From contig NZ_JAAKZV010000006.1 in the NCBI RefSeq assembly GCF_011044975.1, forward strand, positions 1 through 64,000: a stretch of DNA of 64,000 bases. The letters are read 5' to 3'. A program made the position numbers and the translations under genes. Positions 1-64,000 of this stretch are shown here, in pieces; within the stretch, counting starts at the first letter, position 1; every line of letters starts with the position of its first letter. The DNA comes from Streptomyces coryli (lineage in GTDB: Bacteria > Actinomycetota > Actinomycetes > Streptomycetales > Streptomycetaceae). The notes beneath the pieces are model-generated. The model was not told the origin of the DNA. It ran no database searches and saw nothing but the letters and a program-made list of their open reading frames with translations.

Positions 1-20
1 CTCTCATGTTTTGTGTTTTT

Positions 21-86
21 CAAGAAGAAGACGGCATACGAGTTAGATTCATGTCTCGTGCGCTCGGAGATGTGTAGAAGAGACAG
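21..86. other. Illumina Nextera i7 adapter remnant (assembly artefact)
   Basis: Bases 21-44 match the P7 flow-cell oligo with two mismatches. Bases 45-52 fit an 8-nt index. Bases 53-86 match the Nextera read-2 primer including the 19-bp mosaic end (68-86), with two mismatches in 34. The order and spacing are exactly those of a Nextera library end. Bases 1-20 are therefore also suspect, and genuine genomic sequence begins at about base 87. Confidence 0.97.
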
Positions 87-87
87 G

Positions 88-816
88 GGGGCGGCACCCG
101 GGGGCGGGTGGCCGACGCCGCCGGGCGCCGGCGTGGAGCCCGTAACGCCGCTTGAATCCACTGCGGCGCAACCCGGCCCCGGCGGGCCGCTTCCCGCCTG
201 GGCCGCCGGCGTCGACTCCGGCTTGGCGGCGATCGGGCGCCGCGCCCGGCCGACCCCGGCGTCGCCCGTCACCGCGCTCAACGCCGTCTGGACCACCGGC
301 GGCCGGGCCGCGCCTGCCGCCCCCGACCCGCCGGCGGCCGCCCCGGCCCACGACGTCCTCGCCGACCTCGCGCGCCGGCACGAGGCCGGCGTCGCCCTCG
401 GCCGTGCCGAGCGCTGGACCGAGGCCCTCGACCACTACCGCGCGCTCGCCGCCGACCAGGCCCGTATCCACGGCGCCAACGCGCCCGAGACGCTGCGCTC
501 CCGCTACTGCGTCGGCGTCAGCCTCGGCCGGCTCGGCCGCTGGGACGAGGCCCTGGCAGAAGCCGGCGAGGTGCACGCCGCCCGCGACCGGGTCCTCGGC
601 GCCGAGCACCCCGACACCCTGGTGAGCCGCCGCGAGATCGCGGTCGCCCTCGGCTGGCTGGCCCGCTGGCAGGAGGCGCTGCCCCACTACCGCGCCGTCG
701 CCGACGCCCGCACCCGCGTGCTGGGCCCGGCCCACCCCGACACCGAGGCCAGCCGCCAGGACGAGACGGAGTGCCTGCGGCGGCTGGCGGCGGGCCAGGG
801 GACCACGGGCCGGTAA
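88..816 (+). CDS. TPR repeat protein, 5'-truncated by contig end
   Basis: The last 243 codons of a tetratricopeptide-repeat protein. About three repeats of roughly 42 residues are visible, each with a GxxHPDTL-like block followed by a WxEAL-like block, the type found in actinobacterial TPR_10/TPR_12 proteins that act as protein-interaction scaffolds. The first third is low-complexity Ala/Pro/Gly sequence. An apparent start at base 13 lies inside the adapter and is not real, so the true start and N-terminal domain are missing. The repeats resemble those of the gene at 9086-10759. Function beyond protein binding cannot be assigned. Confidence 0.8.
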   Translation, partial: GAAPGGGWPTPPGAGVEPVTPLESTAAQPGPGGPLPAWAAGVDSGLAAIGRRARPTPASPVTALNAVWTTGGRAAPAAPDPPAAAPAHDVLADLARRHEAGVALGRAERWTEALDHYRALAADQARIHGANAPETLRSRYCVGVSLGRLGRWDEALAEAGEVHAARDRVLGAEHPDTLVSRREIAVALGWLARWQEALPHYRAVADARTRVLGPAHPDTEASRQDETECLRRLAAGQGTTGR

Positions 817-874
817 TTCGGCGAAGACCGAAACTTATCGCCTCCGTCCGCTGGCTCCTGAACCATGCCTGAAC

Positions 875-2839
875 ATGAGCGAATCAACGGGGGAAGTGCG
901 CTCGCGTGCGGTGGCGGTGATCGGCATGTCCTGCCGGCTGCCCGGCGCCGTGGGCGCGGACCAGCTCTGGGAGCTGTTGCGCGACGGTGTCGACGCCACC
1001 GGCGAGACACCGGCCGAGCGCTATGACGTGGACGCGCTGTACGCACCGAGCCCCCGGTCGGGGGCGATCGGGAGCCGCCGCGCGGGCTATGTGGCGGATA
1101 TCGCGGGCTTTGACGCCGCGTTCTTCGGGATGTCGGACGGCGAGGCCGCGGCGCTCGACCCGCAGCAGCGGCTGCTGCTGATGACCGCGTGGGAAGCGCT
1201 GGAGGACGCGGGCCTGCCCGCGCGGCGGCTGGCGGGCAGCAGGACCGGCGTCTTCGTCGGGAACACCCGCGGCGACCATCTGGAAGGCCAGTTCCGGCAG
1301 GGGCTGCGCTCCGTGACCCCGTCCCTGTTCGACAACTTCCGTGCGCTGCTGCCGGCCCGGCTGTCCTACGCCTTCGACTTCCGGGGCCCGAGTCTGCTGG
1401 TGGACACGGCCTGCTCGTCCTCTCTGGTCGCCGTCCACACGGCCGTGCAGAGCCTGCGTGCGGGCGAGATCCCGCTGGCGCTGGCCGCCGGGGTCAACCT
1501 CGCGCTGCGCCCTGACGAGGGCGTCATGATGACGCAGGCGGGGACGCTGGCCCCGGACGGCCGCAGCAAGTTCGGCGACGCGGACGCCGACGGATTCGCG
1601 CCCAGCGACGGCGTGGGTGTCGTCGTCCTCAAGCCCTTGGCCGCCGCGCTCGCCGACGGGGACCGGATACGGGCGGTGATCCAGGGCAGCGCCGTCGGCA
1701 ACGACGGCCGCACCAGCGGATCGCCCCTCATCCCTTCGCCGGAGGGCCAGACCGACGTGCTCCGGTGGGCCTATGCGGACGCCGGGGTGGCCCCGGCCGA
1801 CGTGGACTTCGTCGAGGCGCACGGGGCGGGCTCACCGACGTTCGACCCGATCGAGCTGAACGCGATCGGCGAGGTGCTCGGCGAGGGCCGCCCGGCGGAC
1901 CGGCCCTGCCTCGTCGGCTCGGTCAAGACGAACATCGGCCACGCGGAGGCCGCGGGCGGTATCGCCGGGCTCATCAAGACCGTGCTCAGCCTCGAACACG
2001 GCCAGGTCCCGCCCAGCCTCCACCTCAACACCCCGCATCCGCAGGTCGCCTGGGACACGCTGCCGCTGTCCGTACCGGCCGGGCTGGTGGAGCTGCCGGA
2101 TCGTGGCCGGCCGGCGGTGGCGGGTGTCTCCGGGCAGGGGGCATCCTGTCTGAACGCGCATCTGGTGGTCCGGCAGGCGGATGCGGAAGTCGCTGCCGCC
2201 GTCGCGACACCGCAGGAGGACACGGCGTACGTGCTCGCGCTGTCCGCGCGGTCGCCCGCGGCGCTGGAGGAGCTGGCCCGGGCATATGTGGAGTACCTCG
2301 GGCCCGGAGGGCCGGGGGCCGGGCACGCCCTCCGCGACATCTGTTTCACCGCGGCGGTACGGCGGGAGCACCATCGCTTCCGGGCGGCCGTCGTGGGGGC
2401 TTCGCACGAGGAGCTGATCGCGGCGCTGAGCGAGTCCGGCTCCGACGGTGGCGACGGCTCGGGCAGCGCGGCGAAGGCCGCCCGCCGGTATCGCGCGGGT
2501 GAAGTGGTCGACTGGGAGGGGCTGTTCGAGCCTCCGGGCCGCTTCGTTCCTGTGCCCGGTCATCCCTGGCGTATCCGGCACTACGGGCCCGGCGCACCGG
2601 CGCCGCGGGCAGCCGCCGGTGACCTCGTGACCAGCGTGCTGCGGGAGCACGCGCGCACCGCCTACTCGGAGAGCTCGCAGCTGTCCGAGATCGGCATCGA
2701 TTCGCTGGCGAAGGTGCGGATCGTCGTCGACCTGTCCAGCAGGTACGGGCATCAGGTCGACCCGGACGAGCTCGCCGCCCTGCGCTCGGTGGGCGCGCTG
2801 CGGCAGTGGCTCCAGGCGGTGGAGGCGCAGTCGGCATGA
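875..2839 (+). CDS. AT-less type I polyketide synthase protein (KS-linker-ACP)
   Basis: A 654-residue protein with a ketosynthase domain at about 10-430. The catalytic set is intact: Cys180 in DTACSSSL, His316 in VEAHGAG and His356 in NIGH. After the KS comes the usual KS-AT linker (about 448-520), then directly the post-AT linker (about 540-570, ending VPGHPWRIRHY-like). The acyltransferase core is absent. A C-terminal carrier domain carries the phosphopantetheine serine Ser610 in IGIDSL. It should condense an acyl or aminoacyl group on a carrier, with the extender or starter supplied in trans. Its stop overlaps the start of the adenylation gene (ATGA at 2836), so the two are probably co-translated. 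The product is unknown. Confidence 0.88.
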   Translation: MSESTGEVRSRAVAVIGMSCRLPGAVGADQLWELLRDGVDATGETPAERYDVDALYAPSPRSGAIGSRRAGYVADIAGFDAAFFGMSDGEAAALDPQQRLLLMTAWEALEDAGLPARRLAGSRTGVFVGNTRGDHLEGQFRQGLRSVTPSLFDNFRALLPARLSYAFDFRGPSLLVDTACSSSLVAVHTAVQSLRAGEIPLALAAGVNLALRPDEGVMMTQAGTLAPDGRSKFGDADADGFAPSDGVGVVVLKPLAAALADGDRIRAVIQGSAVGNDGRTSGSPLIPSPEGQTDVLRWAYADAGVAPADVDFVEAHGAGSPTFDPIELNAIGEVLGEGRPADRPCLVGSVKTNIGHAEAAGGIAGLIKTVLSLEHGQVPPSLHLNTPHPQVAWDTLPLSVPAGLVELPDRGRPAVAGVSGQGASCLNAHLVVRQADAEVAAAVATPQEDTAYVLALSARSPAALEELARAYVEYLGPGGPGAGHALRDICFTAAVRREHHRFRAAVVGASHEELIAALSESGSDGGDGSGSAAKAARRYRAGEVVDWEGLFEPPGRFVPVPGHPWRIRHYGPGAPAPRAAAGDLVTSVLREHARTAYSESSQLSEIGIDSLAKVRIVVDLSSRYGHQVDPDELAALRSVGALRQWLQAVEAQSA

Positions 2840-4386
2840 GCGTTCCGCGGAACCTGTACGAGTGGTTCGCCCGCTCCGCCGACCGCTTCGGCGATGCGCA
2901 CACCGCGCTGGAGGCGGGCGAAGAGCGGCTGTCGTACGGGGAGTTGCGGCACCTGGCGGAACGGCTCGCGGGCCGGCTGATCGCTGCCAACGGCGGGGTC
3001 GCGCCCCGGCGGGTCGGGCTGCTGACGGACCGCTCGGTCACCACGTACGCCGGCTACCTCGCTGTGCTCCGTGCCGGAGCCGCGGTCGTACCGCTCAACC
3101 CGGAGTACCCGGCGGCACGCACCAAGGCGATGGCCGCCGCCGCGGGTGTGGACCTGGTGCTGGCCGACCCCCGCGGAGCCGGCTCCGGCCCCGGGGTCCC
3201 GCTGCTCGTGGCGGGACCGCGCGACCTGGCGGAGCCCGGCACCGGCGGCGGGCCGGTGCCGCCGTGTCCGTCGTCCGGCGACGACCTCGCGTACGTCATC
3301 TTCACCTCGGGCTCGACCGGCGCCCCCAAGGGGCTGCCGATCCGTCACCGGAACGTCTGCGCGCTGCTGTCTCATGCGGTGCCCGGGAGCGAGGCCGGGC
3401 CCGGCAGCAGGCTGTCGCAGGCCTGGCCGCTGACGTCGGACGGCGCGGTGTACGACATGTTCGTCGCCTGGGGCTCCGGGGGGACGCTCGTCGTACCGAC
3501 GGGCGGCCCGCTCCTGTCGCCGGTCTCCTTCATCAACGACCGCCGGATCACGCACTGGTTCTCGGTGCCGTCGCTGATGTCCTTCGCGCTGCGTCTTGGC
3601 ACGCTGACGCCGGGCGCCATGCCCACGCTGCGCTGGAGCCGGTTCGGCGGCGAGGCGGTTCCGATGGACGCCCTGCGGGCCTGGCAGGCGGCCGCTCCGG
3701 ACGGACGGCTGGAGGCCGTCTACGGGCCGACCGAAGTCACGGTCATCTCCACCGGTTACCGGTTTCCGCGCTCCGTGGCGGACTGGCCCCTGACACCCAA
3801 CGGAACGGCTCCGATCGGCACGGGCTTCCCCGCCGTGGAAACCGCCCTCCTGGACGAGAACGGGAATCCCGGCACCACCGGCGAGCTGTATCTCCGGGGA
3901 CCGCAGCGCTTCCCCGGCTACCTGGACGCGCGGGACAACGCCGGGCGGTTCGCCCTGCTCGACGAGGGCGACGCGGCCGCTCCTCCCGCCCGCCCGCACC
4001 CGACCGAGCGGCACTGGTACCGCACCGGAGACCGTGTGACCCTGCGCGACGGTCAGCTGGTGCACCTGGGGCGTACGGACCACCAGGTCAAGATCAGGGG
4101 ACACCGCATCGAGCTGGAGGAGATCGAGGCGGCCCTGCGGGAGGTGAACGCCGTACGGGATGCGGTCGTCCTGGCCGTACCGGGCCCGGACGGGGAGCCC
4201 GAACTGGCCGCGGCGGTCACCGGCAGCGCCGGCTCCGGCCCGATCCATGACGCCCTGGCCACCCGCCTGCCAGCGCACATGCTCCCGCACCGGATCACCG
4301 CCTTCGCCCAGCTGCCGCTCAACTCGAACGGCAAGCTCGACCGGCACGCCCTGCGCGCGGCGCTCACCGGGGTGCCCCGGCGCTGA
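2836..4386 (+). CDS. Stand-alone amino acid adenylation enzyme (NRPS A-domain type)
   Basis: A 516-residue member of the ANL superfamily with all core motifs: A3 TSGSTGAPKG (about 153-166), A5 YGPTEVT (about 296-302), A8 region YRTGDRV, and A10 NGKLDR (about 498-503). Asp207, in the A4-like VYDMF motif, sits where NRPS domains hold the aspartate that binds the substrate alpha-amine, so an amino acid substrate is likely. There is no carrier or condensation domain. The ATGA overlap with the KS-ACP gene suggests it loads that protein's ACP (inference). It could instead be DltA-like, but no dlt genes accompany it. The start at 2836 is preferred over an in-frame one at 2806 because of the coupling. 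Confidence 0.85.
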   Translation: MSVPRNLYEWFARSADRFGDAHTALEAGEERLSYGELRHLAERLAGRLIAANGGVAPRRVGLLTDRSVTTYAGYLAVLRAGAAVVPLNPEYPAARTKAMAAAAGVDLVLADPRGAGSGPGVPLLVAGPRDLAEPGTGGGPVPPCPSSGDDLAYVIFTSGSTGAPKGLPIRHRNVCALLSHAVPGSEAGPGSRLSQAWPLTSDGAVYDMFVAWGSGGTLVVPTGGPLLSPVSFINDRRITHWFSVPSLMSFALRLGTLTPGAMPTLRWSRFGGEAVPMDALRAWQAAAPDGRLEAVYGPTEVTVISTGYRFPRSVADWPLTPNGTAPIGTGFPAVETALLDENGNPGTTGELYLRGPQRFPGYLDARDNAGRFALLDEGDAAAPPARPHPTERHWYRTGDRVTLRDGQLVHLGRTDHQVKIRGHRIELEEIEAALREVNAVRDAVVLAVPGPDGEPELAAAVTGSAGSGPIHDALATRLPAHMLPHRITAFAQLPLNSNGKLDRHALRAALTGVPRR

Positions 4387-4397
4387 CGCCGGCCGCA

Positions 4398-4462
4398 TCC
4401 GAAACCCGACAGCTCCGAAGCCCGACAGCTCCGAAGCCCGACAGCCTCCGAAACCCGACAGC
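4398..4462 (+). repeat. 16-bp direct repeats, four tandem copies
   Basis: Copies of TCCGAARCCCGACAGC lie at 4398-4413, 4414-4429, 4430-4445 and 4447-4462, the last offset by one extra C. A fifth partial copy starts at 4463. The array fills nearly the whole 101-nt gap between the adenylation gene and the FAD oxidoreductase gene. Copies differ only at the A/G position. It may be a slippage-prone spacer, a terminator-like element or a binding array. Confidence 0.9.
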
Positions 4463-4487
4463 TCCGAAGTCCCGAGCGAGGTCCGCC

Positions 4488-5675
4488 ATGTTCGATGCCA
4501 TCGTGGTCGGCGCCCGCTGCGCCGGGTCACCCACGGCCATGCTGCTCGCTCGCGCCGGCTATCGCGTGCTGCTGCTCGACCGGGCGTCCTTCCCCTCCGA
4601 CACCCTCTCCACCCACCTCATTCACCAGCCCGGCGTCGCGGCACTCGCCCGCTGGGGGCTGCTCGACGCCGTCCGGGCCTCCGGCTGCCCGCCGCTGGAC
4701 CGCGCGGTCTACGAGGTGGCGGACATCCGCCTCGAAGGATGCGCGCGGGGCGTGCAGGGCCAGCGCTCCGGTTACGCCCCGCGCCGCCGCGTCCTGGACG
4801 CCGTGCTGGTGGACGGGGCGCTAGCGGCCGGCGTCGAGCTGCGCACCGGCTGCGCGGTGACGGGACTGCTGCGCGACCGCCTGGGACGCGTGACCGGCGT
4901 GGAAGGACGGCGAGGCGGCCGGCCCTTTGCCGAGCGGGCCCGCCTGGTGATCGGCGCGGACGGCATGCGCTCCACCGTCGCCCGGCTCTGCGACGCCCCC
5001 TTCACGGCGCGGCACCCCAAGCTGACGTGCGCCTACTACACGTACTGGGAGGACGTCACGGCGGCACTGGAGCTGTACGAGATACCGGACGGCTGGGTCG
5101 GCGCGGTGCCCACCAACGACGACGCCACCCTCGTACTCGCCTACTTCCCGCAGTCCCGCTTCCGCGATATCCGCACCGGCATCCACCGCGCCTATGCGGA
5201 CCAGATACGCCGCTGCGCGCCCGCCCTGCACGAACGGCTGGCGGGCAAACGCCCCCTCGAGCGCCTCCGGGGAACCGGCGACCAGCAGAACTTCTTCCGC
5301 CGGCCGGCCGGCGCCGGCTGGGCCCTGGTCGGCGACGCCGGACACCACAAGGACTCCATCACCGCCCGCGGCATCTCCGACGCCTTCCAGCAAGCGGAAT
5401 CCCTGGTCCGCCACATCGGCGCGCACCTGGACGGCGCCCCGCCGACCCTCGACGGGGCGCTGGGCGCGTACGCCGCGGAGCGGGACGCCGCCCTGCTCCC
5501 GGGCTACGAGGCCACCCTGGCGGTGGCCCGGCTGACACCCCACGAGCAACGCCTCGCCCTGCTGCGCGCGGTGCGCTCGGACCCGGAACTCACATCGATC
5601 TACTTCGACATGGTCGCCGGCATCGCCTCCGCGGAGGCCCTCTACACCCCGAAACTGCTCGCCCTGCTCTCGTGA
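4488..5675 (+). CDS. FAD-dependent oxidoreductase (PHBH/geranylgeranyl reductase fold)
   Basis: A 395-residue flavoprotein. The N-terminal dinucleotide motif is present as VVGARCAGSP (residues 6-15), with GADG near residue 163 and the second FAD motif VGDAGHHKD near 285. This is the group A flavin monooxygenase/reductase fold. No WxWxIP motif is present, so it is not a classical flavin halogenase. It lies about 100 nt after the adenylation gene on the same strand, beyond the repeat array, and may tailor that product (inference). Substrate unknown. Confidence 0.82.
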   Translation: MFDAIVVGARCAGSPTAMLLARAGYRVLLLDRASFPSDTLSTHLIHQPGVAALARWGLLDAVRASGCPPLDRAVYEVADIRLEGCARGVQGQRSGYAPRRRVLDAVLVDGALAAGVELRTGCAVTGLLRDRLGRVTGVEGRRGGRPFAERARLVIGADGMRSTVARLCDAPFTARHPKLTCAYYTYWEDVTAALELYEIPDGWVGAVPTNDDATLVLAYFPQSRFRDIRTGIHRAYADQIRRCAPALHERLAGKRPLERLRGTGDQQNFFRRPAGAGWALVGDAGHHKDSITARGISDAFQQAESLVRHIGAHLDGAPPTLDGALGAYAAERDAALLPGYEATLAVARLTPHEQRLALLRAVRSDPELTSIYFDMVAGIASAEALYTPKLLALLS

Positions 5676-5723
5676 CGGCATCCCTTCCTGGCCTGCGGGG
5701 ACCCCCGCGTGTTACGAAGGGCC

Positions 5724-7271
5724 ATGCGCACCACCTCGTACGACGCCGTCATCGTCGGCGGCGGTCACAACGGCCTCACCGCCGCCGCCTACCTCGCCCG
5801 CGCCGGGCGCTCCGTCCTGGTGCTGGAGCGCCTGGACCGGACCGGCGGCGCCGCCGTCTCCACCCAGGCCTTCGCCGGCGTCGACGCCCGCCTCTCCCGG
5901 TACTCGTACCTGGTCAGCCTGCTGCCACAGAAGATCGTCGACGACCTGGGGCTGCGCTTCGCGGTGCGCAAGCGCGAGGTGTCCTCCTACACCCCGACCC
6001 GGCGCGGCGGCCGGGACACCGGCCTGCTGGTGGAGCGCTCCGCCGCCGCCACCCGGGAGTCCTTCGCCCGGCTGACCGGCGACGACCGCGAGTTCGAGGC
6101 CTGGCAGCGCTTCTACGGCAGCACGCAGCGGCTCGCGGAGCGGGTCTTCCCGACCCTGACCGAGCCGCTGCCCAGCCGCGGCGAGCTGCGTGAGCGGATC
6201 GGCGACGCCGCCGCCTGGGAGGCCTTCTTCGAGCGGCCGCTCGGCGAGATCGTCGAGGCGACCTTCGCCGACGACCTGGTCCGCGGCGTCGTCCTCACCG
6301 ACGGCCTCATCGGCACCTTCGCGAGCGCCCACGACCCGTCGCTGCGGCAGAACCGCTGCTTTCTCTACCACGTGATCGGCGGCGGCACCGGCGACTGGGA
6401 TGTGCCGGTGGGCGGCATGGGCGCGCTCACCGACGCTCTCGCCGGCGCCGCCCGTACGGCCGGGGCCGAGCTCGCCACCGGCTGCGAGGCCACCGCGATC
6501 GCCACCGACGGCCGCACGGCCGAGGTCACGTACCGGACGGCGGACGGCGAGGCCACGGTCGCCGCCCGGCACGTCCTGGTCGGCGCCTCACCGCAGGCGC
6601 TCGCCGAGCTGCTCGGCGACCCGGCGCCGGAACCCGCCGAGGGCGCCCAGCTCAAGGTCAACATGCTGCTGCGCCGCCTGCCCCGCCTGAAGGACCGGGA
6701 CGTGGACCCGCGGCAGGCGTTCGCGGGCACCTTCCACATCGCCGAGGACTACGGGCAGCTGGAGACCGCCTACCGTCAGGCCGCCGCCGGCGAGCTGCCG
6801 CAGGCCCCGCCGAGCGAGATCTACTGCCACTCGCTCACCGACCCGTCCATCCTCGGCGCCGACTTGGTCCGCGACGGCTACCAGACCCTCACCCTCTTCG
6901 GCCTGCACGCCCCGGCCCGGCTCTTCGCGGCCGACAACGACTCGGCCCGCGACGCCCTGCTCAAGGCCACCGTCGCTCAGCTCGACGCCGTCCTCGATGA
7001 GCCGCTCGCCGACGTCCTGGCCACCGACGCCGACGGCCGCCCGTGCATCGAGGCCAAGACCCCCCTCGACCTGGAACGGGACCTGCGGCTGCCCGGCGGC
7101 AACATCTTCCACCGCGACCTGTCCTTCCCGTACGCCTCTGAGCAGGCGGGCCGCTGGGGCGTGGAGACCGCGCACTCCAACGTGCTGCTCTGCGGCGCGG
7201 GCGCCGTCCGCGGCGGCGGCGTCAGCGGCATTCCCGGGCACAACGCGGCCATGGCGGTACTGGAAGCGTGA
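5724..7271 (+). CDS. Phytoene desaturase-like FAD oxidoreductase (PYROXD2-like)
   Basis: A 515-residue NAD(P)/FAD oxidoreductase with an N-terminal Rossmann motif VIVGGGHNGLTAAAYLARAG and the Gly-rich C-terminal FAD motif common to carotenoid desaturases and amine oxidases. The overall pattern (short QNRCFLYHVIGGGTGDWDVPVGGMG-type block at mid-protein, read as separate pieces) fits the PYROXD2/CrtI-related group. The start at ATG 5724 is preferred because it gives the flavin motif its usual distance from the N-terminus, and GAAGG at 5716-5720 is just upstream. A GTG at 5709 is possible. It is 48 nt from the previous flavoprotein gene and may belong to the same unit. No carotenoid genes are nearby, so the substrate is unknown. 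Confidence 0.8.
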   Translation: MRTTSYDAVIVGGGHNGLTAAAYLARAGRSVLVLERLDRTGGAAVSTQAFAGVDARLSRYSYLVSLLPQKIVDDLGLRFAVRKREVSSYTPTRRGGRDTGLLVERSAAATRESFARLTGDDREFEAWQRFYGSTQRLAERVFPTLTEPLPSRGELRERIGDAAAWEAFFERPLGEIVEATFADDLVRGVVLTDGLIGTFASAHDPSLRQNRCFLYHVIGGGTGDWDVPVGGMGALTDALAGAARTAGAELATGCEATAIATDGRTAEVTYRTADGEATVAARHVLVGASPQALAELLGDPAPEPAEGAQLKVNMLLRRLPRLKDRDVDPRQAFAGTFHIAEDYGQLETAYRQAAAGELPQAPPSEIYCHSLTDPSILGADLVRDGYQTLTLFGLHAPARLFAADNDSARDALLKATVAQLDAVLDEPLADVLATDADGRPCIEAKTPLDLERDLRLPGGNIFHRDLSFPYASEQAGRWGVETAHSNVLLCGAGAVRGGGVSGIPGHNAAMAVLEA

Positions 7272-7279
7272 CCCCCGAC

Positions 7280-7309
7280 TTGATAGGCAAGTGAAGACTT
7301 GCCTATGGT
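7280..7309 (+). promoter_or_regulatory. Promoter with palindromic ArsR operator
   Basis: A perfect 10-bp inverted repeat, ATAGGCAAGT (7283-7292) and ACTTGCCTAT (7297-7306), has a 4-nt spacer. It lies between a -35-like TTGATA (7280-7285) and a -10-like TATGGT (7304-7309), 18 nt apart. The predicted transcript start falls at or beside the GTG at 7316. Binding here would block the promoter, as expected for ArsR autorepression. Confidence 0.8.
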
Positions 7310-7315
7310 GGAGGC

Positions 7316-7609
7316 GTGCCGGATGACCTTTTCAAGGCGCTGGCCGACCCGACCCGCAGAACGATCATGGACGAGCTGACGGAGCGGAACGGCCAGACCC
7401 TGTTCGAGATCTGCGCGCGGCTCACGACCAAGCACGGCCTGGCGTCGTCGCGCCAGGCGATCAGCCAGCACCTCGCCGTGCTGGAGTCCGCGGGCTTGGT
7501 CCGCACCCGTCGCCAGGGCCGCTACAAATTCCACGACCTCACCACCGAACCGCTCGAGCACATCGTCACCCGCTGGCTCGAGCCCCACGCACCGGAGACC
7601 GGAACATGA
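7316..7609 (+). CDS. ArsR-family winged-helix repressor
   Basis: A 97-residue DNA-binding protein with the ArsR/SmtB core: LFKALADPTRRTIMDEL near the N-terminus, recognition region SSRQAISQHLAVLESAGLV, and wing RQGRYKFHDL. No metal-binding ELCVCDL motif is present, so it is of the non-metal type often paired with VOC or SRPBCC genes. The GTG start is 7 nt after the -10 element, so the transcript is probably leaderless; GGAGG at 7310-7314 is too close to act as a normal ribosome site. It overlaps the VOC gene by ATGA and probably represses both from the operator at 7283-7306. Confidence 0.9.
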   Translation: MPDDLFKALADPTRRTIMDELTERNGQTLFEICARLTTKHGLASSRQAISQHLAVLESAGLVRTRRQGRYKFHDLTTEPLEHIVTRWLEPHAPETGT

Positions 7610-7995
7610 AGATCCACCTGTCGAGCGTCATGGTCGACGACCAGGACAAGGCCCTCAGCTTCTACACCGAGGTGCTCGGCTTCGTGAAGAAGCACGACAT
7701 CCCGATGGGCGGCCCCCGCTGGCTGACCGTCGTCTCGCCCGAGAACCCCGACGGCACCGAGCTGGTCCTGGAGCCGGACGGCCACCCCGCCGCGAAGCCC
7801 TTCAAGGAGGCCCTGGTCAAGGACGGCATCCCGTTCACCACCTTCCTCGTGGAGGACGTGCAGGCGGAATACGAGCGACTGCGCGACCTCGGCGTCGAGT
7901 TCACCCAGCAGCCGGCGGACATGGGCACGGTGATCACCGCGGTGTTCGACGACACCTGCGGCAACCTCCTCCAGATGCACCAGATGAAGAGCTAG
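7606..7995 (+). CDS. VOC family protein (glyoxalase/bleomycin-resistance fold)
   Basis: A 129-residue vicinal-oxygen-chelate protein. It has an N-terminal beta strand leading to DKALSFYTEVLGF, a central ENPDGTELVLEP block, and a C-terminal DDTCGNLLQMHQ segment where a metal ligand usually sits. It is translationally coupled to the ArsR gene (ATGA at 7606), a common pairing. Substrate unknown; detoxification or dioxygenase-like roles are typical of the fold. Its stop overlaps head-on with the stop of the kinase gene on the other strand (CTAG, 7992-7995). Confidence 0.88.
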   Translation: MKIHLSSVMVDDQDKALSFYTEVLGFVKKHDIPMGGPRWLTVVSPENPDGTELVLEPDGHPAAKPFKEALVKDGIPFTTFLVEDVQAEYERLRDLGVEFTQQPADMGTVITAVFDDTCGNLLQMHQMKS

Positions 7996-9089
7996 TCGGG
8001 CCGCCGACCGTCCGGCTCCACTTCACCGGACCGGGGGTGGCGGGGCGCGAAGGCGGTGGCCGGCCGTCGTGGGATGTAGCTGCGTGGCTGTGCCGGGTCG
8101 GGGCGGGAGGTCAGTGCCAGCGTCCCGGCCGTGCCGGTCGTACGCGGCATGGCCGGGGCCGCGGCCGTCGGAGCGGACGATGCGGCCGGCTCGTCGCGCG
8201 GCGGGGGCTCCGGCCGCTCCCGTACGGTCTCCTGCGCCTGCCATCGGTGGGGCCCGGCCAAAGCCGTCAGCTCGTGGATCACTGTGGCCGCCGGGGGACG
8301 TGCGTCCGGGTTTTTCTGCAGCAGGGCGGTCAGGAGCGGTGCCAGCGGCCCCGCGGATGCGTCGATCTCGATCGAGTCGGTGACGACGGCGGTCAGGACC
8401 GCCCAGGTCGATGTGCGCTGGAACGGATCGTGGCCCATGGTCCCGTGGTACAGCGTCGCGCCCAGGGACCAGAGGTCGGAGGCCGGACCCGGCGGCTGCC
8501 CCTTGACTCGCTCCGGCGCCAGGTAGCCGACCGTGCCGATGACCGCTCCGGTCGAGGTCAGGGTCGTGTCGCCGGGTTCTTCGAGCACGGCGATCCCGAA
8601 GTCCATCAGGACTACGCGCCCGCCCGGTTCCAGCATGACGTTCGCCGGCTTGACGTCGCGGTGCAGCACTCCGGCCGCATGCACCTCGCGCAGCGCGGTG
8701 GCCAGGCCGAGGCCGATGTGCACCATGTCCGCGACGGGCAGCGGCCCCTCCTCGCGCACCATGTGCGCCAGGGTGGCCCCCGCGACGAGCTCCATCACGA
8801 GCCACAGCCGGCCGTCCTGGTGCACGACATCGTAGATCCGTACGACATTGGGGTGATCGATACGCGCGGCCGCGCGCGCCTCGCGGCGGGCCCGTTCGTA
8901 GCGCATGTCGATGCCGGCGTCGTCGTCGCCGTCAAGGCCGCCCATCTCCTTGATGGCGACGATGCGGCCGAGGACCTCGTCCCGGGCCCGCCAGACCTGG
9001 CCCATGCCGCCCCGGCCGATCTGCTCGGTCAGCTGGTAGCGCCCTGCGATGAGGTGGGACCGGTAGCCGCCCGCTGCCTGTGGGCTCAT
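7992..9089 (-). CDS. Serine/threonine protein kinase
   Basis: A 365-residue Hanks-type kinase. Visible motifs are the P-loop GRGGMGQVW (25-33), catalytic Lys47 in VAIKE, HRDVKPANVM with Asp145, DFG at 163-165 and an APE motif after the activation segment. The C-terminal 90 residues are Ala/Pro-rich and carry no membrane helix or PASTA repeats, so it looks cytosolic, unlike PknB. The start codon overlaps the stop of the HTH-TPR gene (ATGA, 9086-9089), so that protein is a likely partner or substrate (inference). A much longer open frame continues upstream only because it shadows that gene. Confidence 0.92.
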   Translation of the reverse strand: MSPQAAGGYRSHLIAGRYQLTEQIGRGGMGQVWRARDEVLGRIVAIKEMGGLDGDDDAGIDMRYERARREARAAARIDHPNVVRIYDVVHQDGRLWLVMELVAGATLAHMVREEGPLPVADMVHIGLGLATALREVHAAGVLHRDVKPANVMLEPGGRVVLMDFGIAVLEEPGDTTLTSTGAVIGTVGYLAPERVKGQPPGPASDLWSLGATLYHGTMGHDPFQRTSTWAVLTAVVTDSIEIDASAGPLAPLLTALLQKNPDARPPAATVIHELTALAGPHRWQAQETVRERPEPPPRDEPAASSAPTAAAPAMPRTTGTAGTLALTSRPDPAQPRSYIPRRPATAFAPRHPRSGEVEPDGRRPD

Positions 9090-10759
9090 TCCTGCGACCT
9101 CCCCTGCCAGAAGGCGAGTTGGTGACGGATGGCCCGGGTGTGCGGGTGCCGGCGGCCCAGCACCCGGACCGTCACCGGGAACAGCTCGGTCAGATGCGTC
9201 GCCGCGCCCGCCGGGTCGCCCGCCACTCCGCGCCAGGTGGCCAGGTTGTGCCGGATGATCAGGGTGTACGCATGGTCGGGCCCCAGCACCCGCAGCGCGT
9301 CCGGCAGTAGGCCTGCGAGCTCCGCCACCGCCTCGCCCACCTCGCCCGAGACGCCCAGCCACTGCGCCAGATCGCTCCGGGTGGCGAGGGTGTCCGGATG
9401 GCCGGCCCCCAGCACCCGCTCCTGGTGACGGAGCAGCCCGCGCAGCGCGGACACGGCGCTGTCCGCGTCCCCGGCCTCGCCCCGCCACACGGCAAGGCCA
9501 TGGCGTACGGCAAGGGTGTCGGGGTGATCCGCGCCGAGAATCCGCATCGCGTCGGGAAGGAGCGCGGACAGACCCGCCACCGCGCCGTGGGCGTCGCCCG
9601 CGGCTCCCTGCCAGTGGGCGAGGTTGTGGCGGGTGGCGAGGGTGTCGCGGTGATCGTGCCCCAGGATGCGTTCGCGGTGCGGCAGCAATTCGGTGAGCGC
9701 GGCTACGGCCGCGGCGGCGTTGCCTGCCTCGCCCTGCCAGGCGGCCAGGTTGTGCCGGGCGGTCAGGGTGTCCGGGTGATCCGCCCCCAGCAGGCGGCGC
9801 TGGGCGACCACGAGCCCGGAATAGAGGCGGACCGCGTCGGTGGCGCGGAATGCGTCCCCGGCCGCGGCTGCTTCCGTCCACATCTCCCTGAGGTCGTCCA
9901 TGTTCACGGCCTCGGCGCCCGCGTGGGCAGCAAGACGTGCCGTCATGGTCGGGTCGTCCGCGGCGTGGCCTCCCCGAGCCCCGGCGTCTGCTTGACCTGC
10001 GTTGTCCGGGACAGGACCGCCGTCCGCAGCGTTGTCCGCCTTGTTCGCGTGGCCGTTGACCTTGTCCGGGACAACGCCGGACAACCCCAGCGACTCCAGC
10101 TGCTGGGTCAGATGCCGCACCCGGCCGCGCTCACGTGCCGCGGACTGTTCGGCCTCCGAGTGCTGCGCCACGGCCTGGTCGCGCTCGGCCTCGGCCCGCT
10201 CCAGCGCCTCACGGATCCGGAGCAGCTCGCGGGTATGCCGCTGCTCCAGCTTCAGCCGCTTGCGCTCACTCTTGAGCCTGGCGACCTCGAGCTCGAGCTC
10301 CGCGCGGCGCTGCATGAGCCGCAGTACCTCCGTGCCCGGCCCATAGGGAGACGGCGTCAGGGCGCCGGTGAGGTCGTGGCTTGCGGCCGGGGAAGGGGGT
10401 GCGGCGAAAGAGCCGTCCGCTCCCGCTATCACCGGGTGCTCGTACGGATGGCGGCCCGCGGACAGTGAGCGACGGGCCGCGCTCAGCAGCTTCAGTGCTC
10501 GCTTCTCGTCACGTTCGTTGAGCGATGCCTCCGCGGCCGTGGCACGAATGAGCGCCACGACGAAGGACTCCCCGGGCACCTTGCCGCTGAGGAACTCCGA
10601 GATCTGGGTGCGCGACACGTAAACATCGCTGGTCAGCTCGCGGTACGTCTTGCCGCTCCGGTCGACCCGCTCGCGCAGGAAATGGGCCAGCTCGTGGACC
10701 TCTTGGGTGGCCGCGCGAATGGGCCCTCGGGGGCGTCCGCCCTTCGACTCCGAGACCAC
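9086..10759 (-). CDS. HTH/coiled-coil/TPR regulatory protein
   Basis: About 557 residues. The first 100 form an XRE-like helix-turn-helix (TYRELTSDVYVSRTQISEFL-type segment). Residues about 145-220 are strongly charged and predicted coiled coil. The C-terminal half holds about five TPR repeats of 42 residues with the ADHPDTLxxRHNLAxWxGExG pattern. This is a DNA-binding or scaffold protein built to bind partners. The overlap with the kinase gene suggests a phosphorylation-controlled pair (inference). The start is uncertain: GTG 10759 is chosen here, TTG 10771 is possible. The linker carries several TTGTCC/GGACAA words at DNA level. Confidence 0.82.
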   Translation of the reverse strand: MVSESKGGRPRGPIRAATQEVHELAHFLRERVDRSGKTYRELTSDVYVSRTQISEFLSGKVPGESFVVALIRATAAEASLNERDEKRALKLLSAARRSLSAGRHPYEHPVIAGADGSFAAPPSPAASHDLTGALTPSPYGPGTEVLRLMQRRAELELEVARLKSERKRLKLEQRHTRELLRIREALERAEAERDQAVAQHSEAEQSAARERGRVRHLTQQLESLGLSGVVPDKVNGHANKADNAADGGPVPDNAGQADAGARGGHAADDPTMTARLAAHAGAEAVNMDDLREMWTEAAAAGDAFRATDAVRLYSGLVVAQRRLLGADHPDTLTARHNLAAWQGEAGNAAAAVAALTELLPHRERILGHDHRDTLATRHNLAHWQGAAGDAHGAVAGLSALLPDAMRILGADHPDTLAVRHGLAVWRGEAGDADSAVSALRGLLRHQERVLGAGHPDTLATRSDLAQWLGVSGEVGEAVAELAGLLPDALRVLGPDHAYTLIIRHNLATWRGVAGDPAGAATHLTELFPVTVRVLGRRHPHTRAIRHQLAFWQGRSQE

Positions 10760-10909
10760 ACCGACCCCCAACCCGCGCTCGTGCTGCCCCTTTCGTCCCG
10801 GACAACGTCCGGACGATCCCGACCTACTCCCGGACGGGGGTGGCCAACCAACGGGCGGGTCATGGTCATTGGCACCTGCTCAAAGCCCGCGTAGTGGACC
10901 AAGGAGACC

Positions 10910-11095
10910 ATGATGCCCGTTCAGAGCCGTCCTCATGCCACACCCCGCAAGCCGTCGGGACCCGGCTGGCCGTACGTCGTCCTCAGCGTTCTGCTGGCCG
11001 CGATCGGCAACAACTGGACTCCGGACGAGGTGCGCACCCTCGGCTACGTCCTGCTCGCCATCGTCGCCGTCGGATACGCCGCCTCGCGCGACTAG
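10910..11095 (+). CDS. Small two-helix membrane protein
   Basis: A 61-residue ORF with a good ribosome site, AAGGAG at 10901-10906, ahead of two adjacent ATG codons (10910, 10913). Two hydrophobic segments are visible, WPYVVLSVLLAAIG and LGYVLLAIVAVGYAA, joined by a short polar loop with a basic N-terminus. This fits a small integral membrane protein with both ends on one side. It stands alone between divergent and convergent neighbours, and its stop overlaps head-on with that of the serine hydrolase gene (CTAG, 11092-11095). No function recognised. Confidence 0.65.
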   Translation: MMPVQSRPHATPRKPSGPGWPYVVLSVLLAAIGNNWTPDEVRTLGYVLLAIVAVGYAASRD

Positions 11096-12858
11096 TCGGC
11101 CGAGGCCGTCCACCCCTTCGCCTCGATACGGGACGCGTCCCCACGCCGCGAGTCGTCGAAGAGGATGTCGTCCCCGGCGGTGACGCGGACGGCGTCCACG
11201 TAGACGCCGCGGCCGACGTAGCGCAGGTCCGTGACGTAACGCCAGCGCAGGCGTACCGACTTGCCGTGCCAGTCGGTGAGCGGGGCTGCTGCCCGGTGCC
11301 AGACGCGGCCCGACCAGCCGTCGACCGCGCCGTCGGGGTGTGCCTTCGGGTCCTGGCCGCGGGCCTGGGTCGTGAAGGGCACGGTGGTCCACGTCGCGCC
11401 GTCGTCCGCGGAGGCCTCCAGGGAGACCGCGTCGGCGGCCGGTTCGGTGTCCCACCACAGGCCGAAGCGGAGTTGCGTGGCCGGGCCGGGGACGGCGAGC
11501 GCGGGCAGCGTCAGCGTCGCCTCCGTCTGACTGGCCATGCCGGAGAACCAGGCCTTCTCGCCGGACAGCGGGCGCACCGGGACCGCCCGCGCCAGGTCGT
11601 TCGCCGTGGCGACGCGCGGGGCGCTGCCGGAGCGCCAGGAGCGGACGGGGTGGACCGAGTTGCCGAGCAGCACGAGGAAGGAGTCGGTGCTCGGGTCGAG
11701 GACCAGTGAGGTGCCGGTGAAGCCGGTGTGGCCCGCCGTGCCGGGCGTGGCCATCGCGCCCATGTACCAGTGCTGGTAGAGCTCGAAGCCGAGGCCGTGC
11801 TCGTCGCCGGGGAAGTCCGTGTTGAAGTCCGTGAACATCAGGTCCACGGACTCCTGCTTCAGGATCCGCTTCCGGCCGTACGAGCCGCCGTTGAGCAGGG
11901 TGCGCGCCAGCACCGCCAGGTCCCAGGCGCAGGAGAAGACCCCCGCGTGGCCGGCGACGCCGTCGAAGGAGAAGGCGTTCTCGTCGTGCACCTCGCCCCA
12001 CACCAGGCCGCGGTCCAGGCCCGACCAGGGCTTGCGGGCGTCCTCGGTGGCGGCGATCTTCGGCTGCCAGTGGGCGGGCGGGGTGAAGCGGGTCCTGGTC
12101 ATGCCCAGCGGCCCGGTGATCTCGTCGTGCAGCAGCACGTCCAGCTTCTTGCCGGTGACCTTCTCCAGCACCAGCTGGAGCGAGATCAGATTCAGGTCGG
12201 AGTAGAGGTACTTGGTGCCCGGCGGGCTGGCGAGGGGCTGGTTCCACAGCCGCTGCAGCTTCGCCTCCCAGGTGGGCTCGGCGTACAGCGGGATCCACGA
12301 GGTGAAGCCGGAGGTGTGGGTCAGCAGCTGCCGTATCGTCACGGCCTCCTTGCCGGCCGCGCCGAACTCCGGCAGATATGAGGCGACCGCGGCCTCCAGC
12401 TCGACCTTGCCGCGCTCGATCTGCTGGACGGCGAGCAGCGAGGTGAAGAGCTTGGAGACCGACGCCAGGTCGAAGACCGTGTCCAGCGCCATGTCGATCT
12501 GCTTGTCCGGCGGGAATTCGATCCCCGTGTCCGTGGCCTCGTCGTAGCGCTGATAGCGCACGGCCTTGCCGATCGCCTTCTCCAGCGCGACCGTACGGCC
12601 CCGGCCCGCGAGCATCACCGCGCCCGCGTACCAGGGGTACTTGGGGGAGGGGCCGAGGAACGTCCGCGCGTCCTCGACCAGCTTGTCCAGCCACTCCTGC
12701 AGCAGCCCCGCCTGTCGTGCGGAGCCGCGGCGCAGCGTGCCGCCGCTCCCGGCTTCCGTGTTCTCCACCGCACCAGCTGTACCCGATCCGAGCGCCGCCA
12801 CTACCACCGCCCCGCCGAACGCCGCGCCCAGCTGTCTGCGTGTGAGCCCCTCCGCCAT
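11092..12858 (-). CDS. Tat-exported serine hydrolase (beta-lactamase/class C fold) with C-terminal beta domain
   Basis: A 588-residue secreted protein. A twin-arginine signal (TRRQL at 6-10, hydrophobic core to AGA about residue 30) is followed by a penicillin-binding/beta-lactamase fold with SxxK as SVSK (133-136), a YSD tyrosine motif near 226 and HTGFTG near 397. About 180 C-terminal residues form a second, beta-rich domain like those on secreted M6-type peptidases. It could be a D-aminopeptidase, esterase or carboxypeptidase; the family is not resolvable by eye. ATG 12858 is preceded by a GGGAGGGG ribosome site. It is divergent from the nitronate monooxygenase gene. Confidence 0.82.
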   Translation of the reverse strand: MAEGLTRRQLGAAFGGAVVVAALGSGTAGAVENTEAGSGGTLRRGSARQAGLLQEWLDKLVEDARTFLGPSPKYPWYAGAVMLAGRGRTVALEKAIGKAVRYQRYDEATDTGIEFPPDKQIDMALDTVFDLASVSKLFTSLLAVQQIERGKVELEAAVASYLPEFGAAGKEAVTIRQLLTHTSGFTSWIPLYAEPTWEAKLQRLWNQPLASPPGTKYLYSDLNLISLQLVLEKVTGKKLDVLLHDEITGPLGMTRTRFTPPAHWQPKIAATEDARKPWSGLDRGLVWGEVHDENAFSFDGVAGHAGVFSCAWDLAVLARTLLNGGSYGRKRILKQESVDLMFTDFNTDFPGDEHGLGFELYQHWYMGAMATPGTAGHTGFTGTSLVLDPSTDSFLVLLGNSVHPVRSWRSGSAPRVATANDLARAVPVRPLSGEKAWFSGMASQTEATLTLPALAVPGPATQLRFGLWWDTEPAADAVSLEASADDGATWTTVPFTTQARGQDPKAHPDGAVDGWSGRVWHRAAAPLTDWHGKSVRLRWRYVTDLRYVGRGVYVDAVRVTAGDDILFDDSRRGDASRIEAKGWTASAD

Positions 12859-12957
12859 TCCGGCCACCCCTCCCGCGCTCCTGAAAAATTCTTCCAACTT
12901 CCCACGCCCGCCCGAAACTTTCTGCCGGAGCCGTGCCCCTGTCAAGAGGCCAAGGAA

Positions 12958-12974
12958 TCTGACGCAGTGTCAGA
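12958..12974. promoter_or_regulatory. Palindromic operator TCTGAC-N5-GTCAGA, copy 1
   Basis: A perfect 6-bp inverted repeat with a 5-bp spacer (GCAGT). It lies 42 bp upstream of the nitronate monooxygenase start and 99 bp from the serine hydrolase start. The same arms and spacing occur at 22056-22072 and 63587-63603. The length fits a TetR-type dimer site (inference). Confidence 0.7.
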
Positions 12975-13016
12975 AAACCTCTTCCTTCGTCCGGCCCGCT
13001 GCGGCATCCTGCGCCC

Positions 13017-14120
13017 ATGCAGACGGAACTGAGCAGGAAGCTGGGCATCGAGCACGCCGTCTTCGGCTTCACGCCGTTCCCGGCGGTGGCCGCGGCGATC
13101 ACCCGGGCGGGCGGCATGGGCGTGCTGGGCGCGGTCCGCTACGGCGCCGGCGAGGAGCTGGCGCGGGACCTGGACTGGATGGAGGAGCACACCGACGGCA
13201 AGCCCTACGGCGTCGACGTCGTCATGCCGGCCAAGAAGGTCGAGAACGTGTCGATCGCCGACGTCGAGGCCATGATCCCGGAGGGCCACCGGAAATACGT
13301 GGCGGAGACCCTCGCCAAGTACGACGTCCCCGCCATGGAGGGCGAGTCCGGCTGGCGGATCACCGGCTGGATGGAGGCGGTCGCCCGCTCGCAGGTCGAC
13401 GTCGCCCTCGAATACCCCGTCAAGCTGATCGCCAGCGCCCTCGGCTCGCCACCGCCCGACGTGATCGAGCGGGCGCACGACCGTGGCATGCTCGTCGCCG
13501 CCCTCGCCGGCTCCGCCCGGCACGCCGAGCGTCACCAGGAGGCGGGCCTCGACATCGTCGTCGCCCAGGGCTATGAGGCCGGCGGCCACACCGGCGAGAT
13601 CGCGTCCATGGTCCTCACCCCAGAGGTCGTACGGGCCGTCTCCCCGCTGCCCGTCCTGGCCGCCGGCGGCATCGGCAGCGGCGAGCAGATCGCCGCGGGC
13701 CTGGCCCTCGGCGCCCAGGGCGTATGGCTCGGCTCGATCTGGCTCACCACCACCGAGGCCGAGATGCACTCCCGCGCGCTGACCGAGAAGCTCCTCGCCG
13801 CCGGCTCCGGCGACACCGTCCGCTCCCGCGCGCTGACCGGGAAGCCCGCCCGCCAGCTGCGCACCGAGTGGACCGACGCCTGGGACAGCCCGGACGGGCC
13901 CGGCACGCTGCCGATGCCGCTGCAGGGCCTGCTGGTCGCGGACGCGGTGTCCCGCATCCAGAAGTACGAGGTGCAGCCGCTGCTCGGCACCCCGGTCGGG
14001 CAGATCGTCGGCTCCATGAACACAGAACGCAGCGTGCAGCAGGTCTTCGACGACCTCACCCGCGGCTTCGAGCGCGCGGTGGACCGTATCAACGAGATCG
14101 CCGGGAGGAACGACGCATGA
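13017..14120 (+). CDS. Nitronate monooxygenase / 2-nitropropane dioxygenase family flavoenzyme
   Basis: A 367-residue TIM-barrel flavoprotein. Diagnostic blocks are the GGMGVLGAVRYG segment near residue 27, AQGYEAGGHTGEIASMVLTPEV (split here as AQGYEAGGHTG and the following strand) near 183-205, and LAAGGIGSGEQIAAGLALGAQG near 218, the FMN phosphate-binding region. Family members oxidise nitronates or act in CoA-linked lipid pathways. It overlaps the acyl-CoA synthetase gene by ATGA (14117), and the copy-1 palindrome lies upstream, which links it to acyl-CoA metabolism. No clear ribosome site precedes the ATG. Confidence 0.9.
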   Translation: MQTELSRKLGIEHAVFGFTPFPAVAAAITRAGGMGVLGAVRYGAGEELARDLDWMEEHTDGKPYGVDVVMPAKKVENVSIADVEAMIPEGHRKYVAETLAKYDVPAMEGESGWRITGWMEAVARSQVDVALEYPVKLIASALGSPPPDVIERAHDRGMLVAALAGSARHAERHQEAGLDIVVAQGYEAGGHTGEIASMVLTPEVVRAVSPLPVLAAGGIGSGEQIAAGLALGAQGVWLGSIWLTTTEAEMHSRALTEKLLAAGSGDTVRSRALTGKPARQLRTEWTDAWDSPDGPGTLPMPLQGLLVADAVSRIQKYEVQPLLGTPVGQIVGSMNTERSVQQVFDDLTRGFERAVDRINEIAGRNDA

Positions 14121-15670
14121 CAGCGCAGGCCCCCAACGGCTTCTGGGCGCAGGCCGCGGCCGACCCCGACCGGGTGGTGCTGATCGCCCCCGACGGCGAG
14201 GAGTGGACCGCCGCGCGGCTGCATGGCGAGTGCAACCGGCTGGTGCACGGTCTGCGCGCGGCGGGCCTGACCGCCGGCGATGCCTTCGCCGTCGTGCTGC
14301 CGAACGGCCCGGAACTCTTCACCGCCTACCTGGCCGCCTTCCAGGCGGGCTTCTATCTGGTGCCGGTCAACCACCACTTCGTCGGCCCGGAGATCGCCTG
14401 GATCGTCTCCGACTCCGGCGCCAAGGTCCTCATCGGGCACGACCGCTTCGCCGCCGAGGTGACGGCGGCCGCGGACGAGGCGGGACTCGCGGCCGAGGGC
14501 CGGTACGCGGTCGGCGAGGTGCCGGGCTTCCGGCCGTACGGCGATCTCCTCGCCGGGCAGCCGGACACCCCGCCCGAGGACCGCACCATGGGCTGGGTCA
14601 TGAACTACACCTCCGGCACCACGGGCCGGCCGCGCGGCATCCGGCGCCCGCTGAGCGGTAAGCCGCCGGAGGAGAACTACCTCGGCGGCTTCCTCGGCAT
14701 CTTCGGTGTCCGGCCCTTCGACGACAACGTGCACCTGGTCTGCTCGCCGCTCTACCACACGGCCGTGCTGCAGTTCGCGGGCGCGTCCCTGCACATCGGG
14801 CACCGGGTGGTGCTGATGGACAAGTGGACCCCCGAAGAGATGCTGCGGCTGATCGACACGTACCGGTGCACCCACACGCACATGGTCCCGACCCAGTTCC
14901 ACCGGCTGCTGGCGCTGCCGGAGGACGTACGGGCGCGCTACGACGTGTCCTCGATGCGGCACGCCATCCACGGCGCCGCGCCCTGCCCGGATCATGTGAA
15001 GCGGGCGATGATCGACTGGTGGGGGACCTGCGTCGAGGAGTACTACGCGGCCAGTGAGGGCGGCGGCACGTACGCCACCGCCGAGGACTGGCTGAAGCGG
15101 CCCGGGACGGTCGGCAAGGCCTGGCCGATCAGCGAGATCGCGATCTTCGACGACGACGGGAAGCGGCTGCCTGCCGGGGAGCTCGGCACCGTCTACATGA
15201 AGATGTCGACCGGCGGCTTCGCTTACCACAAGGACGAGGGGAAGACGCGGAAGAACCGGATCGGGGAGTTCTTCACCGTCGGGGACCTCGGCTATCTGGA
15301 CGAGGACGGCTATCTCTTCCTCCGCGACCGCAAGATCGACATGATCATCTCGGGCGGGGTCAACATCTACCCGGCCGAGATCGAGTCCGCGCTGCTCACC
15401 CACCCCGCGGTCGCGGACGCCGCGGCCTTCGGCATCCCGCACGACGACTGGGGCGAGGAGGTCAAGGCCGTCGTCGAGGCGGCCGAGGGCCAGCAGCCCG
15501 GGCCGGAGCTGGCGGCGGCGATCCTGTCCCACTGCGAGCAGCAGCTCGCCGGCTACAAGCGGCCGAAGTCGGTGGACTTCGTCGACCACATGCCGCGCGA
15601 CCCCAACGGCAAGCTCTACAAGCGCCGGCTGCGAGACCCTTATTGGGTGGGGCGGGAGCGCAAGGTCTGA
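14117..15670 (+). CDS. Acyl-CoA synthetase (FadD type)
   Basis: A 517-residue ANL enzyme that would activate a carboxylic acid with ATP and CoA. Visible motifs are the P-loop NYTSGTTGRPRG (about 161-172), a YYAASEGG motif in the A5 position near 311, GDLGYLDEDGYLFLRDR near 390, and the C-terminal catalytic lysine context PNGKLYKRRLRDPY. The start overlaps the nitronate monooxygenase stop. No N-terminal membrane segment is seen. Substrate unknown; the palindromic operator shared with sterol-type genes hints at a ring- or side-chain acid (inference). Confidence 0.9.
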   Translation: MTAQAPNGFWAQAAADPDRVVLIAPDGEEWTAARLHGECNRLVHGLRAAGLTAGDAFAVVLPNGPELFTAYLAAFQAGFYLVPVNHHFVGPEIAWIVSDSGAKVLIGHDRFAAEVTAAADEAGLAAEGRYAVGEVPGFRPYGDLLAGQPDTPPEDRTMGWVMNYTSGTTGRPRGIRRPLSGKPPEENYLGGFLGIFGVRPFDDNVHLVCSPLYHTAVLQFAGASLHIGHRVVLMDKWTPEEMLRLIDTYRCTHTHMVPTQFHRLLALPEDVRARYDVSSMRHAIHGAAPCPDHVKRAMIDWWGTCVEEYYAASEGGGTYATAEDWLKRPGTVGKAWPISEIAIFDDDGKRLPAGELGTVYMKMSTGGFAYHKDEGKTRKNRIGEFFTVGDLGYLDEDGYLFLRDRKIDMIISGGVNIYPAEIESALLTHPAVADAAAFGIPHDDWGEEVKAVVEAAEGQQPGPELAAAILSHCEQQLAGYKRPKSVDFVDHMPRDPNGKLYKRRLRDPYWVGRERKV

Positions 15671-15682
15671 CACGATCGGCGG

Positions 15683-16522
15683 ATGCCGATCTTCACCTCG
15701 TACGACGGGACTCAGCTCGCCTACCACGAGGAGGGCGAAGGACCGCCGCTCGTCTGCCTGCCCGGCGGGGCGATGCGGGCGTCGGAGTACCTCGGCGACC
15801 TGGGCGGGCTGACCGCCCACCGGACGCTGCTCCGGCTCGACCTGCGCGGTACGGGGGAGTCGGCGGTGCCGGCCGACGCGGGGACGTACCGCGTCGACCG
15901 GCAGGTCGCCGACGTCGAGGCGCTCCGGGCCCACCTCGGGCTCGACGCGGTCGACCTGCTCGCCCACTCGGCGGGGGCGGTGCTGGCCACGCGGTACGCC
16001 TTCGCGCACCCGGAGCGGATCCGGCGGCTGGTGCTCGTCACGCCCGGGATGTGGAACCTCGGGCTCGGCGACGATCTTGGTATGCGCCGCGAGGCGCTGG
16101 AGCTGCGTACCGACGAGCCCTGGTACCCGGAGGCGAAGGCGGCCCTGGACGCGCTGGCGGCGGGGGAGGCGCCGGGGCCTGAAATCATGGACGCGGTCCG
16201 GCCGCTCACCTACGGCCGGTGGGACGCGGCCGCGCAGGCGCATGCCGCCGGGCGGACGCGGCAGTTCAACTTCGAGGCCGCCGCGGCCTTCGCGGGCGCC
16301 GACGACCCGGACGCCTCCCGCGCGGCGGCGGCCCGCCTCGCCGCCCCCGTCCTGGTCCTCGCCGGTGAGCTCGACGGCTATCCGCGCCCCCGCACCGCCC
16401 GCGAGGCGGCCGCGCTCTTCCCGGCCGGCGAGGCCGCCGCGCTGCCCGGCGCCGCGCACTATCCGTGGCTCGATGCCCCCACCCGCTTCACCGCTGTGGT
16501 CGAGGGCTTCCTGGCCGGGTAG
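15683..16522 (+). CDS. Alpha/beta hydrolase
   Basis: A 279-residue alpha/beta hydrolase. The nucleophile elbow is AHSAG (Ser about 99), the acid is probably Asp in GELDGYP, and the histidine lies in GAAHYPW near the C-terminus. The oxyanion region is LPGGAM rather than HGG. It starts 12 nt after the acyl-CoA synthetase stop and is probably in the same transcript. It may be an esterase or thioesterase serving the upstream enzymes. Confidence 0.85.
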   Translation: MPIFTSYDGTQLAYHEEGEGPPLVCLPGGAMRASEYLGDLGGLTAHRTLLRLDLRGTGESAVPADAGTYRVDRQVADVEALRAHLGLDAVDLLAHSAGAVLATRYAFAHPERIRRLVLVTPGMWNLGLGDDLGMRREALELRTDEPWYPEAKAALDALAAGEAPGPEIMDAVRPLTYGRWDAAAQAHAAGRTRQFNFEAAAAFAGADDPDASRAAAARLAAPVLVLAGELDGYPRPRTAREAAALFPAGEAAALPGAAHYPWLDAPTRFTAVVEGFLAG

Positions 16523-16533
16523 CGTCGGCACGT

Positions 16534-17226
16534 ATGAGCGAGCTGATCACGGTCCGGGGGAGCGGCGCCACCATCGCGGCGCGCCGCTGGGGCCGCGCCG
16601 AGGCGCCGCCCCTGGTCCTGCTGCACGGGCTCGGCGCCAGCGGCGCCGACTGGGACCGCATCGCGCCGCACCTCGCGGCCCACTGGCAGGTCTTCGCCGT
16701 CGATCTGCGCGGGCACGGCTACAGCGACTGGCCGGGGGAGTACGCCTTCCCGCAGTTCGGCGAGGACGTCGCCGGCTTCATCGGCGGCCTCGGCCTCGGC
16801 CCCGTACACCTCGTCGGACACTCGCTCGGCGGCATCGCCGCCCAGTTCGTCGCCGTCCGCCGGCCCGACCTGGTCCGCCGCCTGGTCCTGGAGGAGGCGC
16901 CCGCCTTCGTCCCGGCCGTGCCGCCGCAGGAGGTGCCGCCGCGGCCCGAGGACCCGGGCTTCGACTGGGAGGCGAAGGTCCAGATCGTGCCGCAGCGCAA
17001 TGAGCCGGACCCGCGCTGGTACGAGCAGATCGCCGACATCACCGCGCCCACGCTGCTGATCTGGGGCGGCGAGGACAGCTTCCTGCCGGAGGCCGACCTC
17101 AAGGACGCCGCCGCCCGCATCCCCGACGCCCGGCTGATCACCATCGGGGGCGGGCATCTGGTGCACGCCACCCGCCCGGACGAGTTCGTCGCGGCCGTAC
17201 GCGAGTTCCTGCTGCTCGCGTCTTGA
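16534..17226 (+). CDS. Alpha/beta hydrolase (lipase/esterase-like)
   Basis: A 230-residue hydrolase with the classical HGLGASG oxyanion segment (about 30-36), nucleophile elbow GHSLGG (about 94-99), acid in WGGEDSF and histidine in GGGHLVHATRP. It is shorter than typical lipases, with a small cap. It lies 11 nt after the other hydrolase gene and is divergent in sequence from it, so it is not a recent tandem duplicate. Substrate unknown. Confidence 0.87.
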   Translation: MSELITVRGSGATIAARRWGRAEAPPLVLLHGLGASGADWDRIAPHLAAHWQVFAVDLRGHGYSDWPGEYAFPQFGEDVAGFIGGLGLGPVHLVGHSLGGIAAQFVAVRRPDLVRRLVLEEAPAFVPAVPPQEVPPRPEDPGFDWEAKVQIVPQRNEPDPRWYEQIADITAPTLLIWGGEDSFLPEADLKDAAARIPDARLITIGGGHLVHATRPDEFVAAVREFLLLAS

Positions 17227-17258
17227 TAACCGCGCCGTACCACCGCAGGCTGACGGCC

Positions 17259-18752
17259 ATGACGGGAGTGCGGAGCAATACGGTCGACGGGGTGCTGCGG
17301 CGCAGCGCCGGACGGGTGCCGGAGCGGACGGCGGTGATCTACGGTGAGCGCGCCTGGACGTACGCCGAACTGGACGCGGCCGTGTCCGCCGCGGCGGGCG
17401 TGCTGCGCGCGGAAGGGCTCACGCCCGGCGACCGGGTGGCGAGCTACGGGCATAACTCCGACGCGTATCTGATCGGCTTCCTGGCCTGCGCCCGCGCGGG
17501 TCTGGTGCACGTGCCGGTGAATCAGCACCTGGTGGGCGAGGACCTCGGGTACCTGATCACGCAGTCCGGCTCGTCCCTCGTCCTCGCCGACCCGGACCTT
17601 GCCGAGCGGCTGCCCAAGGGCGTACGCACCCTGCCGCTGCGCGACCACGACGACTCGCTGCTGGCCCGGCTCACCACCGCCGCGCCGCTGGACGAGGCAG
17701 GGCCCGGCGGCCAGGAACTCGTCCAGCTCCTCTACACCTCCGGAACCACCGCCCTCCCCAAGGGCGCGATGATGACCCACGCCGCCCTGGTGCACGAGTA
17801 CGTCAGCGCGATCACCGCCCTGGAGCTGCACGAGGACGACCGCCCGGTGCACTCGCTGCCGCTCTACCACTCGGCGCAGATGCACGTCTTCCTGCTCCCG
17901 TATCTGGCCGTCGGCGCGCAGAACACCATCCTGGACGCCCCCGACGGCGACCGGATCTTCGACCTCGTCGAGGCCGGGGAGGCGGACAGTCTCTTCGCGC
18001 CGCCGACCGTGTGGATCGCGCTCGCCGGGCGCGACGACTTCGACAGCCGCGACCTGAGCGCGCTGCGCAAGGCGTACTACGGCGCCTCGATCATGCCGGT
18101 CCCGGTGCTGGCGCGGATCCAGGAGACGCTGCCGGGCCTGCGCTTCTTCAACTGCTTCGGGCAGAGCGAGATCGGCCCGCTCGCCACCGTGCTGCGGCCC
18201 GAGGAGCACGAGGGGCGGATGGACTCCTGCGGGCGCCCGGTGCTCTTCGTCGAGGCCCGGGTCGTCGACGAGTCCGGCAAGGACGTGCCCGACGGGCAGC
18301 CCGGCGAGGTCGTCTACCGCTCCCCGCAGCTGTGCGAGGGCTACTGGGACAAGCCCGAGGAGACCGAAGCCGCCTTCCGGGACGGCTGGTTCAGGTCCGG
18401 CGACCTCGTCGTACGGGACGCCGAGGGCTATCTCACCGTCGTCGACCGGGTGAAGGACGTCATCAACTCCGGCGGCGTGCTGGTCGCCTCCAGGCAGGTC
18501 GAGGACGTCCTCTACACCCACCCCGCGGTCGCCGAGACCGCCGTCGTCGGGCTGCCGGACGAGCGCTGGATCGAGGCCGTCACGGCCGTCGTCGTGCCGC
18601 GCGGCGAGGTCACCGAGGACGAGCTGATCGCGTACGCGCGCGAGCGGCTGGCCGGTTTCAAGGCGCCGAAGCGCGTCGTCCTGGCCGACAGCCTGCCCCG
18701 CAACGCCAGCGGGAAGATCCTCAAGCGGGAGTTGCGGGACTCGTTGGCCTAG
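17259..18752 (+). CDS. Acyl-CoA synthetase (long-chain/aryl acid CoA ligase type)
   Basis: A 497-residue ANL ligase. Motifs: LLYTSGTTALPKG (about 163-175), FNCFGQSEIGP near 301 (A5 position), WFRSGDLVVRD near 382, RVKDVINSGGVLVASRQVED, and the terminal NASGKILKRELR with the catalytic lysine. ATG 17259 is preferred over an earlier TTG at 17223 because the latter lies within 4 nt of the upstream stop and lengthens the N-terminus beyond the family norm. It closes the run of five same-strand genes beginning at 13017. Confidence 0.88.
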   Translation: MTGVRSNTVDGVLRRSAGRVPERTAVIYGERAWTYAELDAAVSAAAGVLRAEGLTPGDRVASYGHNSDAYLIGFLACARAGLVHVPVNQHLVGEDLGYLITQSGSSLVLADPDLAERLPKGVRTLPLRDHDDSLLARLTTAAPLDEAGPGGQELVQLLYTSGTTALPKGAMMTHAALVHEYVSAITALELHEDDRPVHSLPLYHSAQMHVFLLPYLAVGAQNTILDAPDGDRIFDLVEAGEADSLFAPPTVWIALAGRDDFDSRDLSALRKAYYGASIMPVPVLARIQETLPGLRFFNCFGQSEIGPLATVLRPEEHEGRMDSCGRPVLFVEARVVDESGKDVPDGQPGEVVYRSPQLCEGYWDKPEETEAAFRDGWFRSGDLVVRDAEGYLTVVDRVKDVINSGGVLVASRQVEDVLYTHPAVAETAVVGLPDERWIEAVTAVVVPRGEVTEDELIAYARERLAGFKAPKRVVLADSLPRNASGKILKRELRDSLA

Positions 18753-18780
18753 GTCATTCCGCTTGACGGATACTGGCAGC

Positions 18781-19602
18781 GTGATACGCGTCATGACCTG
18801 GAATGTGTGGTGGCGCTTCGGTGCCTGGCAGGAGCGGGCGAAAGCCATCCTCGACACCCTGCGGCAGGAGCGGCCCGACGTCCTCGGGCTGCAGGAGGTG
18901 TGGGGCCGCGACGGGAACAACCTCGCCGGCTGGCTGGCCGACGAACTCGGCATGCACTGGGCGTGGTCCCCCTCTCCGCAACCCGGCCGCTGGCAGCGCC
19001 GCATCGACGATCCCGGCATCGACGTGGGCAATGCCGTGCTCAGCCGCTGGCCGATCACCTCGCACGAGGCGCGACGGCTGCCGGCGGGGGAGGAGCCGGA
19101 CGACGGGCAGACCGCGCTGTTCACGGCGATCGAGGCGCCGGGTGGGGTGCGGCTCCCGTTCTTCACCACGCACCTGCTGTCCACCGGATACGCCTCCGCC
19201 ACGCGCTGCGCGCAGGTCCGCGCGCTGGCGGAGTTCGTGGCGGAGCGGCGCGGCGAGGGCCCGTATCCGCCGGTCGTGACGGGCGATTTCAACGCCGAGC
19301 CGGACTACGATGAGATGCGCCTGATATGCGGCGTACAAACGGCGCCCGCCGTCCCCCGCCAGATCCTCCTGGACGCCTGGCGCTACGCCGACCCCGGACA
19401 ACCCTGGCAGACCTGGGACATGACCAACCCACACGCGGCAGCCCACCTGGAGTGGGACGCCCGCATCGACTACGTCCTGCTCGGCCCGCCGGGGCCCGGC
19501 GGCGCCGGCCACGTCCGCGCCATCCGCCGCTCCGGCGACACCCCGGTGGACGGGGTCTGGCCGTCCGACCACTGCGCGGTGGTCGCCGACCTGGCGTCGT
19601 AG
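18781..19602 (+). CDS. Endonuclease/exonuclease/phosphatase family hydrolase
   Basis: A 273-residue EEP-fold phosphodiesterase. Conserved blocks are MTWNVWW (Asn metal ligand), QEVWG (catalytic Glu), TGDFNAEPD near residue 170, RIDYVLLG, and the terminal SDHCAVVADL with the Asp-His pair. No signal peptide is visible, so it is likely cytosolic. Members cleave nucleic acids, phospholipids or phosphoinositides; the substrate is not clear. GTG 18781 is chosen because it puts the first strand at the N-terminus; TTG 18763 is also open. Confidence 0.85.
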   Translation: MIRVMTWNVWWRFGAWQERAKAILDTLRQERPDVLGLQEVWGRDGNNLAGWLADELGMHWAWSPSPQPGRWQRRIDDPGIDVGNAVLSRWPITSHEARRLPAGEEPDDGQTALFTAIEAPGGVRLPFFTTHLLSTGYASATRCAQVRALAEFVAERRGEGPYPPVVTGDFNAEPDYDEMRLICGVQTAPAVPRQILLDAWRYADPGQPWQTWDMTNPHAAAHLEWDARIDYVLLGPPGPGGAGHVRAIRRSGDTPVDGVWPSDHCAVVADLAS

Positions 19603-19631
19603 CGCCGCCGACACCGAGTGCCGTTGACTCA

Positions 19632-19823
19632 TTTCTGCGGCGGTAGACCTTTCGTGCCGACACCCCTGAAACGCCAATAGAGCAGTATCCGGTAGAGCGC
19701 TCGTAATCCACTACTGCACCCCATCGCAGCAGGAGCCACTGCAGCCCCAACTACGGTTCCTGCGGTGAGTGCTCCGCACGTGAGGCCAGCACCGGGATCA
19801 TCTCCTGCCCAGTTGAGTGGGTT
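19632..19823 (-). pseudogene. In-frame continuation of the small membrane protein after a stop codon
   Basis: Beyond the TGA at 19824-19826, the same reading frame stays open for 64 codons to a TGA at 19629-19631. It encodes a Gly/Ala-rich hydrophobic stretch (TCGALTAGTVVGAAVAP-like) followed by a basic, aromatic tail. There is no ATG and no obvious ribosome site of its own. It may be the lost C-terminus of the neighbouring small protein, a bacteriocin-like remnant, or chance. The surrounding GC content is visibly lower than the window average. No other gene is seen between 19603 and 19823. Confidence 0.35.
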
Positions 19824-20018
19824 TCATCTACGGCCGCGTCTGTTCAAAATGGCAACGGGGATAGATGTCAGAGCAACTGCGGACGCCAGGAGTAGGATTC
19901 GCCCGAGGGTTACGTCTTCTGTTACCAGAACGGATATGGCGACAGCAAGGAATAGGAACGCGAATGCTGTCGACGCGTAGGCGAGAATCTTGACTATCGC
20001 ATCCCGAGACTCATCCAT
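19824..20018 (-). CDS. Small two-helix membrane protein, possibly truncated
   Basis: A 64-residue ORF starting at ATG 20018 with GGGAGG a few bases upstream. An acidic N-terminus (MDESRD) is followed by two hydrophobic helices (about 8-32 and 39-58) and a basic tail ending NRRGRR. The frame is also open upstream to an ATG at 20183, giving 119 residues; that ATG overlaps the stop of a 33-codon frame (20180-20281), so the longer form cannot be excluded. Codon use is less GC-biased than in neighbours, which suggests acquired DNA. No function recognised. Confidence 0.5.
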   Translation of the reverse strand: MDESRDAIVKILAYASTAFAFLFLAVAISVLVTEDVTLGRILLLASAVALTSIPVAILNRRGRR

Positions 20019-20348
20019 GGAGACGCCTCCCGAGCCAGTGGGGTCTTGGTAGGCGCCGGCGAAGCGAGGGGGCTGGGTGGCGCCGACGTTTTCGGTGGTG
20101 TCGGTGAGTAGAAGCTCTGCCCGTAGCAGGTCACAGAGTCCAAAGTTCCCTCTGCCTTGCGGACGAATCCGGTGTCCACTCATGCAGTGGACGTGGCATC
20201 GCTCTTCAGTCCGGCAGCGCCAGTCTGAGTGAGACCGACGTCGCAGTTCGGACGTAGTGCGCCGTCAAGTCGTTCGCCCATGCCGCCGGAGCCCGGCGGT
20301 CAAGTGTTCAACGGTTCGGGGGCACGGTGCCAGAGCCAGTGAGGCGAC
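20019..20348. other. Lower-GC intergenic stretch without a confident gene
   Basis: About 330 nt upstream of the small membrane protein gene and downstream of the FadD19-like gene. It holds only short frames: 33 codons at 20180-20281 on the minus strand, coupled by ATGA to the alternative start at 20183. No tRNA, strong hairpin or known regulatory element was seen. Confidence 0.6.
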
Positions 20349-21971
20349 TCAGCCCTTTGCCGCGACCTCCTTTGCCCAGCGGTAGTCGGCCTTGCCGCTC
20401 GGGGAGCGTTGGATGTGGTCGGTGAAGACGACGGTGCGGGGGATTTTGTAGCCGGCCAGGTGGGTGCGGCAGTGGGACTGCACCGCCTCTGCCGAGAGCG
20501 GGTCGGCGCCGTCGCGCGGTTGGATGACGGCCGCCACCCGGTTGCCCCAGCGCTCGTCCGGGACGCCCGCCACCAGCACGTCGTAGACGTCGGGGTGCGC
20601 CTTCAGCGCCTCCTCGACCTCCTCCGGATAGACCTTCTCGCCACCGGTGTTGATGCACTGCGAGCCGCGCCCGAGCACCGTGACGACGCCGCCCTCGTCC
20701 ACCGTCGCCATGTCGCCGAGCAGCACCCAGCGCTGCCCGTCGGCGTCCTGGAAGAAGGTCTCGGCTGACTTCTTCGGGTCGTTGTAGTAGCCGAGCGGCA
20801 CATGGCCGCGCTGCGCGACGCGGCCCACCTCACCCGGCGGTACGGGCTCGTGCGTGGCCGGATCGACCACCATCGTGCGCTCGTTGACCTCGACCCGGAA
20901 ACCACGCGCTCCGCCGCTGTCCGACGTCGCGGTGCCGTTGAAGCCCGACTCGGAGGAGCCGAAGTTGTTCAGCAGCATGCAGTTCGGCACCAGCTTGCGG
21001 AAACGAGCGGCGAGAGTCTCCGAGAGGATGGCGCCGGAGCTGGAGACGCTGAAGAGCGACGAGCAGTCCGTGTCCTTCAGCGGACCCTCCAGGGCGTCGA
21101 CCATGGGGCGGAGCATCGCGTCGCCCACCAGCGAGATGCTGGTGACCTTCTCCTTGGCGACGGTGCGCAGCACCTCCTCCGGCACATACTTGCGGTGCGT
21201 GATCACCTTCTGGCCGAAGTTGAAGCCGATGAACGAGGTCAGCGTCGCCGTGCCGTGCATCAGCGGCGGCGTCGGGAAGAAGACCAGGCCCTCGCCGCCG
21301 GCCGCCACCCGCTCGGCCAGTTCCTCCGGTCGCTTCACCGGGTCCCCGGTCGGCGCCCCGCCGCCGAGCCCCGAGAAGAACAGGTCCTCCTGGCGCCACA
21401 TCACGCCCTTGGGCATGCCGGTGGTGCCGCCGGTGTAGATGATGAACTGGTCGTCCGCCGACCGCTTCCCGAACCCGCGGCCGGAAGACCCGGACGCCTC
21501 CGCCTCCGCGAACGGCACCGGCGTGACGGACGGCTCGGGCGCGTCCGCGGCCGGTTCTCCGGTACGTATCAGATGGCGCAGCTTCGGCGCCCGCGGCAGC
21601 GCGGCCGCCACCCGGGGGGTGAACTCCGCGTCGAAGATCAGCGCCGTGAGGTCGGCGTCGCGGAAGAGATAGACCAGCTCCTCTTCCACGTAGCGGTAGT
21701 TGATGTTCACCGGCACCGCGCGGATCTTTACGCAGGCCAGGGCGGTCTGCAGATACTCCACGCAGTTGTAGAGGTACAGGCCCACGTGCTCGCCCGGTTT
21801 GACGCCCGCGTCCTCGAGGTGGTGCGCCAGGCGGTTCGCCGCCGCGTCCAGCTCGGCATACGTCAGCCGGCGCTCGGCGCCGCTGCCCGGATGGTCGATG
21901 TGCACCAGCGCTTCGCGGTCCGGGACCGTGTCCACGACGGACTCGAAGAGGTCGGCAAGGTTGTACTCCAC
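20349..21971 (-). CDS. Acyl-CoA synthetase, FadD19-like (steroid side-chain CoA ligase family)
   Basis: A 540-residue ANL ligase. Motifs: IIYTGGTTGMPKGVMWR (P-loop), NNFGSSESGFNG (A5 position), LGRGSQCINTGGEKVYPEEVEEAL and the C-terminal SPSGKADYRWAKE. These blocks match my memory of Mycobacterium FadD19, which activates sterol C26 or C24 side-chain acids. GTG 21971 is preceded by AGGAGGAG and gives the usual short N-terminus; frames to 22028 are too long. It is divergent from the enoyl-CoA hydratase gene, with a shared palindrome between. Exact substrate is inference. Confidence 0.88.
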   Translation of the reverse strand: MEYNLADLFESVVDTVPDREALVHIDHPGSGAERRLTYAELDAAANRLAHHLEDAGVKPGEHVGLYLYNCVEYLQTALACVKIRAVPVNINYRYVEEELVYLFRDADLTALIFDAEFTPRVAAALPRAPKLRHLIRTGEPAADAPEPSVTPVPFAEAEASGSSGRGFGKRSADDQFIIYTGGTTGMPKGVMWRQEDLFFSGLGGGAPTGDPVKRPEELAERVAAGGEGLVFFPTPPLMHGTATLTSFIGFNFGQKVITHRKYVPEEVLRTVAKEKVTSISLVGDAMLRPMVDALEGPLKDTDCSSLFSVSSSGAILSETLAARFRKLVPNCMLLNNFGSSESGFNGTATSDSGGARGFRVEVNERTMVVDPATHEPVPPGEVGRVAQRGHVPLGYYNDPKKSAETFFQDADGQRWVLLGDMATVDEGGVVTVLGRGSQCINTGGEKVYPEEVEEALKAHPDVYDVLVAGVPDERWGNRVAAVIQPRDGADPLSAEAVQSHCRTHLAGYKIPRTVVFTDHIQRSPSGKADYRWAKEVAAKG

Positions 21972-22055
21972 GGCTCCTCCTGGCCCCTGCGGCGGTGGTC
22001 TGGCCGTCATTAGAGCGCCGCCGCGCACAGGTGGGAAGGGCGGCGGCAGAAAAAA

Positions 22056-22072
22056 TCTGACTGACCGTCAGA
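22056..22072. promoter_or_regulatory. Palindromic operator TCTGAC-N5-GTCAGA, copy 2
   Basis: Perfect 6-bp arms with spacer TGACC. It is centred in the divergent region, 84 bp from the FadD19-like start and 69 bp from the enoyl-CoA hydratase start, so one site could control both operons. It is flanked by an A-run (22050-22055) on one side and AAAG on the other, as in the other copies. Confidence 0.75.
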
Positions 22073-22141
22073 AAGAGTCTTGAAGAAGGGGTGCCGCTAC
22101 TGCAACCTGTTCTACGTCTCGCGACAGGAGGGCGTAACGAC

Positions 22142-22948
22142 ATGGGCGGAAGCGAGCACCTCACGGTGGAACGGGTGGGCGCCACCCTTGTGCTGACCCT
22201 GAATCGGCCGGAGGCGAAGAACGCGCTCTCGCTGCCGATGCTGGTCGGCCTCTACGACGGCTGGCAGGAGGCGGACGCGGACGACGACATCAGGTCGGTG
22301 GTCTTCACCGGCGCCGGCGGCGACTTCTGCGCCGGCATGGACCTCAAGGCCCTGGCCGGCGGCGGCAAGCTGAACGGCGACGACCCGTACCGGCACCGCA
22401 TGAAGGAAGACCCGGACCTGCACTGGAAGGCGATGCTGCGGCATCACCGGCCGCGCAAGCCGGTCATCGCGGCGGTGGAGGGGTATTGCGTGGCCGGCGG
22501 CACCGAGATGCTGCAGGGCACGGACATCCGGGTGGCGGGGGAGAGCGCTACCTTCGGGCTCTTCGAGGTGGCGCGGGGGCTGTTCCCGATCGGCGGGTCG
22601 ACGGTGCGGCTGCCGCGGCAGATCGCCCGGACGCACGCCCTCGAAATGCTGCTCACCGGGCGTCCGTACACGGCGGAAGAGGCCCGCGACATCGGGCTGA
22701 TCGGGCACGTCGTCCCCGACGGCACCGCGGTCGAGAAGGCCCTGGAGATCGCCGAGAAGATCAATAACTGCGGCCCGCTGGCCGTCGAGGCGATCAAGGC
22801 CAGCGTCTACGACACGGCGTCGCTGCCCGAGGAGGACGGCCTGAAGCTCGAACTCGAGCGCGGCTGGCCCATCTTCGCCACCGCCGACGCCAAAGAAGGC
22901 TCCAAGGCCTTCGCCGAGAAGCGCACCCCGAAGTTCCGGAGGGCCTGA
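22142..22948 (+). CDS. Enoyl-CoA hydratase (crotonase family, EchA19-like by context)
   Basis: A 268-residue crotonase. The CoA-binding oxyanion blocks are FCAGMDLKAL (about 62-71) and VAGGTEML (about 117-124); a Glu in FEVARGLFPIGG lies where the second catalytic acid is expected. It would hydrate an alpha,beta-unsaturated acyl-CoA made from the acid activated by the divergent FadD19-like ligase. AGGAGGG at 22126-22132 supports ATG 22142. The stop overlaps the next start (TGATG), so four genes to 26131 form a tightly coupled operon. The EchA19 comparison rests on gene order. Confidence 0.9.
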   Translation: MGGSEHLTVERVGATLVLTLNRPEAKNALSLPMLVGLYDGWQEADADDDIRSVVFTGAGGDFCAGMDLKALAGGGKLNGDDPYRHRMKEDPDLHWKAMLRHHRPRKPVIAAVEGYCVAGGTEMLQGTDIRVAGESATFGLFEVARGLFPIGGSTVRLPRQIARTHALEMLLTGRPYTAEEARDIGLIGHVVPDGTAVEKALEIAEKINNCGPLAVEAIKASVYDTASLPEEDGLKLELERGWPIFATADAKEGSKAFAEKRTPKFRRA

Positions 22949-23898
22949 TGACGGACGTGCTCAGCGCTCCACTCGTCGTGGAGTTCCCGTTCACCCGCTC
23001 GCTCGGCCCGGTGCAGAGCGCCTTCCTCACCGGGCTGCGCGAGCAGACCGTGCTCGGCGTGCGCACGGCCGCCGGGAAGGTGCTGGTGCCCCCGGTCGAG
23101 TACGACCCCGAGACCTCCGCCGAGCTGAGCGAACTCGCCGAGGTCGGCGCGACAGGCACCGTCACCACCTGGGCCTGGAACCACGAGCCGCGCCGTGGCC
23201 AGCCGCTCGACACCCCCTTCGCGTGGGTGCTGGTCCGGCTCGACGGCGCGGACACGGCGCTGCTGCACGCGCTGGACGTGCCGGGCCCCGACGCGGTGCA
23301 CACCGGCATGCGGGTCCGTATCCGCTGGGCCGCCGAACGCGCGGGCGCCATCACCGACATCGCCTGCTTCGAGCCGGCCGCCGACGACGGCGCGCCGCTC
23401 GCCGCCGCCACCCCGCACTCCGGCGCCTTCGAGGACCCGCTCACCGGCGTCACGCTCCCCGCCCGCCTCGACTACACCTACACGCCGGGCCGCGCGACCA
23501 CCTCGTATCTGAACGGGCTGAAGGAGCGCCGCCTCATCGGCGAGCGCTGCCCGGTCTGCGAGAAGGTCTACATCCCGCCCCGCGGAGCCTGTCCCACCGA
23601 CGGCGTCGCCACCGCCGAGAAGGTCGAGGTGGGCCCGTCCGGCACCGTCACCACGTACGCCATCGTCAACATCAAGGCCAAGAACCTCGACGTCGAGGTG
23701 CCGTACGTCTACGCCCACGTGGCCATGGACGGCGCCGGGCTCCCGCTGCACGGGCGGATCGGCGGCATCCCGTACGACCAGGTGCGGATGGGGATGCGGG
23801 TCGAGCCGGTGTGGAAGGACGGCAACGACTACCCCGATCACTACCGCCCCACGGGCGAACCGGACGCGGACTACGACATGTACAAGGAGCAGCTCTGA
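22948..23898 (+). CDS. Tandem OB-fold DUF35 protein (thiolase partner)
   Basis: A 316-residue protein with two DUF35 units. The C-terminal unit has a zinc-ribbon start with Cys201, Cys204 and Cys215 (CPVC...GACPTD), then an OB fold. The N-terminal unit repeats the layout but its zinc-ribbon cysteines are gone. DUF35 proteins bind thiolase-fold enzymes and open their acyl-CoA tunnel, as in ChsH2-Ltp2. Here it sits directly before two thiolase-fold genes, with TGATG overlaps on both sides, so it probably bridges them (inference). Order and size recall Mycobacterium tuberculosis Rv3521. Confidence 0.85.
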   Translation: MTDVLSAPLVVEFPFTRSLGPVQSAFLTGLREQTVLGVRTAAGKVLVPPVEYDPETSAELSELAEVGATGTVTTWAWNHEPRRGQPLDTPFAWVLVRLDGADTALLHALDVPGPDAVHTGMRVRIRWAAERAGAITDIACFEPAADDGAPLAAATPHSGAFEDPLTGVTLPARLDYTYTPGRATTSYLNGLKERRLIGERCPVCEKVYIPPRGACPTDGVATAEKVEVGPSGTVTTYAIVNIKAKNLDVEVPYVYAHVAMDGAGLPLHGRIGGIPYDQVRMGMRVEPVWKDGNDYPDHYRPTGEPDADYDMYKEQL

Positions 23899-24968
23899 TG
23901 CCGTCGTACGCACGCGACGTGGCCGTCGTCGCCTTCGCCCAGTCCGACCACAAGCGGCACACGGACGAGCAGTCCGAGGTCGAGATGCTGATGCCGGTGC
24001 TGCACCAGGTGCTGGCCGCCACCGGCCTGAAGACCGGTGACATCGACTTCACCTGCTCCGGGTCCAGCGACTATCTCGCCGGCCGTGCCTTCTCCTTCAC
24101 CATGGCGCTCGACGGGGTCGGCGCCTGGCCGCCGATCTCCGAGTCGCACGTCGAGATGGACGGGGCGTGGGCGCTGTACGAGGCGTGGGTGAAGATCCAG
24201 ACCGGCGAGGCGGATACGGCGCTGGTCTACTCGTACGGGAAGTCCTCGCCGGGTTCGGTACGCGATGTGCTGACGCGGCAGCTGGACCCGTACTACGTCG
24301 CCCCGCTGTGGCCGGACGCACCCGCTCTTGCCGCGCTGCAGGCACAGGCGTTGATCGACGCAGGCGAGGCGGACGAGAAGGCCCTGGCCGGCGTCGCCTC
24401 CCGTAGCCGGGCCGCGGCGGCCGGCAACCCGCATGCCCAGCTGCGAGGCGAGCGCCCGCAGGGCGACTATGCCGTCCAGCCGCTGCGTACGGGGGACCTG
24501 CCGCCGGTCACCGACGGCGCGGCCGCCGTGATCCTCGCCGCCGACGACACCGCGCGCCGGCTGTGCGAACGCCCCGCCTGGATCCGCGGCATCGACCACC
24601 GCATCGAGGCCCACAGCCTCGGCGTCCGCGACCTCACCGACTCGCCGTCCACCCGGCAGGCCGCGGAGCGGGCCGGGGCCTTCGAGCGGCCGGTGGACAC
24701 GGCGGAGCTGCATGCGCCGTTCAGCTCGCAGGAGTTGGTGCTGCGCAAGGCGCTCGGCCTCGACGACAGCGTCTCCGTGAACCCGTCCGGCGGCGCCCTC
24801 GCCGCCAATCCGATCATGGCCGCCGGGCTCATCCGGATCGGTGAGGTCGCGGCCCGTATCCACCGCGGCGAGTCGGCCCGCGCCCTCGCGCACGCCACCT
24901 CGGGCCCGTGCCTGCAGCAGAACCTGGTCGCCGTCCTCGAAGGCCAAGAAGGAGAGGCAAGCCGATGA
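23898..24968 (+). CDS. Thiolase-fold lipid-transfer protein, Ltp4-like, catalytic Cys replaced by Glu
   Basis: A 356-residue SCP2-thiolase-like protein. The C-terminal half retains NPSGGALAANPIMAAG, typical of the family. Aligning the active-site helix with the Ltp2-like protein at 61928 puts Glu86 (HVEMDGAWAL) where the nucleophilic cysteine of CASG should be. It is therefore unlikely to be a true thiolase and may act as an aldolase-type or structural subunit with DUF35 and its neighbour. Size and gene order match the mycobacterial ltp4-ltp3 pair. TGATG and ATGA overlaps couple it on both sides. Confidence 0.85.
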   Translation: MPSYARDVAVVAFAQSDHKRHTDEQSEVEMLMPVLHQVLAATGLKTGDIDFTCSGSSDYLAGRAFSFTMALDGVGAWPPISESHVEMDGAWALYEAWVKIQTGEADTALVYSYGKSSPGSVRDVLTRQLDPYYVAPLWPDAPALAALQAQALIDAGEADEKALAGVASRSRAAAAGNPHAQLRGERPQGDYAVQPLRTGDLPPVTDGAAAVILAADDTARRLCERPAWIRGIDHRIEAHSLGVRDLTDSPSTRQAAERAGAFERPVDTAELHAPFSSQELVLRKALGLDDSVSVNPSGGALAANPIMAAGLIRIGEVAARIHRGESARALAHATSGPCLQQNLVAVLEGQEGEASR

Positions 24969-26131
24969 GCAAGCAGCCAGTCGCGGTGACCGGGATCGGC
25001 CAGACCAAGCATGTGGCCGCCCGCCGCGACGTCTCCATAGCGGGCCTGGTCCGCGAGGCCGCCCAGCGCGCCCTCGAGGACGCGGGCCTCGACTGGCCCG
25101 ACATCGACGCCGTCGTCATCGGGAAGGCCCCCGACTTCTTCGAGGGCGTGATGATGCCGGAGCTGTATCTGGCCGACGCCCTCGGCGCGGTCGGCAAGCC
25201 GATGCTGCGCGTACACACGGCGGGCTCGGTCGGCGGCTCGACGGCGCTGGTCGCGTCGAACCTGGTCGCGGCGGGCGTGCACGAGACCGTCCTCACCGTC
25301 GCGTTCGAGAAGCAGTCGGAGTCCAACGCGATGTGGGGCCTGTCGCTGCCGGTCCCGTTCACCCAGCCGCTCGTCGCGGGCGCGGGCGGCTTCTTCGCCC
25401 CGCACATCCGCTCGTACATGCGGCGGACGGGGGCGCCCGACACCATCGGCTCCCTGGTCGCGTACAAGGACCGCAGGAACGCCCTGAAGAACCCCTACGC
25501 GCACCTCCATGAGCACGACATCACCCTGGAGAAGGTGCAGGCCTCGCCGATGCTCTGGGACCCGGTCCGCTACTCGGAGACCTGCCCGTCGTCGGACGGC
25601 GCCTGCGCGATGGTGCTGTCCTCGCGGGAGCGCGCCGCCCGCGCGCCGCACCGCCCTGCCTGGGTGCACGGCGGGGCGATGCGCAGCGAGCCGACCATGT
25701 TCGCGGGCAAGGACACGGTCTCGCCGCAGGCGGGCAAGGACTGCGCGGCGGACGTCTACCGGCAGGCCGGCATCACCGACCCGCGCCGGGAGATCGACGC
25801 GGTCGAGATGTACGTCCCGTTCAGCTGGTACGAGCCGATGTGGCTGGAAAATCTGGGCTTCGCACAGGAGGGCGAGGGGTGGAAGCTGACGGAGTCCGGC
25901 GTGACGGAACTCGACGGCGACCTGCCCGTCAATCCGTCCGGCGGGGTGCTCTCCACCAACCCCATCGGCGCCTCCGGCATGATCCGCTTCGCGGAGGCGG
26001 CGCTGCAGGTCCGCGGGCAGGCCGGGGAGCATCAGGTGGACGGCGCCCGGCGCGCGGTGGGACACGCGTACGGGGGCGGCTCGCAGTTCTTCGCCATGTG
26101 GCTGGTCGGTGACGAGCCGCCGACGTCCTGA
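24965..26131 (+). CDS. Thiolase-fold lipid-transfer protein, Ltp3-like, catalytic Cys replaced by Gly
   Basis: A 388-residue thiolase superfamily member. The position of the active-site cysteine is Gly87 in TAGSVGGSTAL. The C-terminal substrate-loop motifs NPSGGVLSTNPIGASG and GHAYGGGSQF are kept. Together with the preceding Ltp4-like protein and DUF35 partner it probably forms a hetero-oligomer acting on a CoA-thioester side chain, as proposed for Ltp3/Ltp4 in sterol degraders (family knowledge; the activity here is inference). It is the last gene of the operon. Confidence 0.86.
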   Translation: MSKQPVAVTGIGQTKHVAARRDVSIAGLVREAAQRALEDAGLDWPDIDAVVIGKAPDFFEGVMMPELYLADALGAVGKPMLRVHTAGSVGGSTALVASNLVAAGVHETVLTVAFEKQSESNAMWGLSLPVPFTQPLVAGAGGFFAPHIRSYMRRTGAPDTIGSLVAYKDRRNALKNPYAHLHEHDITLEKVQASPMLWDPVRYSETCPSSDGACAMVLSSRERAARAPHRPAWVHGGAMRSEPTMFAGKDTVSPQAGKDCAADVYRQAGITDPRREIDAVEMYVPFSWYEPMWLENLGFAQEGEGWKLTESGVTELDGDLPVNPSGGVLSTNPIGASGMIRFAEAALQVRGQAGEHQVDGARRAVGHAYGGGSQFFAMWLVGDEPPTS

Positions 26132-26213
26132 AGTCATCCTTCCGTGACCTGTCGGGCATTCGCCGCGATGGCTAGGCTGGCCGCCAGGACGCAGCACCGG
26201 GAGGAGCGAGGAC

Positions 26214-26456
26214 GTGGCCGAACGCACCACTGAACAACCGCTGGCCGGCGGCCAGAAGAAGCCGGAGCTCGACCTGTCGCACGCGCAGTGGCAGTCGAGC
26301 ACCCAGGGGATCGGCGACGTCCAGATCGCCTTTGTCGAGGGCTATATCGCCATGCGCGACGGCCGCAACCCCGAGGGCCCGGCGCTGATCTTCACGCCCG
26401 CCGAGTGGCGCGCCTTCGTACTGGGCGCGCGGGACGGCGAGTTCGACCTTACGTAA
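26214..26456 (+). CDS. DUF397 domain protein
   Basis: An 80-residue protein with the DUF397 signature: a WQSS-type segment, an IAMRD strand, and the terminal LIFTPAEWRAFVLGARDGEFD. These proteins are abundant in Streptomyces, usually beside an XRE-type regulator related to WhiJ; none is adjacent here, so it is an orphan copy. GTG 26214 has GGGAGGAGCGA upstream. It is convergent with the LRR gene, 7 nt apart. Confidence 0.9.
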   Translation: MAERTTEQPLAGGQKKPELDLSHAQWQSSTQGIGDVQIAFVEGYIAMRDGRNPEGPALIFTPAEWRAFVLGARDGEFDLT

Positions 26457-26463
26457 GCCGCCA

Positions 26464-27174
26464 TCACGTCAGCACGAAGACGCCGCGGTCGCGGAGCCGC
26501 CCGAGGACCGGGGCCGGCTCCGCGCCGAGCGGATTCCAGCGCAGGTCGAGGCGCTCCAGGGCGGGCAGCTCCGGCAGCCAGCCGGGGAGCCCGGCGATCC
26601 GGTTCGCCCGCAGGTCCAGCCGCCGCAGTAGAGGCAGATCGCGCAACGCGTCCGGGACGGCGGTGAGTTCGTTCTCCCGCAGCTCCAGCTCGCGCAGTTC
26701 CCGCAGCCGGGATACGGAGCCGGGCAGCCCGGTGAGCCGGTTGCCGCGCAGCCACAGCTCGCGCAGCGCGCCGAGATCGCCCACCGCCGCCGGCAGCTCG
26801 CGCAGGCCGCAGCGCTGGGCGCGCAGCTCCACCAGCGACGCCATGCCGCCGAGGGCGGCGGGGAGTTGGCCCAGCGGATTGTCGCCGACGTTGAGATACG
26901 TGAGGCGGTCCAGCGCGCCGAGCGTGTCCGGGAGCCCGGTGATCCGGTTCTCGTGCAGGTAGAGACAGCCCGTCAGCTCCGGTAGCGAGCCGAGCTCCGG
27001 CGGCACAGCGGTGAGCCGGTTGTGGCCGAGGTCGAGGGTGTGCAGGTGCCGCAAGCGGGCGATGTCCGGCGGGATTTCGGCCAGCTCGTTGTCCGCGAGG
27101 ATCAGCACCCGCTGCCCGGTGTCCCGCCACACCGCGTTCGGTACGACCCTCAGTCCCGCCCGCCACAGATCCAC
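26464..27174 (-). CDS. Leucine-rich repeat protein
   Basis: About 236 residues made almost wholly of LRRs of 23 residues with the LxxLxLxxNxLxxLPxxL pattern, about eight units. The unit form resembles Ras-binding or bacterial LPX-type LRR proteins. No signal peptide, membrane segment or effector domain is visible, so it is probably a cytosolic protein-binding scaffold. GTG 27174 is a tentative start; the frame extends far upstream without coding character. It is divergent from the LAL regulator gene about 100 nt away. Confidence 0.8.
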   Translation of the reverse strand: MDLWRAGLRVVPNAVWRDTGQRVLILADNELAEIPPDIARLRHLHTLDLGHNRLTAVPPELGSLPELTGCLYLHENRITGLPDTLGALDRLTYLNVGDNPLGQLPAALGGMASLVELRAQRCGLRELPAAVGDLGALRELWLRGNRLTGLPGSVSRLRELRELELRENELTAVPDALRDLPLLRRLDLRANRIAGLPGWLPELPALERLDLRWNPLGAEPAPVLGRLRDRGVFVLT

Positions 27175-27277
27175 CCCCGCATCCTGCCGCAGGCCGGGGT
27201 CATATGCGGGCCTACGGGCGTACTCTCTGGAGCCATCGGGCTGTGCCCATCGAAAAGCACCGGACCGGTGATGCCGT

Positions 27278-30142
27278 ATGGCGGGAATGCTGCTGGAGCG
27301 CGACGCCGAACTCGACGCCGTCGACGAGGCGCTCGCCGCGCTCACCGGGCTGCGCCCGAACGGCTCCGGGCCCGCCGGGCGGCAGCGCGGCGGGCTCATC
27401 GCCGTCGCGGGGCGCGCGGGGCTCGGCAAGACCACCCTCCTCACCGAAACGCGCCGGCGCGCCGCCGCGCGCGGCTGCACCGTGCTCTTCGCCCGCGGCG
27501 GCGACCAGGAGCAGGGGGTGGCGTTCCACGTCGCCCGGCAGCTGCTGCAGCCGCAACTCGCCCGCTACGCCGACGCGGAGCTGCGGGCCAGCCTCGGCGG
27601 CTGGTACGGGATCGTCGGCCCGGCCCTCGGCCTGAGCGGCGCCGCCGACGGCGCCCCACCGGACCCGCAGGGCCTGCGGGACGGACTCGACTGGGTGCTC
27701 ACCCACCTCGGCACCCGGCGCTCGCCCGTCGTGCTCGTCCTCGACGACGCGCACTGGGCGGACGCGGAGTCCCTCGGCTGGCTCACCGCCTTCGTGTCCC
27801 GCGTCGAGGACCTGCCGATGCTGGTGGTCGTCGCGTACCGGCCGGAGGAACTCCCCGAGACCGCCGAGGCGTTCCGCGCCCTGCCGGGTCGCGCCGGCGG
27901 CCGGCCCGTAGACCTGGAGCCGCTCACCGCCCCCGCCATCGCCCGCCTCGTCCGCGAGCGCGTCGGCAAGCACGCCGACGACGCCTTCTGCCGCGAGTGC
28001 TGGGCCGTCACCGCGGGCAACCCCTTCGAGGCCGTCGAGCTCAGCGCCAAGGTGGCCGCCCGCGCGTTACGCCCCGACGAGTCCAGCGCGCACCTGCTGC
28101 GCGACCTCGCCGCCGCCGTCAAGGGCACCGGGCTCGTGCACCGGCTCGAGCGGCTCGGCGCCTCCACCGTGCGCATGGCCTGGGCCTGCGCGGTGCTGGG
28201 CACCGAGATCTCCCCGCGGCTCGCCGCCGCCGTCGCCGGACTCGGTGCCGAGGAGGCCGCCGACGCCGCCGACCGGCTGCGCGAGGTCCGTATCCTCACC
28301 GGCGCCGACACCCTGGAGTTCGTCCACCCGCTGATCGCCACCGCCGTCTACCGCGCCATCCCCGACGCCGTCCGCGTCGCCCTGCACGGCCAGGCCGCCT
28401 GGTCCGTCATCGACGCGGGCCTCGGCCCCGCCACGGCGGCCCGGCACCTGCTGGAGACGCACCCCGAGAACGACCCGCTGGTGGTCCGCACCCTGCGCGA
28501 GGCCGCCGGCGAGACCCAGCGCGCCGGCGCTCCGGAGACCGCCCGCGGCTACCTCGCCCGCGCGCTGCGCGAGCCCCCGCCGTACGAGGAGCGCGCCGCC
28601 GTCCTCTACGAACTCGGCTGCGCCTCCCTCCTCACCGAACCCGCCACCACCGTCAACCACCTCCGTGCCGCCCTGGAGGAGCCCGTCGCCGACCCGGCGC
28701 TGCGCGCCGCCATAGTCCGCCGCCTCTCCCAGACCCTCGCCCACGCCGACCGCCTCGGCGAGGCCTCCGACGTCGTCGGCCAGGCCGCCCGCGTCGCCAC
28801 CGACGCCCGCGAACGGCTCCGCATGCGGGCCGAGCAGTTCATGTGGGACGCCTTCCGCGCCGACGAACCCGACTCGCCCGCCCGTTCCCGCCGCCTCGCC
28901 AAGCTCGCCGACCGGCTCTCGGGCCGCGATCTCACCGAGCGCTACATCATCGGCCTGCGCGCCTGGGACATCACCCTGCGCGCCGAGCCCGCGCACAACG
29001 CCGTCCGGCACGCCGAGCGCGCCCTGGCCGGCGGCCTCGGCTGGGCGGACGAGGAGCGCGGCTTCGAGGTGCCGGTGCTGGTGGCCCTGGCCTTCATGTA
29101 CGCCGACCGGCCGGGCCGCGCCGAGGACCTCTTCGCCGACGGCATCGCCGCCTTCGAGCGCCAGGGCTGGCGCGGCGCCCACCTCTCCTTCGGCTACACG
29201 CTGCTCGGCTACATCCGCTACCGCCGCGGCCGCTACGCGGAGGCGGAGGACTTCGTCCGCGACGGCCTGCGGCTGGCCGACCGCGTCGGGCGCGGCACCC
29301 CCGTCTGCTGGTACGCGGTGACGATCCTGATCGAGGTGCTGCTGGCCCGCGGCCGTACCGGCGAGGCGCAGCGGCTCGCCGAGGAGTACGACTTCGGCCC
29401 GCCGTTCCCCGCCGCGGTGGTCTTCCCCGACTCCCAGACGGTCTACGGGGAGCTGCTGCTGGCCCGTGGCCGGCACGAGGAGGCGGCGGCGGAGTTCGCC
29501 GCCGCGGGCCGCCGCCTGGAGCCCCGCGGCATCCGCAACCCGAGCTGGTGCCCCTGGCGGCTCGAGCTGGCCCGTGCCGAGGCCGCGACCACCCCGGAAC
29601 GGGCGGCCCGGCTCACCGACGAGGCCCTCGACCTCGCCCGCGGCTACGGCACCGCGTCCGGCATCGGCCAGGCGCTCCGGATCAGCGCGGAGATCGCACC
29701 CGCGGGCGAGCGCCCGAAGGTCCTGCACGAGGCGGTCGCGCACCTGGAGCGCTCCCCGGCGGCCGGCGAGCTGGCCCGGGCCCTGGTCGCGTACGGCCGC
29801 GCCCTGCGCTGTGCGGGCCACGCCCCGGAATCCGCGGAGATCCTCTACCGCGGCCTGGAGACGGCCCTGTCCTGCGGCGCGGACCGGCTGGCGGAGGACG
29901 CCCGCGACGAACTGGCGGCGGCCGGCCTGCGCCCGCGGCGGCTGCGCACGGTCGGCACGGACGCGCTCAGCGGCCACGAGCGGGTGGTGGCCGAACTGGC
30001 CGCATCCGGCCTTGCGGTCCCGCGGATCGCGGAGCGGACGGGCACGGAGGAGCGGGAGGTGGAGCTGCTGCTGTCCGCGGTGTACCGCAAGGTGGGCACG
30101 GACGCCGCGGGTCTCGCGGAGGCCCTGCACACGACCCGCTGA
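27278..30142 (+). CDS. LAL-type (large ATP-binding LuxR-like) transcriptional regulator
   Basis: A 954-residue regulator. The N-terminal ATPase has Walker A as AGRAGLGKTT (about 43-52) and Walker B as VLVLDDAHWAD (about 150-160). A long helical, TPR-like middle follows. The C-terminal 55 residues form a LuxR-type helix-turn-helix, but the usual TxRE motif is SGHERVV and the recognition segment is divergent, so DNA binding may be altered. LAL proteins often control secondary metabolism or sugar use. A hairpin at 30191-30213 ends the transcript. Confidence 0.88.
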   Translation: MAGMLLERDAELDAVDEALAALTGLRPNGSGPAGRQRGGLIAVAGRAGLGKTTLLTETRRRAAARGCTVLFARGGDQEQGVAFHVARQLLQPQLARYADAELRASLGGWYGIVGPALGLSGAADGAPPDPQGLRDGLDWVLTHLGTRRSPVVLVLDDAHWADAESLGWLTAFVSRVEDLPMLVVVAYRPEELPETAEAFRALPGRAGGRPVDLEPLTAPAIARLVRERVGKHADDAFCRECWAVTAGNPFEAVELSAKVAARALRPDESSAHLLRDLAAAVKGTGLVHRLERLGASTVRMAWACAVLGTEISPRLAAAVAGLGAEEAADAADRLREVRILTGADTLEFVHPLIATAVYRAIPDAVRVALHGQAAWSVIDAGLGPATAARHLLETHPENDPLVVRTLREAAGETQRAGAPETARGYLARALREPPPYEERAAVLYELGCASLLTEPATTVNHLRAALEEPVADPALRAAIVRRLSQTLAHADRLGEASDVVGQAARVATDARERLRMRAEQFMWDAFRADEPDSPARSRRLAKLADRLSGRDLTERYIIGLRAWDITLRAEPAHNAVRHAERALAGGLGWADEERGFEVPVLVALAFMYADRPGRAEDLFADGIAAFERQGWRGAHLSFGYTLLGYIRYRRGRYAEAEDFVRDGLRLADRVGRGTPVCWYAVTILIEVLLARGRTGEAQRLAEEYDFGPPFPAAVVFPDSQTVYGELLLARGRHEEAAAEFAAAGRRLEPRGIRNPSWCPWRLELARAEAATTPERAARLTDEALDLARGYGTASGIGQALRISAEIAPAGERPKVLHEAVAHLERSPAAGELARALVAYGRALRCAGHAPESAEILYRGLETALSCGADRLAEDARDELAAAGLRPRRLRTVGTDALSGHERVVAELAASGLAVPRIAERTGTEEREVELLLSAVYRKVGTDAAGLAEALHTTR

Positions 30143-30190
30143 GCCGGCCCGGCCGGTCTCCGGCGAAACCCGTCCGGTCCGCGGAACCCC

Positions 30191-30218
30191 GCGCGGCGGC
30201 GCAATCGCCGCGCCCCTT
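30191..30218 (+). terminator. Hairpin terminator after the LAL regulator
   Basis: Arms GCGCGGCG (30191-30198) and CGCCGCGC (30206-30213) form a perfect 8-bp stem with a 7-nt loop, followed by CCCCTTTA. It lies 48 nt after the regulator stop and just ahead of the next gene's start at 30232. Confidence 0.6.
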
Positions 30219-30231
30219 TACGATTGACCCC

Positions 30232-30732
30232 ATGGCCTTCCTCCGCCGCCGCAGCGCCCCCACCCCCGCAGGGCCGGAATTCGACGTACTCGCCATGGAC
30301 CCCGGTGACTGGCCGGGCGACCTCGGCGCCGGCCTGCTGCCCGCACCCGACGGGACCTGCCAGGGCGTCTTCCTGCGCTACGACCTGTTCGGCGGCCGCG
30401 GCCCTGCCATGATCATCGGCAATCTCCCCGAGGGCTCCCCGGCCCGCGAGATCGAGGCGGGCCAGCCCCCCTTCGAGGTCGCGCAGCTGCTCGCCGCGCT
30501 CGGTCACGAGGAGCCGGTCACCGTCACCGGCACCGAGGACACCCCGGTGATGCACCAGGACAACCTGCTGATCGTCAAGCGCGTCACGCTCTCCGAGGAC
30601 CGCGTCTCCTGCGTCCAGTTCGACCGCAACGACAAGGTGCTCGTCACCATCGCCAGCTGGGAGCGCCCGATCACCGACGACCTGTACGCGCTGCTCAAGC
30701 CGCTGCCCGCGGAGCTCTTCCAGCAGGGCTGA
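30232..30732 (+). CDS. Conserved hypothetical protein
   Basis: A 166-residue protein without signal peptide or membrane helix. It has an N-terminal basic stretch, then mixed alpha/beta composition with acidic segments, and no recognised catalytic motif. Codon bias is strong and the frame is clean. A similar protein family appears common in Streptomyces (recollection). No ribosome site is obvious upstream of ATG 30232. It is convergent with the amidase gene, 20 nt apart. Confidence 0.7.
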   Translation: MAFLRRRSAPTPAGPEFDVLAMDPGDWPGDLGAGLLPAPDGTCQGVFLRYDLFGGRGPAMIIGNLPEGSPAREIEAGQPPFEVAQLLAALGHEEPVTVTGTEDTPVMHQDNLLIVKRVTLSEDRVSCVQFDRNDKVLVTIASWERPITDDLYALLKPLPAELFQQG

Positions 30733-30752
30733 GCTCCGCGGGCGACCGTGCC

Positions 30753-32771
30753 TCAGCTACGGGAGTCCCGCACGTCCACCTGGTCGGCCTTCACATACGC
30801 CACCCGGTGCCCGAACTGGATCTCGTAGTACACGGTCTTGCCGCGCACCACCTGGCTGTCCGGGTCCTGGTAGTTCTCCGCGTAATAGTGCTCGGACCGC
30901 ACCCGGTCGCCGAGCACGTACCGCTGCCCGGCGGGCATCTCGTACGGCAGCGGCGTCAGCTCGATCGGCTCGACCTCCTTCGGGTACGCCTCCTTCTCCG
31001 GCAGCACCCGCCCGTAGATCTCGACCTTCACGCCGTCCTTCGGGGTGATGACCTTCCCCTTGGCGTTGACCGCGGTCGGCTCGCCGGCCGGGTTCTTGAA
31101 CCAGGCCTTCTGGCCGAGATACCAGACCGCCGTCCAGTCGCCCCTCCGCTCCGCCACCGCGTACTGCTGTCCGGTGGAGGCGCGGGCGCCGGTGTCGTTG
31201 ACGCCGATGGAGGACTTGCCCTCCGGCGGGTGCAGGCCGACGTCCTTCACCAGCGGCGCGTCGTCGCTCGGCTCGGTGTGCAGCCGGACCGCGCCGGAGC
31301 CGTGCGGCGGGCAGTCGTGGGCGCCGGCCTTCTCGCACGAGGTGTACTCGGGCTGGTGGGTGTCGTAGTCCGGGCGGATCGTCACCATCCCGCCGTTCGG
31401 GCCGGCGTTGGGGACGAACGGGCGGCCCAGCAGCGTGAAGTAGTGCTGCCAGTCCCAGTAGGGCCCCGGGTCGGTGTGCATGCCCGGGATCTTCGCGGCG
31501 TTTATGGCCGGCACGGTGTCGTGGCCCAGGATGTGCTGGCGGTCCAGCGGGATGTCGTACTTGGCCGCCATCCAGCGCACCAGGCGGGCCGAGTTGCGGT
31601 ACATCGCCTCCGTGTACCAGGCGTCCGGATTGACCAGGAAGCCCTCGTGCTCCAGGCCGATGGACTGCGAGTTGACGTGCCAGTTGCCGGCCTGCCAGGC
31701 CACGTCCTTGTGCTTGACGTGCTGCGCGACATGGCCGTCGCGCGAGCGCAGGGTGTACTGCCAGGAGACGTAGGTCGGGTCCTGGACCATGTTGACCGTG
31801 CCGTCGTACTTCGCCTCCGTGTCGTGGATGACGATGTAGCGGATCGGCTGGTCGTTGGGGCGGTCGGCCTTGTCGTGGTTCCCGTAGTCGTCCTCGCCGT
31901 CGTCGCCCTTGTATTCCTCGTACGGCGCCGGGATCCACTCGCAGGCCAGATTCGGCGGGCACTCGCTCTCGCCCGGATCGGCCTTGCGCAGGCCGAGGGT
32001 GTCCAGCTGGGCGGCGTTGGGGTTGGCGGCGGCGTCCGCCGCGAGCGCGACGCGCTGACCCGCGTCGGTGGTACGGGCCATGCCCTGGCGGATCACCGCG
32101 TAGACGTCGTCGGCGAAGTTCCGCGCGGTGCCCGCGTCTTCGGCGCCGGAGTAGCGGGCCACCGCGCCGTACCAGTCGGCGGGGCGGTCGCTGAGCTCGC
32201 GCCCGGACTCGCGCTGGAGCTGCGCCAGCAGGGCGGCGCCGCCGGCGACGTTCGCCGCCGGGTCGCTGCGCAGATCGGCGCCGGAGCGGCCGGTGAGCCG
32301 GGCCGCGCGGTTCAGGGTCTGCAGCTCCTTGCCGGAGGAGGCGGCGGCCCGGTCGGCGGTGGTGCCGTCGGGCGGGGGCACGGCGGCGCTGCTGCCCCTG
32401 ACGGTCCGCGGGCGGCTGTCGTCGCCACGCGCGTCCTCGCCCCCGTGATGGTGCTCGCCACTGGACTTCAGCGCGGTACGGGCATCGGTGAGGTGCATCG
32501 GGCCGTAGCCGCCGGTGACGCTCGGGGCGCCGGAGTGGCCGTCCCAGCGCGACTGGAGGTAGGAGACGCCGAGCAGCACGCTCTGCGGGACGCGGTAGCG
32601 CTCGGCGGCGTCGGCGAAGGCCTGTTGCAGCTTGTCGGGCGACTCCGAACCCGCCGTGGCGGGCGGGGCGGCGGAGACCAGCGGCAGCAGCAGTGCGGCG
32701 GAGGCCGCGAGGCCGGCCGCGCGGGCCGCGCTCCGGCGGCTCAGCAGACTGGGCGGGACGATTCCTCGCAA
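30753..32771 (-). CDS. Secreted N-acetylmuramoyl-L-alanine amidase with degenerate lysozyme-like domain
   Basis: A 672-residue exported cell-wall enzyme. A signal peptide (to about residue 40) is followed by a lytic-transglycosylase-like domain (about 50-240) in which the usual catalytic Glu of LES is Gln (YLQSRWD), so this part is probably non-catalytic. An amidase_2/PGRP domain (about 300-460) shows zinc-ligand motifs VIHDTEA and HTDPGPYWDW plus GLEHEG. The C-terminus has SH3-like segments. It cleaves the MurNAc-L-Ala bond in peptidoglycan. The start is TTG 32771, with GGAGG 6 nt upstream. Confidence 0.85.
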   Translation of the reverse strand: MRGIVPPSLLSRRSAARAAGLAASAALLLPLVSAAPPATAGSESPDKLQQAFADAAERYRVPQSVLLGVSYLQSRWDGHSGAPSVTGGYGPMHLTDARTALKSSGEHHHGGEDARGDDSRPRTVRGSSAAVPPPDGTTADRAAASSGKELQTLNRAARLTGRSGADLRSDPAANVAGGAALLAQLQRESGRELSDRPADWYGAVARYSGAEDAGTARNFADDVYAVIRQGMARTTDAGQRVALAADAAANPNAAQLDTLGLRKADPGESECPPNLACEWIPAPYEEYKGDDGEDDYGNHDKADRPNDQPIRYIVIHDTEAKYDGTVNMVQDPTYVSWQYTLRSRDGHVAQHVKHKDVAWQAGNWHVNSQSIGLEHEGFLVNPDAWYTEAMYRNSARLVRWMAAKYDIPLDRQHILGHDTVPAINAAKIPGMHTDPGPYWDWQHYFTLLGRPFVPNAGPNGGMVTIRPDYDTHQPEYTSCEKAGAHDCPPHGSGAVRLHTEPSDDAPLVKDVGLHPPEGKSSIGVNDTGARASTGQQYAVAERRGDWTAVWYLGQKAWFKNPAGEPTAVNAKGKVITPKDGVKVEIYGRVLPEKEAYPKEVEPIELTPLPYEMPAGQRYVLGDRVRSEHYYAENYQDPDSQVVRGKTVYYEIQFGHRVAYVKADQVDVRDSRS

Positions 32772-32989
32772 GGGGTGCCTCCTCGGCGGACTGCTCAGGA
32801 GTGTGACGGAACGTGTCGGCTGTGCTTGCGGGGCGTAACGGGACTAAGGAATATCGGTTGTCCGACGATCCGTCAATCACCCTTGAAATGCCGAGTCTTC
32901 GCACGTCAGCGGCCTGCGGCGCGTCAGAGGTGTGAACCAATGCCGCCACTCGGCGCAACCGTCGTGCAACCGTCCGGGCGCACGAAGAA

Positions 32990-33020
32990 GGCGGTGCCCG
33001 ACCCCTCGGCGGGCACCGCC
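32990..33020 (-). terminator. Hairpin terminator after the phosphotransferase gene
   Basis: A perfect 11-bp inverted repeat, GGCGGTGCCCG (32990-33000) and CGGGCACCGCC (33010-33020), with a 9-nt loop. Read on the minus strand it lies 24 nt beyond the phosphotransferase stop and is followed by a CTTCTT run. Confidence 0.75.
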
Positions 33021-33044
33021 CGCTTCGTACTGCTACCCGGCCCG

Positions 33045-34202
33045 TCAGCGGGTGCCGACCGCCGCTCGCACGGCCTTGCGCGCCATCTGGGCGTCGTCGT
33101 GCAAGCGGCGCAGGAGCAGCCGCAGTTCCTCACCGGAACCGGGCAGCGGACCCTGCTGCTGGCCGGCCGGGCCCGCCCCGGCGGCAGGGGCCGGGGCGGT
33201 GGCAGGCGCGGCGTGCATGGCGCGCTGCACCGCCGCCTCGTATGTACGGATCTCGCGGGTCAGGACCAGCATCAGGTTCACCAGGAAGGCATCCCGCGAG
33301 GCCGGGCCGCCGGCCTGGGCCAGTTGGCTGATCTGCCGGCGCACCCCGGAGGCGTCGCCCAGCGCCATCCAGAGCGTGGCCAGGTCATAGCCCGGCAGAT
33401 ACCAGCCGGCGTGCTCCCAGTCGACGAGCACGGCGCCGCCCGGGGACAGCAGCACATTGGGCAGCAGCGCGTCGCCGTGGCAGAACTGGCCCGGGCCGTG
33501 CGCCAGGCCGTGCAGCAGCGTCTGCAGGTCGCCCATGTCGCGGTCGGTGAGCAGGCCGAGGTCGTGGAAGCGGGCCAGCCGCTCCCCGTAGTCGAGCGGG
33601 GCGGTGAAGGCGCCGGCCGGCGGCCGCCACATATTGACCCGGCAGAGGGCGGCGAGCGCGGCGCGCACGTCGGCACGCGGGGGCGGATCGACAGGATGCC
33701 GCTGCAGCGCCGCCGCTCTGCCGGGAGTCCGCTCGATGACCAGCACGCACTGCTCCGGGTCCGCGGCGATCAGCCGCGGCACCCGCACCGGCGGGCGGTG
33801 CCGGACGAAGGTGCGGTAGGCGGCTATTTCGTGCCGGAACCGCTCGGTCCACGCGGGGGAGCGGTCGAGCAGGCACTTGGCCACCACGGTGGCACGGCCT
33901 GTGGTGCCGACCAGTAACACCGAGCGGGAGCTGCGCCGCAGCACCTGCACGGCGTTGAAGTCCGGGCAGATGCGCTGCACGGCTGCGATGGCGGTGCGCA
34001 GCCGGTCGCCCTGCGGTCCGGTGAGGTCGAGCCTGCCGCTGACCGGGAGCCGCCCCGCCGGTGGAATCCGCCGGGTGCGCGGCGCGCCGGACAGGTGGGC
34101 GCCGGCCGCGTGGCCCGGGTCTAGGTACGGTGCGCCGCCGCCGGGCTGCGCCCGCAGCGGGCGGTGCGGCGGGGCGGACACGGAAGCAGAAGCTGCGTAC
34201 AT
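33045..34202 (-). CDS. Aminoglycoside phosphotransferase-family (APH/choline kinase fold) protein
   Basis: A 385-residue kinase-fold protein. The catalytic loop is [11 protein letters not shown] and the metal-binding motif is DWEHAGW, as in the APH family. The first 60 residues are low-complexity and the C-terminus is Ala/Pro-rich, then basic. Members phosphorylate antibiotics, choline, sugars or other small molecules; nothing nearby points to one substrate. ATG 34202 is chosen, though a longer frame reaches 34349. The gene is divergent from the NsdA-like gene. Confidence 0.82.
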
Positions 34203-34475
34203 GGCGGTTACGAATCCCTTCGCGCGCCGAACGGTTGGCAACGCGCCCCGGCCGGCAGCTCCCGTAACGGAAGACTCCCGTGGCCCGCCCGCCGCACCCT
34301 GGGGAATGCGGCGGGCATTTGCCACTGGACTGCTCGCCGGGTGGCGCACTCATACAGCACACCCACGCACGGGTGGCAGACCACCTAGCGCACCCTGGCG
34401 AACCATGGCGAATCCTCGCCGGACCGTTACTGCAGGACTAGTGTCCAATTCAGCCGAGAACCCTGGGGGCTTCAC

Positions 34476-35951
34476 GTGGAGAGGGAACCGAACACCAGAC
34501 TCGCAGACCTGTTCGCCATGGCGGGCTGGTCCAAAGGTGAGTTGGCGAGACTGGTGAACCGGCAGGCGGCGGCCATGGGCTTTCCGCAGCTGGCGACGGA
34601 CACATCGCGGGTACGGCGGTGGATCGAGCAGGGAGAGATCCCGCGCGATCCGGTCCCGCGGGTGATGTCCGCCCTGTTCACCGAGCAACTCGGCCGTGTC
34701 GTGACCATTGAGGATCTCGGGCTGGAGCGAGCCGGGCGCGCGGGGAAGAGGCAGTCCGCTGACGCACTGCCTTGGGCTCCCGAACGTACCGCCGAGGTGC
34801 TCACCGAATTCACGGGAATGGACCTCATGCTCAACCGACGCGGCCTGGTGGGCGCGGGCGCCGCGCTCGCCGCAGGCTCAGCACTAACGAGCGCCATGTA
34901 CGACTGGTTGCACACCGATCCAGCCCTCACCGCCGGACCCCCACGGCTCTCCGCCACCCTCGCAGGCGCCGACGCCGACGCGGTCGCCTTCGACAGATAC
35001 GAGGCGACGCCGGTGGGCTCCCAGGAGATCGAGGCGCTGGAGCGGTCCGTCGAAGTGTTCCGGGCGTGGGACGCGGCGCGCGGCGGCGGGCTGCAGCGCA
35101 AGGCGGTCGTGGGCCAGCTCAACGAGGTGGGCGGCATGCTCGCCTACAAGCACCCGGACCATCTGCAGCGCCGGCTGTGGGGGGTGGCGGCCAACCTGGC
35201 GGTCCTCGCCGGGTGGATGTCGCACGACGTGGGCCTCGAGCCCACCGCCCAGAAGTATTTCGTCATCGCCACGCACGCCGCTCGCGAAGGCGGTGACCGG
35301 CCGCGGGCCGGGGAGGCGCTGTCCCGGGCCGCCCGCCAGATGATCCACCTGGGACGTCCGGACGACGCCCTGGACCTGATGAAGCTCGCCAACTCCGGCT
35401 CGGGCAACCGCACGCTGCCGCGCACCCGCGCCATGCTCCACACCATCGAGGCGTGGGCGCTGGCGGCGCAGGGTCGCGGCCGGGCGATGCGTCGCACCCT
35501 CGGCGAGGCGGAGGACCTCTTCGTCTCGGACAAGAGCGATGTGCCGCCGCCGAGTTGGATGCAGCTGTTCGACGAGGCGGATATGCACGGCATGCAGGCG
35601 CTGGCGTTCCGTACCCTCGCCGACCACGAACCGGACGCGGCGCGGCTGGCGCAGGAGCATGCCAAGAAGGCCCTCGAGCTGCGGCAGAACGGCCGCCAGC
35701 GGTCCCAGATCATGGACTACATCTCGCTGGCCTCCGCGTGCTTCATCGCCGACGACCCCGAGCAGGCGGACCGCTACGCCCGCCTGGCGCTCGTCAGCAT
35801 CGGCGAGACCTCCTCGCACCGCACCTGGGACCGGCTCCGCGAGATGTACCGGCTGACGGGCCAGTATTCGGGCTACCCGAAGGTGCACGACCTCCGCGAG
35901 GAGATCAAGCTGGCGCTGCCGCGCGCGCCGAAGGGAGCCGCCCGGGCCTGA
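34476..35951 (+). CDS. nsdA: NsdA-like regulator (HTH/TPR-like, negative regulator of differentiation)
   Basis: A 491-residue protein. An N-terminal XRE-like region (WSKGELARLVNRQA and SRVRRWIEQGEIPRD) is followed by the blocks LTEFTGMDLMLNRRG, VGAGAALAAGSALTSAM, and a long TPR-like helical C-terminus. These blocks agree with my memory of Streptomyces coelicolor NsdA, which represses aerial growth and antibiotic production. The GTG start 34476 follows a GGGGGC stretch. It is transcribed alone, divergent from the phosphotransferase gene. The assignment depends on recollection, and paralogues exist. Confidence 0.75.
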   Translation: MEREPNTRLADLFAMAGWSKGELARLVNRQAAAMGFPQLATDTSRVRRWIEQGEIPRDPVPRVMSALFTEQLGRVVTIEDLGLERAGRAGKRQSADALPWAPERTAEVLTEFTGMDLMLNRRGLVGAGAALAAGSALTSAMYDWLHTDPALTAGPPRLSATLAGADADAVAFDRYEATPVGSQEIEALERSVEVFRAWDAARGGGLQRKAVVGQLNEVGGMLAYKHPDHLQRRLWGVAANLAVLAGWMSHDVGLEPTAQKYFVIATHAAREGGDRPRAGEALSRAARQMIHLGRPDDALDLMKLANSGSGNRTLPRTRAMLHTIEAWALAAQGRGRAMRRTLGEAEDLFVSDKSDVPPPSWMQLFDEADMHGMQALAFRTLADHEPDAARLAQEHAKKALELRQNGRQRSQIMDYISLASACFIADDPEQADRYARLALVSIGETSSHRTWDRLREMYRLTGQYSGYPKVHDLREEIKLALPRAPKGAARA

Positions 35952-35990
35952 CCAGAACGGGTGGTTTGCAAGAGAGGGAGCGAGGACGCG

Positions 35991-37427
35991 TCAGCTCACG
36001 CGCGCGACCAGCACGCAGGCGTCGTCCTCGCGTTCGTCACCGCCGAACTCCTCGATCGCGGCGCGCAGCAGCGTCTGCGCGCTGCCCGCGGCCGCGAACC
36101 GGCCGGCCAGGGCCAGCAGCCGCTCCTGCCCATCGGCAGGTGCGAGCCCGTCGGTGTGCAGCAACAGCACATCGCCCGGCAGCAGTTGCTCGGTCTGCTG
36201 GCCGTAATCCCCGGTCCCGGCCGCGCCGAGGAGGACGCCACGGGGGGTGGCGAGCGCCCGGCCCTCTCCTCCTCGGAAGAGGAGCGGGGGCGGATGACCG
36301 GCCTGAGCCCACTCGAGGCGGCGGGCGACCGGTTCGTAGCGGCAGCAGAGGGTGCTGCCGACGGCCGGGTGCTGGGAGTTCTCCAGCAGCTCGTTGAGAT
36401 GGCCCAGCAGTGGCGCGGGGGGCAGGCCGGTCATCGCCATGCCGCGCACGGCGCCGAGCAGCATCGCCATCCCGGAGGTGGCGACGACGCCGTGCCCCGC
36501 GAGGTCGCCGACGCTCAGGAACGTGGACCCGTCGGGCAGCGCCAGCGCGTCGTACCAGTCGCCGCCCACCAGGTCGCCGGCCGCGGCCGGGAAATAGTGC
36601 GCGCCGAGGTCGAGCCCCTCGGATCTGCCGGGCGGGAACCGCAGGGAGCCGCGCCACGGCGGCAGCACGGCCTCCTGCAGCTCGACCGCAAGCCGGTGCT
36701 CGGTCCGCGCGATGTGCCGCTGGCGCTGCAGTGAGTCACGGGTCTCGCTGAGCGCCTTTTCCGTGCGGCGCAGCTCGCTGACGTCGCGCAGCACCGCCCA
36801 CATCGAAATGGTGCCGCCGACGGCGTCGAGCACGGGCTCGCCCACCATGTGCAGCGTGCGCTCCTCGCCGTCCGGGCGCACGATGCGGAACTCTCCGTCG
36901 ATCGTCTTGCCGTCCACCAGGCAGTCGGTGACCATCCCGGCCAGCCGGCGCTGATCCTCCGAATGGATCCAGGAAGGCAGTTCGTCGAGGGAGAGCGGTC
37001 CTTCGCCCGGGTCGCGGCCGAAGATCTCGTAGAGCTCCCCCGACCAGTCGATGGTGTCCCGGCGCAGATCCCACTCCGCGCTGCCGACCCGGCCGCCGAC
37101 GCTCTCCGGTGATACGGCGGGGGCGGCGGGCAGCGTCTGCCCGGCCCCCTGGTCCTCCGGTGCGTACGAGTCCGCGGGCAGGCCCTCGCGCAGCTGGCCC
37201 AGCTGGGTGCCGAGGTCGTCGAGCTGATGCGCGGCGAGATCGCACAGCGCGCGCTGCCAGCGGGACTGCGGGTCGCCTGCTCCTTCTCCGGAGTCCTCGG
37301 CGAAGGTCTCCCGGCGCACGGAGTCCACGCCGGTGCGTAAGCGGCGCAGCTGGGAGATCAGAGCGTCCACCGTGCTGCGCCCGGGGGGCCGGGCCGCGGG
37401 GCGGTCCGCGGAGAGATGGGACGGCAT
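35991..37427 (-). CDS. PAS-domain SpoIIE-type serine phosphatase
   Basis: A 478-residue PP2C-like phosphatase. Residues about 1-100 are helical. A PAS/PAC domain lies at about 115-215 (WSGELYEIFGRDPGEG and FRIVRPDGEER). The phosphatase domain at about 245-478 has metal-binding motifs GGDWYDA, VGDLAGHG, HTDGL and DDACVLV. Such proteins dephosphorylate anti-sigma-factor antagonists in response to a PAS signal. No partner anti-sigma gene is adjacent. It is convergent with the NsdA-like gene. Confidence 0.9.
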   Translation of the reverse strand: MPSHLSADRPAARPPGRSTVDALISQLRRLRTGVDSVRRETFAEDSGEGAGDPQSRWQRALCDLAAHQLDDLGTQLGQLREGLPADSYAPEDQGAGQTLPAAPAVSPESVGGRVGSAEWDLRRDTIDWSGELYEIFGRDPGEGPLSLDELPSWIHSEDQRRLAGMVTDCLVDGKTIDGEFRIVRPDGEERTLHMVGEPVLDAVGGTISMWAVLRDVSELRRTEKALSETRDSLQRQRHIARTEHRLAVELQEAVLPPWRGSLRFPPGRSEGLDLGAHYFPAAAGDLVGGDWYDALALPDGSTFLSVGDLAGHGVVATSGMAMLLGAVRGMAMTGLPPAPLLGHLNELLENSQHPAVGSTLCCRYEPVARRLEWAQAGHPPPLLFRGGEGRALATPRGVLLGAAGTGDYGQQTEQLLPGDVLLLHTDGLAPADGQERLLALAGRFAAAGSAQTLLRAAIEEFGGDEREDDACVLVARVS

Positions 37428-37679
37428 GAGCGCACTCCGGTGTCTGTCGAAGGGCCGCTATGACTGTTGCACAGGCCGGGGCGGCCCGTAAGCCATTTCG
37501 CAATACTCGGACTGATGGTGCCGCTGGCATATGCCCAAGGAGCTACGTTTAGGCCACCCAGGACGGCGGAATACGAGCCTCCATGTACGCTGCCCGTCGG
37601 GCGCCTGGGATGACCAGCTCGCCCCTGATTCCACGGAAATTCCGTTGCCAGCAGACCCCCCACACCGGATGCTGACGTC

Positions 37680-39131
37680 ATGTTCGAGCGATTCATAGCT
37701 GGTGCGGCGCCCAGTGGCACGCTCCTCGGCCTCCTGCAGCGGGGCCGCGGTGACGGGACCCTGCACGCGCTCGCCGCACCGCGGGCCGAGGCCCTCGATG
37801 CGCTGTACCACTGCGTGTGCAGCGATCCGCGGCGTGACTGGCAGGTCGAGAACCGATCGCTCTACTACGCCCGCCTCTGTCTCGAGCTCGACGCCGGGCT
37901 CGGTCCCGTCGAGGAGCACCTCTTCGCGGCGGACGACCTGATCGCCCCTGATGAGCAGCGCTGCGGTCTGGCCCTTGCGGTGCTCGGCCACCTGGCCGGA
38001 TATGACCGTACGGACGCCCTCGTGCTGCTGCGCCGGTACGCAGCCGCCGGCGGCTGCTGGCAGTGGGCCCTCGATGAGCTGGCGCTGCGCGACGACGACG
38101 CCTCGCTGCGGGCGCTGGCCCCCGCCGTGCTCGGCCGCTTCCCGGAGACCGAGGAGGGCGACAAGGCCCTCGCCGAAGCGGTCAAGGAAGCCTTCGAACC
38201 CCGGCCCTGGATGCTGTGGGCCGATGACCCCGTGTACGGCCCGCGGGTGCGCGCCGCGCAGGAGCGGCGCAGCTTCGACCGCTGGCAGCGGCAGCTGAAC
38301 TCGCGCGGCCCCCGCCCCGACTGGTCCGTCGGCGCCGTGCTGGCGTGGGCCGACGAGGCCCACGACGCCACCGGCGAGGAGGGCGGGCAGCAACGCCACT
38401 TCGCCGCCGCCGCCCGCTGCCTGGCCGCCGTGGCCGACCCCGAGGACCGCCCGGAGCTTCTCGCCACGGCCCTGCACGGCTCCGCCGGGGCCCGCGCGGC
38501 CGCGATCGTGCATCTCGCGTCCGCCGGGGATCCGGACGCCCTCGACCTCATCGAAGCCGCCACCGCATCGGGCTCGGAGGCGGTGGCCCATGCGGCCCTC
38601 GCCGCTTTTGCCCGGATGTGTTCCACCGCCGCCCTGGACCGCGCCAGGGCCTGGGCGGGCCGCGCCGACGACCTCGGCACCACCGCCGCCGTCATGTTGG
38701 CCTGCCGCGGCGCCGCGGCTGATGCCCCCGCCGTACGGGCCGCGCTGCTGCGCACCATCCGCGACCAGGGCCCGGACGCCGATGCCCTCTGGGCGCTCAC
38801 CGAGGGCGCCGGGCGGCTGCGGGTGGCCGACGCCGCCCCGGTGCTGCGGCACATTTATCGCGAGACCACCTCCTCCCAGCTGCGCGGCCACGCCGCCAGG
38901 GCGCTCGCCGCCACCGACCCGTCCTTCGCCACCGGCTTCGCCGTCGAGTGCCTGTGGGACTGCGAGGAATCCACCCGGGAGATCGCCGCCCGGCATGCCG
39001 AGACCGCCGACGCCCGCGTCGTCGCGCAGCTGCGCCGGCTGGCCGCCGATCCGGCCGAGGAGGACGGCGTTCAGGACGTCGTCCGGACCCGCATCACGCC
39101 CGACGGGGCGGCGGGTAGCGCGGCCGGCTGA
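37680..39131 (+). CDS. HEAT-repeat protein
   Basis: A 483-residue all-helical protein. The C-terminal 250 residues consist of HEAT-like units with alternating Ala/Leu helices (for example the AARAAAIVHLASAGDPDAL and VAHAALAAFARM segments). No catalytic motif, signal peptide or membrane segment is seen. It is probably a protein-interaction scaffold. The 250-nt upstream gap, shared with the divergent phosphatase gene, contains a 13-bp palindrome ACGGAAATTCCGT at 37633-37645. The gene ends before a strong hairpin. Confidence 0.75.
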   Translation: MFERFIAGAAPSGTLLGLLQRGRGDGTLHALAAPRAEALDALYHCVCSDPRRDWQVENRSLYYARLCLELDAGLGPVEEHLFAADDLIAPDEQRCGLALAVLGHLAGYDRTDALVLLRRYAAAGGCWQWALDELALRDDDASLRALAPAVLGRFPETEEGDKALAEAVKEAFEPRPWMLWADDPVYGPRVRAAQERRSFDRWQRQLNSRGPRPDWSVGAVLAWADEAHDATGEEGGQQRHFAAAARCLAAVADPEDRPELLATALHGSAGARAAAIVHLASAGDPDALDLIEAATASGSEAVAHAALAAFARMCSTAALDRARAWAGRADDLGTTAAVMLACRGAAADAPAVRAALLRTIRDQGPDADALWALTEGAGRLRVADAAPVLRHIYRETTSSQLRGHAARALAATDPSFATGFAVECLWDCEESTREIAARHAETADARVVAQLRRLAADPAEEDGVQDVVRTRITPDGAAGSAAG

Positions 39132-39182
39132 ACGCCGGGGCGCACGCGGGCGCGCACCGCGGCACCCAAATGCTCATGGGGT

Positions 39183-39219
39183 GTTCCCCGGAGGGTCAGC
39201 TTCGCGACCCCCGGGGAAC
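39183..39219 (+). terminator. Hairpin terminator before the glycosyltransferase operon
   Basis: Outer arms GTTCCCCGG (39183-39191) and CCGGGGAAC (39211-39219), with inner arms GGGTC and GACCC around an 8-nt loop and one bulged A, give 14 bp of stem. It lies between the HEAT gene stop and the glycosyltransferase start. Confidence 0.65.
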
Positions 39220-39243
39220 CGTCTGTTCGGCGAGAACAGCGGT

Positions 39244-40365
39244 ATGCGTGTCGCGATCGTCACCGAATCCTTCCCGCCCGACGTCAACGGCGTGGCCAAC
39301 TGCGCCATGCACACCGCCCGGCACCTCGTCCGGCGCGGGCACGACGTCCTCGTCGCGGCCCCGGCCGCAACCGACGACTCCACCGCCGCCGAGACCCCCT
39401 GCCGTGTCGTACGGCTGCGCGCCGTTCCGCTGCCGGGCTACCGCCAGGTGCGCCTCGCCCTGCCCAGCCGCCGGCTCGCGGCGGAGCTGGCCGCGCACGG
39501 CAGCGAACTCGTCCACCTCGCCAGCCCCTTCGTCCTCGGGGGCCGCGGCGTCGCGGCCGCCGCCAAGCTCGGCATCCCGTCGGTCGCGGTCTACCAGACC
39601 GACCTCGGCTCCTACGCCCGTACCTACATGGGCGCCGGTGAGGCGCTCGCCTGGCGCCGGATCCGGCAGCTGCACTCCGCCGCCGACCTCACCCTGGCCC
39701 CGTCGACGGCGGCGCTGAGCCAGCTCGCCGGGCACGGCGTGCCCCGGGTCCGGCTCTGGCCGCGCGGCGTCGACTCGCTGCGCTTCCACCCGCTGCGGCG
39801 CGACGAGGCGCTGCGCCGGAAGCTGCTCGACGGCGCCAAGGTGCTCGTCGGGTACGTGGGACGGCTGGCGCCCGAGAAGCATGTGGCGCTGCTCGCCGCC
39901 ACGCAGCAGCTGCCCGGCGTGCAGGTGGTGGTCGTCGGCGACGGGCCGAGCGCCGCCCAGCTGCGCGACGCGCTGCCCGAGGCGCACTTCATGGGCGCCC
40001 GCTCGGGGATGGAGCTGGCGAAGATCTTCGCCTCCCTGGACGTCTTCGTGCACACCGGCCCGTACGAGACCTTCTGCCAGACCGTCCAGGAGGCGATGGC
40101 CAGCGGGGTGCCCGTGGTGGCGCCGGCCGCGGGGGGTCCGCTCGATCTCGTCGCGCACGGGAAGACCGGGTATCTGGTGCCGCCGCTGGACGCGATGGCT
40201 GTCCGGGACGCCGTCGACGGACTCGCGCAGGACCCGCTGCTGCGCGCCGAGTTCGGGCGGGAGGCGCGGGCCGCGGTGGCGGGCCGTACCTGGGAGGCGA
40301 TCGGCGATGAACTGCTCGGGCACTACGCCGGCGTGCGCGCCGGCCGGGAGGCGGTGGCGGTATGA
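39244..40365 (+). CDS. GT4 glycosyltransferase, MgtA/PimB-like mannosyltransferase
   Basis: A 373-residue GT-B enzyme. The N-terminal motif RVAIVTESFPPDVNGV, middle VHLASPFVLG and VAVYQTDLGSYA, and donor-site VGYVGRLAPEKH and HTGPYETFCQTVQEAMASG are those of the actinobacterial GDP-mannose-dependent alpha-mannosyltransferases (MgtA/PimB group). It would add mannose to a glycolipid at the inner membrane face. ATGA overlap with the next gene starts a four-gene coupled run to 45975. Confidence 0.87.
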   Translation: MRVAIVTESFPPDVNGVANCAMHTARHLVRRGHDVLVAAPAATDDSTAAETPCRVVRLRAVPLPGYRQVRLALPSRRLAAELAAHGSELVHLASPFVLGGRGVAAAAKLGIPSVAVYQTDLGSYARTYMGAGEALAWRRIRQLHSAADLTLAPSTAALSQLAGHGVPRVRLWPRGVDSLRFHPLRRDEALRRKLLDGAKVLVGYVGRLAPEKHVALLAATQQLPGVQVVVVGDGPSAAQLRDALPEAHFMGARSGMELAKIFASLDVFVHTGPYETFCQTVQEAMASGVPVVAPAAGGPLDLVAHGKTGYLVPPLDAMAVRDAVDGLAQDPLLRAEFGREARAAVAGRTWEAIGDELLGHYAGVRAGREAVAV

Positions 40366-41537
40366 ACACCATGGAGACGGCTAATAGCGCGCTGCGGATT
40401 GTTCGCGTCGCGAACTTCATAGCGCCCACTTCTGGCGGCCTGCGCACCGCGCTGCGCGAGCTCGGCGCCGGCTACCGGGAGGCCGGGCACGAGCCGGTGC
40501 TGGTGCTGCCCGGCGAGTACGCGGGCGACGAGCAGACCCCGCAGGGGCGGGTGATCACCCTCCCGGGGCCGCTGCTGCCCGGCACCGGCGGCTACCGAGT
40601 GCTGGCCGACCGGCGCAAGGTGGGGCGGCTGCTGGAGGAGCTCGGCCCCGACCGGCTCGAGGTCTCCGACCGCACCACCCTGCGATGGACGGGGGAGTGG
40701 GCCCGGCGCGCGCGGGTGCCGTCGGTGATGGTGTCGCACGAGAGCGTCGACGGCGTGCTGCGGACCTGGGGCGTGCCGCGCGCCGCCGCCGAGCGGGCCG
40801 CCGACTCGCTCAACCGGCGCACCGCGCACGCCTTCCGCAAGGTGGTGTGCACGACGGACTGGGCGGCGCGGGAGTTCGAGCGGATCGGAGCGCGCAATGT
40901 CGTACGGGCACCGCTGGGCGTGGATCTGGCGCGGCGGCATCCGGCGCGGCGCAGCGGTGAGTTGCGGGCGCTGTATGCCGCCGAGGGCGAGCTGCTGCTG
41001 CTCATGTGCTCCCGGCTGTCGCCGGAGAAGCGCCCCGCGCGGGCGCTGGAGACGCTCGCCGAGCTGCGCCGCCGCGGGGTCGCCGCGCGGCTGCTGATCG
41101 CCGGCGACGGCCCGCTGCGCGACCGCCTGGAGCGGCGCGCGGTGGCCGAGGGACTACCGGTGCGGTTCCTCGGCCACCTGCGCGGCAGCGAGCTCGCCGT
41201 GCACCAGGCGAGCGCCGATGTGGTGCTCGCGCCCGGGCCGGTGGAGACCTTCGGCCTGGCCGCGCTGGAGGCGCTCGCGTCGGGCACCCCTGTGGTGGCG
41301 AGCGAGAGCTCGGCGCTGCCCGCGGTGGTCGGCGAGGGCGGCGAGGCGGTGGCGGACAGCGGAGCGGCGTTCGCGGACGGGGTGGAGCGGCTGCTCGCCC
41401 GGCCCGAGGCGGAGCGGCGGGGCACGGCCCGTAACCGGGCGGAGGGCTATGGGTGGCCGGCGGCGGTCGACGCCTTCCTGGCCGCGCACGGCGCGCGGCC
41501 GCGCACCCGGCCCGCGGTGCTCGAGGGTGCGGCGTGA
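40362..41537 (+). CDS. GT4 glycosyltransferase
   Basis: A 391-residue GT-B enzyme with an N-terminal [17 protein letters not shown] nucleotide-fold start, [10 protein letters not shown] in the donor domain and the E-x7-E-like [22 protein letters not shown] motif. It is distinct from the preceding mannosyltransferase. Overlaps on both sides (ATGA at 40362, GTGA at 41534) imply one transcript, and the two enzymes probably act in sequence on one glycan or glycolipid (inference). Donor sugar unknown. Confidence 0.87.
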
Positions 41538-42382
41538 GTGCCGAGCTGCGGTTCGCCGTGCTCGGCGACTCGCTCTCCGAGGGCGTGGGCGATCCGGCGC
41601 CCGGCGGCGGCTGGCGCGGCTGGTGCGAGCTGCTCGCCGGGGCGCTGGCCGCGGACCGGCCGGTGCGGGTGATCAAAGTGGCCCGCAGCGGCGCGCTCAG
41701 TACGGACGTGGCGTACCGGCAGCTGCCGGCCGCGCTGGCCGAACGCCCGCAGCTGGCCTCGGTGATGGCCGGCGGCAACGACACGCTGCGGGCCGGCTTC
41801 GACATCCACCGCACCGTGGCCGCGCTCGACCACACCATGGGCGCCCTGACGGAGTCCGGCGCGCGGCTGCTGACCGCGTGCCTGCCCGACGCGGGCCGCG
41901 CGCTCGGCCTGCCGTGGCCGCTGGCGCGCCCGCTCGCCCGGCGCATGGACGCGGTGAACACGGCGGTGCACGCCCTGTCCGAGCGCTACGACGCGCTGCA
42001 TCTGCACCTCGCCGTGCATCCCTGCACGGCGGAGCGCGGCGCCCGGAGCGTGGACCGGCTGCATCCGAGCGAGCTCGGCCATCGGGTCCTGGCGCGTGCC
42101 TTCCATGCCGAGTTGGTGGGCGCCGGTCTTGCCGCCGGGGCGCCGCCGGGCGCGGATCCCGAGACGCCCGCGCCGTCCGTGCTGGACGGTGCGCGGTGGC
42201 TGGCCTTCGAGGGCACCCGCTGGGTGGCGCAGCGGTGTACGGATCTGCTGCCCGGGCTGCTCGGTCTCGCCGTCGCGGAGAGCAGGTACTGGCTGCTGCG
42301 ACGCGAGCACGAGCTGGAGGAACGGGCCCGCGGGGCCACCCTGGCGGCGCTGTCGGCGCCCGCTGCCAGAATGGCGGCATGA
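41534..42382 (+). CDS. SGNH/GDSL-family hydrolase
   Basis: A 282-residue hydrolase. Block I is GDSLSEG (catalytic Ser about 12), block III is GGND near 76 and block V is [10 protein letters not shown] with the Asp-His pair near 178. No signal peptide is visible, so it is cytosolic or acts at the inner face. About 90 extra C-terminal residues follow the fold. Placed after two glycosyltransferases, it may remove or transfer an acyl group on the same glycan (inference). The GTG start is coupled to the upstream gene. Confidence 0.87.
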
Positions 42383-45300
42383 CGGAGCGCTGGGAGTTCT
42401 GGATCGACCGTGGCGGCACCTTCACCGACGTCGTGGGCAAGCGGCCTGACGGCCGCCTGGTCGCGCGGAAGCTGCTGTCGCACGACCCGGAGCGGTATCG
42501 CGACGCGGCCGTCGCGGGCATCCGCCTGACGCTGGGGCTCGGGCTCGAGGAGCCGGTGCCGGCGGACCGTATCTCCGTGGTCAAGATGGGCACGACCGTC
42601 GCCACGAACGCGCTGCTGGAGCGCAAGGGCGAGCCCACCGCGCTGGTGATCACCGAGGGCTTCCGCGACGCGCTGCGCATCGCGTACCAGAACCGGCCCC
42701 GGCTCTTCGACCGGCACATCGTGCTGCCCGAGGCGCTCTACGACCGCGTCATCGAGGTGCCCGAGCGGATCGGTGCGCACGGCGAGACGGTCCGGGACTT
42801 CGCGGCGGAGCCGGTGCGGGAGCAGCTGCAAGCCGCCTACAGGGACGGCATCCGCAGCGCCGCGATCGTCTTTATGCACGGCTATCGCCATCCGGCGCAC
42901 GAGCGCGCGGCCGCCGAGCTGGCCAGGGAGGCCGGCTTTACGCAGGTCAGCTGTTCGCATGAGGTCAGCCCGCTGATGAAGCTGGTGCCGCGCGGCGACA
43001 CGACCGTCGTGGACGCCTATTTGTCGCCGATCCTGCACCGGTACGTGGACGAGGTCGCAAGTGAACTGCAGGGCATCCGGCTGATGTTCATGCAGTCCAG
43101 CGGCGGGCTGCGGGAGGCGGCGCACTTCCGGGGCAAGGACGCCGTGCTGTCCGGACCCGCGGGCGGCGTCGTCGGGATGGTGCGCGCGTCGGGAGAGGCC
43201 GGCCACGAGCGCGTCATCGGCTTCGACATGGGCGGTACGTCCACGGACGTGTCGCACTACGCGGGCGAGTACGAGCGGGACTTCGGCACCGAGGTCGCGG
43301 GCGTGCGGATGCGGGCGCCGATGATGTCCATCCACACGGTCGCCGCCGGCGGCGGCTCGGTGCTGCACTTCGACGGCCGCCGCTACCGGGTCGGCCCCGA
43401 CTCGGCGGGGGCGGTGCCGGGCCCCGTCTGCTACCGCCGCGGGGGACCGCTGACGGTCACGGACGCGAACGTGATGCTCGGCCGCGTACAACCCGCGCAC
43501 TTTCCCTCGGTGTTCGGCCCCGGCGGCGACCAGCCGCTGGACGCGGCGGCGGTGCGGGAGACGTTCGCCGCGCTGGCGGACGAGGCGGCGGCCGCGGTCG
43601 GCGACCGGCGCACCCCCGAGGAGGTGGCGGCGGGCTTCACCGAGATCGCGGTGCTCAACATGGCCAACGCGGTGAAGAAGATCTCGGTGCAGCGCGGCCA
43701 TGACGTCACCCGGTATGCGCTGACCAGCTTCGGCGGGGCCGGCGGGCAGCATGCCTGCGCGGTCGCCGACGCGCTGGGGATCAACACGGTGATCGTGCCG
43801 CCTTTTGCGGGCGTGCTGTCCGCGTACGGGATCGGGGTGGCGGCGGCCACGGCGATCCGGGAGCGGTCGGTGGAGGTGGAGCTGGGCGCTGCCGCTATGG
43901 ACCGGATCCGCGGGGTGGCGGAGGAGCTGGCCGGGATCACCCGCGAGGAGCTGCGCGCCGACGGGATTCCGGACGCGGCGGTGTCGACGGCGGCGCGGGT
44001 GCATCTGCGGTACGCCGGCACGGACTCGAGCATTCCGGTGCCGCTGGGGGAAGCGGCGGACATGGCGGCGGAGTTCGCGCGGGTGCACCGCGAGCGGTAC
44101 GCCTTCACGATGGACAAGCCGCTGATCGCGGAGGCGGTGTCGGTGGAGGCGTCGTCGGCGGAGCCGGAGGCGGGCTTCGGGATCGACGCGCCGGAGCGCC
44201 GGGAGGGCGCGTTGCGGCCGGCGGACCGGGTGCGGATCTTCACCGAGGGGCGCTGGCAGGACGCCGATCTGTTTGAGCGTACGGACCTGCGCCCCGGCGA
44301 CGCCGTGACCGGACCGGCGATCATCGCGGAGGCCGACGCCACGACGGTCGTCGACCCGGGCTGGGCGGCGGCGGCCGATGAGGGCGGCCATCTGCTGCTC
44401 GAGCGCGTGACGCCGCGGCCGGAGCGGGTGGCGGTGGGCACCGACGTCGACCCGGTGATGCTGGAGGTCTTCAACAGCCTCTTCATGGCCATCGCCGAAC
44501 AGATGGGCCTGCGGCTGGAGAACACCGCGCACTCGGTCAACATCAAGGAGCGGCTGGACTTCAGCTGCGCGCTGTTCGACGCGGACGGGAATCTGATCGC
44601 GAACGCGCCGCACATCCCGGTGCACCTCGGGTCGATGGGGGAGTCCATCAAGGAGGTGCTGCGGCGCAATGAGGGCACGATGCGGCCCGGGGATGTGTAC
44701 GCGATCAACGACCCGTATCACGGGGGCACGCATCTGCCGGATGTGACGGTGGTGACCCCCGTATTCGACGAATCCGGCGACGAGTTGCTCTTCCTGGTCG
44801 CCTCCCGCGGCCACCACGCCGAGATCGGCGGCATCACGCCGGGGTCGATGCCCGCCTTCAGCCGGACGATCCACGAGGAGGGCATCCTCTTCGACAACTG
44901 GCTGCTGGTGCGCGACGGGCAGTTGCGGGAGGCGGAGACCCGCGAGCTGCTCGGCTCCGGGCCGTATCCCTCGCGCGCGCCTGACGCCAACATCGCGGAC
45001 CTGCGGGCGCAGATCGCGGCGAACGAGAAGGGCATCCGGGAACTGCGCAAGATGATCACGCAGTTCGGCCTGGACGTGGTGCAGGCGTACATGGGGCACG
45101 TGCAGGACAACGCGGAGGAGTCCGTGCGCCGCATCGTCGCCGGGCTCGAGGACGGCTCGTACCGCTACGAGACGGACGGCGGGGCGGTCATCGAGGTCGC
45201 GCTGCATGTCGACAAGGCGACCCGCAGCGCGGTGCTGGACTTCGCGGGCACGTCGGCGGAGCAGCCGGGGAACGTCAACGCGCCGAGCTCGGTGGTGATG

Positions 45301-45975
45301 GCGGCGGTGCTGTACGTCTTCCGCACCCTGATCGCCGACGACATCCCGCTCAACAGCGGCTGCCTGAAGCCCCTCGAAGTGCGCATCCCGGAGGGCTCGA
45401 TGCTGGCGCCTGCCTACCCGGCGGCGACGGTGGCGGGAAACGTGGAGACCTCGCAGGCGGTGACCGGCGCGCTGTACGCGGCGCTCGGCGTGCAGGCCGA
45501 GGGGTCCGGCACGATGAACAACCTCACCTTCGGCAACGACCGCGCCCAGTACTACGAGACGGTGGCCAGCGGCTCGGGAGCCGGCGACGGCTTCGCGGGC
45601 GTGGACGCGGTGCAGACCCATATGACGAACTCGCGGCTGACCGACCCCGAGGTCCTGGAGTGGCGCTATCCGGTGCGGGTGGAGGAGTTCGCGGTCCGCG
45701 ACGGCAGCGGCGGCGCCGGCCGCTGGCGCGGCGGCTGCGGCGTGGTGCGCCGGCTGCGCTTCCTGGAGCCGATGACGGTGACGCTGCTGTCCGGCCACCG
45801 GCGGGTGCCCCCGTACGGCATGGCGGGCGGCGCGCCCGGCGCCCTGGGCCGTAACGCGATCGAGCGGGCGGACGGCTCGGTCAGCGCGCTGGAGGGGAGC
45901 GACACGCAGGAGGCCGGGGCCGGAGACGTGCTGGTGATCGAGACGCCGGGCGGCGGAGGCTACGGCACGCCGTAG
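42379..45975 (+). CDS. 5-oxoprolinase/hydantoinase, fused A and B subunits
   Basis: A 1198-residue fusion. The N-terminal half is HyuA-like with the ATPase-fold opening [30 protein letters not shown] and [11 protein letters not shown]; the C-terminal half, from about 690, is HyuB-like with [27 protein letters not shown] and a Gly-rich end. This matches ATP-dependent 5-oxoprolinases that open 5-oxo-L-proline to glutamate. The size agrees with eukaryotic-type single-chain enzymes. The ATGA overlap with the SGNH gene is unusual company for it and may be only transcriptional convenience. Confidence 0.92.
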
Positions 45976-46035
45976 CACCGTGCGCGCGCTGGGTCATTTC
46001 GGCCATTGTCGGTGGCACCGCCTAATCTGTCCGTC

Positions 46036-47568
46036 GTGACCGCACCAGCCATCGGCGCAGCCGACCCGCAGCCGCCGGCCTCCGTCGCGCCGCCCTCCCC
46101 GGCCAGGGGACCGGCCGCCGACGAGGGCCTGGCGCGGCGGCTGCGTGCGCTCGCCTGCACCGCCCCGCTGCACGACCTCGACACCCGCAAGGCCAATCTC
46201 GCGGGGGAGTACGGCATCTATGCCATGGCCGAGGTGGCGCTCTCCGCCATCGACCTGGTCACGCTGCAGATGGACTTCGACACCGGCGCCGATCACGAGC
46301 AGGTCATCAGCAAGTTGCTGCCGCGCGCCGCCGCGCAGGCCCCGCACCGCCCGGCCGCCGAGCATGAGCGGGTGGCGCGCTGGGTGCTGGACAACCTGAT
46401 CAATGTCGGCAGCGTCGACCGCGGCTTCCGCGCCGTTTACGGCACTTTCGGCGTCGACGGCGAGTATGTCCGCCGGGACTACGACTTCAAGCTCGTCGAG
46501 GAGGTCCCGGGACCCGGCGGCGCCGTCTATCTGCGTACCACCGACGAGGCCGTCAATGTCCTGGTCGGCGCCCTCGACACCGACGTCACCAGCGCGCAGA
46601 TCGCCGCCGAGGTGAAGCTCGAGGTGCTGATCCAGCGCGGCCGCCTCGCCGACGCCCAGCTCGCCGCCGAGCAGGCGCGCTACCGGACGGTGCAGTACGC
46701 GGAGACGCTCCGCAAGGCGCTCGAGGCCACCCGCAGGAATGTCCGCGCGGTCGACTGGCTGCGCACCGTCCCCGACATGATCAACGAGGCCCTCGAGCAC
46801 GTCGCGGACCGCTATCGCCACGAGAACGCGATCCTCACCAACATCCGCCGCTCCCGCGACGAGGCCGAGGACCCGGAGCACAAGCGCCGCGCCGCCGAGC
46901 TCGTCGACATCGTGAAGGACTGCATCCGCCGCCACACCCAGCTGCAGTCGCGGCTGCTGGACGCGGGCCCGCTGTTCCGCGCCGAGCAGGACCGGCAGGC
47001 CTTCGCGCCGCCCCGGGCGCACTCGGGCGTCGATCTCTACGGGCAGCTGCTGGCGCCCGTGCTGCCGCTGCCGGTCGGCGATGCCACGCGGGTGACCGAC
47101 GCCTGGTTCGCGCACGGCACCGGGCTGCGCACCCCGCACACGCCGCGGATGGGCGACCTGGTCGAGCTGCTGTTCACGCCGCCCGTGGAGCGCGATCACC
47201 TGGGCTCGGAGATGCCGGAGCCGGATCTCATCGAAACCCCGGACGACAGCCGCTTCAGCGAGGAGCAGCTCGCCTCGGCGATGGAGCTGCTCGATCTGCC
47301 CGTCGACGCCCCGCGGCGGCTGTCCGGGCTGCTCGCCGAGGCGCGCCGCCGCGACCCCTCGCTGCCGTATCTGATCGCGCTGCTGTCCGTGCACGCCGCC
47401 TCGCCGCCCGTCGGCTCGGCGTACCGGCAGGGCGAGCAGCGGCTGCTCTTCGCCGTCGACGACGGCACGGAGCTGGACGACCCCGAGTTCGGTGGCGCCG
47501 ACCTGATCGTCGGCACCGCAGGGCTCGACGCGGCCGGGATGGCCGCGGACCGCGCGGAGGCGAGCTGA
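46036..47568 (+). CDS. Kleisin-like subunit of an SMC-type complex (MukF/MksF position)
   Basis: A 510-residue, mostly helical protein with no catalytic motif. A helical N-terminal region ends with a winged-helix-like pair, then a long charged helix (about 190-250), and a C-terminal region that could cap an ATPase head. Size, order and composition match the first gene of MksFEB/JetABC operons, but no specific family signature was recognised, so the kleisin role is inferred. GTG 46036 is chosen; a -10-like TAATCT at 46023-46028 would give a leaderless transcript. TTG 46006 is also open. It is followed at 1 nt by the second gene. Confidence 0.6.
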   Translation: MTAPAIGAADPQPPASVAPPSPARGPAADEGLARRLRALACTAPLHDLDTRKANLAGEYGIYAMAEVALSAIDLVTLQMDFDTGADHEQVISKLLPRAAAQAPHRPAAEHERVARWVLDNLINVGSVDRGFRAVYGTFGVDGEYVRRDYDFKLVEEVPGPGGAVYLRTTDEAVNVLVGALDTDVTSAQIAAEVKLEVLIQRGRLADAQLAAEQARYRTVQYAETLRKALEATRRNVRAVDWLRTVPDMINEALEHVADRYRHENAILTNIRRSRDEAEDPEHKRRAAELVDIVKDCIRRHTQLQSRLLDAGPLFRAEQDRQAFAPPRAHSGVDLYGQLLAPVLPLPVGDATRVTDAWFAHGTGLRTPHTPRMGDLVELLFTPPVERDHLGSEMPEPDLIETPDDSRFSEEQLASAMELLDLPVDAPRRLSGLLAEARRRDPSLPYLIALLSVHAASPPVGSAYRQGEQRLLFAVDDGTELDDPEFGGADLIVGTAGLDAAGMAADRAEAS

Positions 47569-47569
47569 G

Positions 47570-48475
47570 ATGTCCGACATGACCACCACCGAGCAGCAGT
47601 CCGCGGACGGATCAGGGACGGGTGCGCACCCGATCACCCCGGCCGACACCGCCGACGCGGCCCGGCTCGTCGCCTTCGGCCTGCAGCCGAAGCTGCTCCC
47701 GGCCCGCGACCTGGAGTACGCCGAGCTGCTGCGCCGCTATCGCGACGAGCCCGCTTTCGCGCGCCTCGCCGACGCCGTCGCCAGCGGCCTCGGCCTGATC
47801 GTGCTGGAGGTCTCCACCCGCGCCGGAATGGCCGTGACCGCCGCCGAGGACTCCGTCTTCGCGGTACGGATGGGCGACTACGCCCGCCGCGCCAGCACCG
47901 ACGCCTCCGACCGCTTTCTGCACGGGCTCGCCCATCTCGCCGTCGCCGCGATGGCGTTCCCGCGCCCCGAGGACCTCGCCGACGACGGCTACATCGGCCG
48001 GATCACCGTCAACGGCGTGGACGCCTTCGTCCGCCAGGCCTGCCGCCGGCTGGAGGAGCGCGCCGACGCCGCGGGCGAGAACACCGACCCGGCCTCCGAC
48101 GCGCCCGGGCTGGAAGCGGCCTGGCGGGTGTACGCGCGGCGCAGCGCCACCGGCGCCACCAAGGACGCCCGCCGGCTGGCCGGCTCCACCACCGGCATCA
48201 TCGGCAAGGCCGTCGCCTTCCTCACCGACTCCGGCTTCCTCCAGCGCACCTCGGACGACGCCGGCGGTACGTATCGCACCACCGCTCGTTATCAGCTGCA
48301 GGTCCGCGACATGGCGGGCAGCGCCGCCATGTCCGAGCTGCTCGAGCTCGGTGTCGTGCCGGTGGGGGACGGCAGCGCCTCCCTGGTGCCCGCCGAAGAG
48401 CTCCTCGAGGAGGAGCTCGTTCCGGGGGCCGGGCTGCCCTTCTTCCCCGAGCAGCCCGGCCACCCGGACGCCTGA
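47570..48475 (+). CDS. Winged-helix (KITE-like) subunit of an SMC-type complex (MukE/MksE position)
   Basis: A 301-residue protein. Residues about 195-245 (RLAGSTTGIIGKAVAFLTDSG, then FLQRTSDDAGGTYRTT) look like a winged helix, and a second helical domain precedes it. Acidic C-terminus. It lies between the kleisin-like gene and the SMC-like gene with short spacers, as MukE/MksE/JetB do. Function as the KITE-type bridge is inference from order and fold pattern. Confidence 0.6.
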   Translation: MSDMTTTEQQSADGSGTGAHPITPADTADAARLVAFGLQPKLLPARDLEYAELLRRYRDEPAFARLADAVASGLGLIVLEVSTRAGMAVTAAEDSVFAVRMGDYARRASTDASDRFLHGLAHLAVAAMAFPRPEDLADDGYIGRITVNGVDAFVRQACRRLEERADAAGENTDPASDAPGLEAAWRVYARRSATGATKDARRLAGSTTGIIGKAVAFLTDSGFLQRTSDDAGGTYRTTARYQLQVRDMAGSAAMSELLELGVVPVGDGSASLVPAEELLEEELVPGAGLPFFPEQPGHPDA

Positions 48476-48512
48476 GTCCCCCGCCAGCCACCCGACGACC
48501 TGAAGAGAGTCC

Positions 48513-51500
48513 ATGTACGAGCTGTCCCGGATCCGCCTCTACTCCATCGGGCCCGCCGGCGCGCGCTACGCGGACACCGTGCTGGACCTGCGCGGCGTCG
48601 GCGACCCGGTGGCGCAGCCGGCGCCCGCCCAGGGGGACTTCTTCGAGGACGAGCCGAGCGGGCCGCCGCGCCGGCCCGCGCCCGCGGGCGTGCTCTTCCT
48701 GGAGAACGGCGGCGGCAAGTCCGTACTGCTCAAGCTGATCTTCTCCGTCATGCTGCCGGGACACCGCAACACCCTGGGCGGCGCCAGCTCCGGCGTGCTG
48801 CGGAAGTTCCTGCTCGCCGAGGACTGCGGGCATGTGGCCCTGGAGTGGCAGCACACCCTCACCGGCGAGACGGTCGTCGTCGGCAAGGTGAGCGAGTGGC
48901 GCGGGCGGCAGGTCTCCAGCGACCCGCGGAAGTTCGCCGAGTCCTGGTACTCCTTCCGGCCTGGCCCCGGGCTGAGCCTCGACTCGCTGCCGGTCGCCGA
49001 GCGCGGCCGCCGCCGCACGATGAAGGGCTTCAAGGACGCGCTCACCGAGGCCGGAAAGGCGTATCCGCACCTGGAGATCGGCTGGGAGGACATCCACGAG
49101 CGCTGGAACGAGCACCTCGGCGAGCTCGGCCTCGACCCCGAACTCTTCCGCTACCAGCGCGAGATGAACGCCGACGAGGGCGAGGCCGCGGGCCTCTTCG
49201 CCGTCAAGAACGACTCCGACTTCACCGACCTGCTGCTCCGCGCCGTCACCGACACCCGCGACACGGACGGCCTCGCCGACCTGGTGCACGGCTTCGCGCA
49301 CAAGCTCGGCCGCCGCGCCGAACTCACCGCGGAGCGCGACTTCACGGCAGGCTCCGTTGACCTGCTGCAGGCGATCGTGGAGGCCGCCGAGCGGCGCGAC
49401 CGGGCCCGGGACATCCACGGCGGCGCCGAGCGCCGCACCCGCTCTCTGGTGCAGCGACTCGCCGCCCGAGCCGGGCAGGAGAGCGAGCGCGGAGCCGCGG
49501 TCGCCGGGCAGCTCGCCGACGCCGCGCACACGGTCGGCGATGCCGAGTCCCGCCGCGCCCGCAGCGAGGCGATCGCCGCCGAACTGGCCTACCGGCACGC
49601 CTCCCTCGCCCTCACCGCCGCCGAGAAGTCCGCCGCCCGCCTGAAGCGCGAGCTGGCCGACGCCCGTACCCAGCAGTCCGCCTGGCAGGCGGCGGAGGCG
49701 GTGCTCCGGCACCGTACGGCGGCGGACCGCGCGGCCAGGGTGTCGGCGGCGATCCACGAGGCGGAGCGGGACGCGGCCCCCGCGCTCGCCGCGCGGGCCA
49801 AGGCGGCCGGCGCCCTGATCCGCGCCCTGGACGCGGCCGCCGACGACGGCGAACGGCGCGCCAACGAGGCGGACGAGCGCGCCGCCGCACTCCAGGAGGA
49901 GGGCGAGGCCGCCCACCGCGACGCCACCGCCGCCGCCACGGCCGCGCAGCGCTCGCGCAGCGAGGCCGACCACCTGGGCCAGCGCCTGGCGGAGGTCCAG
50001 GAGGAGACCGCCGAGGCGGTACGGGCCGGCTGGCTCGACGGCACCGCCCCCGACACGGACCCGGCCAGGGCCGCCCTGGCCGCGAGCGACGCGGAAAAGG
50101 CAGCGGTGGCGTCATGGGACGCGGCCCGCGAGCTGGCCACCCGCACCGGCGAACGGGCCCAGGAAACCGCGGCGGAACTGGCCCGCGCGGAGCTGGCCGC
50201 GGCCCGAGCGGCGGACGCGGCGGAGGCCGCCGCGTCGGCGTACGGCGCGGAGCACGCGGAGGCGACGGCGCTGGCGGGGGAGGAGCGGCTGGCGGAGCTG
50301 CTGGGGTTGCCGGGCGGCGGAACCAACACTCAAGCCCGGCCGGCGCTTGAGGCCGAGGCGCGGAGCGCTGATCGGGGTCCGGTGCGGAGCCCCGGGAGCG
50401 ACACCGGCCCTCTCACCGCCGAAGAGCTCGACCGCAACGCCGAAGCCCTCCGCGAACTCCTCGACGAATGCGTCGGCACCGCGGAGCGCCAGCTCTTCGA
50501 CCTCCGCACCGCCGCCGCCGACGACGCCCGCATCCTCGGCGCCCTCGGCGACGGCGGCCTGCTCCCGCCGGGCCCGGACGTATTGCACACCGTCGAATTC
50601 CTCGGCGAGCACGGCGTCCCCGCCCTCCCCGGCTGGCGCTATCTCGCGCAGGCTGTCGACCCCGCCGACCACGCCCGCGTCCTCGCGGCCCGCCCCGAGC
50701 TCGTCGACGGCGTCGTCATCACCGACCCGGACACCCACGAGCGCGCCCGCGAGATCCTCGACGAGGCCGCGCTGCTGCCCCGTTCGGCCGTCGCTGTCGG
50801 CACCGCCGCCGCGCTGCTCGCCCCCACCGGCAAGGACGAGCGCGACGGCGTCTTCCTGGTCCCGCCCAACCCGGCGATGCACGACGAACACGCCGCCGAC
50901 GACGAACGCCGCCGGCTCCGCGACGACGCCATGGTCCGCGACGAGGACATCCGCGTCCTCGCGGCCCGCGTCGCCGAGGACCGCGCGCTCGCCGCCCGCC
51001 TCGCCTCCTGGCGTACGGGCTGCCCGCCGGGCCGCCTCGCCGAGCTGGCCGAGGCCGCGGAGACGGCCCGTACCACCGCCGCCGACACCGCCAAGCAGCT
51101 CGCCGAGGCGCACACCGCCCGCGACGAGGCGGCGGAGGCGGCCACCGAGGCCGCGGCCGTACGGGAAGAGCGGCAGGAGGCCGCGCAGCGCGCCCGCCGC
51201 TCCGCCGACGCCCTCGCGGGCCTCGCGCACCGGCTGCGGGAGCGCTCCGCCTGGGCCGCCCGGGTACGTGAACTCACCGACGAGGCCGCCGAGTCCGAGA
51301 CCAAGGCGGCCGCCTGCCTGGAGCGGGCCCGCGCCGCCGACGAGGAGCGCCGCACCGCGCAGCGCTCCGCCGACGACACCCGCCGCACCGCCCACGCCCT
51401 GCGCGCCGAGCGCGCCGAGATCGCCGGCAGCCCCGACGACATCGACGACGAGCCGCCCACCGCCTCCCTCCCGGCACTCCGCGAGGCGTACCGGACCGCC

Positions 51501-53117
51501 TCCCAGGTCTACGAGAAGGTCGGCGTCGGCGCCGACCTGCGCGCCGAGCAGGCCCGCGCCGAAGGCGACGCCACCGCCGCCCTCACCGAGCTCGGCCGGC
51601 TCAGCAACAAGGTGCGCACCCGCGCCGAACAGCTCCTCGAAGGCACCGAGGGCGCCGACGCCCCCTCCCGCCAGGCCGCCGCCGCCCGCGCCGAACAGCT
51701 CGTGCAGACCCTGGAGTCGCGCGCCTCGGCCGCCAGCGAGCAGCTCGGCCGGCTGCGCGGCGAGACCGAGCGGCTCGCCCCGGCCGACGGCGAGGCGCAC
51801 GCCGAGCTCCCCGACGAGCTCGTCCCCGCCGATGCCGAGGAGGCCCAGTCCCGGCTCCGCACGGCGACCGCCGAAGTCGCCACGCACCACGCCGCCGTGG
51901 AGGAGGCCCGCGCGGCGCACGAGGAGCTCCTGTACACCCATCGCGCCGCGGACGAGGCGGCTCGCGGCTTCGAGGAGACGGCGGCCCAGCTGCGCGATCT
52001 GCTGCGCGGGCAGCCCGACGAGGAAAGCGACGCCGACGACGCGGAGCCGTACGCCGCGGCCCTCGAGCAGGCCCGCCAGGCCGCCGCCGAGGCCCGCCGC
52101 TCGCTGCGCGGCTGCGCCGCCGACCTGCAGGCGGCCGAGTCCGCGCTCCGCGACACCAGCGACATCCTCGTACGGCACGCCAACTCCACCCGCTACGAGG
52201 CCGTCCGCACCCCCGCCCGGCAGCAGATCCGCGAGCTGCCCGCGGCCGTGCTGCCCGACCACGCCGACAAGTGGCTGGCCGCCTTCGCGCCCCGGCTGCG
52301 CGTCCTCACCGACGAACTGGACCAGCTGGAGCGCAACCGCGACAGCATCGTCGACCGGCTGCGCGGCCTGGTCGAGTCCTCCCTCGCCACGCTCCGCTCG
52401 GCCCAGCGGCTGTCGCGGCTGCCGGAAGGGCTCGGCGAATGGTCGGGCCAGGAGTTCCTGCGCATCCGCTTCGACGACCCCGACCAGGCCGAACTCACCG
52501 AGCGCCTCGGCGAGGTCATCGACGAGGCCACTCGCGCCGCCGTCCGCAAGGGCGGCGACATGCGGCGCGACGGCATGTCGCTGCTGCTGCGCGGCGTCGA
52601 CGCGGCGCTGAAGCCGCGCGGCGTCTCCGTCGAGATCCTGAAGCCGGACGCGGTGCTGCGCGCCGAGCGGGTCCCGGTCGGGCAGATGGGCGACGTCTTC
52701 TCCGGCGGCCAGCTGCTCACCGCCGCCATCGCCCTGTACTGCACGATGGCCGCCCTCCGCAGCAACGACCGCGGCCGCACCACCGAATCGGAGCACCGCC
52801 ACGCGGGGACGCTCTTCCTCGACAACCCGATCGGCCGCGCCAACGCCACCTACCTGCTGGAGCTGCAGCGCGCCGTCGCCGACGCCCTGGGCGTCCAGCT
52901 GCTGTACACGACGGGCCTGTTCGACACCACGGCGCTGGCGGAGTTCCCCCTCGTCATCCGCCTCCGCAACGATGCGGACCTACGCGCCGGCCTGAAGTAC
53001 ATCAGCGTCGAGGAGCACCTCCGCCCCGGCCTGCCCGAGCAGTCCAACGGCGAGACGGTGCACGGCGAGGTCACCGCCACCCGGATCTTCCGTAAGACGG
53101 CGGCTGTCGCGGAATGA
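48513..53117 (+). CDS. SMC-like coiled-coil ATPase (MukB/MksB/JetC type)
   Basis: A 1534-residue ATPase. Walker A ENGGGKS is at 64-70. Two very long Ala/Glu/Arg-rich coiled coils (about 255-600 and 830-1260) flank a globular hinge-like region (about 630-800). The C-terminal head has signature FSGGQLL near 1399 and Walker B LFLDNPIG near 1435, with Asn where most SMC proteins have the catalytic Glu. It would load on or translocate along DNA with the two small subunits upstream. No JetD-like nuclease follows. A Streptomyces-type repeat is inserted in frame at 50329-50407. Confidence 0.82.
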   Translation: MYELSRIRLYSIGPAGARYADTVLDLRGVGDPVAQPAPAQGDFFEDEPSGPPRRPAPAGVLFLENGGGKSVLLKLIFSVMLPGHRNTLGGASSGVLRKFLLAEDCGHVALEWQHTLTGETVVVGKVSEWRGRQVSSDPRKFAESWYSFRPGPGLSLDSLPVAERGRRRTMKGFKDALTEAGKAYPHLEIGWEDIHERWNEHLGELGLDPELFRYQREMNADEGEAAGLFAVKNDSDFTDLLLRAVTDTRDTDGLADLVHGFAHKLGRRAELTAERDFTAGSVDLLQAIVEAAERRDRARDIHGGAERRTRSLVQRLAARAGQESERGAAVAGQLADAAHTVGDAESRRARSEAIAAELAYRHASLALTAAEKSAARLKRELADARTQQSAWQAAEAVLRHRTAADRAARVSAAIHEAERDAAPALAARAKAAGALIRALDAAADDGERRANEADERAAALQEEGEAAHRDATAAATAAQRSRSEADHLGQRLAEVQEETAEAVRAGWLDGTAPDTDPARAALAASDAEKAAVASWDAARELATRTGERAQETAAELARAELAAARAADAAEAAASAYGAEHAEATALAGEERLAELLGLPGGGTNTQARPALEAEARSADRGPVRSPGSDTGPLTAEELDRNAEALRELLDECVGTAERQLFDLRTAAADDARILGALGDGGLLPPGPDVLHTVEFLGEHGVPALPGWRYLAQAVDPADHARVLAARPELVDGVVITDPDTHERAREILDEAALLPRSAVAVGTAAALLAPTGKDERDGVFLVPPNPAMHDEHAADDERRRLRDDAMVRDEDIRVLAARVAEDRALAARLASWRTGCPPGRLAELAEAAETARTTAADTAKQLAEAHTARDEAAEAATEAAAVREERQEAAQRARRSADALAGLAHRLRERSAWAARVRELTDEAAESETKAAACLERARAADEERRTAQRSADDTRRTAHALRAERAEIAGSPDDIDDEPPTASLPALREAYRTASQVYEKVGVGADLRAEQARAEGDATAALTELGRLSNKVRTRAEQLLEGTEGADAPSRQAAAARAEQLVQTLESRASAASEQLGRLRGETERLAPADGEAHAELPDELVPADAEEAQSRLRTATAEVATHHAAVEEARAAHEELLYTHRAADEAARGFEETAAQLRDLLRGQPDEESDADDAEPYAAALEQARQAAAEARRSLRGCAADLQAAESALRDTSDILVRHANSTRYEAVRTPARQQIRELPAAVLPDHADKWLAAFAPRLRVLTDELDQLERNRDSIVDRLRGLVESSLATLRSAQRLSRLPEGLGEWSGQEFLRIRFDDPDQAELTERLGEVIDEATRAAVRKGGDMRRDGMSLLLRGVDAALKPRGVSVEILKPDAVLRAERVPVGQMGDVFSGGQLLTAAIALYCTMAALRSNDRGRTTESEHRHAGTLFLDNPIGRANATYLLELQRAVADALGVQLLYTTGLFDTTALAEFPLVIRLRNDADLRAGLKYISVEEHLRPGLPEQSNGETVHGEVTATRIFRKTAAVAE
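50329..50407 (+). repeat. Streptomyces-type palindromic repeat inserted in frame in the SMC-like gene
   Basis: Arms CTCAAGC (50329-50335) and GCTTGAG (50345-50351) surround CCGGCCGGC, followed by GAGGCCGAGGCGCGGAGCG and a GGGTCC...GCGGAGCCCC-type second palindrome. This matches my recollection of a repeat common between genes in Streptomyces. Here it encodes about 26 residues (from TNTQARP to about GSDTG) at the coiled-coil/hinge junction and keeps the frame open. Confidence 0.65.
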
Positions 53118-53220
53118 CCGCCCGGCGGTTGGTATATGCCAAAAGGCCCGAAGTTCCCCGGCACACCTGACCCGCCGGTTACTTTCGGCCCGGCAGTTCT
53201 GACCAGAAACGGGGGCGCCG

Positions 53221-54291
53221 GTGTCGGAACAGCGGCAGGGAAGCGGCCCGGGCTTCGGGCGCCGGGTGCTGGACGTCCTCTTCAGCGGACTCCCCGGCGA
53301 GCCCGGCACACCGAGGCGCGTGCGCTTCGTCGCCTGGGCGGTCCTCGTGACCGTGGGCATCACTGCCGGGCTCTGCGTCGGCTACTTCTGGATCGGGGCC
53401 GAGCAGCGGGCGGAACTCGCCCCGCCGCACAAGGACGCGGAGGCGTCCGCCGAGGACGACGCGCAGGACCGGCTCGACCGCAAGCAGGCGCCGTTCCAGG
53501 TACGGGGCGTGCGCTACGACTGGTCGTACCAGGACAAGGAGGTGTGGGCCTGGGCGCTCGACCGGAAGTTCACGGCCGCCGAGGCCGAGCAGCTCGAACG
53601 GCTCGGTGAGCACACCTTCCGGCGGCCCAGCGGCGGCGCGGACCCCGAGAAGGCCCTCAGGGACTGGCTCAGGTCCAAGGGCGCCCGGCCCATCCTGACC
53701 GGCGACCAGTGCGACGGAGTACGCGGCTGCTACCACCCCGCCCAGGGAATGGCGGCGGTGCAGGTCACGCTGAAGGGCACCCGGGACAAGCCCGTGACCA
53801 TCACGGATTTCGAGGCGCGGCTGGACCGGAAGTCCTGCCGCCCGTCCGCGGCCGTGACCATCATCGACCGGGCGACGGCCGGCAGCCAGAGCGTGAAGGG
53901 CCTCACCTTCAACCTCGAGGAGCAGCCGGCGCCCGCGTGGACGAAGGCCACGCCGGACGCGGAGGCGGCGAAGTACACCGACGCCCAGTACGAATCGCTG
54001 TCCGTCAACGAACCCGACTCGCGGCTGAAGTTCGAGGCGGTCTGGAACGGCGGCTCCCGGTGGACCGGCGGCTCCCGCGATCAGGTCTGCGACTGGGTGA
54101 TCGATGCGACGTACGAGGCCTCGGACAAGCAGGACACGCTGACGATCGACGATCACGGAAAGCCCTTCCGCGTCGAAAGCGCCGCGGACTACGAAGAGCG
54201 GTGGACGCTGGGCATCGGCGAGACCTTCAGGTGCACGAAGGCCAAGCCCACCACGGCCACCCCGGACCAGGCGTGCGACCCGCGCTCGTAA
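53221..54291 (+). CDS. Single-pass membrane protein of unknown function
   Basis: A 356-residue protein. The N-terminal 33 residues are cytosolic and basic, a membrane helix spans about 37-59 (FVAWAVLVTVGITAGLCVGYF), and about 290 residues face outside. The outer part has four cysteines in two local pairs (CDGVRGC and later) and is rich in Asp, Lys and Thr. It follows the SMC-like gene by 103 nt on the same strand, but nothing links them functionally. GTG 53221 start. It is convergent with the next gene. Confidence 0.7.
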   Translation: MSEQRQGSGPGFGRRVLDVLFSGLPGEPGTPRRVRFVAWAVLVTVGITAGLCVGYFWIGAEQRAELAPPHKDAEASAEDDAQDRLDRKQAPFQVRGVRYDWSYQDKEVWAWALDRKFTAAEAEQLERLGEHTFRRPSGGADPEKALRDWLRSKGARPILTGDQCDGVRGCYHPAQGMAAVQVTLKGTRDKPVTITDFEARLDRKSCRPSAAVTIIDRATAGSQSVKGLTFNLEEQPAPAWTKATPDAEAAKYTDAQYESLSVNEPDSRLKFEAVWNGGSRWTGGSRDQVCDWVIDATYEASDKQDTLTIDDHGKPFRVESAADYEERWTLGIGETFRCTKAKPTTATPDQACDPRS

Positions 54292-54298
54292 CCGCAGG

Positions 54299-54940
54299 TC
54301 ATCCCGCGGCCGGCAGCCTGCCCAGCCGTTCCACCACGCCCTCGTCGTAGCCGTAACGGCCGCGCAGCAGTGCCTCCATGCGGTCGCGGAGCGTGCGGGC
54401 GCGGTCCAGGTGGCCGTCCTCGCGGCGCAGGTCCGCGTCCACCCGCAGCAGCTCGGCCGACTCCGCCTCGACCACGAAGCTGCGCAGCTCCGCGAGGTCG
54501 AGCCGGCGGTTCAGCTCGTACACCGCGTCCCGCCACTCATGCAGCAGCGCGACGAGCTCCGCGTGGCTGCGGTGCGCGAACACGCCGGACACCAGCGCCG
54601 TGTCCGTGGCCGAGAGCACCGGGCGCGGGAAGACCCGGTGCACGGGCCGGCCCGGGTCGAGGGGCTCGAAGCGGCGGTCGGTGAGGATCGCGGTGTTCTT
54701 CAGCAGCTCGTCCGTGAGCGCGTGCAGCGCCTGGCCCTCCCGCTCCTGCGCCGCCGCCCGCCGCTCGGCGAACACCCCGCTGATCGCCGCCACCAGCGCG
54801 AGCGTCTGGATCACCGGCTCCCACTTGGGCGTCGCCGTCACCAGCCAGCTGACGCACACGCCGAGCGCGACGGCCAGCGCGGTGAAGGTCAGTACGGAAT
54901 ACGCCGCCGAGCGCCGCCCGCTCGACCTGCCGCCCGCCAC
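54299..54940 (-). CDS. Two-helix membrane protein of unknown function
   Basis: A 213-residue protein with two N-terminal membrane helices (about 13-33 and 42-58) and a long charged helical cytosolic domain rich in Arg, Glu and Leu. No enzymatic motif. The GTG start at 54940 lies 5 nt after the methyltransferase stop, so both are in one transcript and may work together. Homologues unknown to me. Confidence 0.65.
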   Translation of the reverse strand: MAGGRSSGRRSAAYSVLTFTALAVALGVCVSWLVTATPKWEPVIQTLALVAAISGVFAERRAAAQEREGQALHALTDELLKNTAILTDRRFEPLDPGRPVHRVFPRPVLSATDTALVSGVFAHRSHAELVALLHEWRDAVYELNRRLDLAELRSFVVEAESAELLRVDADLRREDGHLDRARTLRDRMEALLRGRYGYDEGVVERLGRLPAAG

Positions 54941-54945
54941 CGCGG

Positions 54946-56115
54946 TCAGGAGGCGAACGGGTTGGGCGTGGGCGGCTCGGCCGGCGGCTGCGGGCTGCTG
55001 GTCGCGGGGATGCCCGGCCGCAGCAGCATCAGGTCCATCCCGAAGCTCGGCCGGCCGAACGCCGCCGGGATCCGCGGCTGGTCGCTGTGGACCTCCTCGG
55101 CCCCCGCGTCGGCGATCATCTTCGCCAGCCCGTTGCGCGCGTACTTGCGCGTGATCAGCAGCCGGATCGTGTCCTGGTCGGGGAACTCCACGCTGCTCCG
55201 GTCCGGCAGCGTCAGCCGCAGCTGCTCGCCGGTCCTGTTCTGGTAGGTCACCTTCACCAGCACCGACCGGTCGTCCTCCACGAAGGGCGTGAACGACACG
55301 TGGTCCATGTTGATGTGCAGGTCGGTGAAGTGCATGACCGCGCTGGTCACGAACTCCCCGAAGCGCGGGCTGGCCTGATACTCCTGCGCCGCGGCCTGCG
55401 CGCTCTCCTCGTCGAGGCCGCCGGTGCTCGCCACCTCCAGCAGGAAGCGGTCCTGCGGCCGTACGAGCTCCTTGAGCAGCAGCTCCAGCAGCCCGGTGTC
55501 GTCCTCGAAGTTGGCGAGGGTGTTGCCCAGCAGCGAGTAGAGCACCGGCTCGTCGCCGACCAGGTGCTCGACCAGCCGGCGCAGCTCGATCGCGTTCCGC
55601 GCGGTGGAGAAGTCCAGCTGCACCGGGACGACCTGGTCCAGTGAGATGCCGGTGCCGCGCAGCGACTCGCGCTGGCCGAGCCGCAGCATCTCCGGGCTGA
55701 TGTCCACGGGCAGAAAGCGCAAGTCCGGGTTGTGCGGGAGCAGCCGGTCCAGAATGGTCCGGTCCTTATGGCCGGTTCCCGTCCCCAGGCTCACATAGTG
55801 AAAGCGCTCCCCGTTCTGGCCGAGTTCGATGCGCGACCAGCGGCCATGGAAGTTCTCGATGCTTTCCCGCATGACCGGATAGAACAGGTCCGAGCAGGCA
55901 TGCACCCAGGCGACCGTCGATTCCACGCCCCAGTACGAGAAGCCGGAGGAAATGCGCTTGCCGTCGCCGGAGTCGGAGAAGGGCAGGTGCAGTTCGCCGG
56001 ACAGCTGCGAGAACTTCTGCGACTGATCCTCGCCGACCAGGCACAGCGTCCACTTCGTCCCCGGACCGGTCAGCGCCCCCGCCAGGTCCTGGATCGCACT
56101 GCTGCCCGTGGCCAT
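54946..56115 (-). CDS. EgtD-like SAM-dependent methyltransferase (histidine N-methyltransferase family)
   Basis: A 389-residue protein. SAM-binding motif I is YVSLGTGTGHKDRTILDRLL, followed by LPVDISPEMLRLGQRE and LLGNTLANFEDD, the order seen in the EgtD/DUF2260 methyltransferases that trimethylate histidine in ergothioneine synthesis. No EgtB or EgtC gene is adjacent and the C-terminus is longer and Pro-rich, so another substrate is likely. ATG 56115 gives the short N-terminus; the frame continues to 56178. Three 23-bp repeats lie about 105 nt upstream. It is coupled to the membrane protein gene downstream. Confidence 0.75.
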   Translation of the reverse strand: MATGSSAIQDLAGALTGPGTKWTLCLVGEDQSQKFSQLSGELHLPFSDSGDGKRISSGFSYWGVESTVAWVHACSDLFYPVMRESIENFHGRWSRIELGQNGERFHYVSLGTGTGHKDRTILDRLLPHNPDLRFLPVDISPEMLRLGQRESLRGTGISLDQVVPVQLDFSTARNAIELRRLVEHLVGDEPVLYSLLGNTLANFEDDTGLLELLLKELVRPQDRFLLEVASTGGLDEESAQAAAQEYQASPRFGEFVTSAVMHFTDLHINMDHVSFTPFVEDDRSVLVKVTYQNRTGEQLRLTLPDRSSVEFPDQDTIRLLITRKYARNGLAKMIADAGAEEVHSDQPRIPAAFGRPSFGMDLMLLRPGIPATSSPQPPAEPPTPNPFAS

Positions 56116-56220
56116 GGAGGCGCCCCCCGCGTGTTCGTCCCGAAGTCCCGTGCCGCGCCAGGTCATTGACGCGCGCAATCACCTGAGCCGACGCTACATC
56201 GTCACATCTGACGAGGGGTC

Positions 56221-56284
56221 GGAACAAGACGGATCATGGGGCCGGAACAAGACGGATCATGCTGCGGGAACAAGACGGATCATG
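56221..56284. repeat. Three 23-bp direct repeats between divergently used genes
   Basis: The 18-bp core GGAACAAGACGGATCATG occurs identically at 56221-56238, 56244-56261 and 56267-56284, with 5-nt variable spacers, so the period is exactly 23 bp, close to two helical turns. The last copy overlaps the 3' end of the upstream membrane protein gene (stop at 56280). The array lies upstream of the methyltransferase gene and fits an iteron-like regulator site. Confidence 0.92.
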
Positions 56285-56711
56285 CCTCGGACATCACCGT
56301 CCGCGCCGGCCTCCCACGCGCCTGCGCCCGCTGGGACCGCCGCTGCCTGCGCCGCTCCCGGCGCAGCCGGCGCGCCGCGCTGCTCGGGCTGGAGATGACG
56401 CCGTTCCGCTGGTTCCACACCTGCCGGGTCACCCAGACGTCCAGCACCCCCCATGTGGCGGCGACGGTGCTCACCACGGAGGTCAGCAGCGCGGGGAAGG
56501 CGAACCACGATCCGGCGAGCGTGCACAGCACGGCGACCATGCCCAGCACCATCGTCACGGACACGATGATCACGGCACGCACCGCCGCGTTACGCACCGG
56601 ATCGGGCAGCCGCGGGGTGCCCACGGGCTCGTCCACCCACAACTGGTCCCGCTCCTCGTACTCCTCATACTCCTCGTACGGTATTGCTTCAGCCATCTCT
56701 CTACCGGACAT
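56280..56711 (-). CDS. Two-helix membrane protein with acidic N-terminus
   Basis: A 143-residue protein. An acidic, Tyr/Glu-rich N-terminus (EEYEEYEERD) is followed by two hydrophobic segments (about 47-68 and 74-96) and a very basic Arg/Gln tail. ATG 56711 has GGAG 6 nt upstream; a longer frame to 56882 crosses the conservon promoter region and is unlikely. Its stop lies in the third 23-bp repeat. Function unknown. Confidence 0.65.
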   Translation of the reverse strand: MSGREMAEAIPYEEYEEYEERDQLWVDEPVGTPRLPDPVRNAAVRAVIIVSVTMVLGMVAVLCTLAGSWFAFPALLTSVVSTVAATWGVLDVWVTRQVWNQRNGVISSPSSAARRLRRERRRQRRSQRAQARGRPARTVMSEA

Positions 56712-56880
56712 ACCCACTCCTGTTCCCCCGCCAGGCCCGGACAAAAGCACCCAGCTCGCAGCGTTCATACGTTCCAACGTCCGGACGGGGCTACGAGTTG
56801 CATGGGACCAAGTAGTAGGCTCGCGCCGTTTACGGGGGGAGGCAGCAATGCCCGTGTGCAATCGGTGACCTGGGGAGTCC

Positions 56881-59301
56881 ATGCGTTTTCACGGGAAGTC
56901 CATTCGGCGCACCATGGTGGCGCTGCTGATAGTGCCGTTCGCGGCGCTGTCGTGTATCTGGCTGCTCACCACCGTGCTGTCGGCGCGGGACGCCGCGCGG
57001 CTCTCCTCGCTCAGTCCGGTGGTCGACGATCTGTCCGGGCCCGCGCAGGAGGCCCTGTGGGCGGTGCAGGACGAACGCCGGGCGGCGATCGTCTTTCTCG
57101 CCGACCCCCGCGCGCCCGGCGCCGAGGACAGACGGCTCGATGCCGAGCGCCGGGCCACCGCCGCGGTGGACGTGTTCCGCTCCAACGCCGCCGGGCAGGG
57201 GCTGCGCGACGACCTCGGTACCGGCTCCGAGAAGCGGCTGGACGAGGCGCTGGCAGCGCTCGACCGGCTCTCCTCCGTCCGCCGGGACGTCGAGACCCAG
57301 TCCCTCACCCGCAGCGCGGCACTGCAGGAGTACAACGGCGTGGTCGACCCGGGCTTCGGCTTCCTGTCCGCCGTGCACGACGTGGGCAATGTCGACCTCG
57401 ACCGCCGCGGCCGCGCCATCACCCAGATCGTCCGCGCGCACGAGTCCATATCCCGCGAGGACGCCCTCTTCGCCGGCGCCCTGACCGCCGGCAGCATGAC
57501 GCAGCGCGACATGCGCACCTTCACCGAGCTGGTGGCCGAGCGCCGCACCCTGTACAGCGCGAACCTGTCGGAGCTCCCGGAGACCGACCGCCGCGCGCTC
57601 GCGGCCTACTGGAAGGGCGCCGCCGCCGAGAACCTCACCGCCCTCGAGACCGCGGCGGTCGGGGCCGGCGCCGAATCCGCGCCCCGCGCCACCACCCCGG
57701 AGAAGTGGGCGACCGCGACGGAAGCGGTGTTCAACGGCACCGACAAGCTCACCGTCGGCGCCTTCCACTCCTACGAGGCCCGCGTCGACACCCTCGCGGG
57801 CCGCGCCGTCACCGAGGCCGCCGTCACCGGCGTGCTCGGCCTGCTGGCGCTCGCCGTCTCGGTGATCGTGCCGATGCGCATCGGCCGCCGCCTGGTCCGC
57901 GACCTGACCGCGCTCCGTAAGGACGCCCAGAACGCCGCCGACGTGCGGCTGCCCAGCCTGCTGCGGCGGCTGGCCGCGGGCGAGCAGGTGGACGTCGAGG
58001 CCGAGACGCCGCGGCGGCGCTACGGCGAGGGCGAGATCGGCGCCGTCGGGCAGGCCGTCGGCACCCTGCAGCGGGCCGCGGTGACGTCCGCGGTCAAGCA
58101 GGCCGGGATGCGCCGCGACGTCTCCGACGTGTTCGTCAACATCGCCCGCCGCAGCCAGGCGCTGCTGCACCGCCAGCTCAAGCTCCTGGACACCATGGAG
58201 CGGCGCACGGCCGACAACGCCGAACTCGCCGACCTGTTCAAGCTCGACCACCTCACCACCCGCATGCGCCGGCACGCCGAGGGCCTCGTCATCCTCTCCG
58301 GCTCGGCCCCGTCGCGGCAGTGGCGCCGCCCGGTGCCGCTGCTCGACGTGGTGCGCGGCGCCATCGCGGAGGTCGAGGACTACGAACGGGTGGAGGTCGG
58401 TCCGCTGCCCGAGGCGGCGGTGCAGGGCCCGGCGGTGGCGGGCCTGATCCACCTGCTCGCGGAGCTGATCGAGAACGCGACCGTGTTCTCGCCGCCGATG
58501 TCCCCGGTCGAGGTGACCGCGGAGCTCGCGACCGGCGGGATGCACGGCGACGGCATCACGCTGCGGATCACCGACCAGGGCCTCGGGATGTCCGAGGAGA
58601 CGCTGCTGGACGCGAACCTGCGGCTGGCGGAGACCCCGGAGTTCGCGCTCGCCGACACCGACCGGCTCGGCCTGTTCGTGGTCAGCCGGCTCGCCAGCCG
58701 GCTCGGCCTGCGCGTGTGGCTGCGGCGCGCGGAGCGCGGCGGCGTCACCGCGGAGGTCGAGATGCAGCCGGCGCTGCTGGACCACTCCGAGCGGCTCCCG
58801 CCCGCCTCCACCCCCGGCGGCATGCCCCGCCGCCCGGCACCGCCGCCACCGGCGCCCGCGCCGGCCCCGCCGTCCGCCGCCGGGCTGCCGGTCCGGATGC
58901 CCGCGCAGCGCACCTCGGGCGACCTGCCGGTGCGCGGCTCCGGCAAGGCTCCCGGCCTGCCGCGGCGGCCTGATCTGTCGCCCGCGGCCGCGCCGGTACG
59001 GGTCTACGACCAGCACCAGCGCACCCGCGACGCGGCCCCCGCCGCCCAGCAGCCACAGCCCGCCGCCCAGCAGGCACAGTCCGCCGGGACCGAGCCGCGC
59101 ACCGGCCGCGCCCCGCTGCCCCGCCGGGAGCCACGCCGCGGCACCGACCGGGTGAAGGCCGCGCAAGTGCCCGCCGCGGAAACCGAGGAGCGTGACGCGG
59201 ACGAAGTGCGGAACCGGATGGCCGCCCTCCAGCGTGGTTGGAACAGGGCGCGCACAGACCACACTGATGCGGAAACGACACAGGAGGGAGAGGGCCGGTG
59301 A
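56881..59301 (+). CDS. cvnA: Conservon sensor kinase-like protein CvnA
   Basis: An 806-residue membrane protein. A first helix (about 10-34) leads to an extracellular nitrate/nitrite-sensing-like domain, and a second helix lies near 314-335. The cytoplasmic part has an ATPase domain with N-box ELIENATVFSPP, G1 DQGLGM and G2 LGLFVVSRLA. The C-terminal 200 residues are Pro/Ala/Gln-rich and disordered. CvnA proteins sit in a membrane complex with CvnB and CvnC, resembling eukaryotic GPCR/G-protein modules. GGGGAG precedes ATG 56881, and GTGA couples it to cvnB. Confidence 0.92.
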   Translation: MRFHGKSIRRTMVALLIVPFAALSCIWLLTTVLSARDAARLSSLSPVVDDLSGPAQEALWAVQDERRAAIVFLADPRAPGAEDRRLDAERRATAAVDVFRSNAAGQGLRDDLGTGSEKRLDEALAALDRLSSVRRDVETQSLTRSAALQEYNGVVDPGFGFLSAVHDVGNVDLDRRGRAITQIVRAHESISREDALFAGALTAGSMTQRDMRTFTELVAERRTLYSANLSELPETDRRALAAYWKGAAAENLTALETAAVGAGAESAPRATTPEKWATATEAVFNGTDKLTVGAFHSYEARVDTLAGRAVTEAAVTGVLGLLALAVSVIVPMRIGRRLVRDLTALRKDAQNAADVRLPSLLRRLAAGEQVDVEAETPRRRYGEGEIGAVGQAVGTLQRAAVTSAVKQAGMRRDVSDVFVNIARRSQALLHRQLKLLDTMERRTADNAELADLFKLDHLTTRMRRHAEGLVILSGSAPSRQWRRPVPLLDVVRGAIAEVEDYERVEVGPLPEAAVQGPAVAGLIHLLAELIENATVFSPPMSPVEVTAELATGGMHGDGITLRITDQGLGMSEETLLDANLRLAETPEFALADTDRLGLFVVSRLASRLGLRVWLRRAERGGVTAEVEMQPALLDHSERLPPASTPGGMPRRPAPPPPAPAPAPPSAAGLPVRMPAQRTSGDLPVRGSGKAPGLPRRPDLSPAAAPVRVYDQHQRTRDAAPAAQQPQPAAQQAQSAGTEPRTGRAPLPRREPRRGTDRVKAAQVPAAETEERDADEVRNRMAALQRGWNRARTDHTDAETTQEGEGR

Positions 59302-59735
59302 ACGCGTACGAATCCCTGGCACGCAGTCAGCAGCCGGGGTCGGAGCGGCTCAACTGGCTGCTCGACGATCTCGTTGAGCGGGTGGCCAGCGTCCGGATGG
59401 CCCTGGTGGTGTCCGGCGACGGCCTCGCCATGGGCGTCTCGCAGGGCGTGGAGCGGGAGGACGCCGAGCATCTCGCGGCGCTGGCCTCCGGCTTCCACGG
59501 CCTCGCGAAGGGCGTCGGGGCCCGCTTCGACGCCGGCGCGGTCCGGCAGACGGTGGTGGAGCTCGACGAGCTGTTCTTCTTCGTCACCACGGCCGGCGAC
59601 GGCAGCTGCCTCGCGGTGCTCGCCGAGGCGGACGCGGACATCGGCCAGATCGCGTACGAAATGACCCTCCTGGTCAAGCGCGTCGGCGACCACCTCGCCG
59701 CGGGACGGCGGGACGGCGGGACCGCCGGCGGGTAA
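59298..59735 (+). CDS. cvnB: Roadblock/LC7 protein CvnB
   Basis: A 145-residue roadblock/LC7-domain protein: LNWLLDDLVERVASVRMALVVSGDG start, LAALASGFHGLAKG middle and TTAGDGSCLAVLAEADADIG. In conservons, CvnB binds the kinase-like CvnA and the GTPase CvnD. The GTG start overlaps the cvnA stop (GTGA, 59298-59301). Confidence 0.93.
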   Translation: MNAYESLARSQQPGSERLNWLLDDLVERVASVRMALVVSGDGLAMGVSQGVEREDAEHLAALASGFHGLAKGVGARFDAGAVRQTVVELDELFFFVTTAGDGSCLAVLAEADADIGQIAYEMTLLVKRVGDHLAAGRRDGGTAGG

Positions 59736-59738
59736 CCG

Positions 59739-60167
59739 ATGCCCCAAGCCGACAGCTGGTACGACGACGAGGCCGGCCCGGTCGTCCGCCCGTACGCGAT
59801 GACCAGGGGCCGTTTCAGCAGCGCTCCCGACCCGTCCCTGGACGAGCGCGTGGAGACGGTGCCGGACGCCTCGCCGCCGGAAGGGCTCGCTCCGGAACAT
59901 CACCGGATCCGCGAGCTGTGCGCCGCCGGGCCGCGCTCCGCGCGCGGCATGGCGGCGGCGCTCGACCTGCCCGCGGTGGTGGTCCGGGTGCTCGTCACGG
60001 ACCTGCTGACGGCGGGCATGCTGCGTACCACCGACGCCGAGCCGGACGCCGCGACCCGGGCCGCCGAAGCCGCCGCCTCCGAGGAGGCGGCGGCGGTCGC
60101 CATGGGCGCGGCGGAGGTCGACGAGTCGCTGCTCCGCCAGGTGATCGAGGGCCTCAAGGCCCTGTGA
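59739..60167 (+). CDS. cvnC: DUF742 protein CvnC
   Basis: A 142-residue DUF742 protein with the core HHRIRELCAAGPRSARGMAAALDLPAVVVRVLVTDLLTAGML (quoted in parts, about 54-95), a winged-helix-like fold. CvnC normally lies between CvnB and the GTPase CvnD. Here no cvnD follows: the next gene is glpK on the opposite strand after 21 nt. The C-terminus ends in the family's usual LRQVIEGLKAL helix, so CvnC itself is complete. Confidence 0.9.
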   Translation: MPQADSWYDDEAGPVVRPYAMTRGRFSSAPDPSLDERVETVPDASPPEGLAPEHHRIRELCAAGPRSARGMAAALDLPAVVVRVLVTDLLTAGMLRTTDAEPDAATRAAEAAASEEAAAVAMGAAEVDESLLRQVIEGLKAL

Positions 60168-60188
60168 GCCGGACCTGCCGGAGCGGGG

Positions 60189-61700
60189 TTACGAGCCCTC
60201 GCCCTCCTCCCAGGCGAAGGTGCGCTCCACCGCCTTCTTCCAGTTGGCGTACTCGCGGTCGCGGGTCTGCGCCTCCATCCGCGGCGTCCACTCCTGGTCC
60301 TTCTTCCAGTGCGCCTTGAGCTCGTCGGTGCTCTGCCACACGCCGGTGGCCAGGCCCGCGGCGTAGGCGGCGCCGAGACAGGTGGTCTCGGAGACCACCG
60401 GGCGGATCACCGGCACGCCGAGGACGTCGGACTGGTGCTGCATCAGCAGGTTGTTGACGGTCATGCCGCCGTCCACCCGCAGATCGGTGATCTGCACGCC
60501 GGAGTCCTGGTACATGGCGTCGACGACCTCGCGGGTCTGCCAGCTCGTCGCCTCCAGCACCGCGCGCGCGAGGTGCGCCTTGGTCACGTACCGGGTCAGG
60601 CCGGTGATCACGCCGCGGGCGTCGGAGCGCCAGTACGGCGCGAACAGGCCGGAGAACGCCGGGACGATGTACGCGCCGCCGTTGTCCTCCACGCTCGCCG
60701 CGAGCGGCTCGATGTCCTCGGCGTTCTGGATGATGCCGAGCTGGTCGCGGAACCACTGCACCAGCGCGCCGGTGATCGCGATGGAGCCCTCGAGACAGTA
60801 GACCGGCGCCTCGCTGCCGATCTGGTAGCCGACCGTGGTGATCAGGCCGGACTTCGAGGGGACGGGCCGGGTGCCGGTGTTCAGCAGCAGGAAGCTGCCG
60901 GTGCCGTATGTGTTCTTCGCCTCGCCGGGCTCGTAACAGGTCTGCCCGAAGATCGCCGCCTGCTGGTCGCCCAGCGCGGAGGCCACCGGCACGCCTGCCA
61001 GCTGGCCCGTGCAGGTGCCGTACGCCTCGGCCGACGGGCGGATCTCCGGCAGCATCGCCTCCGGGATGCCGAGCGCGCTGAGGATGGCCGGATCCCACTG
61101 GTGCGACTCGATGTTCATCAGCAGCGTGCGGGAGGCGTTGGTGATGTCGGTGACGTGCCGGCCGCCGTCGACGCCGCCGGTGAGGTTCCAGATCAGCCAG
61201 GAGTCCATGGTGCCGAAGGCGATCTCGCCGTTCTGCGCGCGGGCGCGCAGGCCCGGCACGTTCTCCAGCAGCCAGGCGGCCTTGGGTCCGGAGAAGTACG
61301 TGGCCAGCGGCAGGCCCGTCTTGTCGCGGAAGCGGTCCTGGCCGTGTTCGGCGCCGAGCTCGTTGCAGAGCGCCGCGGTACGGGTGTCCTGCCAGACGAT
61401 GGCGTTGTGCACCGGCTTGCCGGTGGCCTTGTCCCACAGGACCGTGGTTTCGCGCTGGTTGGTGATGCCGACGGCGCTGAGCTCGTCGGCGCGCAGGCCC
61501 GCCTTGGCGAGTGCGCCGGCCACCACGGCCTGGGTCTTGGACCAGATCTCGGTGGCGTCGTGCTCCACCCAGCCCGGCTTCGGGAAGATCTGGCGGTGCT
61601 CGCGCTGGTCGACGGCGACGATGCCGCCGGCCTCGTTGAAGATGATGCAGCGGCTCGAAGTGGTTCCCTGGTCGATTGCGGCTACGTACTTGTCGTTCAT
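60189..61700 (-). CDS. glpK: Glycerol kinase
   Basis: A 503-residue FGGY-family kinase that phosphorylates glycerol to glycerol-3-phosphate with ATP. Clear markers: [63 protein letters not shown], and the C-terminal [15 protein letters not shown]. Length is typical. No glpF, glpD or gylR-type regulator is adjacent, so this is probably a stand-alone copy. ATG 61700 has GGGGG upstream. It is convergent with cvnC. Confidence 0.96.
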
Positions 61701-61871
61701 GCTTGCCCCCAGGTAGCTGGATGCGCGGCGACGTTCGACGACGTGCGGACCGGGCCGTCGCCAGTGGCGGCAGATCGCCGGAGGGGAACCGACGGCTCCA
61801 CGCTACGGGGGCCGTCTGGCGGCGCTGCCAGCTGACATCGCGCAGTTTTCACCGGGGGTGTGAGGGCGTCA

Positions 61872-61912
61872 AGACGGTGGACACGAAGGGTTGTTGTGTA
61901 TGTCCACCGTCT
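61872..61912. terminator. 12-bp inverted repeat, likely terminator after the Ltp2-like gene
   Basis: Perfect arms AGACGGTGGACA (61872-61883) and TGTCCACCGTCT (61901-61912) with a 17-nt AT-richer loop. On the minus strand it lies 15 nt past the Ltp2-like gene stop. No T-run follows, so it could instead be an operator for glpK, whose start is 171 nt away. Confidence 0.5.
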
Positions 61913-61927
61913 CGCGGCAGGGGCGGC

Positions 61928-63109
61928 TCAGCGGACGGCGACCACCGACGAGCCGTGGCCGAATAGCCCCTGGTTGGCGGTGATGCCGGTACGCGCCCCC
62001 GGCACCTGGCGGCCGCCGGCCTGCCCGCGCAGCTGCCAGGTCAGCTCGCAGACCTGCGCGATGGCCTGAGCGGGCACCGCCTCGCCGAAGGACGCCAGAC
62101 CGCCACTGGGGTTGACCGGAATCCGGCCGCCGAGCGCGGTGTCGCCGGCCCGCAGCAGCTTCGCCCCCTCACCCTCGGCGGCGAGGCCCAGCGCCTCGTA
62201 CCAGTCGAGCTCCAGGGCGGTGGACAGGTCGTACACCTCGGCGGTGTCTACGTCGTCGGGGCCGAGCCCGGCCTGCTCGTACGCCGCCTGCGCCAGCTGG
62301 GCGCGGAAGGCGGTCGCGCCCGCGCCGTCCGCGTCGGTGGCGATGTCGGGGAAGTCGAGGTCGGAGCGCGGGTAGGCGGGGGTGCGGGTGGAGACGGCCC
62401 GGATCCGCACCGGCTTGTCGGCGCCGTGCCGGCGGGCGAAGTCGAGGCTGGTCAGGACCAGGGCGGCGGCGCCGTCGGAGGTGGCGCAGATGTCGAGCAG
62501 CCGCAGCGGGTCGGCGACGACGGCGGAGGCGGCCACCTCGGAGGCGTCGACGGCCTTGGGATAGCGGGCGTTGGGGTTCTGCGCGCCGGCTGCGGCGTTC
62601 TTGACCTTCACCTGCGCGAAGTCGTCGACTGTGTCGCCGTACAGGGCCATCCGGCGGCGGGCGTAGAGGGCGAAGTAGGCGGGGTTGGTGGCGCCCAGGA
62701 GGCGGAAGCGCACCCAGTCGGGGTCGTCGGGGCGCTCGCCGGCGTTCGGGGCGAAGAAGCCCTTGGGGGCCGACTCGGCGCCGATCACGAGCGCGACCTC
62801 GCAGTCCCCGGCGAGGATCTGGTCGCGGGCGGCGGCGATGGCCTGGGAGCCGGAGGCGCAGGCGGCGTAGACGGTGGTGACGCGGGTGGCGTTGAGGCCC
62901 ATGGCGCGGGCGAAGGTGGAACCCGCGACGTAGCCGGGATAGCCGCAGCGGACCGACCCCGCGCCGACGACCGACTGGACGGCGTCCCAGGCGAGTCCGG
63001 CGTCGGCCAGGGCGGAGCGGGCGGCGGCGACGCCGTAACGGACGAAGCTCTGCCCCCACTTGCCCCAGGGGTGCATGGCGGCGCCGAGCACCGCGATCTC
63101 GCCGGTCAC
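61928..63109 (-). CDS. Thiolase-fold lipid-transfer protein, Ltp2-like
   Basis: A 393-residue thiolase superfamily member. Unlike the two Ltp proteins at 24 kb it keeps a cysteine at the nucleophile position (Cys84 in YAACASGSQA). NPSGGLASFGEAVPAQ and GHGSSVV are kept at the C-terminus. Ltp2-type enzymes are retro-aldolases that release propionyl-CoA from the sterol side chain with a DUF35 partner. The partner is the next gene: GTG 63109 overlaps its stop (GTGA). Role in sterol or related acyl-CoA cleavage is inference. Confidence 0.87.
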   Translation of the reverse strand: MTGEIAVLGAAMHPWGKWGQSFVRYGVAAARSALADAGLAWDAVQSVVGAGSVRCGYPGYVAGSTFARAMGLNATRVTTVYAACASGSQAIAAARDQILAGDCEVALVIGAESAPKGFFAPNAGERPDDPDWVRFRLLGATNPAYFALYARRRMALYGDTVDDFAQVKVKNAAAGAQNPNARYPKAVDASEVAASAVVADPLRLLDICATSDGAAALVLTSLDFARRHGADKPVRIRAVSTRTPAYPRSDLDFPDIATDADGAGATAFRAQLAQAAYEQAGLGPDDVDTAEVYDLSTALELDWYEALGLAAEGEGAKLLRAGDTALGGRIPVNPSGGLASFGEAVPAQAIAQVCELTWQLRGQAGGRQVPGARTGITANQGLFGHGSSVVAVR

Positions 63110-63567
63110 CGGGTTCCCTCCGTCGCGCGCTCGGGCTGCCAGTGCCAGGTGGTCAGGACGCGATCGGCGTCCTCGTGCAGCACCCCCGGCACCAGCTCCA
63201 CCGGCATGCCCACCTCGAGCTCTTCGGTGCGCACCCCGGGCACGGCCTGCCCCATGACCACGATCCGCTCCTCCTTCAGCTCCACGGCGAGCAGCGCGTA
63301 CGGCTCCCACTCCCGGTCCTGATCACGCGGATACGGGGGCGGCGGCGGGTAGCGGCAGTCGGTGTACGACCAGATGCGGCCCCGCGGCGACAGCGCCACC
63401 TCGATGAACTCGGTGCTGGTACAGCCGGGATCGCGGCAGAAGTCGTCCTCGCGCGGGAAGAACAGCGCCCCGCAGGCGGCGCACCGCGTCCCGAGCAGCC
63501 GGAAGCCGCGCGGATCGCCGTCCTCGGTGAACAGACCGGCGACGGCCGGCGTGCGGGTGGGCGCCAT
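63106..63567 (-). CDS. Zn-ribbon OB-fold (DUF35) protein, Ltp2 partner
   Basis: A 153-residue DUF35 protein. The zinc ribbon is complete: Cys29, Cys32, Cys44, Cys49 (CAACG and FCRDPGC). The OB fold follows. In mycobacteria the equivalent domain is fused to the MaoC-type hydratase ChsH2; here it is free-standing. ATG 63567 follows GGAGGG, and the copy-3 palindrome lies 20 bp upstream. Coupled by GTGA to the Ltp2-like gene, it is the first gene of that operon. Confidence 0.9.
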   Translation of the reverse strand: MAPTRTPAVAGLFTEDGDPRGFRLLGTRCAACGALFFPREDDFCRDPGCTSTEFIEVALSPRGRIWSYTDCRYPPPPPYPRDQDREWEPYALLAVELKEERIVVMGQAVPGVRTEELEVGMPVELVPGVLHEDADRVLTTWHWQPERATEGTR

Positions 63568-63586
63568 GGCTTCCCTCCAGTAGTCA

Positions 63587-63603
63587 TCTGACGGCGTGTC
63601 AGA
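63587..63603. promoter_or_regulatory. Palindromic operator TCTGAC-N5-GTCAGA, copy 3
   Basis: Perfect 6-bp arms with spacer GGCGT, 19 bp upstream of the DUF35 start codon and 50 bp upstream of the divergent VanX-like gene. It would overlap the DUF35 promoter or 5' leader, fitting repression. Same arms and spacing as at 12958 and 22056. Confidence 0.75.
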
Positions 63604-63653
63604 AAGTCTGCTGCCTTACGGATACAGCCGGGGGAGTGATAAAGGAAGGGGCC

Positions 63654-64000
63654 ATGACGAGATCAAGCACCGCACTCCGCACCCTCGCCGTCACCTCCGC
63701 CGCGCTCCTCGCCGCCGCGACCGCCCCCACCACGGCGCAGGCCAAGCCCGAGCCCAAGGCGCCGAAGGAATTCGTCGCGCTGAACGACGTCGCCCCGACG
63801 ATCATCCAGGAGATGCGCTACCTCACGCCGCACAACTTCGTCGGCGAGCCCATCGACGGCTACAAGAAGCCGATGTGCATCCTCACCGAGGACGCGGCGA
63901 AGGGCCTGCAGCGCGCCCAGCGCCAGCTGCTGAAGAAGGGCTACAGCCTCAAGGTCTACGACTGCTACCGCCCGCAGCGCGCGGTGAACCACTTCGTCGA
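63654..64000 (+). CDS. Secreted VanX-like D-Ala-D-Ala dipeptidase (M15), 3' end outside window
   Basis: The first 115 codons of an M15D peptidase. A Sec-type signal peptide (about 1-29, ending AQA) is followed by EFVALNDVAPTIIQEMRY, the VanX-type TPHNFVG segment and KGYSLKVYDCYRPQRAVNHF, which holds the substrate-binding Arg. The zinc ligands lie beyond the window end. AAGGAAGG at 63642-63649 supports ATG 63654. Being secreted, it probably trims peptidoglycan D-Ala-D-Ala rather than giving cytosolic vancomycin resistance. It runs off the window. Confidence 0.85.
   Translation, partial: MTRSSTALRTLAVTSAALLAAATAPTTAQAKPEPKAPKEFVALNDVAPTIIQEMRYLTPHNFVGEPIDGYKKPMCILTEDAAKGLQRAQRQLLKKGYSLKVYDCYRPQRAVNHFV

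Follow-up and report, generated by a model that had tools for sequence, protein, structure and literature searches.

On the sequence evidence, the palindrome TCTGAC-N5-GTCAGA behaves as a real operator, and we put at roughly 78% the probability that it serves a SCO4421-type TetR repressor of a dispersed regulon, mainly for the catabolism of CoA thioesters. If this assignment is true, an orphan regulator found in 61/61 sampled genomes of the genus would be assigned an operator, about thirty sites as its targets, and a probable function. Furthermore, a role would be given to a regulator whose deletion, as published, showed no phenotype (PMC3878966).

Operator copies in the window and the adjoining genes

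The window, the whole 64,000-nucleotide stretch that was analyzed, contained exactly three perfect matches to the palindrome (Table 1). None was found in any of 100 dinucleotide-preserving shuffles of the window, and the claim of the initial annotation that three perfect copies exceed chance was confirmed. The rate of once per 17 Mb given there equals 4^12 and applies to equal base use; at the 73% G+C of the window, chance would give about one match per 70 Mb, or 0.0009 in 64 kb. Only the perfect copies stand out, since at up to 3 mismatches the window had 11 matches, below the mean of 20 in the shuffles.

All three sites were intergenic and lay in divergent promoters, flanked on both sides by gene starts no more than 300 bp away. 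Gene contexts were obtained with a codon-composition script, and start positions could be wrong by some tens of bases. A Pfam scan taking in 29 of the 48 called window proteins bore out the acyl-CoA gene classes proposed for the three sites (NMO, AMP-binding, ECH, OB_ChsH2_C, and thiolase-like). The proposal that the palindrome occurs only in front of acyl-CoA genes held for one side of each promoter, but two of the promoters also face a beta-lactamase-family gene and an M15 peptidase. The NMO gene and the ligase gene that follows it overlap and thus likely form one operon. The ligase at site 2 had orthologues beside the site in relatives that were 76 to 77% identical. The one-mismatch copy at 56207 was observed to adjoin short tandem repeats.

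Table 1. Palindrome copies and neighboring genes in the window
Feature	Position	Strand	Remarks
Operator copy 1, TCTGACGCAGTGTCAGA	12958..12974		Perfect match; 43 bp before NMO start
Operator copy 2, TCTGACTGACCGTCAGA	22056..22072		Perfect match; between ligase and EchA operon
Operator copy 3, TCTGACGGCGTGTCAGA	63587..63603		Perfect match; before DUF35-Ltp pair
Doubtful one-mismatch copy, TCTGACGAGGGGTCGGA	56207..56223		Single mismatch to palindrome
Beta-lactamase-family gene, far side of site 1	11092..12768	-	Pfam Beta-lactamase, 226 bits
Nitronate monooxygenase (NMO)-family gene	13017..14120	+	Pfam NMO, 166 bits
FadD-type acyl-CoA ligase	14117..15670	+	AMP-binding, 207 bits; overlaps NMO gene
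FadD-type ligase (FadD19-like in the initial annotation)	20349..21971	-	AMP-binding, 195 bits
Enoyl-CoA hydratase family	22142..22948	+	ECH_1, 187 bits
ChsH2-like DUF35/OB-fold protein	22948..23898	+	OB_ChsH2_C and zf-ChsH2; PDB ChsH2 6ok1_B, E = 7e-9
Ltp-like, thiolase superfamily	23898..24968	+	NCBIfam PRK07937 lipid-transfer protein, 572 bits (cut-off 419)
Thiolase-superfamily protein	24965..26131	+	Thiolase_C_1, 118 bits
Ltp-like, thiolase superfamily	61928..63109	-	NCBIfam PRK06059 lipid-transfer protein, 649 bits (cut-off 424)
DUF35/ChsH2-like protein	63106..63567	-	OB_ChsH2_C, 42 bits
M15 peptidase, far side of site 3	from 63654		Across the promoter from DUF35-Ltp pair

Conservation and placement of the palindrome in relatives

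The site in the NMO promoter had a counterpart at -59/-60 in 80/80 relatives; it was perfect in 6, had one mismatch in 62, and had two in 12. In the alignment of this promoter, CTGAC was kept in 79 to 80 and TCAG in all 80 sequences; the spacer varied, and the upstream DNA was near background conservation. A perfect copy of site 2 lay between the orthologous genes in three relatives (G002, G003, and G004; loci L115, L100, and L108). Site 3 was perfect before the orthologous pair in G001, G002, G004, and G005 (L104, L119, L113, and L099) and had one mismatch in G003 (L129).

Genome-wide counts were high relative to controls. At up to one mismatch, four Streptomyces-type genomes contained 31, 31, 32, and 41 sites versus 1, 2, 4, and 1 in the reversed control, and the 61 genomes of the genus held 259 perfect sites in total, with two matches in the reversed control. 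At least one perfect site was present in 54 of these genomes; the 7 with none had 5 to 16 sites at up to one mismatch versus 0 to 5 in the control. Placement was inspected for 24 of 25 perfect sites in Streptomyces and 27 of 53 in clade B, sites closer than 400 bp to a locus end being left out, and all 51 were intergenic promoter copies no more than 300 bp from a gene start, 30 of them with gene starts on both sides. Site-preceded genes common to clade B and G003 were 57 to 69% identical. Computation thus established the operator, its conservation, and most of the regulon, and the notion of one palindrome before a dispersed set of genes was borne out in relatives, where the genes were mainly of acyl-CoA type.

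The initial annotation had named wide occurrence before unrelated genes as evidence that would speak against its reading. Such occurrence was not seen in Streptomyces or clade B, in which there were some non-acyl-CoA sites. Sites in L111, L114, L184, and L192 preceded genes without an obvious acyl-CoA role, and several one-mismatch sites in G003 fell inside genes. Wide occurrence was largely seen in the clade D genome G090, in which only 7 of 23 inspected perfect sites were promoter-like; of the other 16, 6 were intragenic and the rest lay at a distance from gene starts, in some cases between convergent genes. The 56 copies in G090 were considered as a giant regulon and rejected as operators on account of this placement, mostly outside promoters.

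A candidate TetR regulator

The comparisons argued strongly for a TetR_C_38-type TetR, probably the orthologue of S. coelicolor SCO4421 near afsK, as the regulator. This protein (P0001) is about 211 aa long, with TetR_N and TetR_C_38 domains. Its gene, like SCO4421, stands beside a Pkinase-plus-PQQ gene, a gene for a small protein, and a BTAD-plus-NB-ARC-plus-TPR gene, which we take to be afsK, afsS, and afsR, and on this synteny, which is the basis of the orthology, the two are probably the same gene. The afsK-afsR-afsS locus governs growth and antibiotic production. SCO4421 has been described as whiA dependent and spore expressed, with a deletion that gave no phenotype, and the passages of that publication dealing with it give no operator, targets, or function (PMC3878966).

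Orthologues of P0001 were detected in 30 of 148 class genomes at E < 1e-30, a cut-off placed at a visible gap (next match, 2e-13), and a P0001-type TetR was present in each of the 61 sampled genomes of the genus. All 22 class genomes with at least two perfect sites carried an orthologue, none of the 118 genomes lacking one exceeded a single perfect site, and 8 of the 30 carriers had 0 or 1 perfect site; these counts ignore kinship and relate to the one TetR profiled over the 148 genomes. Five of the 22 genomes belong to clade D, whose TetR is only 42 to 45% identical, and this clade was discounted because the sites checked in one of its genomes (G090) were mostly not in promoters. Co-occurrence was then 17/17, and 8/8 when Streptomyces-type genomes were also removed. 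The TetR gene lay inside the densest site cluster in G003 (12 of 31 sites in 85 kb) and in G023 (at least 11 of 31 in 62 kb), the intervals having been picked after the sites were seen. Among 21 orthologues, the recognition stretch TSPATFYQYF was invariant except for P49.

As a check, the initial annotation had proposed looking for a TetR-type regulator gene with the same site. A related two-mismatch site directly preceded the TetR gene at 5/6 loci in clade B and 3/3 in clade C, but 0/6 Streptomyces loci had a site with up to two mismatches before this gene; five of these six carried a three-mismatch site over the start codon. The statement that the regulator is not in the window was supported, the best six-frame HMM match of the candidate family there having an E value of 0.55, and the candidate is probably encoded elsewhere in the genome of this organism.

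In the proposed mechanism, a TetR dimer would bind the palindrome, whose half-site centers lie 11 bp apart, or about one helical turn, and would control single or divergent promoters at some thirty sites. The predicted targets are mostly genes for CoA-thioester catabolism (FadD-type ligases, acyl-CoA dehydrogenases, EchA, SDRs, LLM/F420 oxidoreductases, DUF35-Ltp pairs, amidohydrolases, and NMO). A CoA thioester or another substrate intermediate would probably bind the C-terminal domain and release the repressor. Repression, the inducer, and a ring-containing substrate are expected by analogy with the behavior of the family, and the regulon looks like one for the breakdown of CoA-linked, perhaps ring-containing compounds.

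It is conceivable that a different regulator binds a real acyl-CoA operator and that the afsK-linked TetR is a mere passenger of the site cluster. Such a regulator would fit the Streptomyces TetR genes without a good site of their own, the other TetR genes near single sites (for example, in L107 and L133), and the presence of 83 TetR_N matches in G003, only one TetR having been profiled. We nevertheless consider it unlikely in view of the co-occurrence with P0001, the position of its gene in the densest cluster, the sites before the TetR gene itself in clades B and C, and the invariant recognition stretch. The G090 copies outside promoters would suit a terminator-like hairpin or a different kind of repeat with no operator function, but the promoter placement of every inspected Streptomyces and clade B copy, often two-sided, and a core that stays fixed while spacer and upstream flank vary make this highly improbable.

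Known steroid regulators and the ipd genes

The KstR2 regulon resembles the one proposed for the SCO4421-type TetR in having a TetR repressor and a palindromic operator at divergent promoters that serve acyl-CoA and ring-degradation genes, but its operator motif is AnCAAGnnCTTGnT (PMC3068626). The present palindrome, which the initial annotation set apart from the KstR sites of mycobacterial sterol genes, differs from this KstR2 motif. In a count of KstR2-type sites, AAGCAAG-N2-CTTGCTT at up to two mismatches outnumbered its reversed control, by 1 to 2, in no more than 3 of 15 genomes. The KstR2 protein is not close to P0001: it did not appear among the 60 entries listed of the 61 that the TetR profile matched in the PDB, although the PDB set did contain KstR2 (4w97), and KstR matched only at 0.007. 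KstR2 was rejected as the binder on the operator difference and these profile matches.

Four loci which we take, partly from gene order, to match Rv0767c, and at which an Rv0768-family neighbor scored above its cut-off, shared the palindrome TGGACAC-N-TGTCCA; TCTGAC-N5-GTCAGA at up to two mismatches was absent from all four. Their TetR resembled P0001 weakly, with one local match (37% over 56 aa). The Rv0767c/G155_05115 system is similar in that a TetR goes with a palindrome, motif X, that precedes dozens of phytosterol-induced genes, which are described as outside the KstR and KstR2 regulons; the motif is also found near the start of the TetR gene itself (PMC6593523). This system was rejected on the basis of its different palindrome and distant TetR. 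Similar gene classes, the phytosterol-induced genes behind motif X, and the palindrome at clade B ipdAB would favor a site of KstR2, KstR, or an Rv0767c-type TetR, but against the differences in operator and protein described above, this explanation is scarcely credible.

Among the papers listed when open-licence literature was searched by motif, regulator, and gene classes, none was seen to give TCTGAC-N5-GTCAGA. One SAV151 site in S. avermitilis has the same hexamers, TCTGAC and GTCAGA, but with ten bases between them rather than five, and is described as acting on the neighbors sav152-154 (PMC10933834). A hexamer match in PMC2782261 was a primer pair only.

The proposal of rewired sterol control was only partly borne out. 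In clade B the present motif sits on the ipdAB promoter, but in Streptomyces the ipd genes are accompanied by a KstR2-like TetR at 4/5 loci, and the motif was found in 0/5 ipd promoters. One such Streptomyces TetR matched PDB KstR2 4w97 at E = 7e-57, and a KstR2 orthologue thus coexists with the present system at these loci. The steroid pathway was reported absent from 55 of 57 Streptomyces genomes in a survey (PMC4810484), and because of this a sterol substrate is not established. Tentatively, and with less than even confidence, we suggest that the TetR of the afsK-afsR-afsS locus may be the master repressor of a genus-wide pathway that degrades a polycyclic isoprenoid other than the usual sterols, feeding a KstR2-associated ipd ring-cleavage cluster, and that in clade B it may have displaced KstR2 at the ipd promoter. 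The clade B promoter would offer an instance in which one TetR took the place of another. The regulon points to a catabolic pathway that is common in a genus largely recorded without steroid degradation: an IpdA homologue was present in 12 of 15 Streptomyces-type genomes, and the three others had 2, 0, and 0 perfect sites.

A conserved palindrome in front of acyl-CoA genes

The perfect palindrome TCTGAC-N5-GTCAGA occurred three times in the window (G+C content of 73%, Streptomyces-like) and in none of 100 dinucleotide-preserving shuffles; the expectation from base composition was 0.0009 perfect copies per 64 kb. Divergent genes flanked each copy. Both the three copies and the acyl-CoA genes described at these sites in the initial annotation were borne out, the latter by Pfam and NCBIfam.

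Locations of the palindrome copies, the associated repeats and the candidate regulator gene
Feature	Location	Genes or context
Site 1, perfect	12958-12974	nitronate monooxygenase (NMO) and FadD-type ligase
Site 2, perfect	22056-22072	ligase versus EchA/DUF35/Ltp
Site 3, perfect	63587-63603	DUF35-Ltp
One-mismatch copy, doubtful	56207	
Short tandem repeats of about CGGAACAAGACGGATCATG	56210-56300	immediately after the one-mismatch copy
TetR gene P0001 (outside the window)	G003:C1:3839600-3840232	inside the site cluster of genome G003

Conservation at the NMO promoter was examined in the best 80 of 559 relatives (by name, 78 Streptomyces, one Wenjunlia and one 'Actinobacteria bacterium'), in which identity of the window NMO to Streptomyces proteins reached 84%. 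A site was present 59 to 60 bp upstream of the NMO gene in all 80, with 6 perfect, 62 one-mismatch and 12 two-mismatch copies, and the usual form was TCTGAC-N5-ATCAGA (69/80). Among these best 80 of 559, CTGAC was conserved in 79 to 80 and TCAG in 80, the spacer was variable and the upstream DNA was close to background. A perfect counterpart of site 2 lay between the same genes in three genomes, the three of five examined there, and counterparts of site 3 were perfect in four of five genomes, while that in the remaining genome had a single mismatch. The NMO-ligase pair of site 1 was also present on S. clavuligerus plasmids NZ_CP065243.1, NZ_CP065257.1 and NZ_CP065260.1, at ∼79% DNA identity.

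Five genomes carried 4 to 7 perfect sites each, with no matches to the reversed motif, and the 24 contexts scored (of 25 sites) all lay between genes, no more than 300 bp from a gene start. Across 61 genus genomes, 259 perfect sites were detected (median, 4; at least one site in 54 genomes) versus two control matches. With up to one mismatch, genomes G003, G023, G117 and G062 had 31, 31, 32 and 41 sites, versus 1, 2, 4 and 1 control matches, respectively. For intervals picked after the fact, 12 of the 31 sites in G003 fell within 85 kb (binomial, 3e-16) and at least 11 of the 31 in G023 within 62 kb (binomial, 1e-16). Sequence comparison established the palindrome as an operator with a regulon, and the regulon proposed initially is real on this evidence.

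A TetR protein as candidate regulator

P0001, the one TetR encoded inside the G003 cluster, has TetR_N and TetR_C_38 (244 bits) domains. Orthologues (E < 1e-30; next match, 2e-13) were present in 30 of 148 class genomes, and a P0001-type TetR was present in 61/61 genus genomes. All 22 class genomes with at least two perfect sites had an orthologue, while the 118 genomes lacking one had at most one perfect site each; 8 of the 30 genomes with an orthologue had 0 or 1. Clade D (G017, G040, G058, G074 and G090) is to be discounted because its TetR is only 42 to 45% identical and only 7 of 23 sites were promoter-like in G090, the sole clade D genome in which sites were widely opened. Co-occurrence was 17/17 without clade D and 8/8 when Streptomyces-type genomes were also removed; Fisher p values, which ignore kinship, were 6e-20, 2e-16 and 2e-9. 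A two-mismatch site lay directly upstream of the TetR gene in fetched loci of clades B (5/6), C (3/3) and D (2/5), and no site with up to two mismatches was present at this position in six Streptomyces-type loci. All but one column of the recognition stretch TSPATFYQYF was invariant in 21 orthologues. We strongly infer that a P0001-type TetR is the regulator of the palindrome sites.

G090 contained 56 perfect palindromes (reversed control, 0), mostly intragenic or far from gene starts. Plasmids carried second copies of the P0001 family, all with <60% identity to P0001 and 35 to 46% among the 20 matches listed; Streptomyces accounted for 28 of the 34 plasmid records with a match.

The neighbours of P0001 encode a Pkinase+PQQ protein, a 77-aa protein with no Pfam match and a BTAD+NB-ARC+TPR protein, which we take to be afsK, afsS and afsR. 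Judged by this neighbourhood, P0001 would be the orthologue of SCO4421. In the available portions of one study, SCO4421 is a TetR gene near afsK (SCO4423) that is upregulated in sporulation in a whiA-dependent manner and whose deletion gave no phenotype (PMC3878966).

Most likely, a TetR dimer would sit on the palindrome and block transcription, and binding of an intermediate (plausibly a CoA thioester) to the TetR would lift the block; this direction of regulation and this ligand are suggested by analogy with KstR, KstR2 and other TetR proteins.

Site-linked genes and the relation to KstR2

Genes near the G003 sites encode acyl-CoA dehydrogenases (one closest to IpdE2 but under its cut-off), SDRs, LLM oxidoreductases, amidohydrolases, thiolase/Ltp and DUF35 proteins, a FadD3-family ligase (above its cut-off), an FMO-like protein and a CoA-ligase-like protein. 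The genes behind the sites at loci L111 and L114 have no evident function in acyl-CoA metabolism. Several one-mismatch G003 sites were intragenic, for example in a ribosomal-protein operon, and are probably chance matches.

The system would work like KstR2 but differs from it in both protein and motif. No published record of a TCTGAC-N5-GTCAGA operator was found in the open-licence literature searched. In clade B, the TetR gene adjoins an operon with CoA-transferase subunits matching PDB 6co6/6con (E values of 1e-97 and 2e-75), presumably IpdAB, and the divergent ipd promoter carried the motif, perfect in L145 and L146 and with one mismatch in L147 to L150. Perfect clade B sites were in promoters in all 27 cases scored (of 53); the linked genes were mostly ACAD, thiolase, SDR, LLM, DUF35 and ligase genes (exceptions, L184 and L192), many with 57 to 69% identity to the G003 set. 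No KstR2-like TetR was seen in 19 clade B loci, which cover parts of genomes only.

At two clade C loci, a KstR2-like palindrome was present at the ipd promoter instead of the motif, and L207 of this clade also had a weak two-mismatch motif copy upstream of ipdA. The four clade C genomes also had IpdA, yet 0 or 1 perfect site. The motif was absent from the ipd promoters of five Streptomyces loci (L202 to L204 had intragenic copies with one or two mismatches), and a KstR2-like TetR adjoined four of the five; one such protein matched PDB KstR2 4w97 (E value of 7e-57), ranked second after the unnamed structure 2ibd. An IpdA homologue was present in 12 of 15 Streptomyces-type genomes (G001 to G005, G023 and G044 being known Streptomyces and the remainder assigned by ≥83% TetR identity); the other three had 2, 0 and 0 perfect sites. 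In the available part of one survey, steroid pathways are recorded as missing from 55 of 57 Streptomyces genomes (PMC4810484). The rewired sterol control suggested by the initial annotation fits clade B, where the motif lies on the ipd promoter, but is not supported for the lineage of the window, where KstR2 stays with ipd.

Between the SDR and echA20-like genes of the Streptomyces ipd loci (L201 to L205), the stretch CTAACAAA(C/T)GTTTGGTGG recurred in four of five promoters, with a variant in L201. This stretch is similar to the KstR2 motif AnCAAGnnCTTGnT, with A/T in place of the inner G/C, and is a possible site of Streptomyces KstR2.

The Rv0767c/motif X system was rejected as the identity of the palindrome system. 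Four Rv0767c-like loci (L193 to L196) shared the palindrome TGGACAC-N-TGTCCA, a candidate for motif X, upstream of an Rv0768-family gene, and a shorter second palindrome, GGACA-N2-TGTCC or GGACACGTGTCC, was present in the same region.
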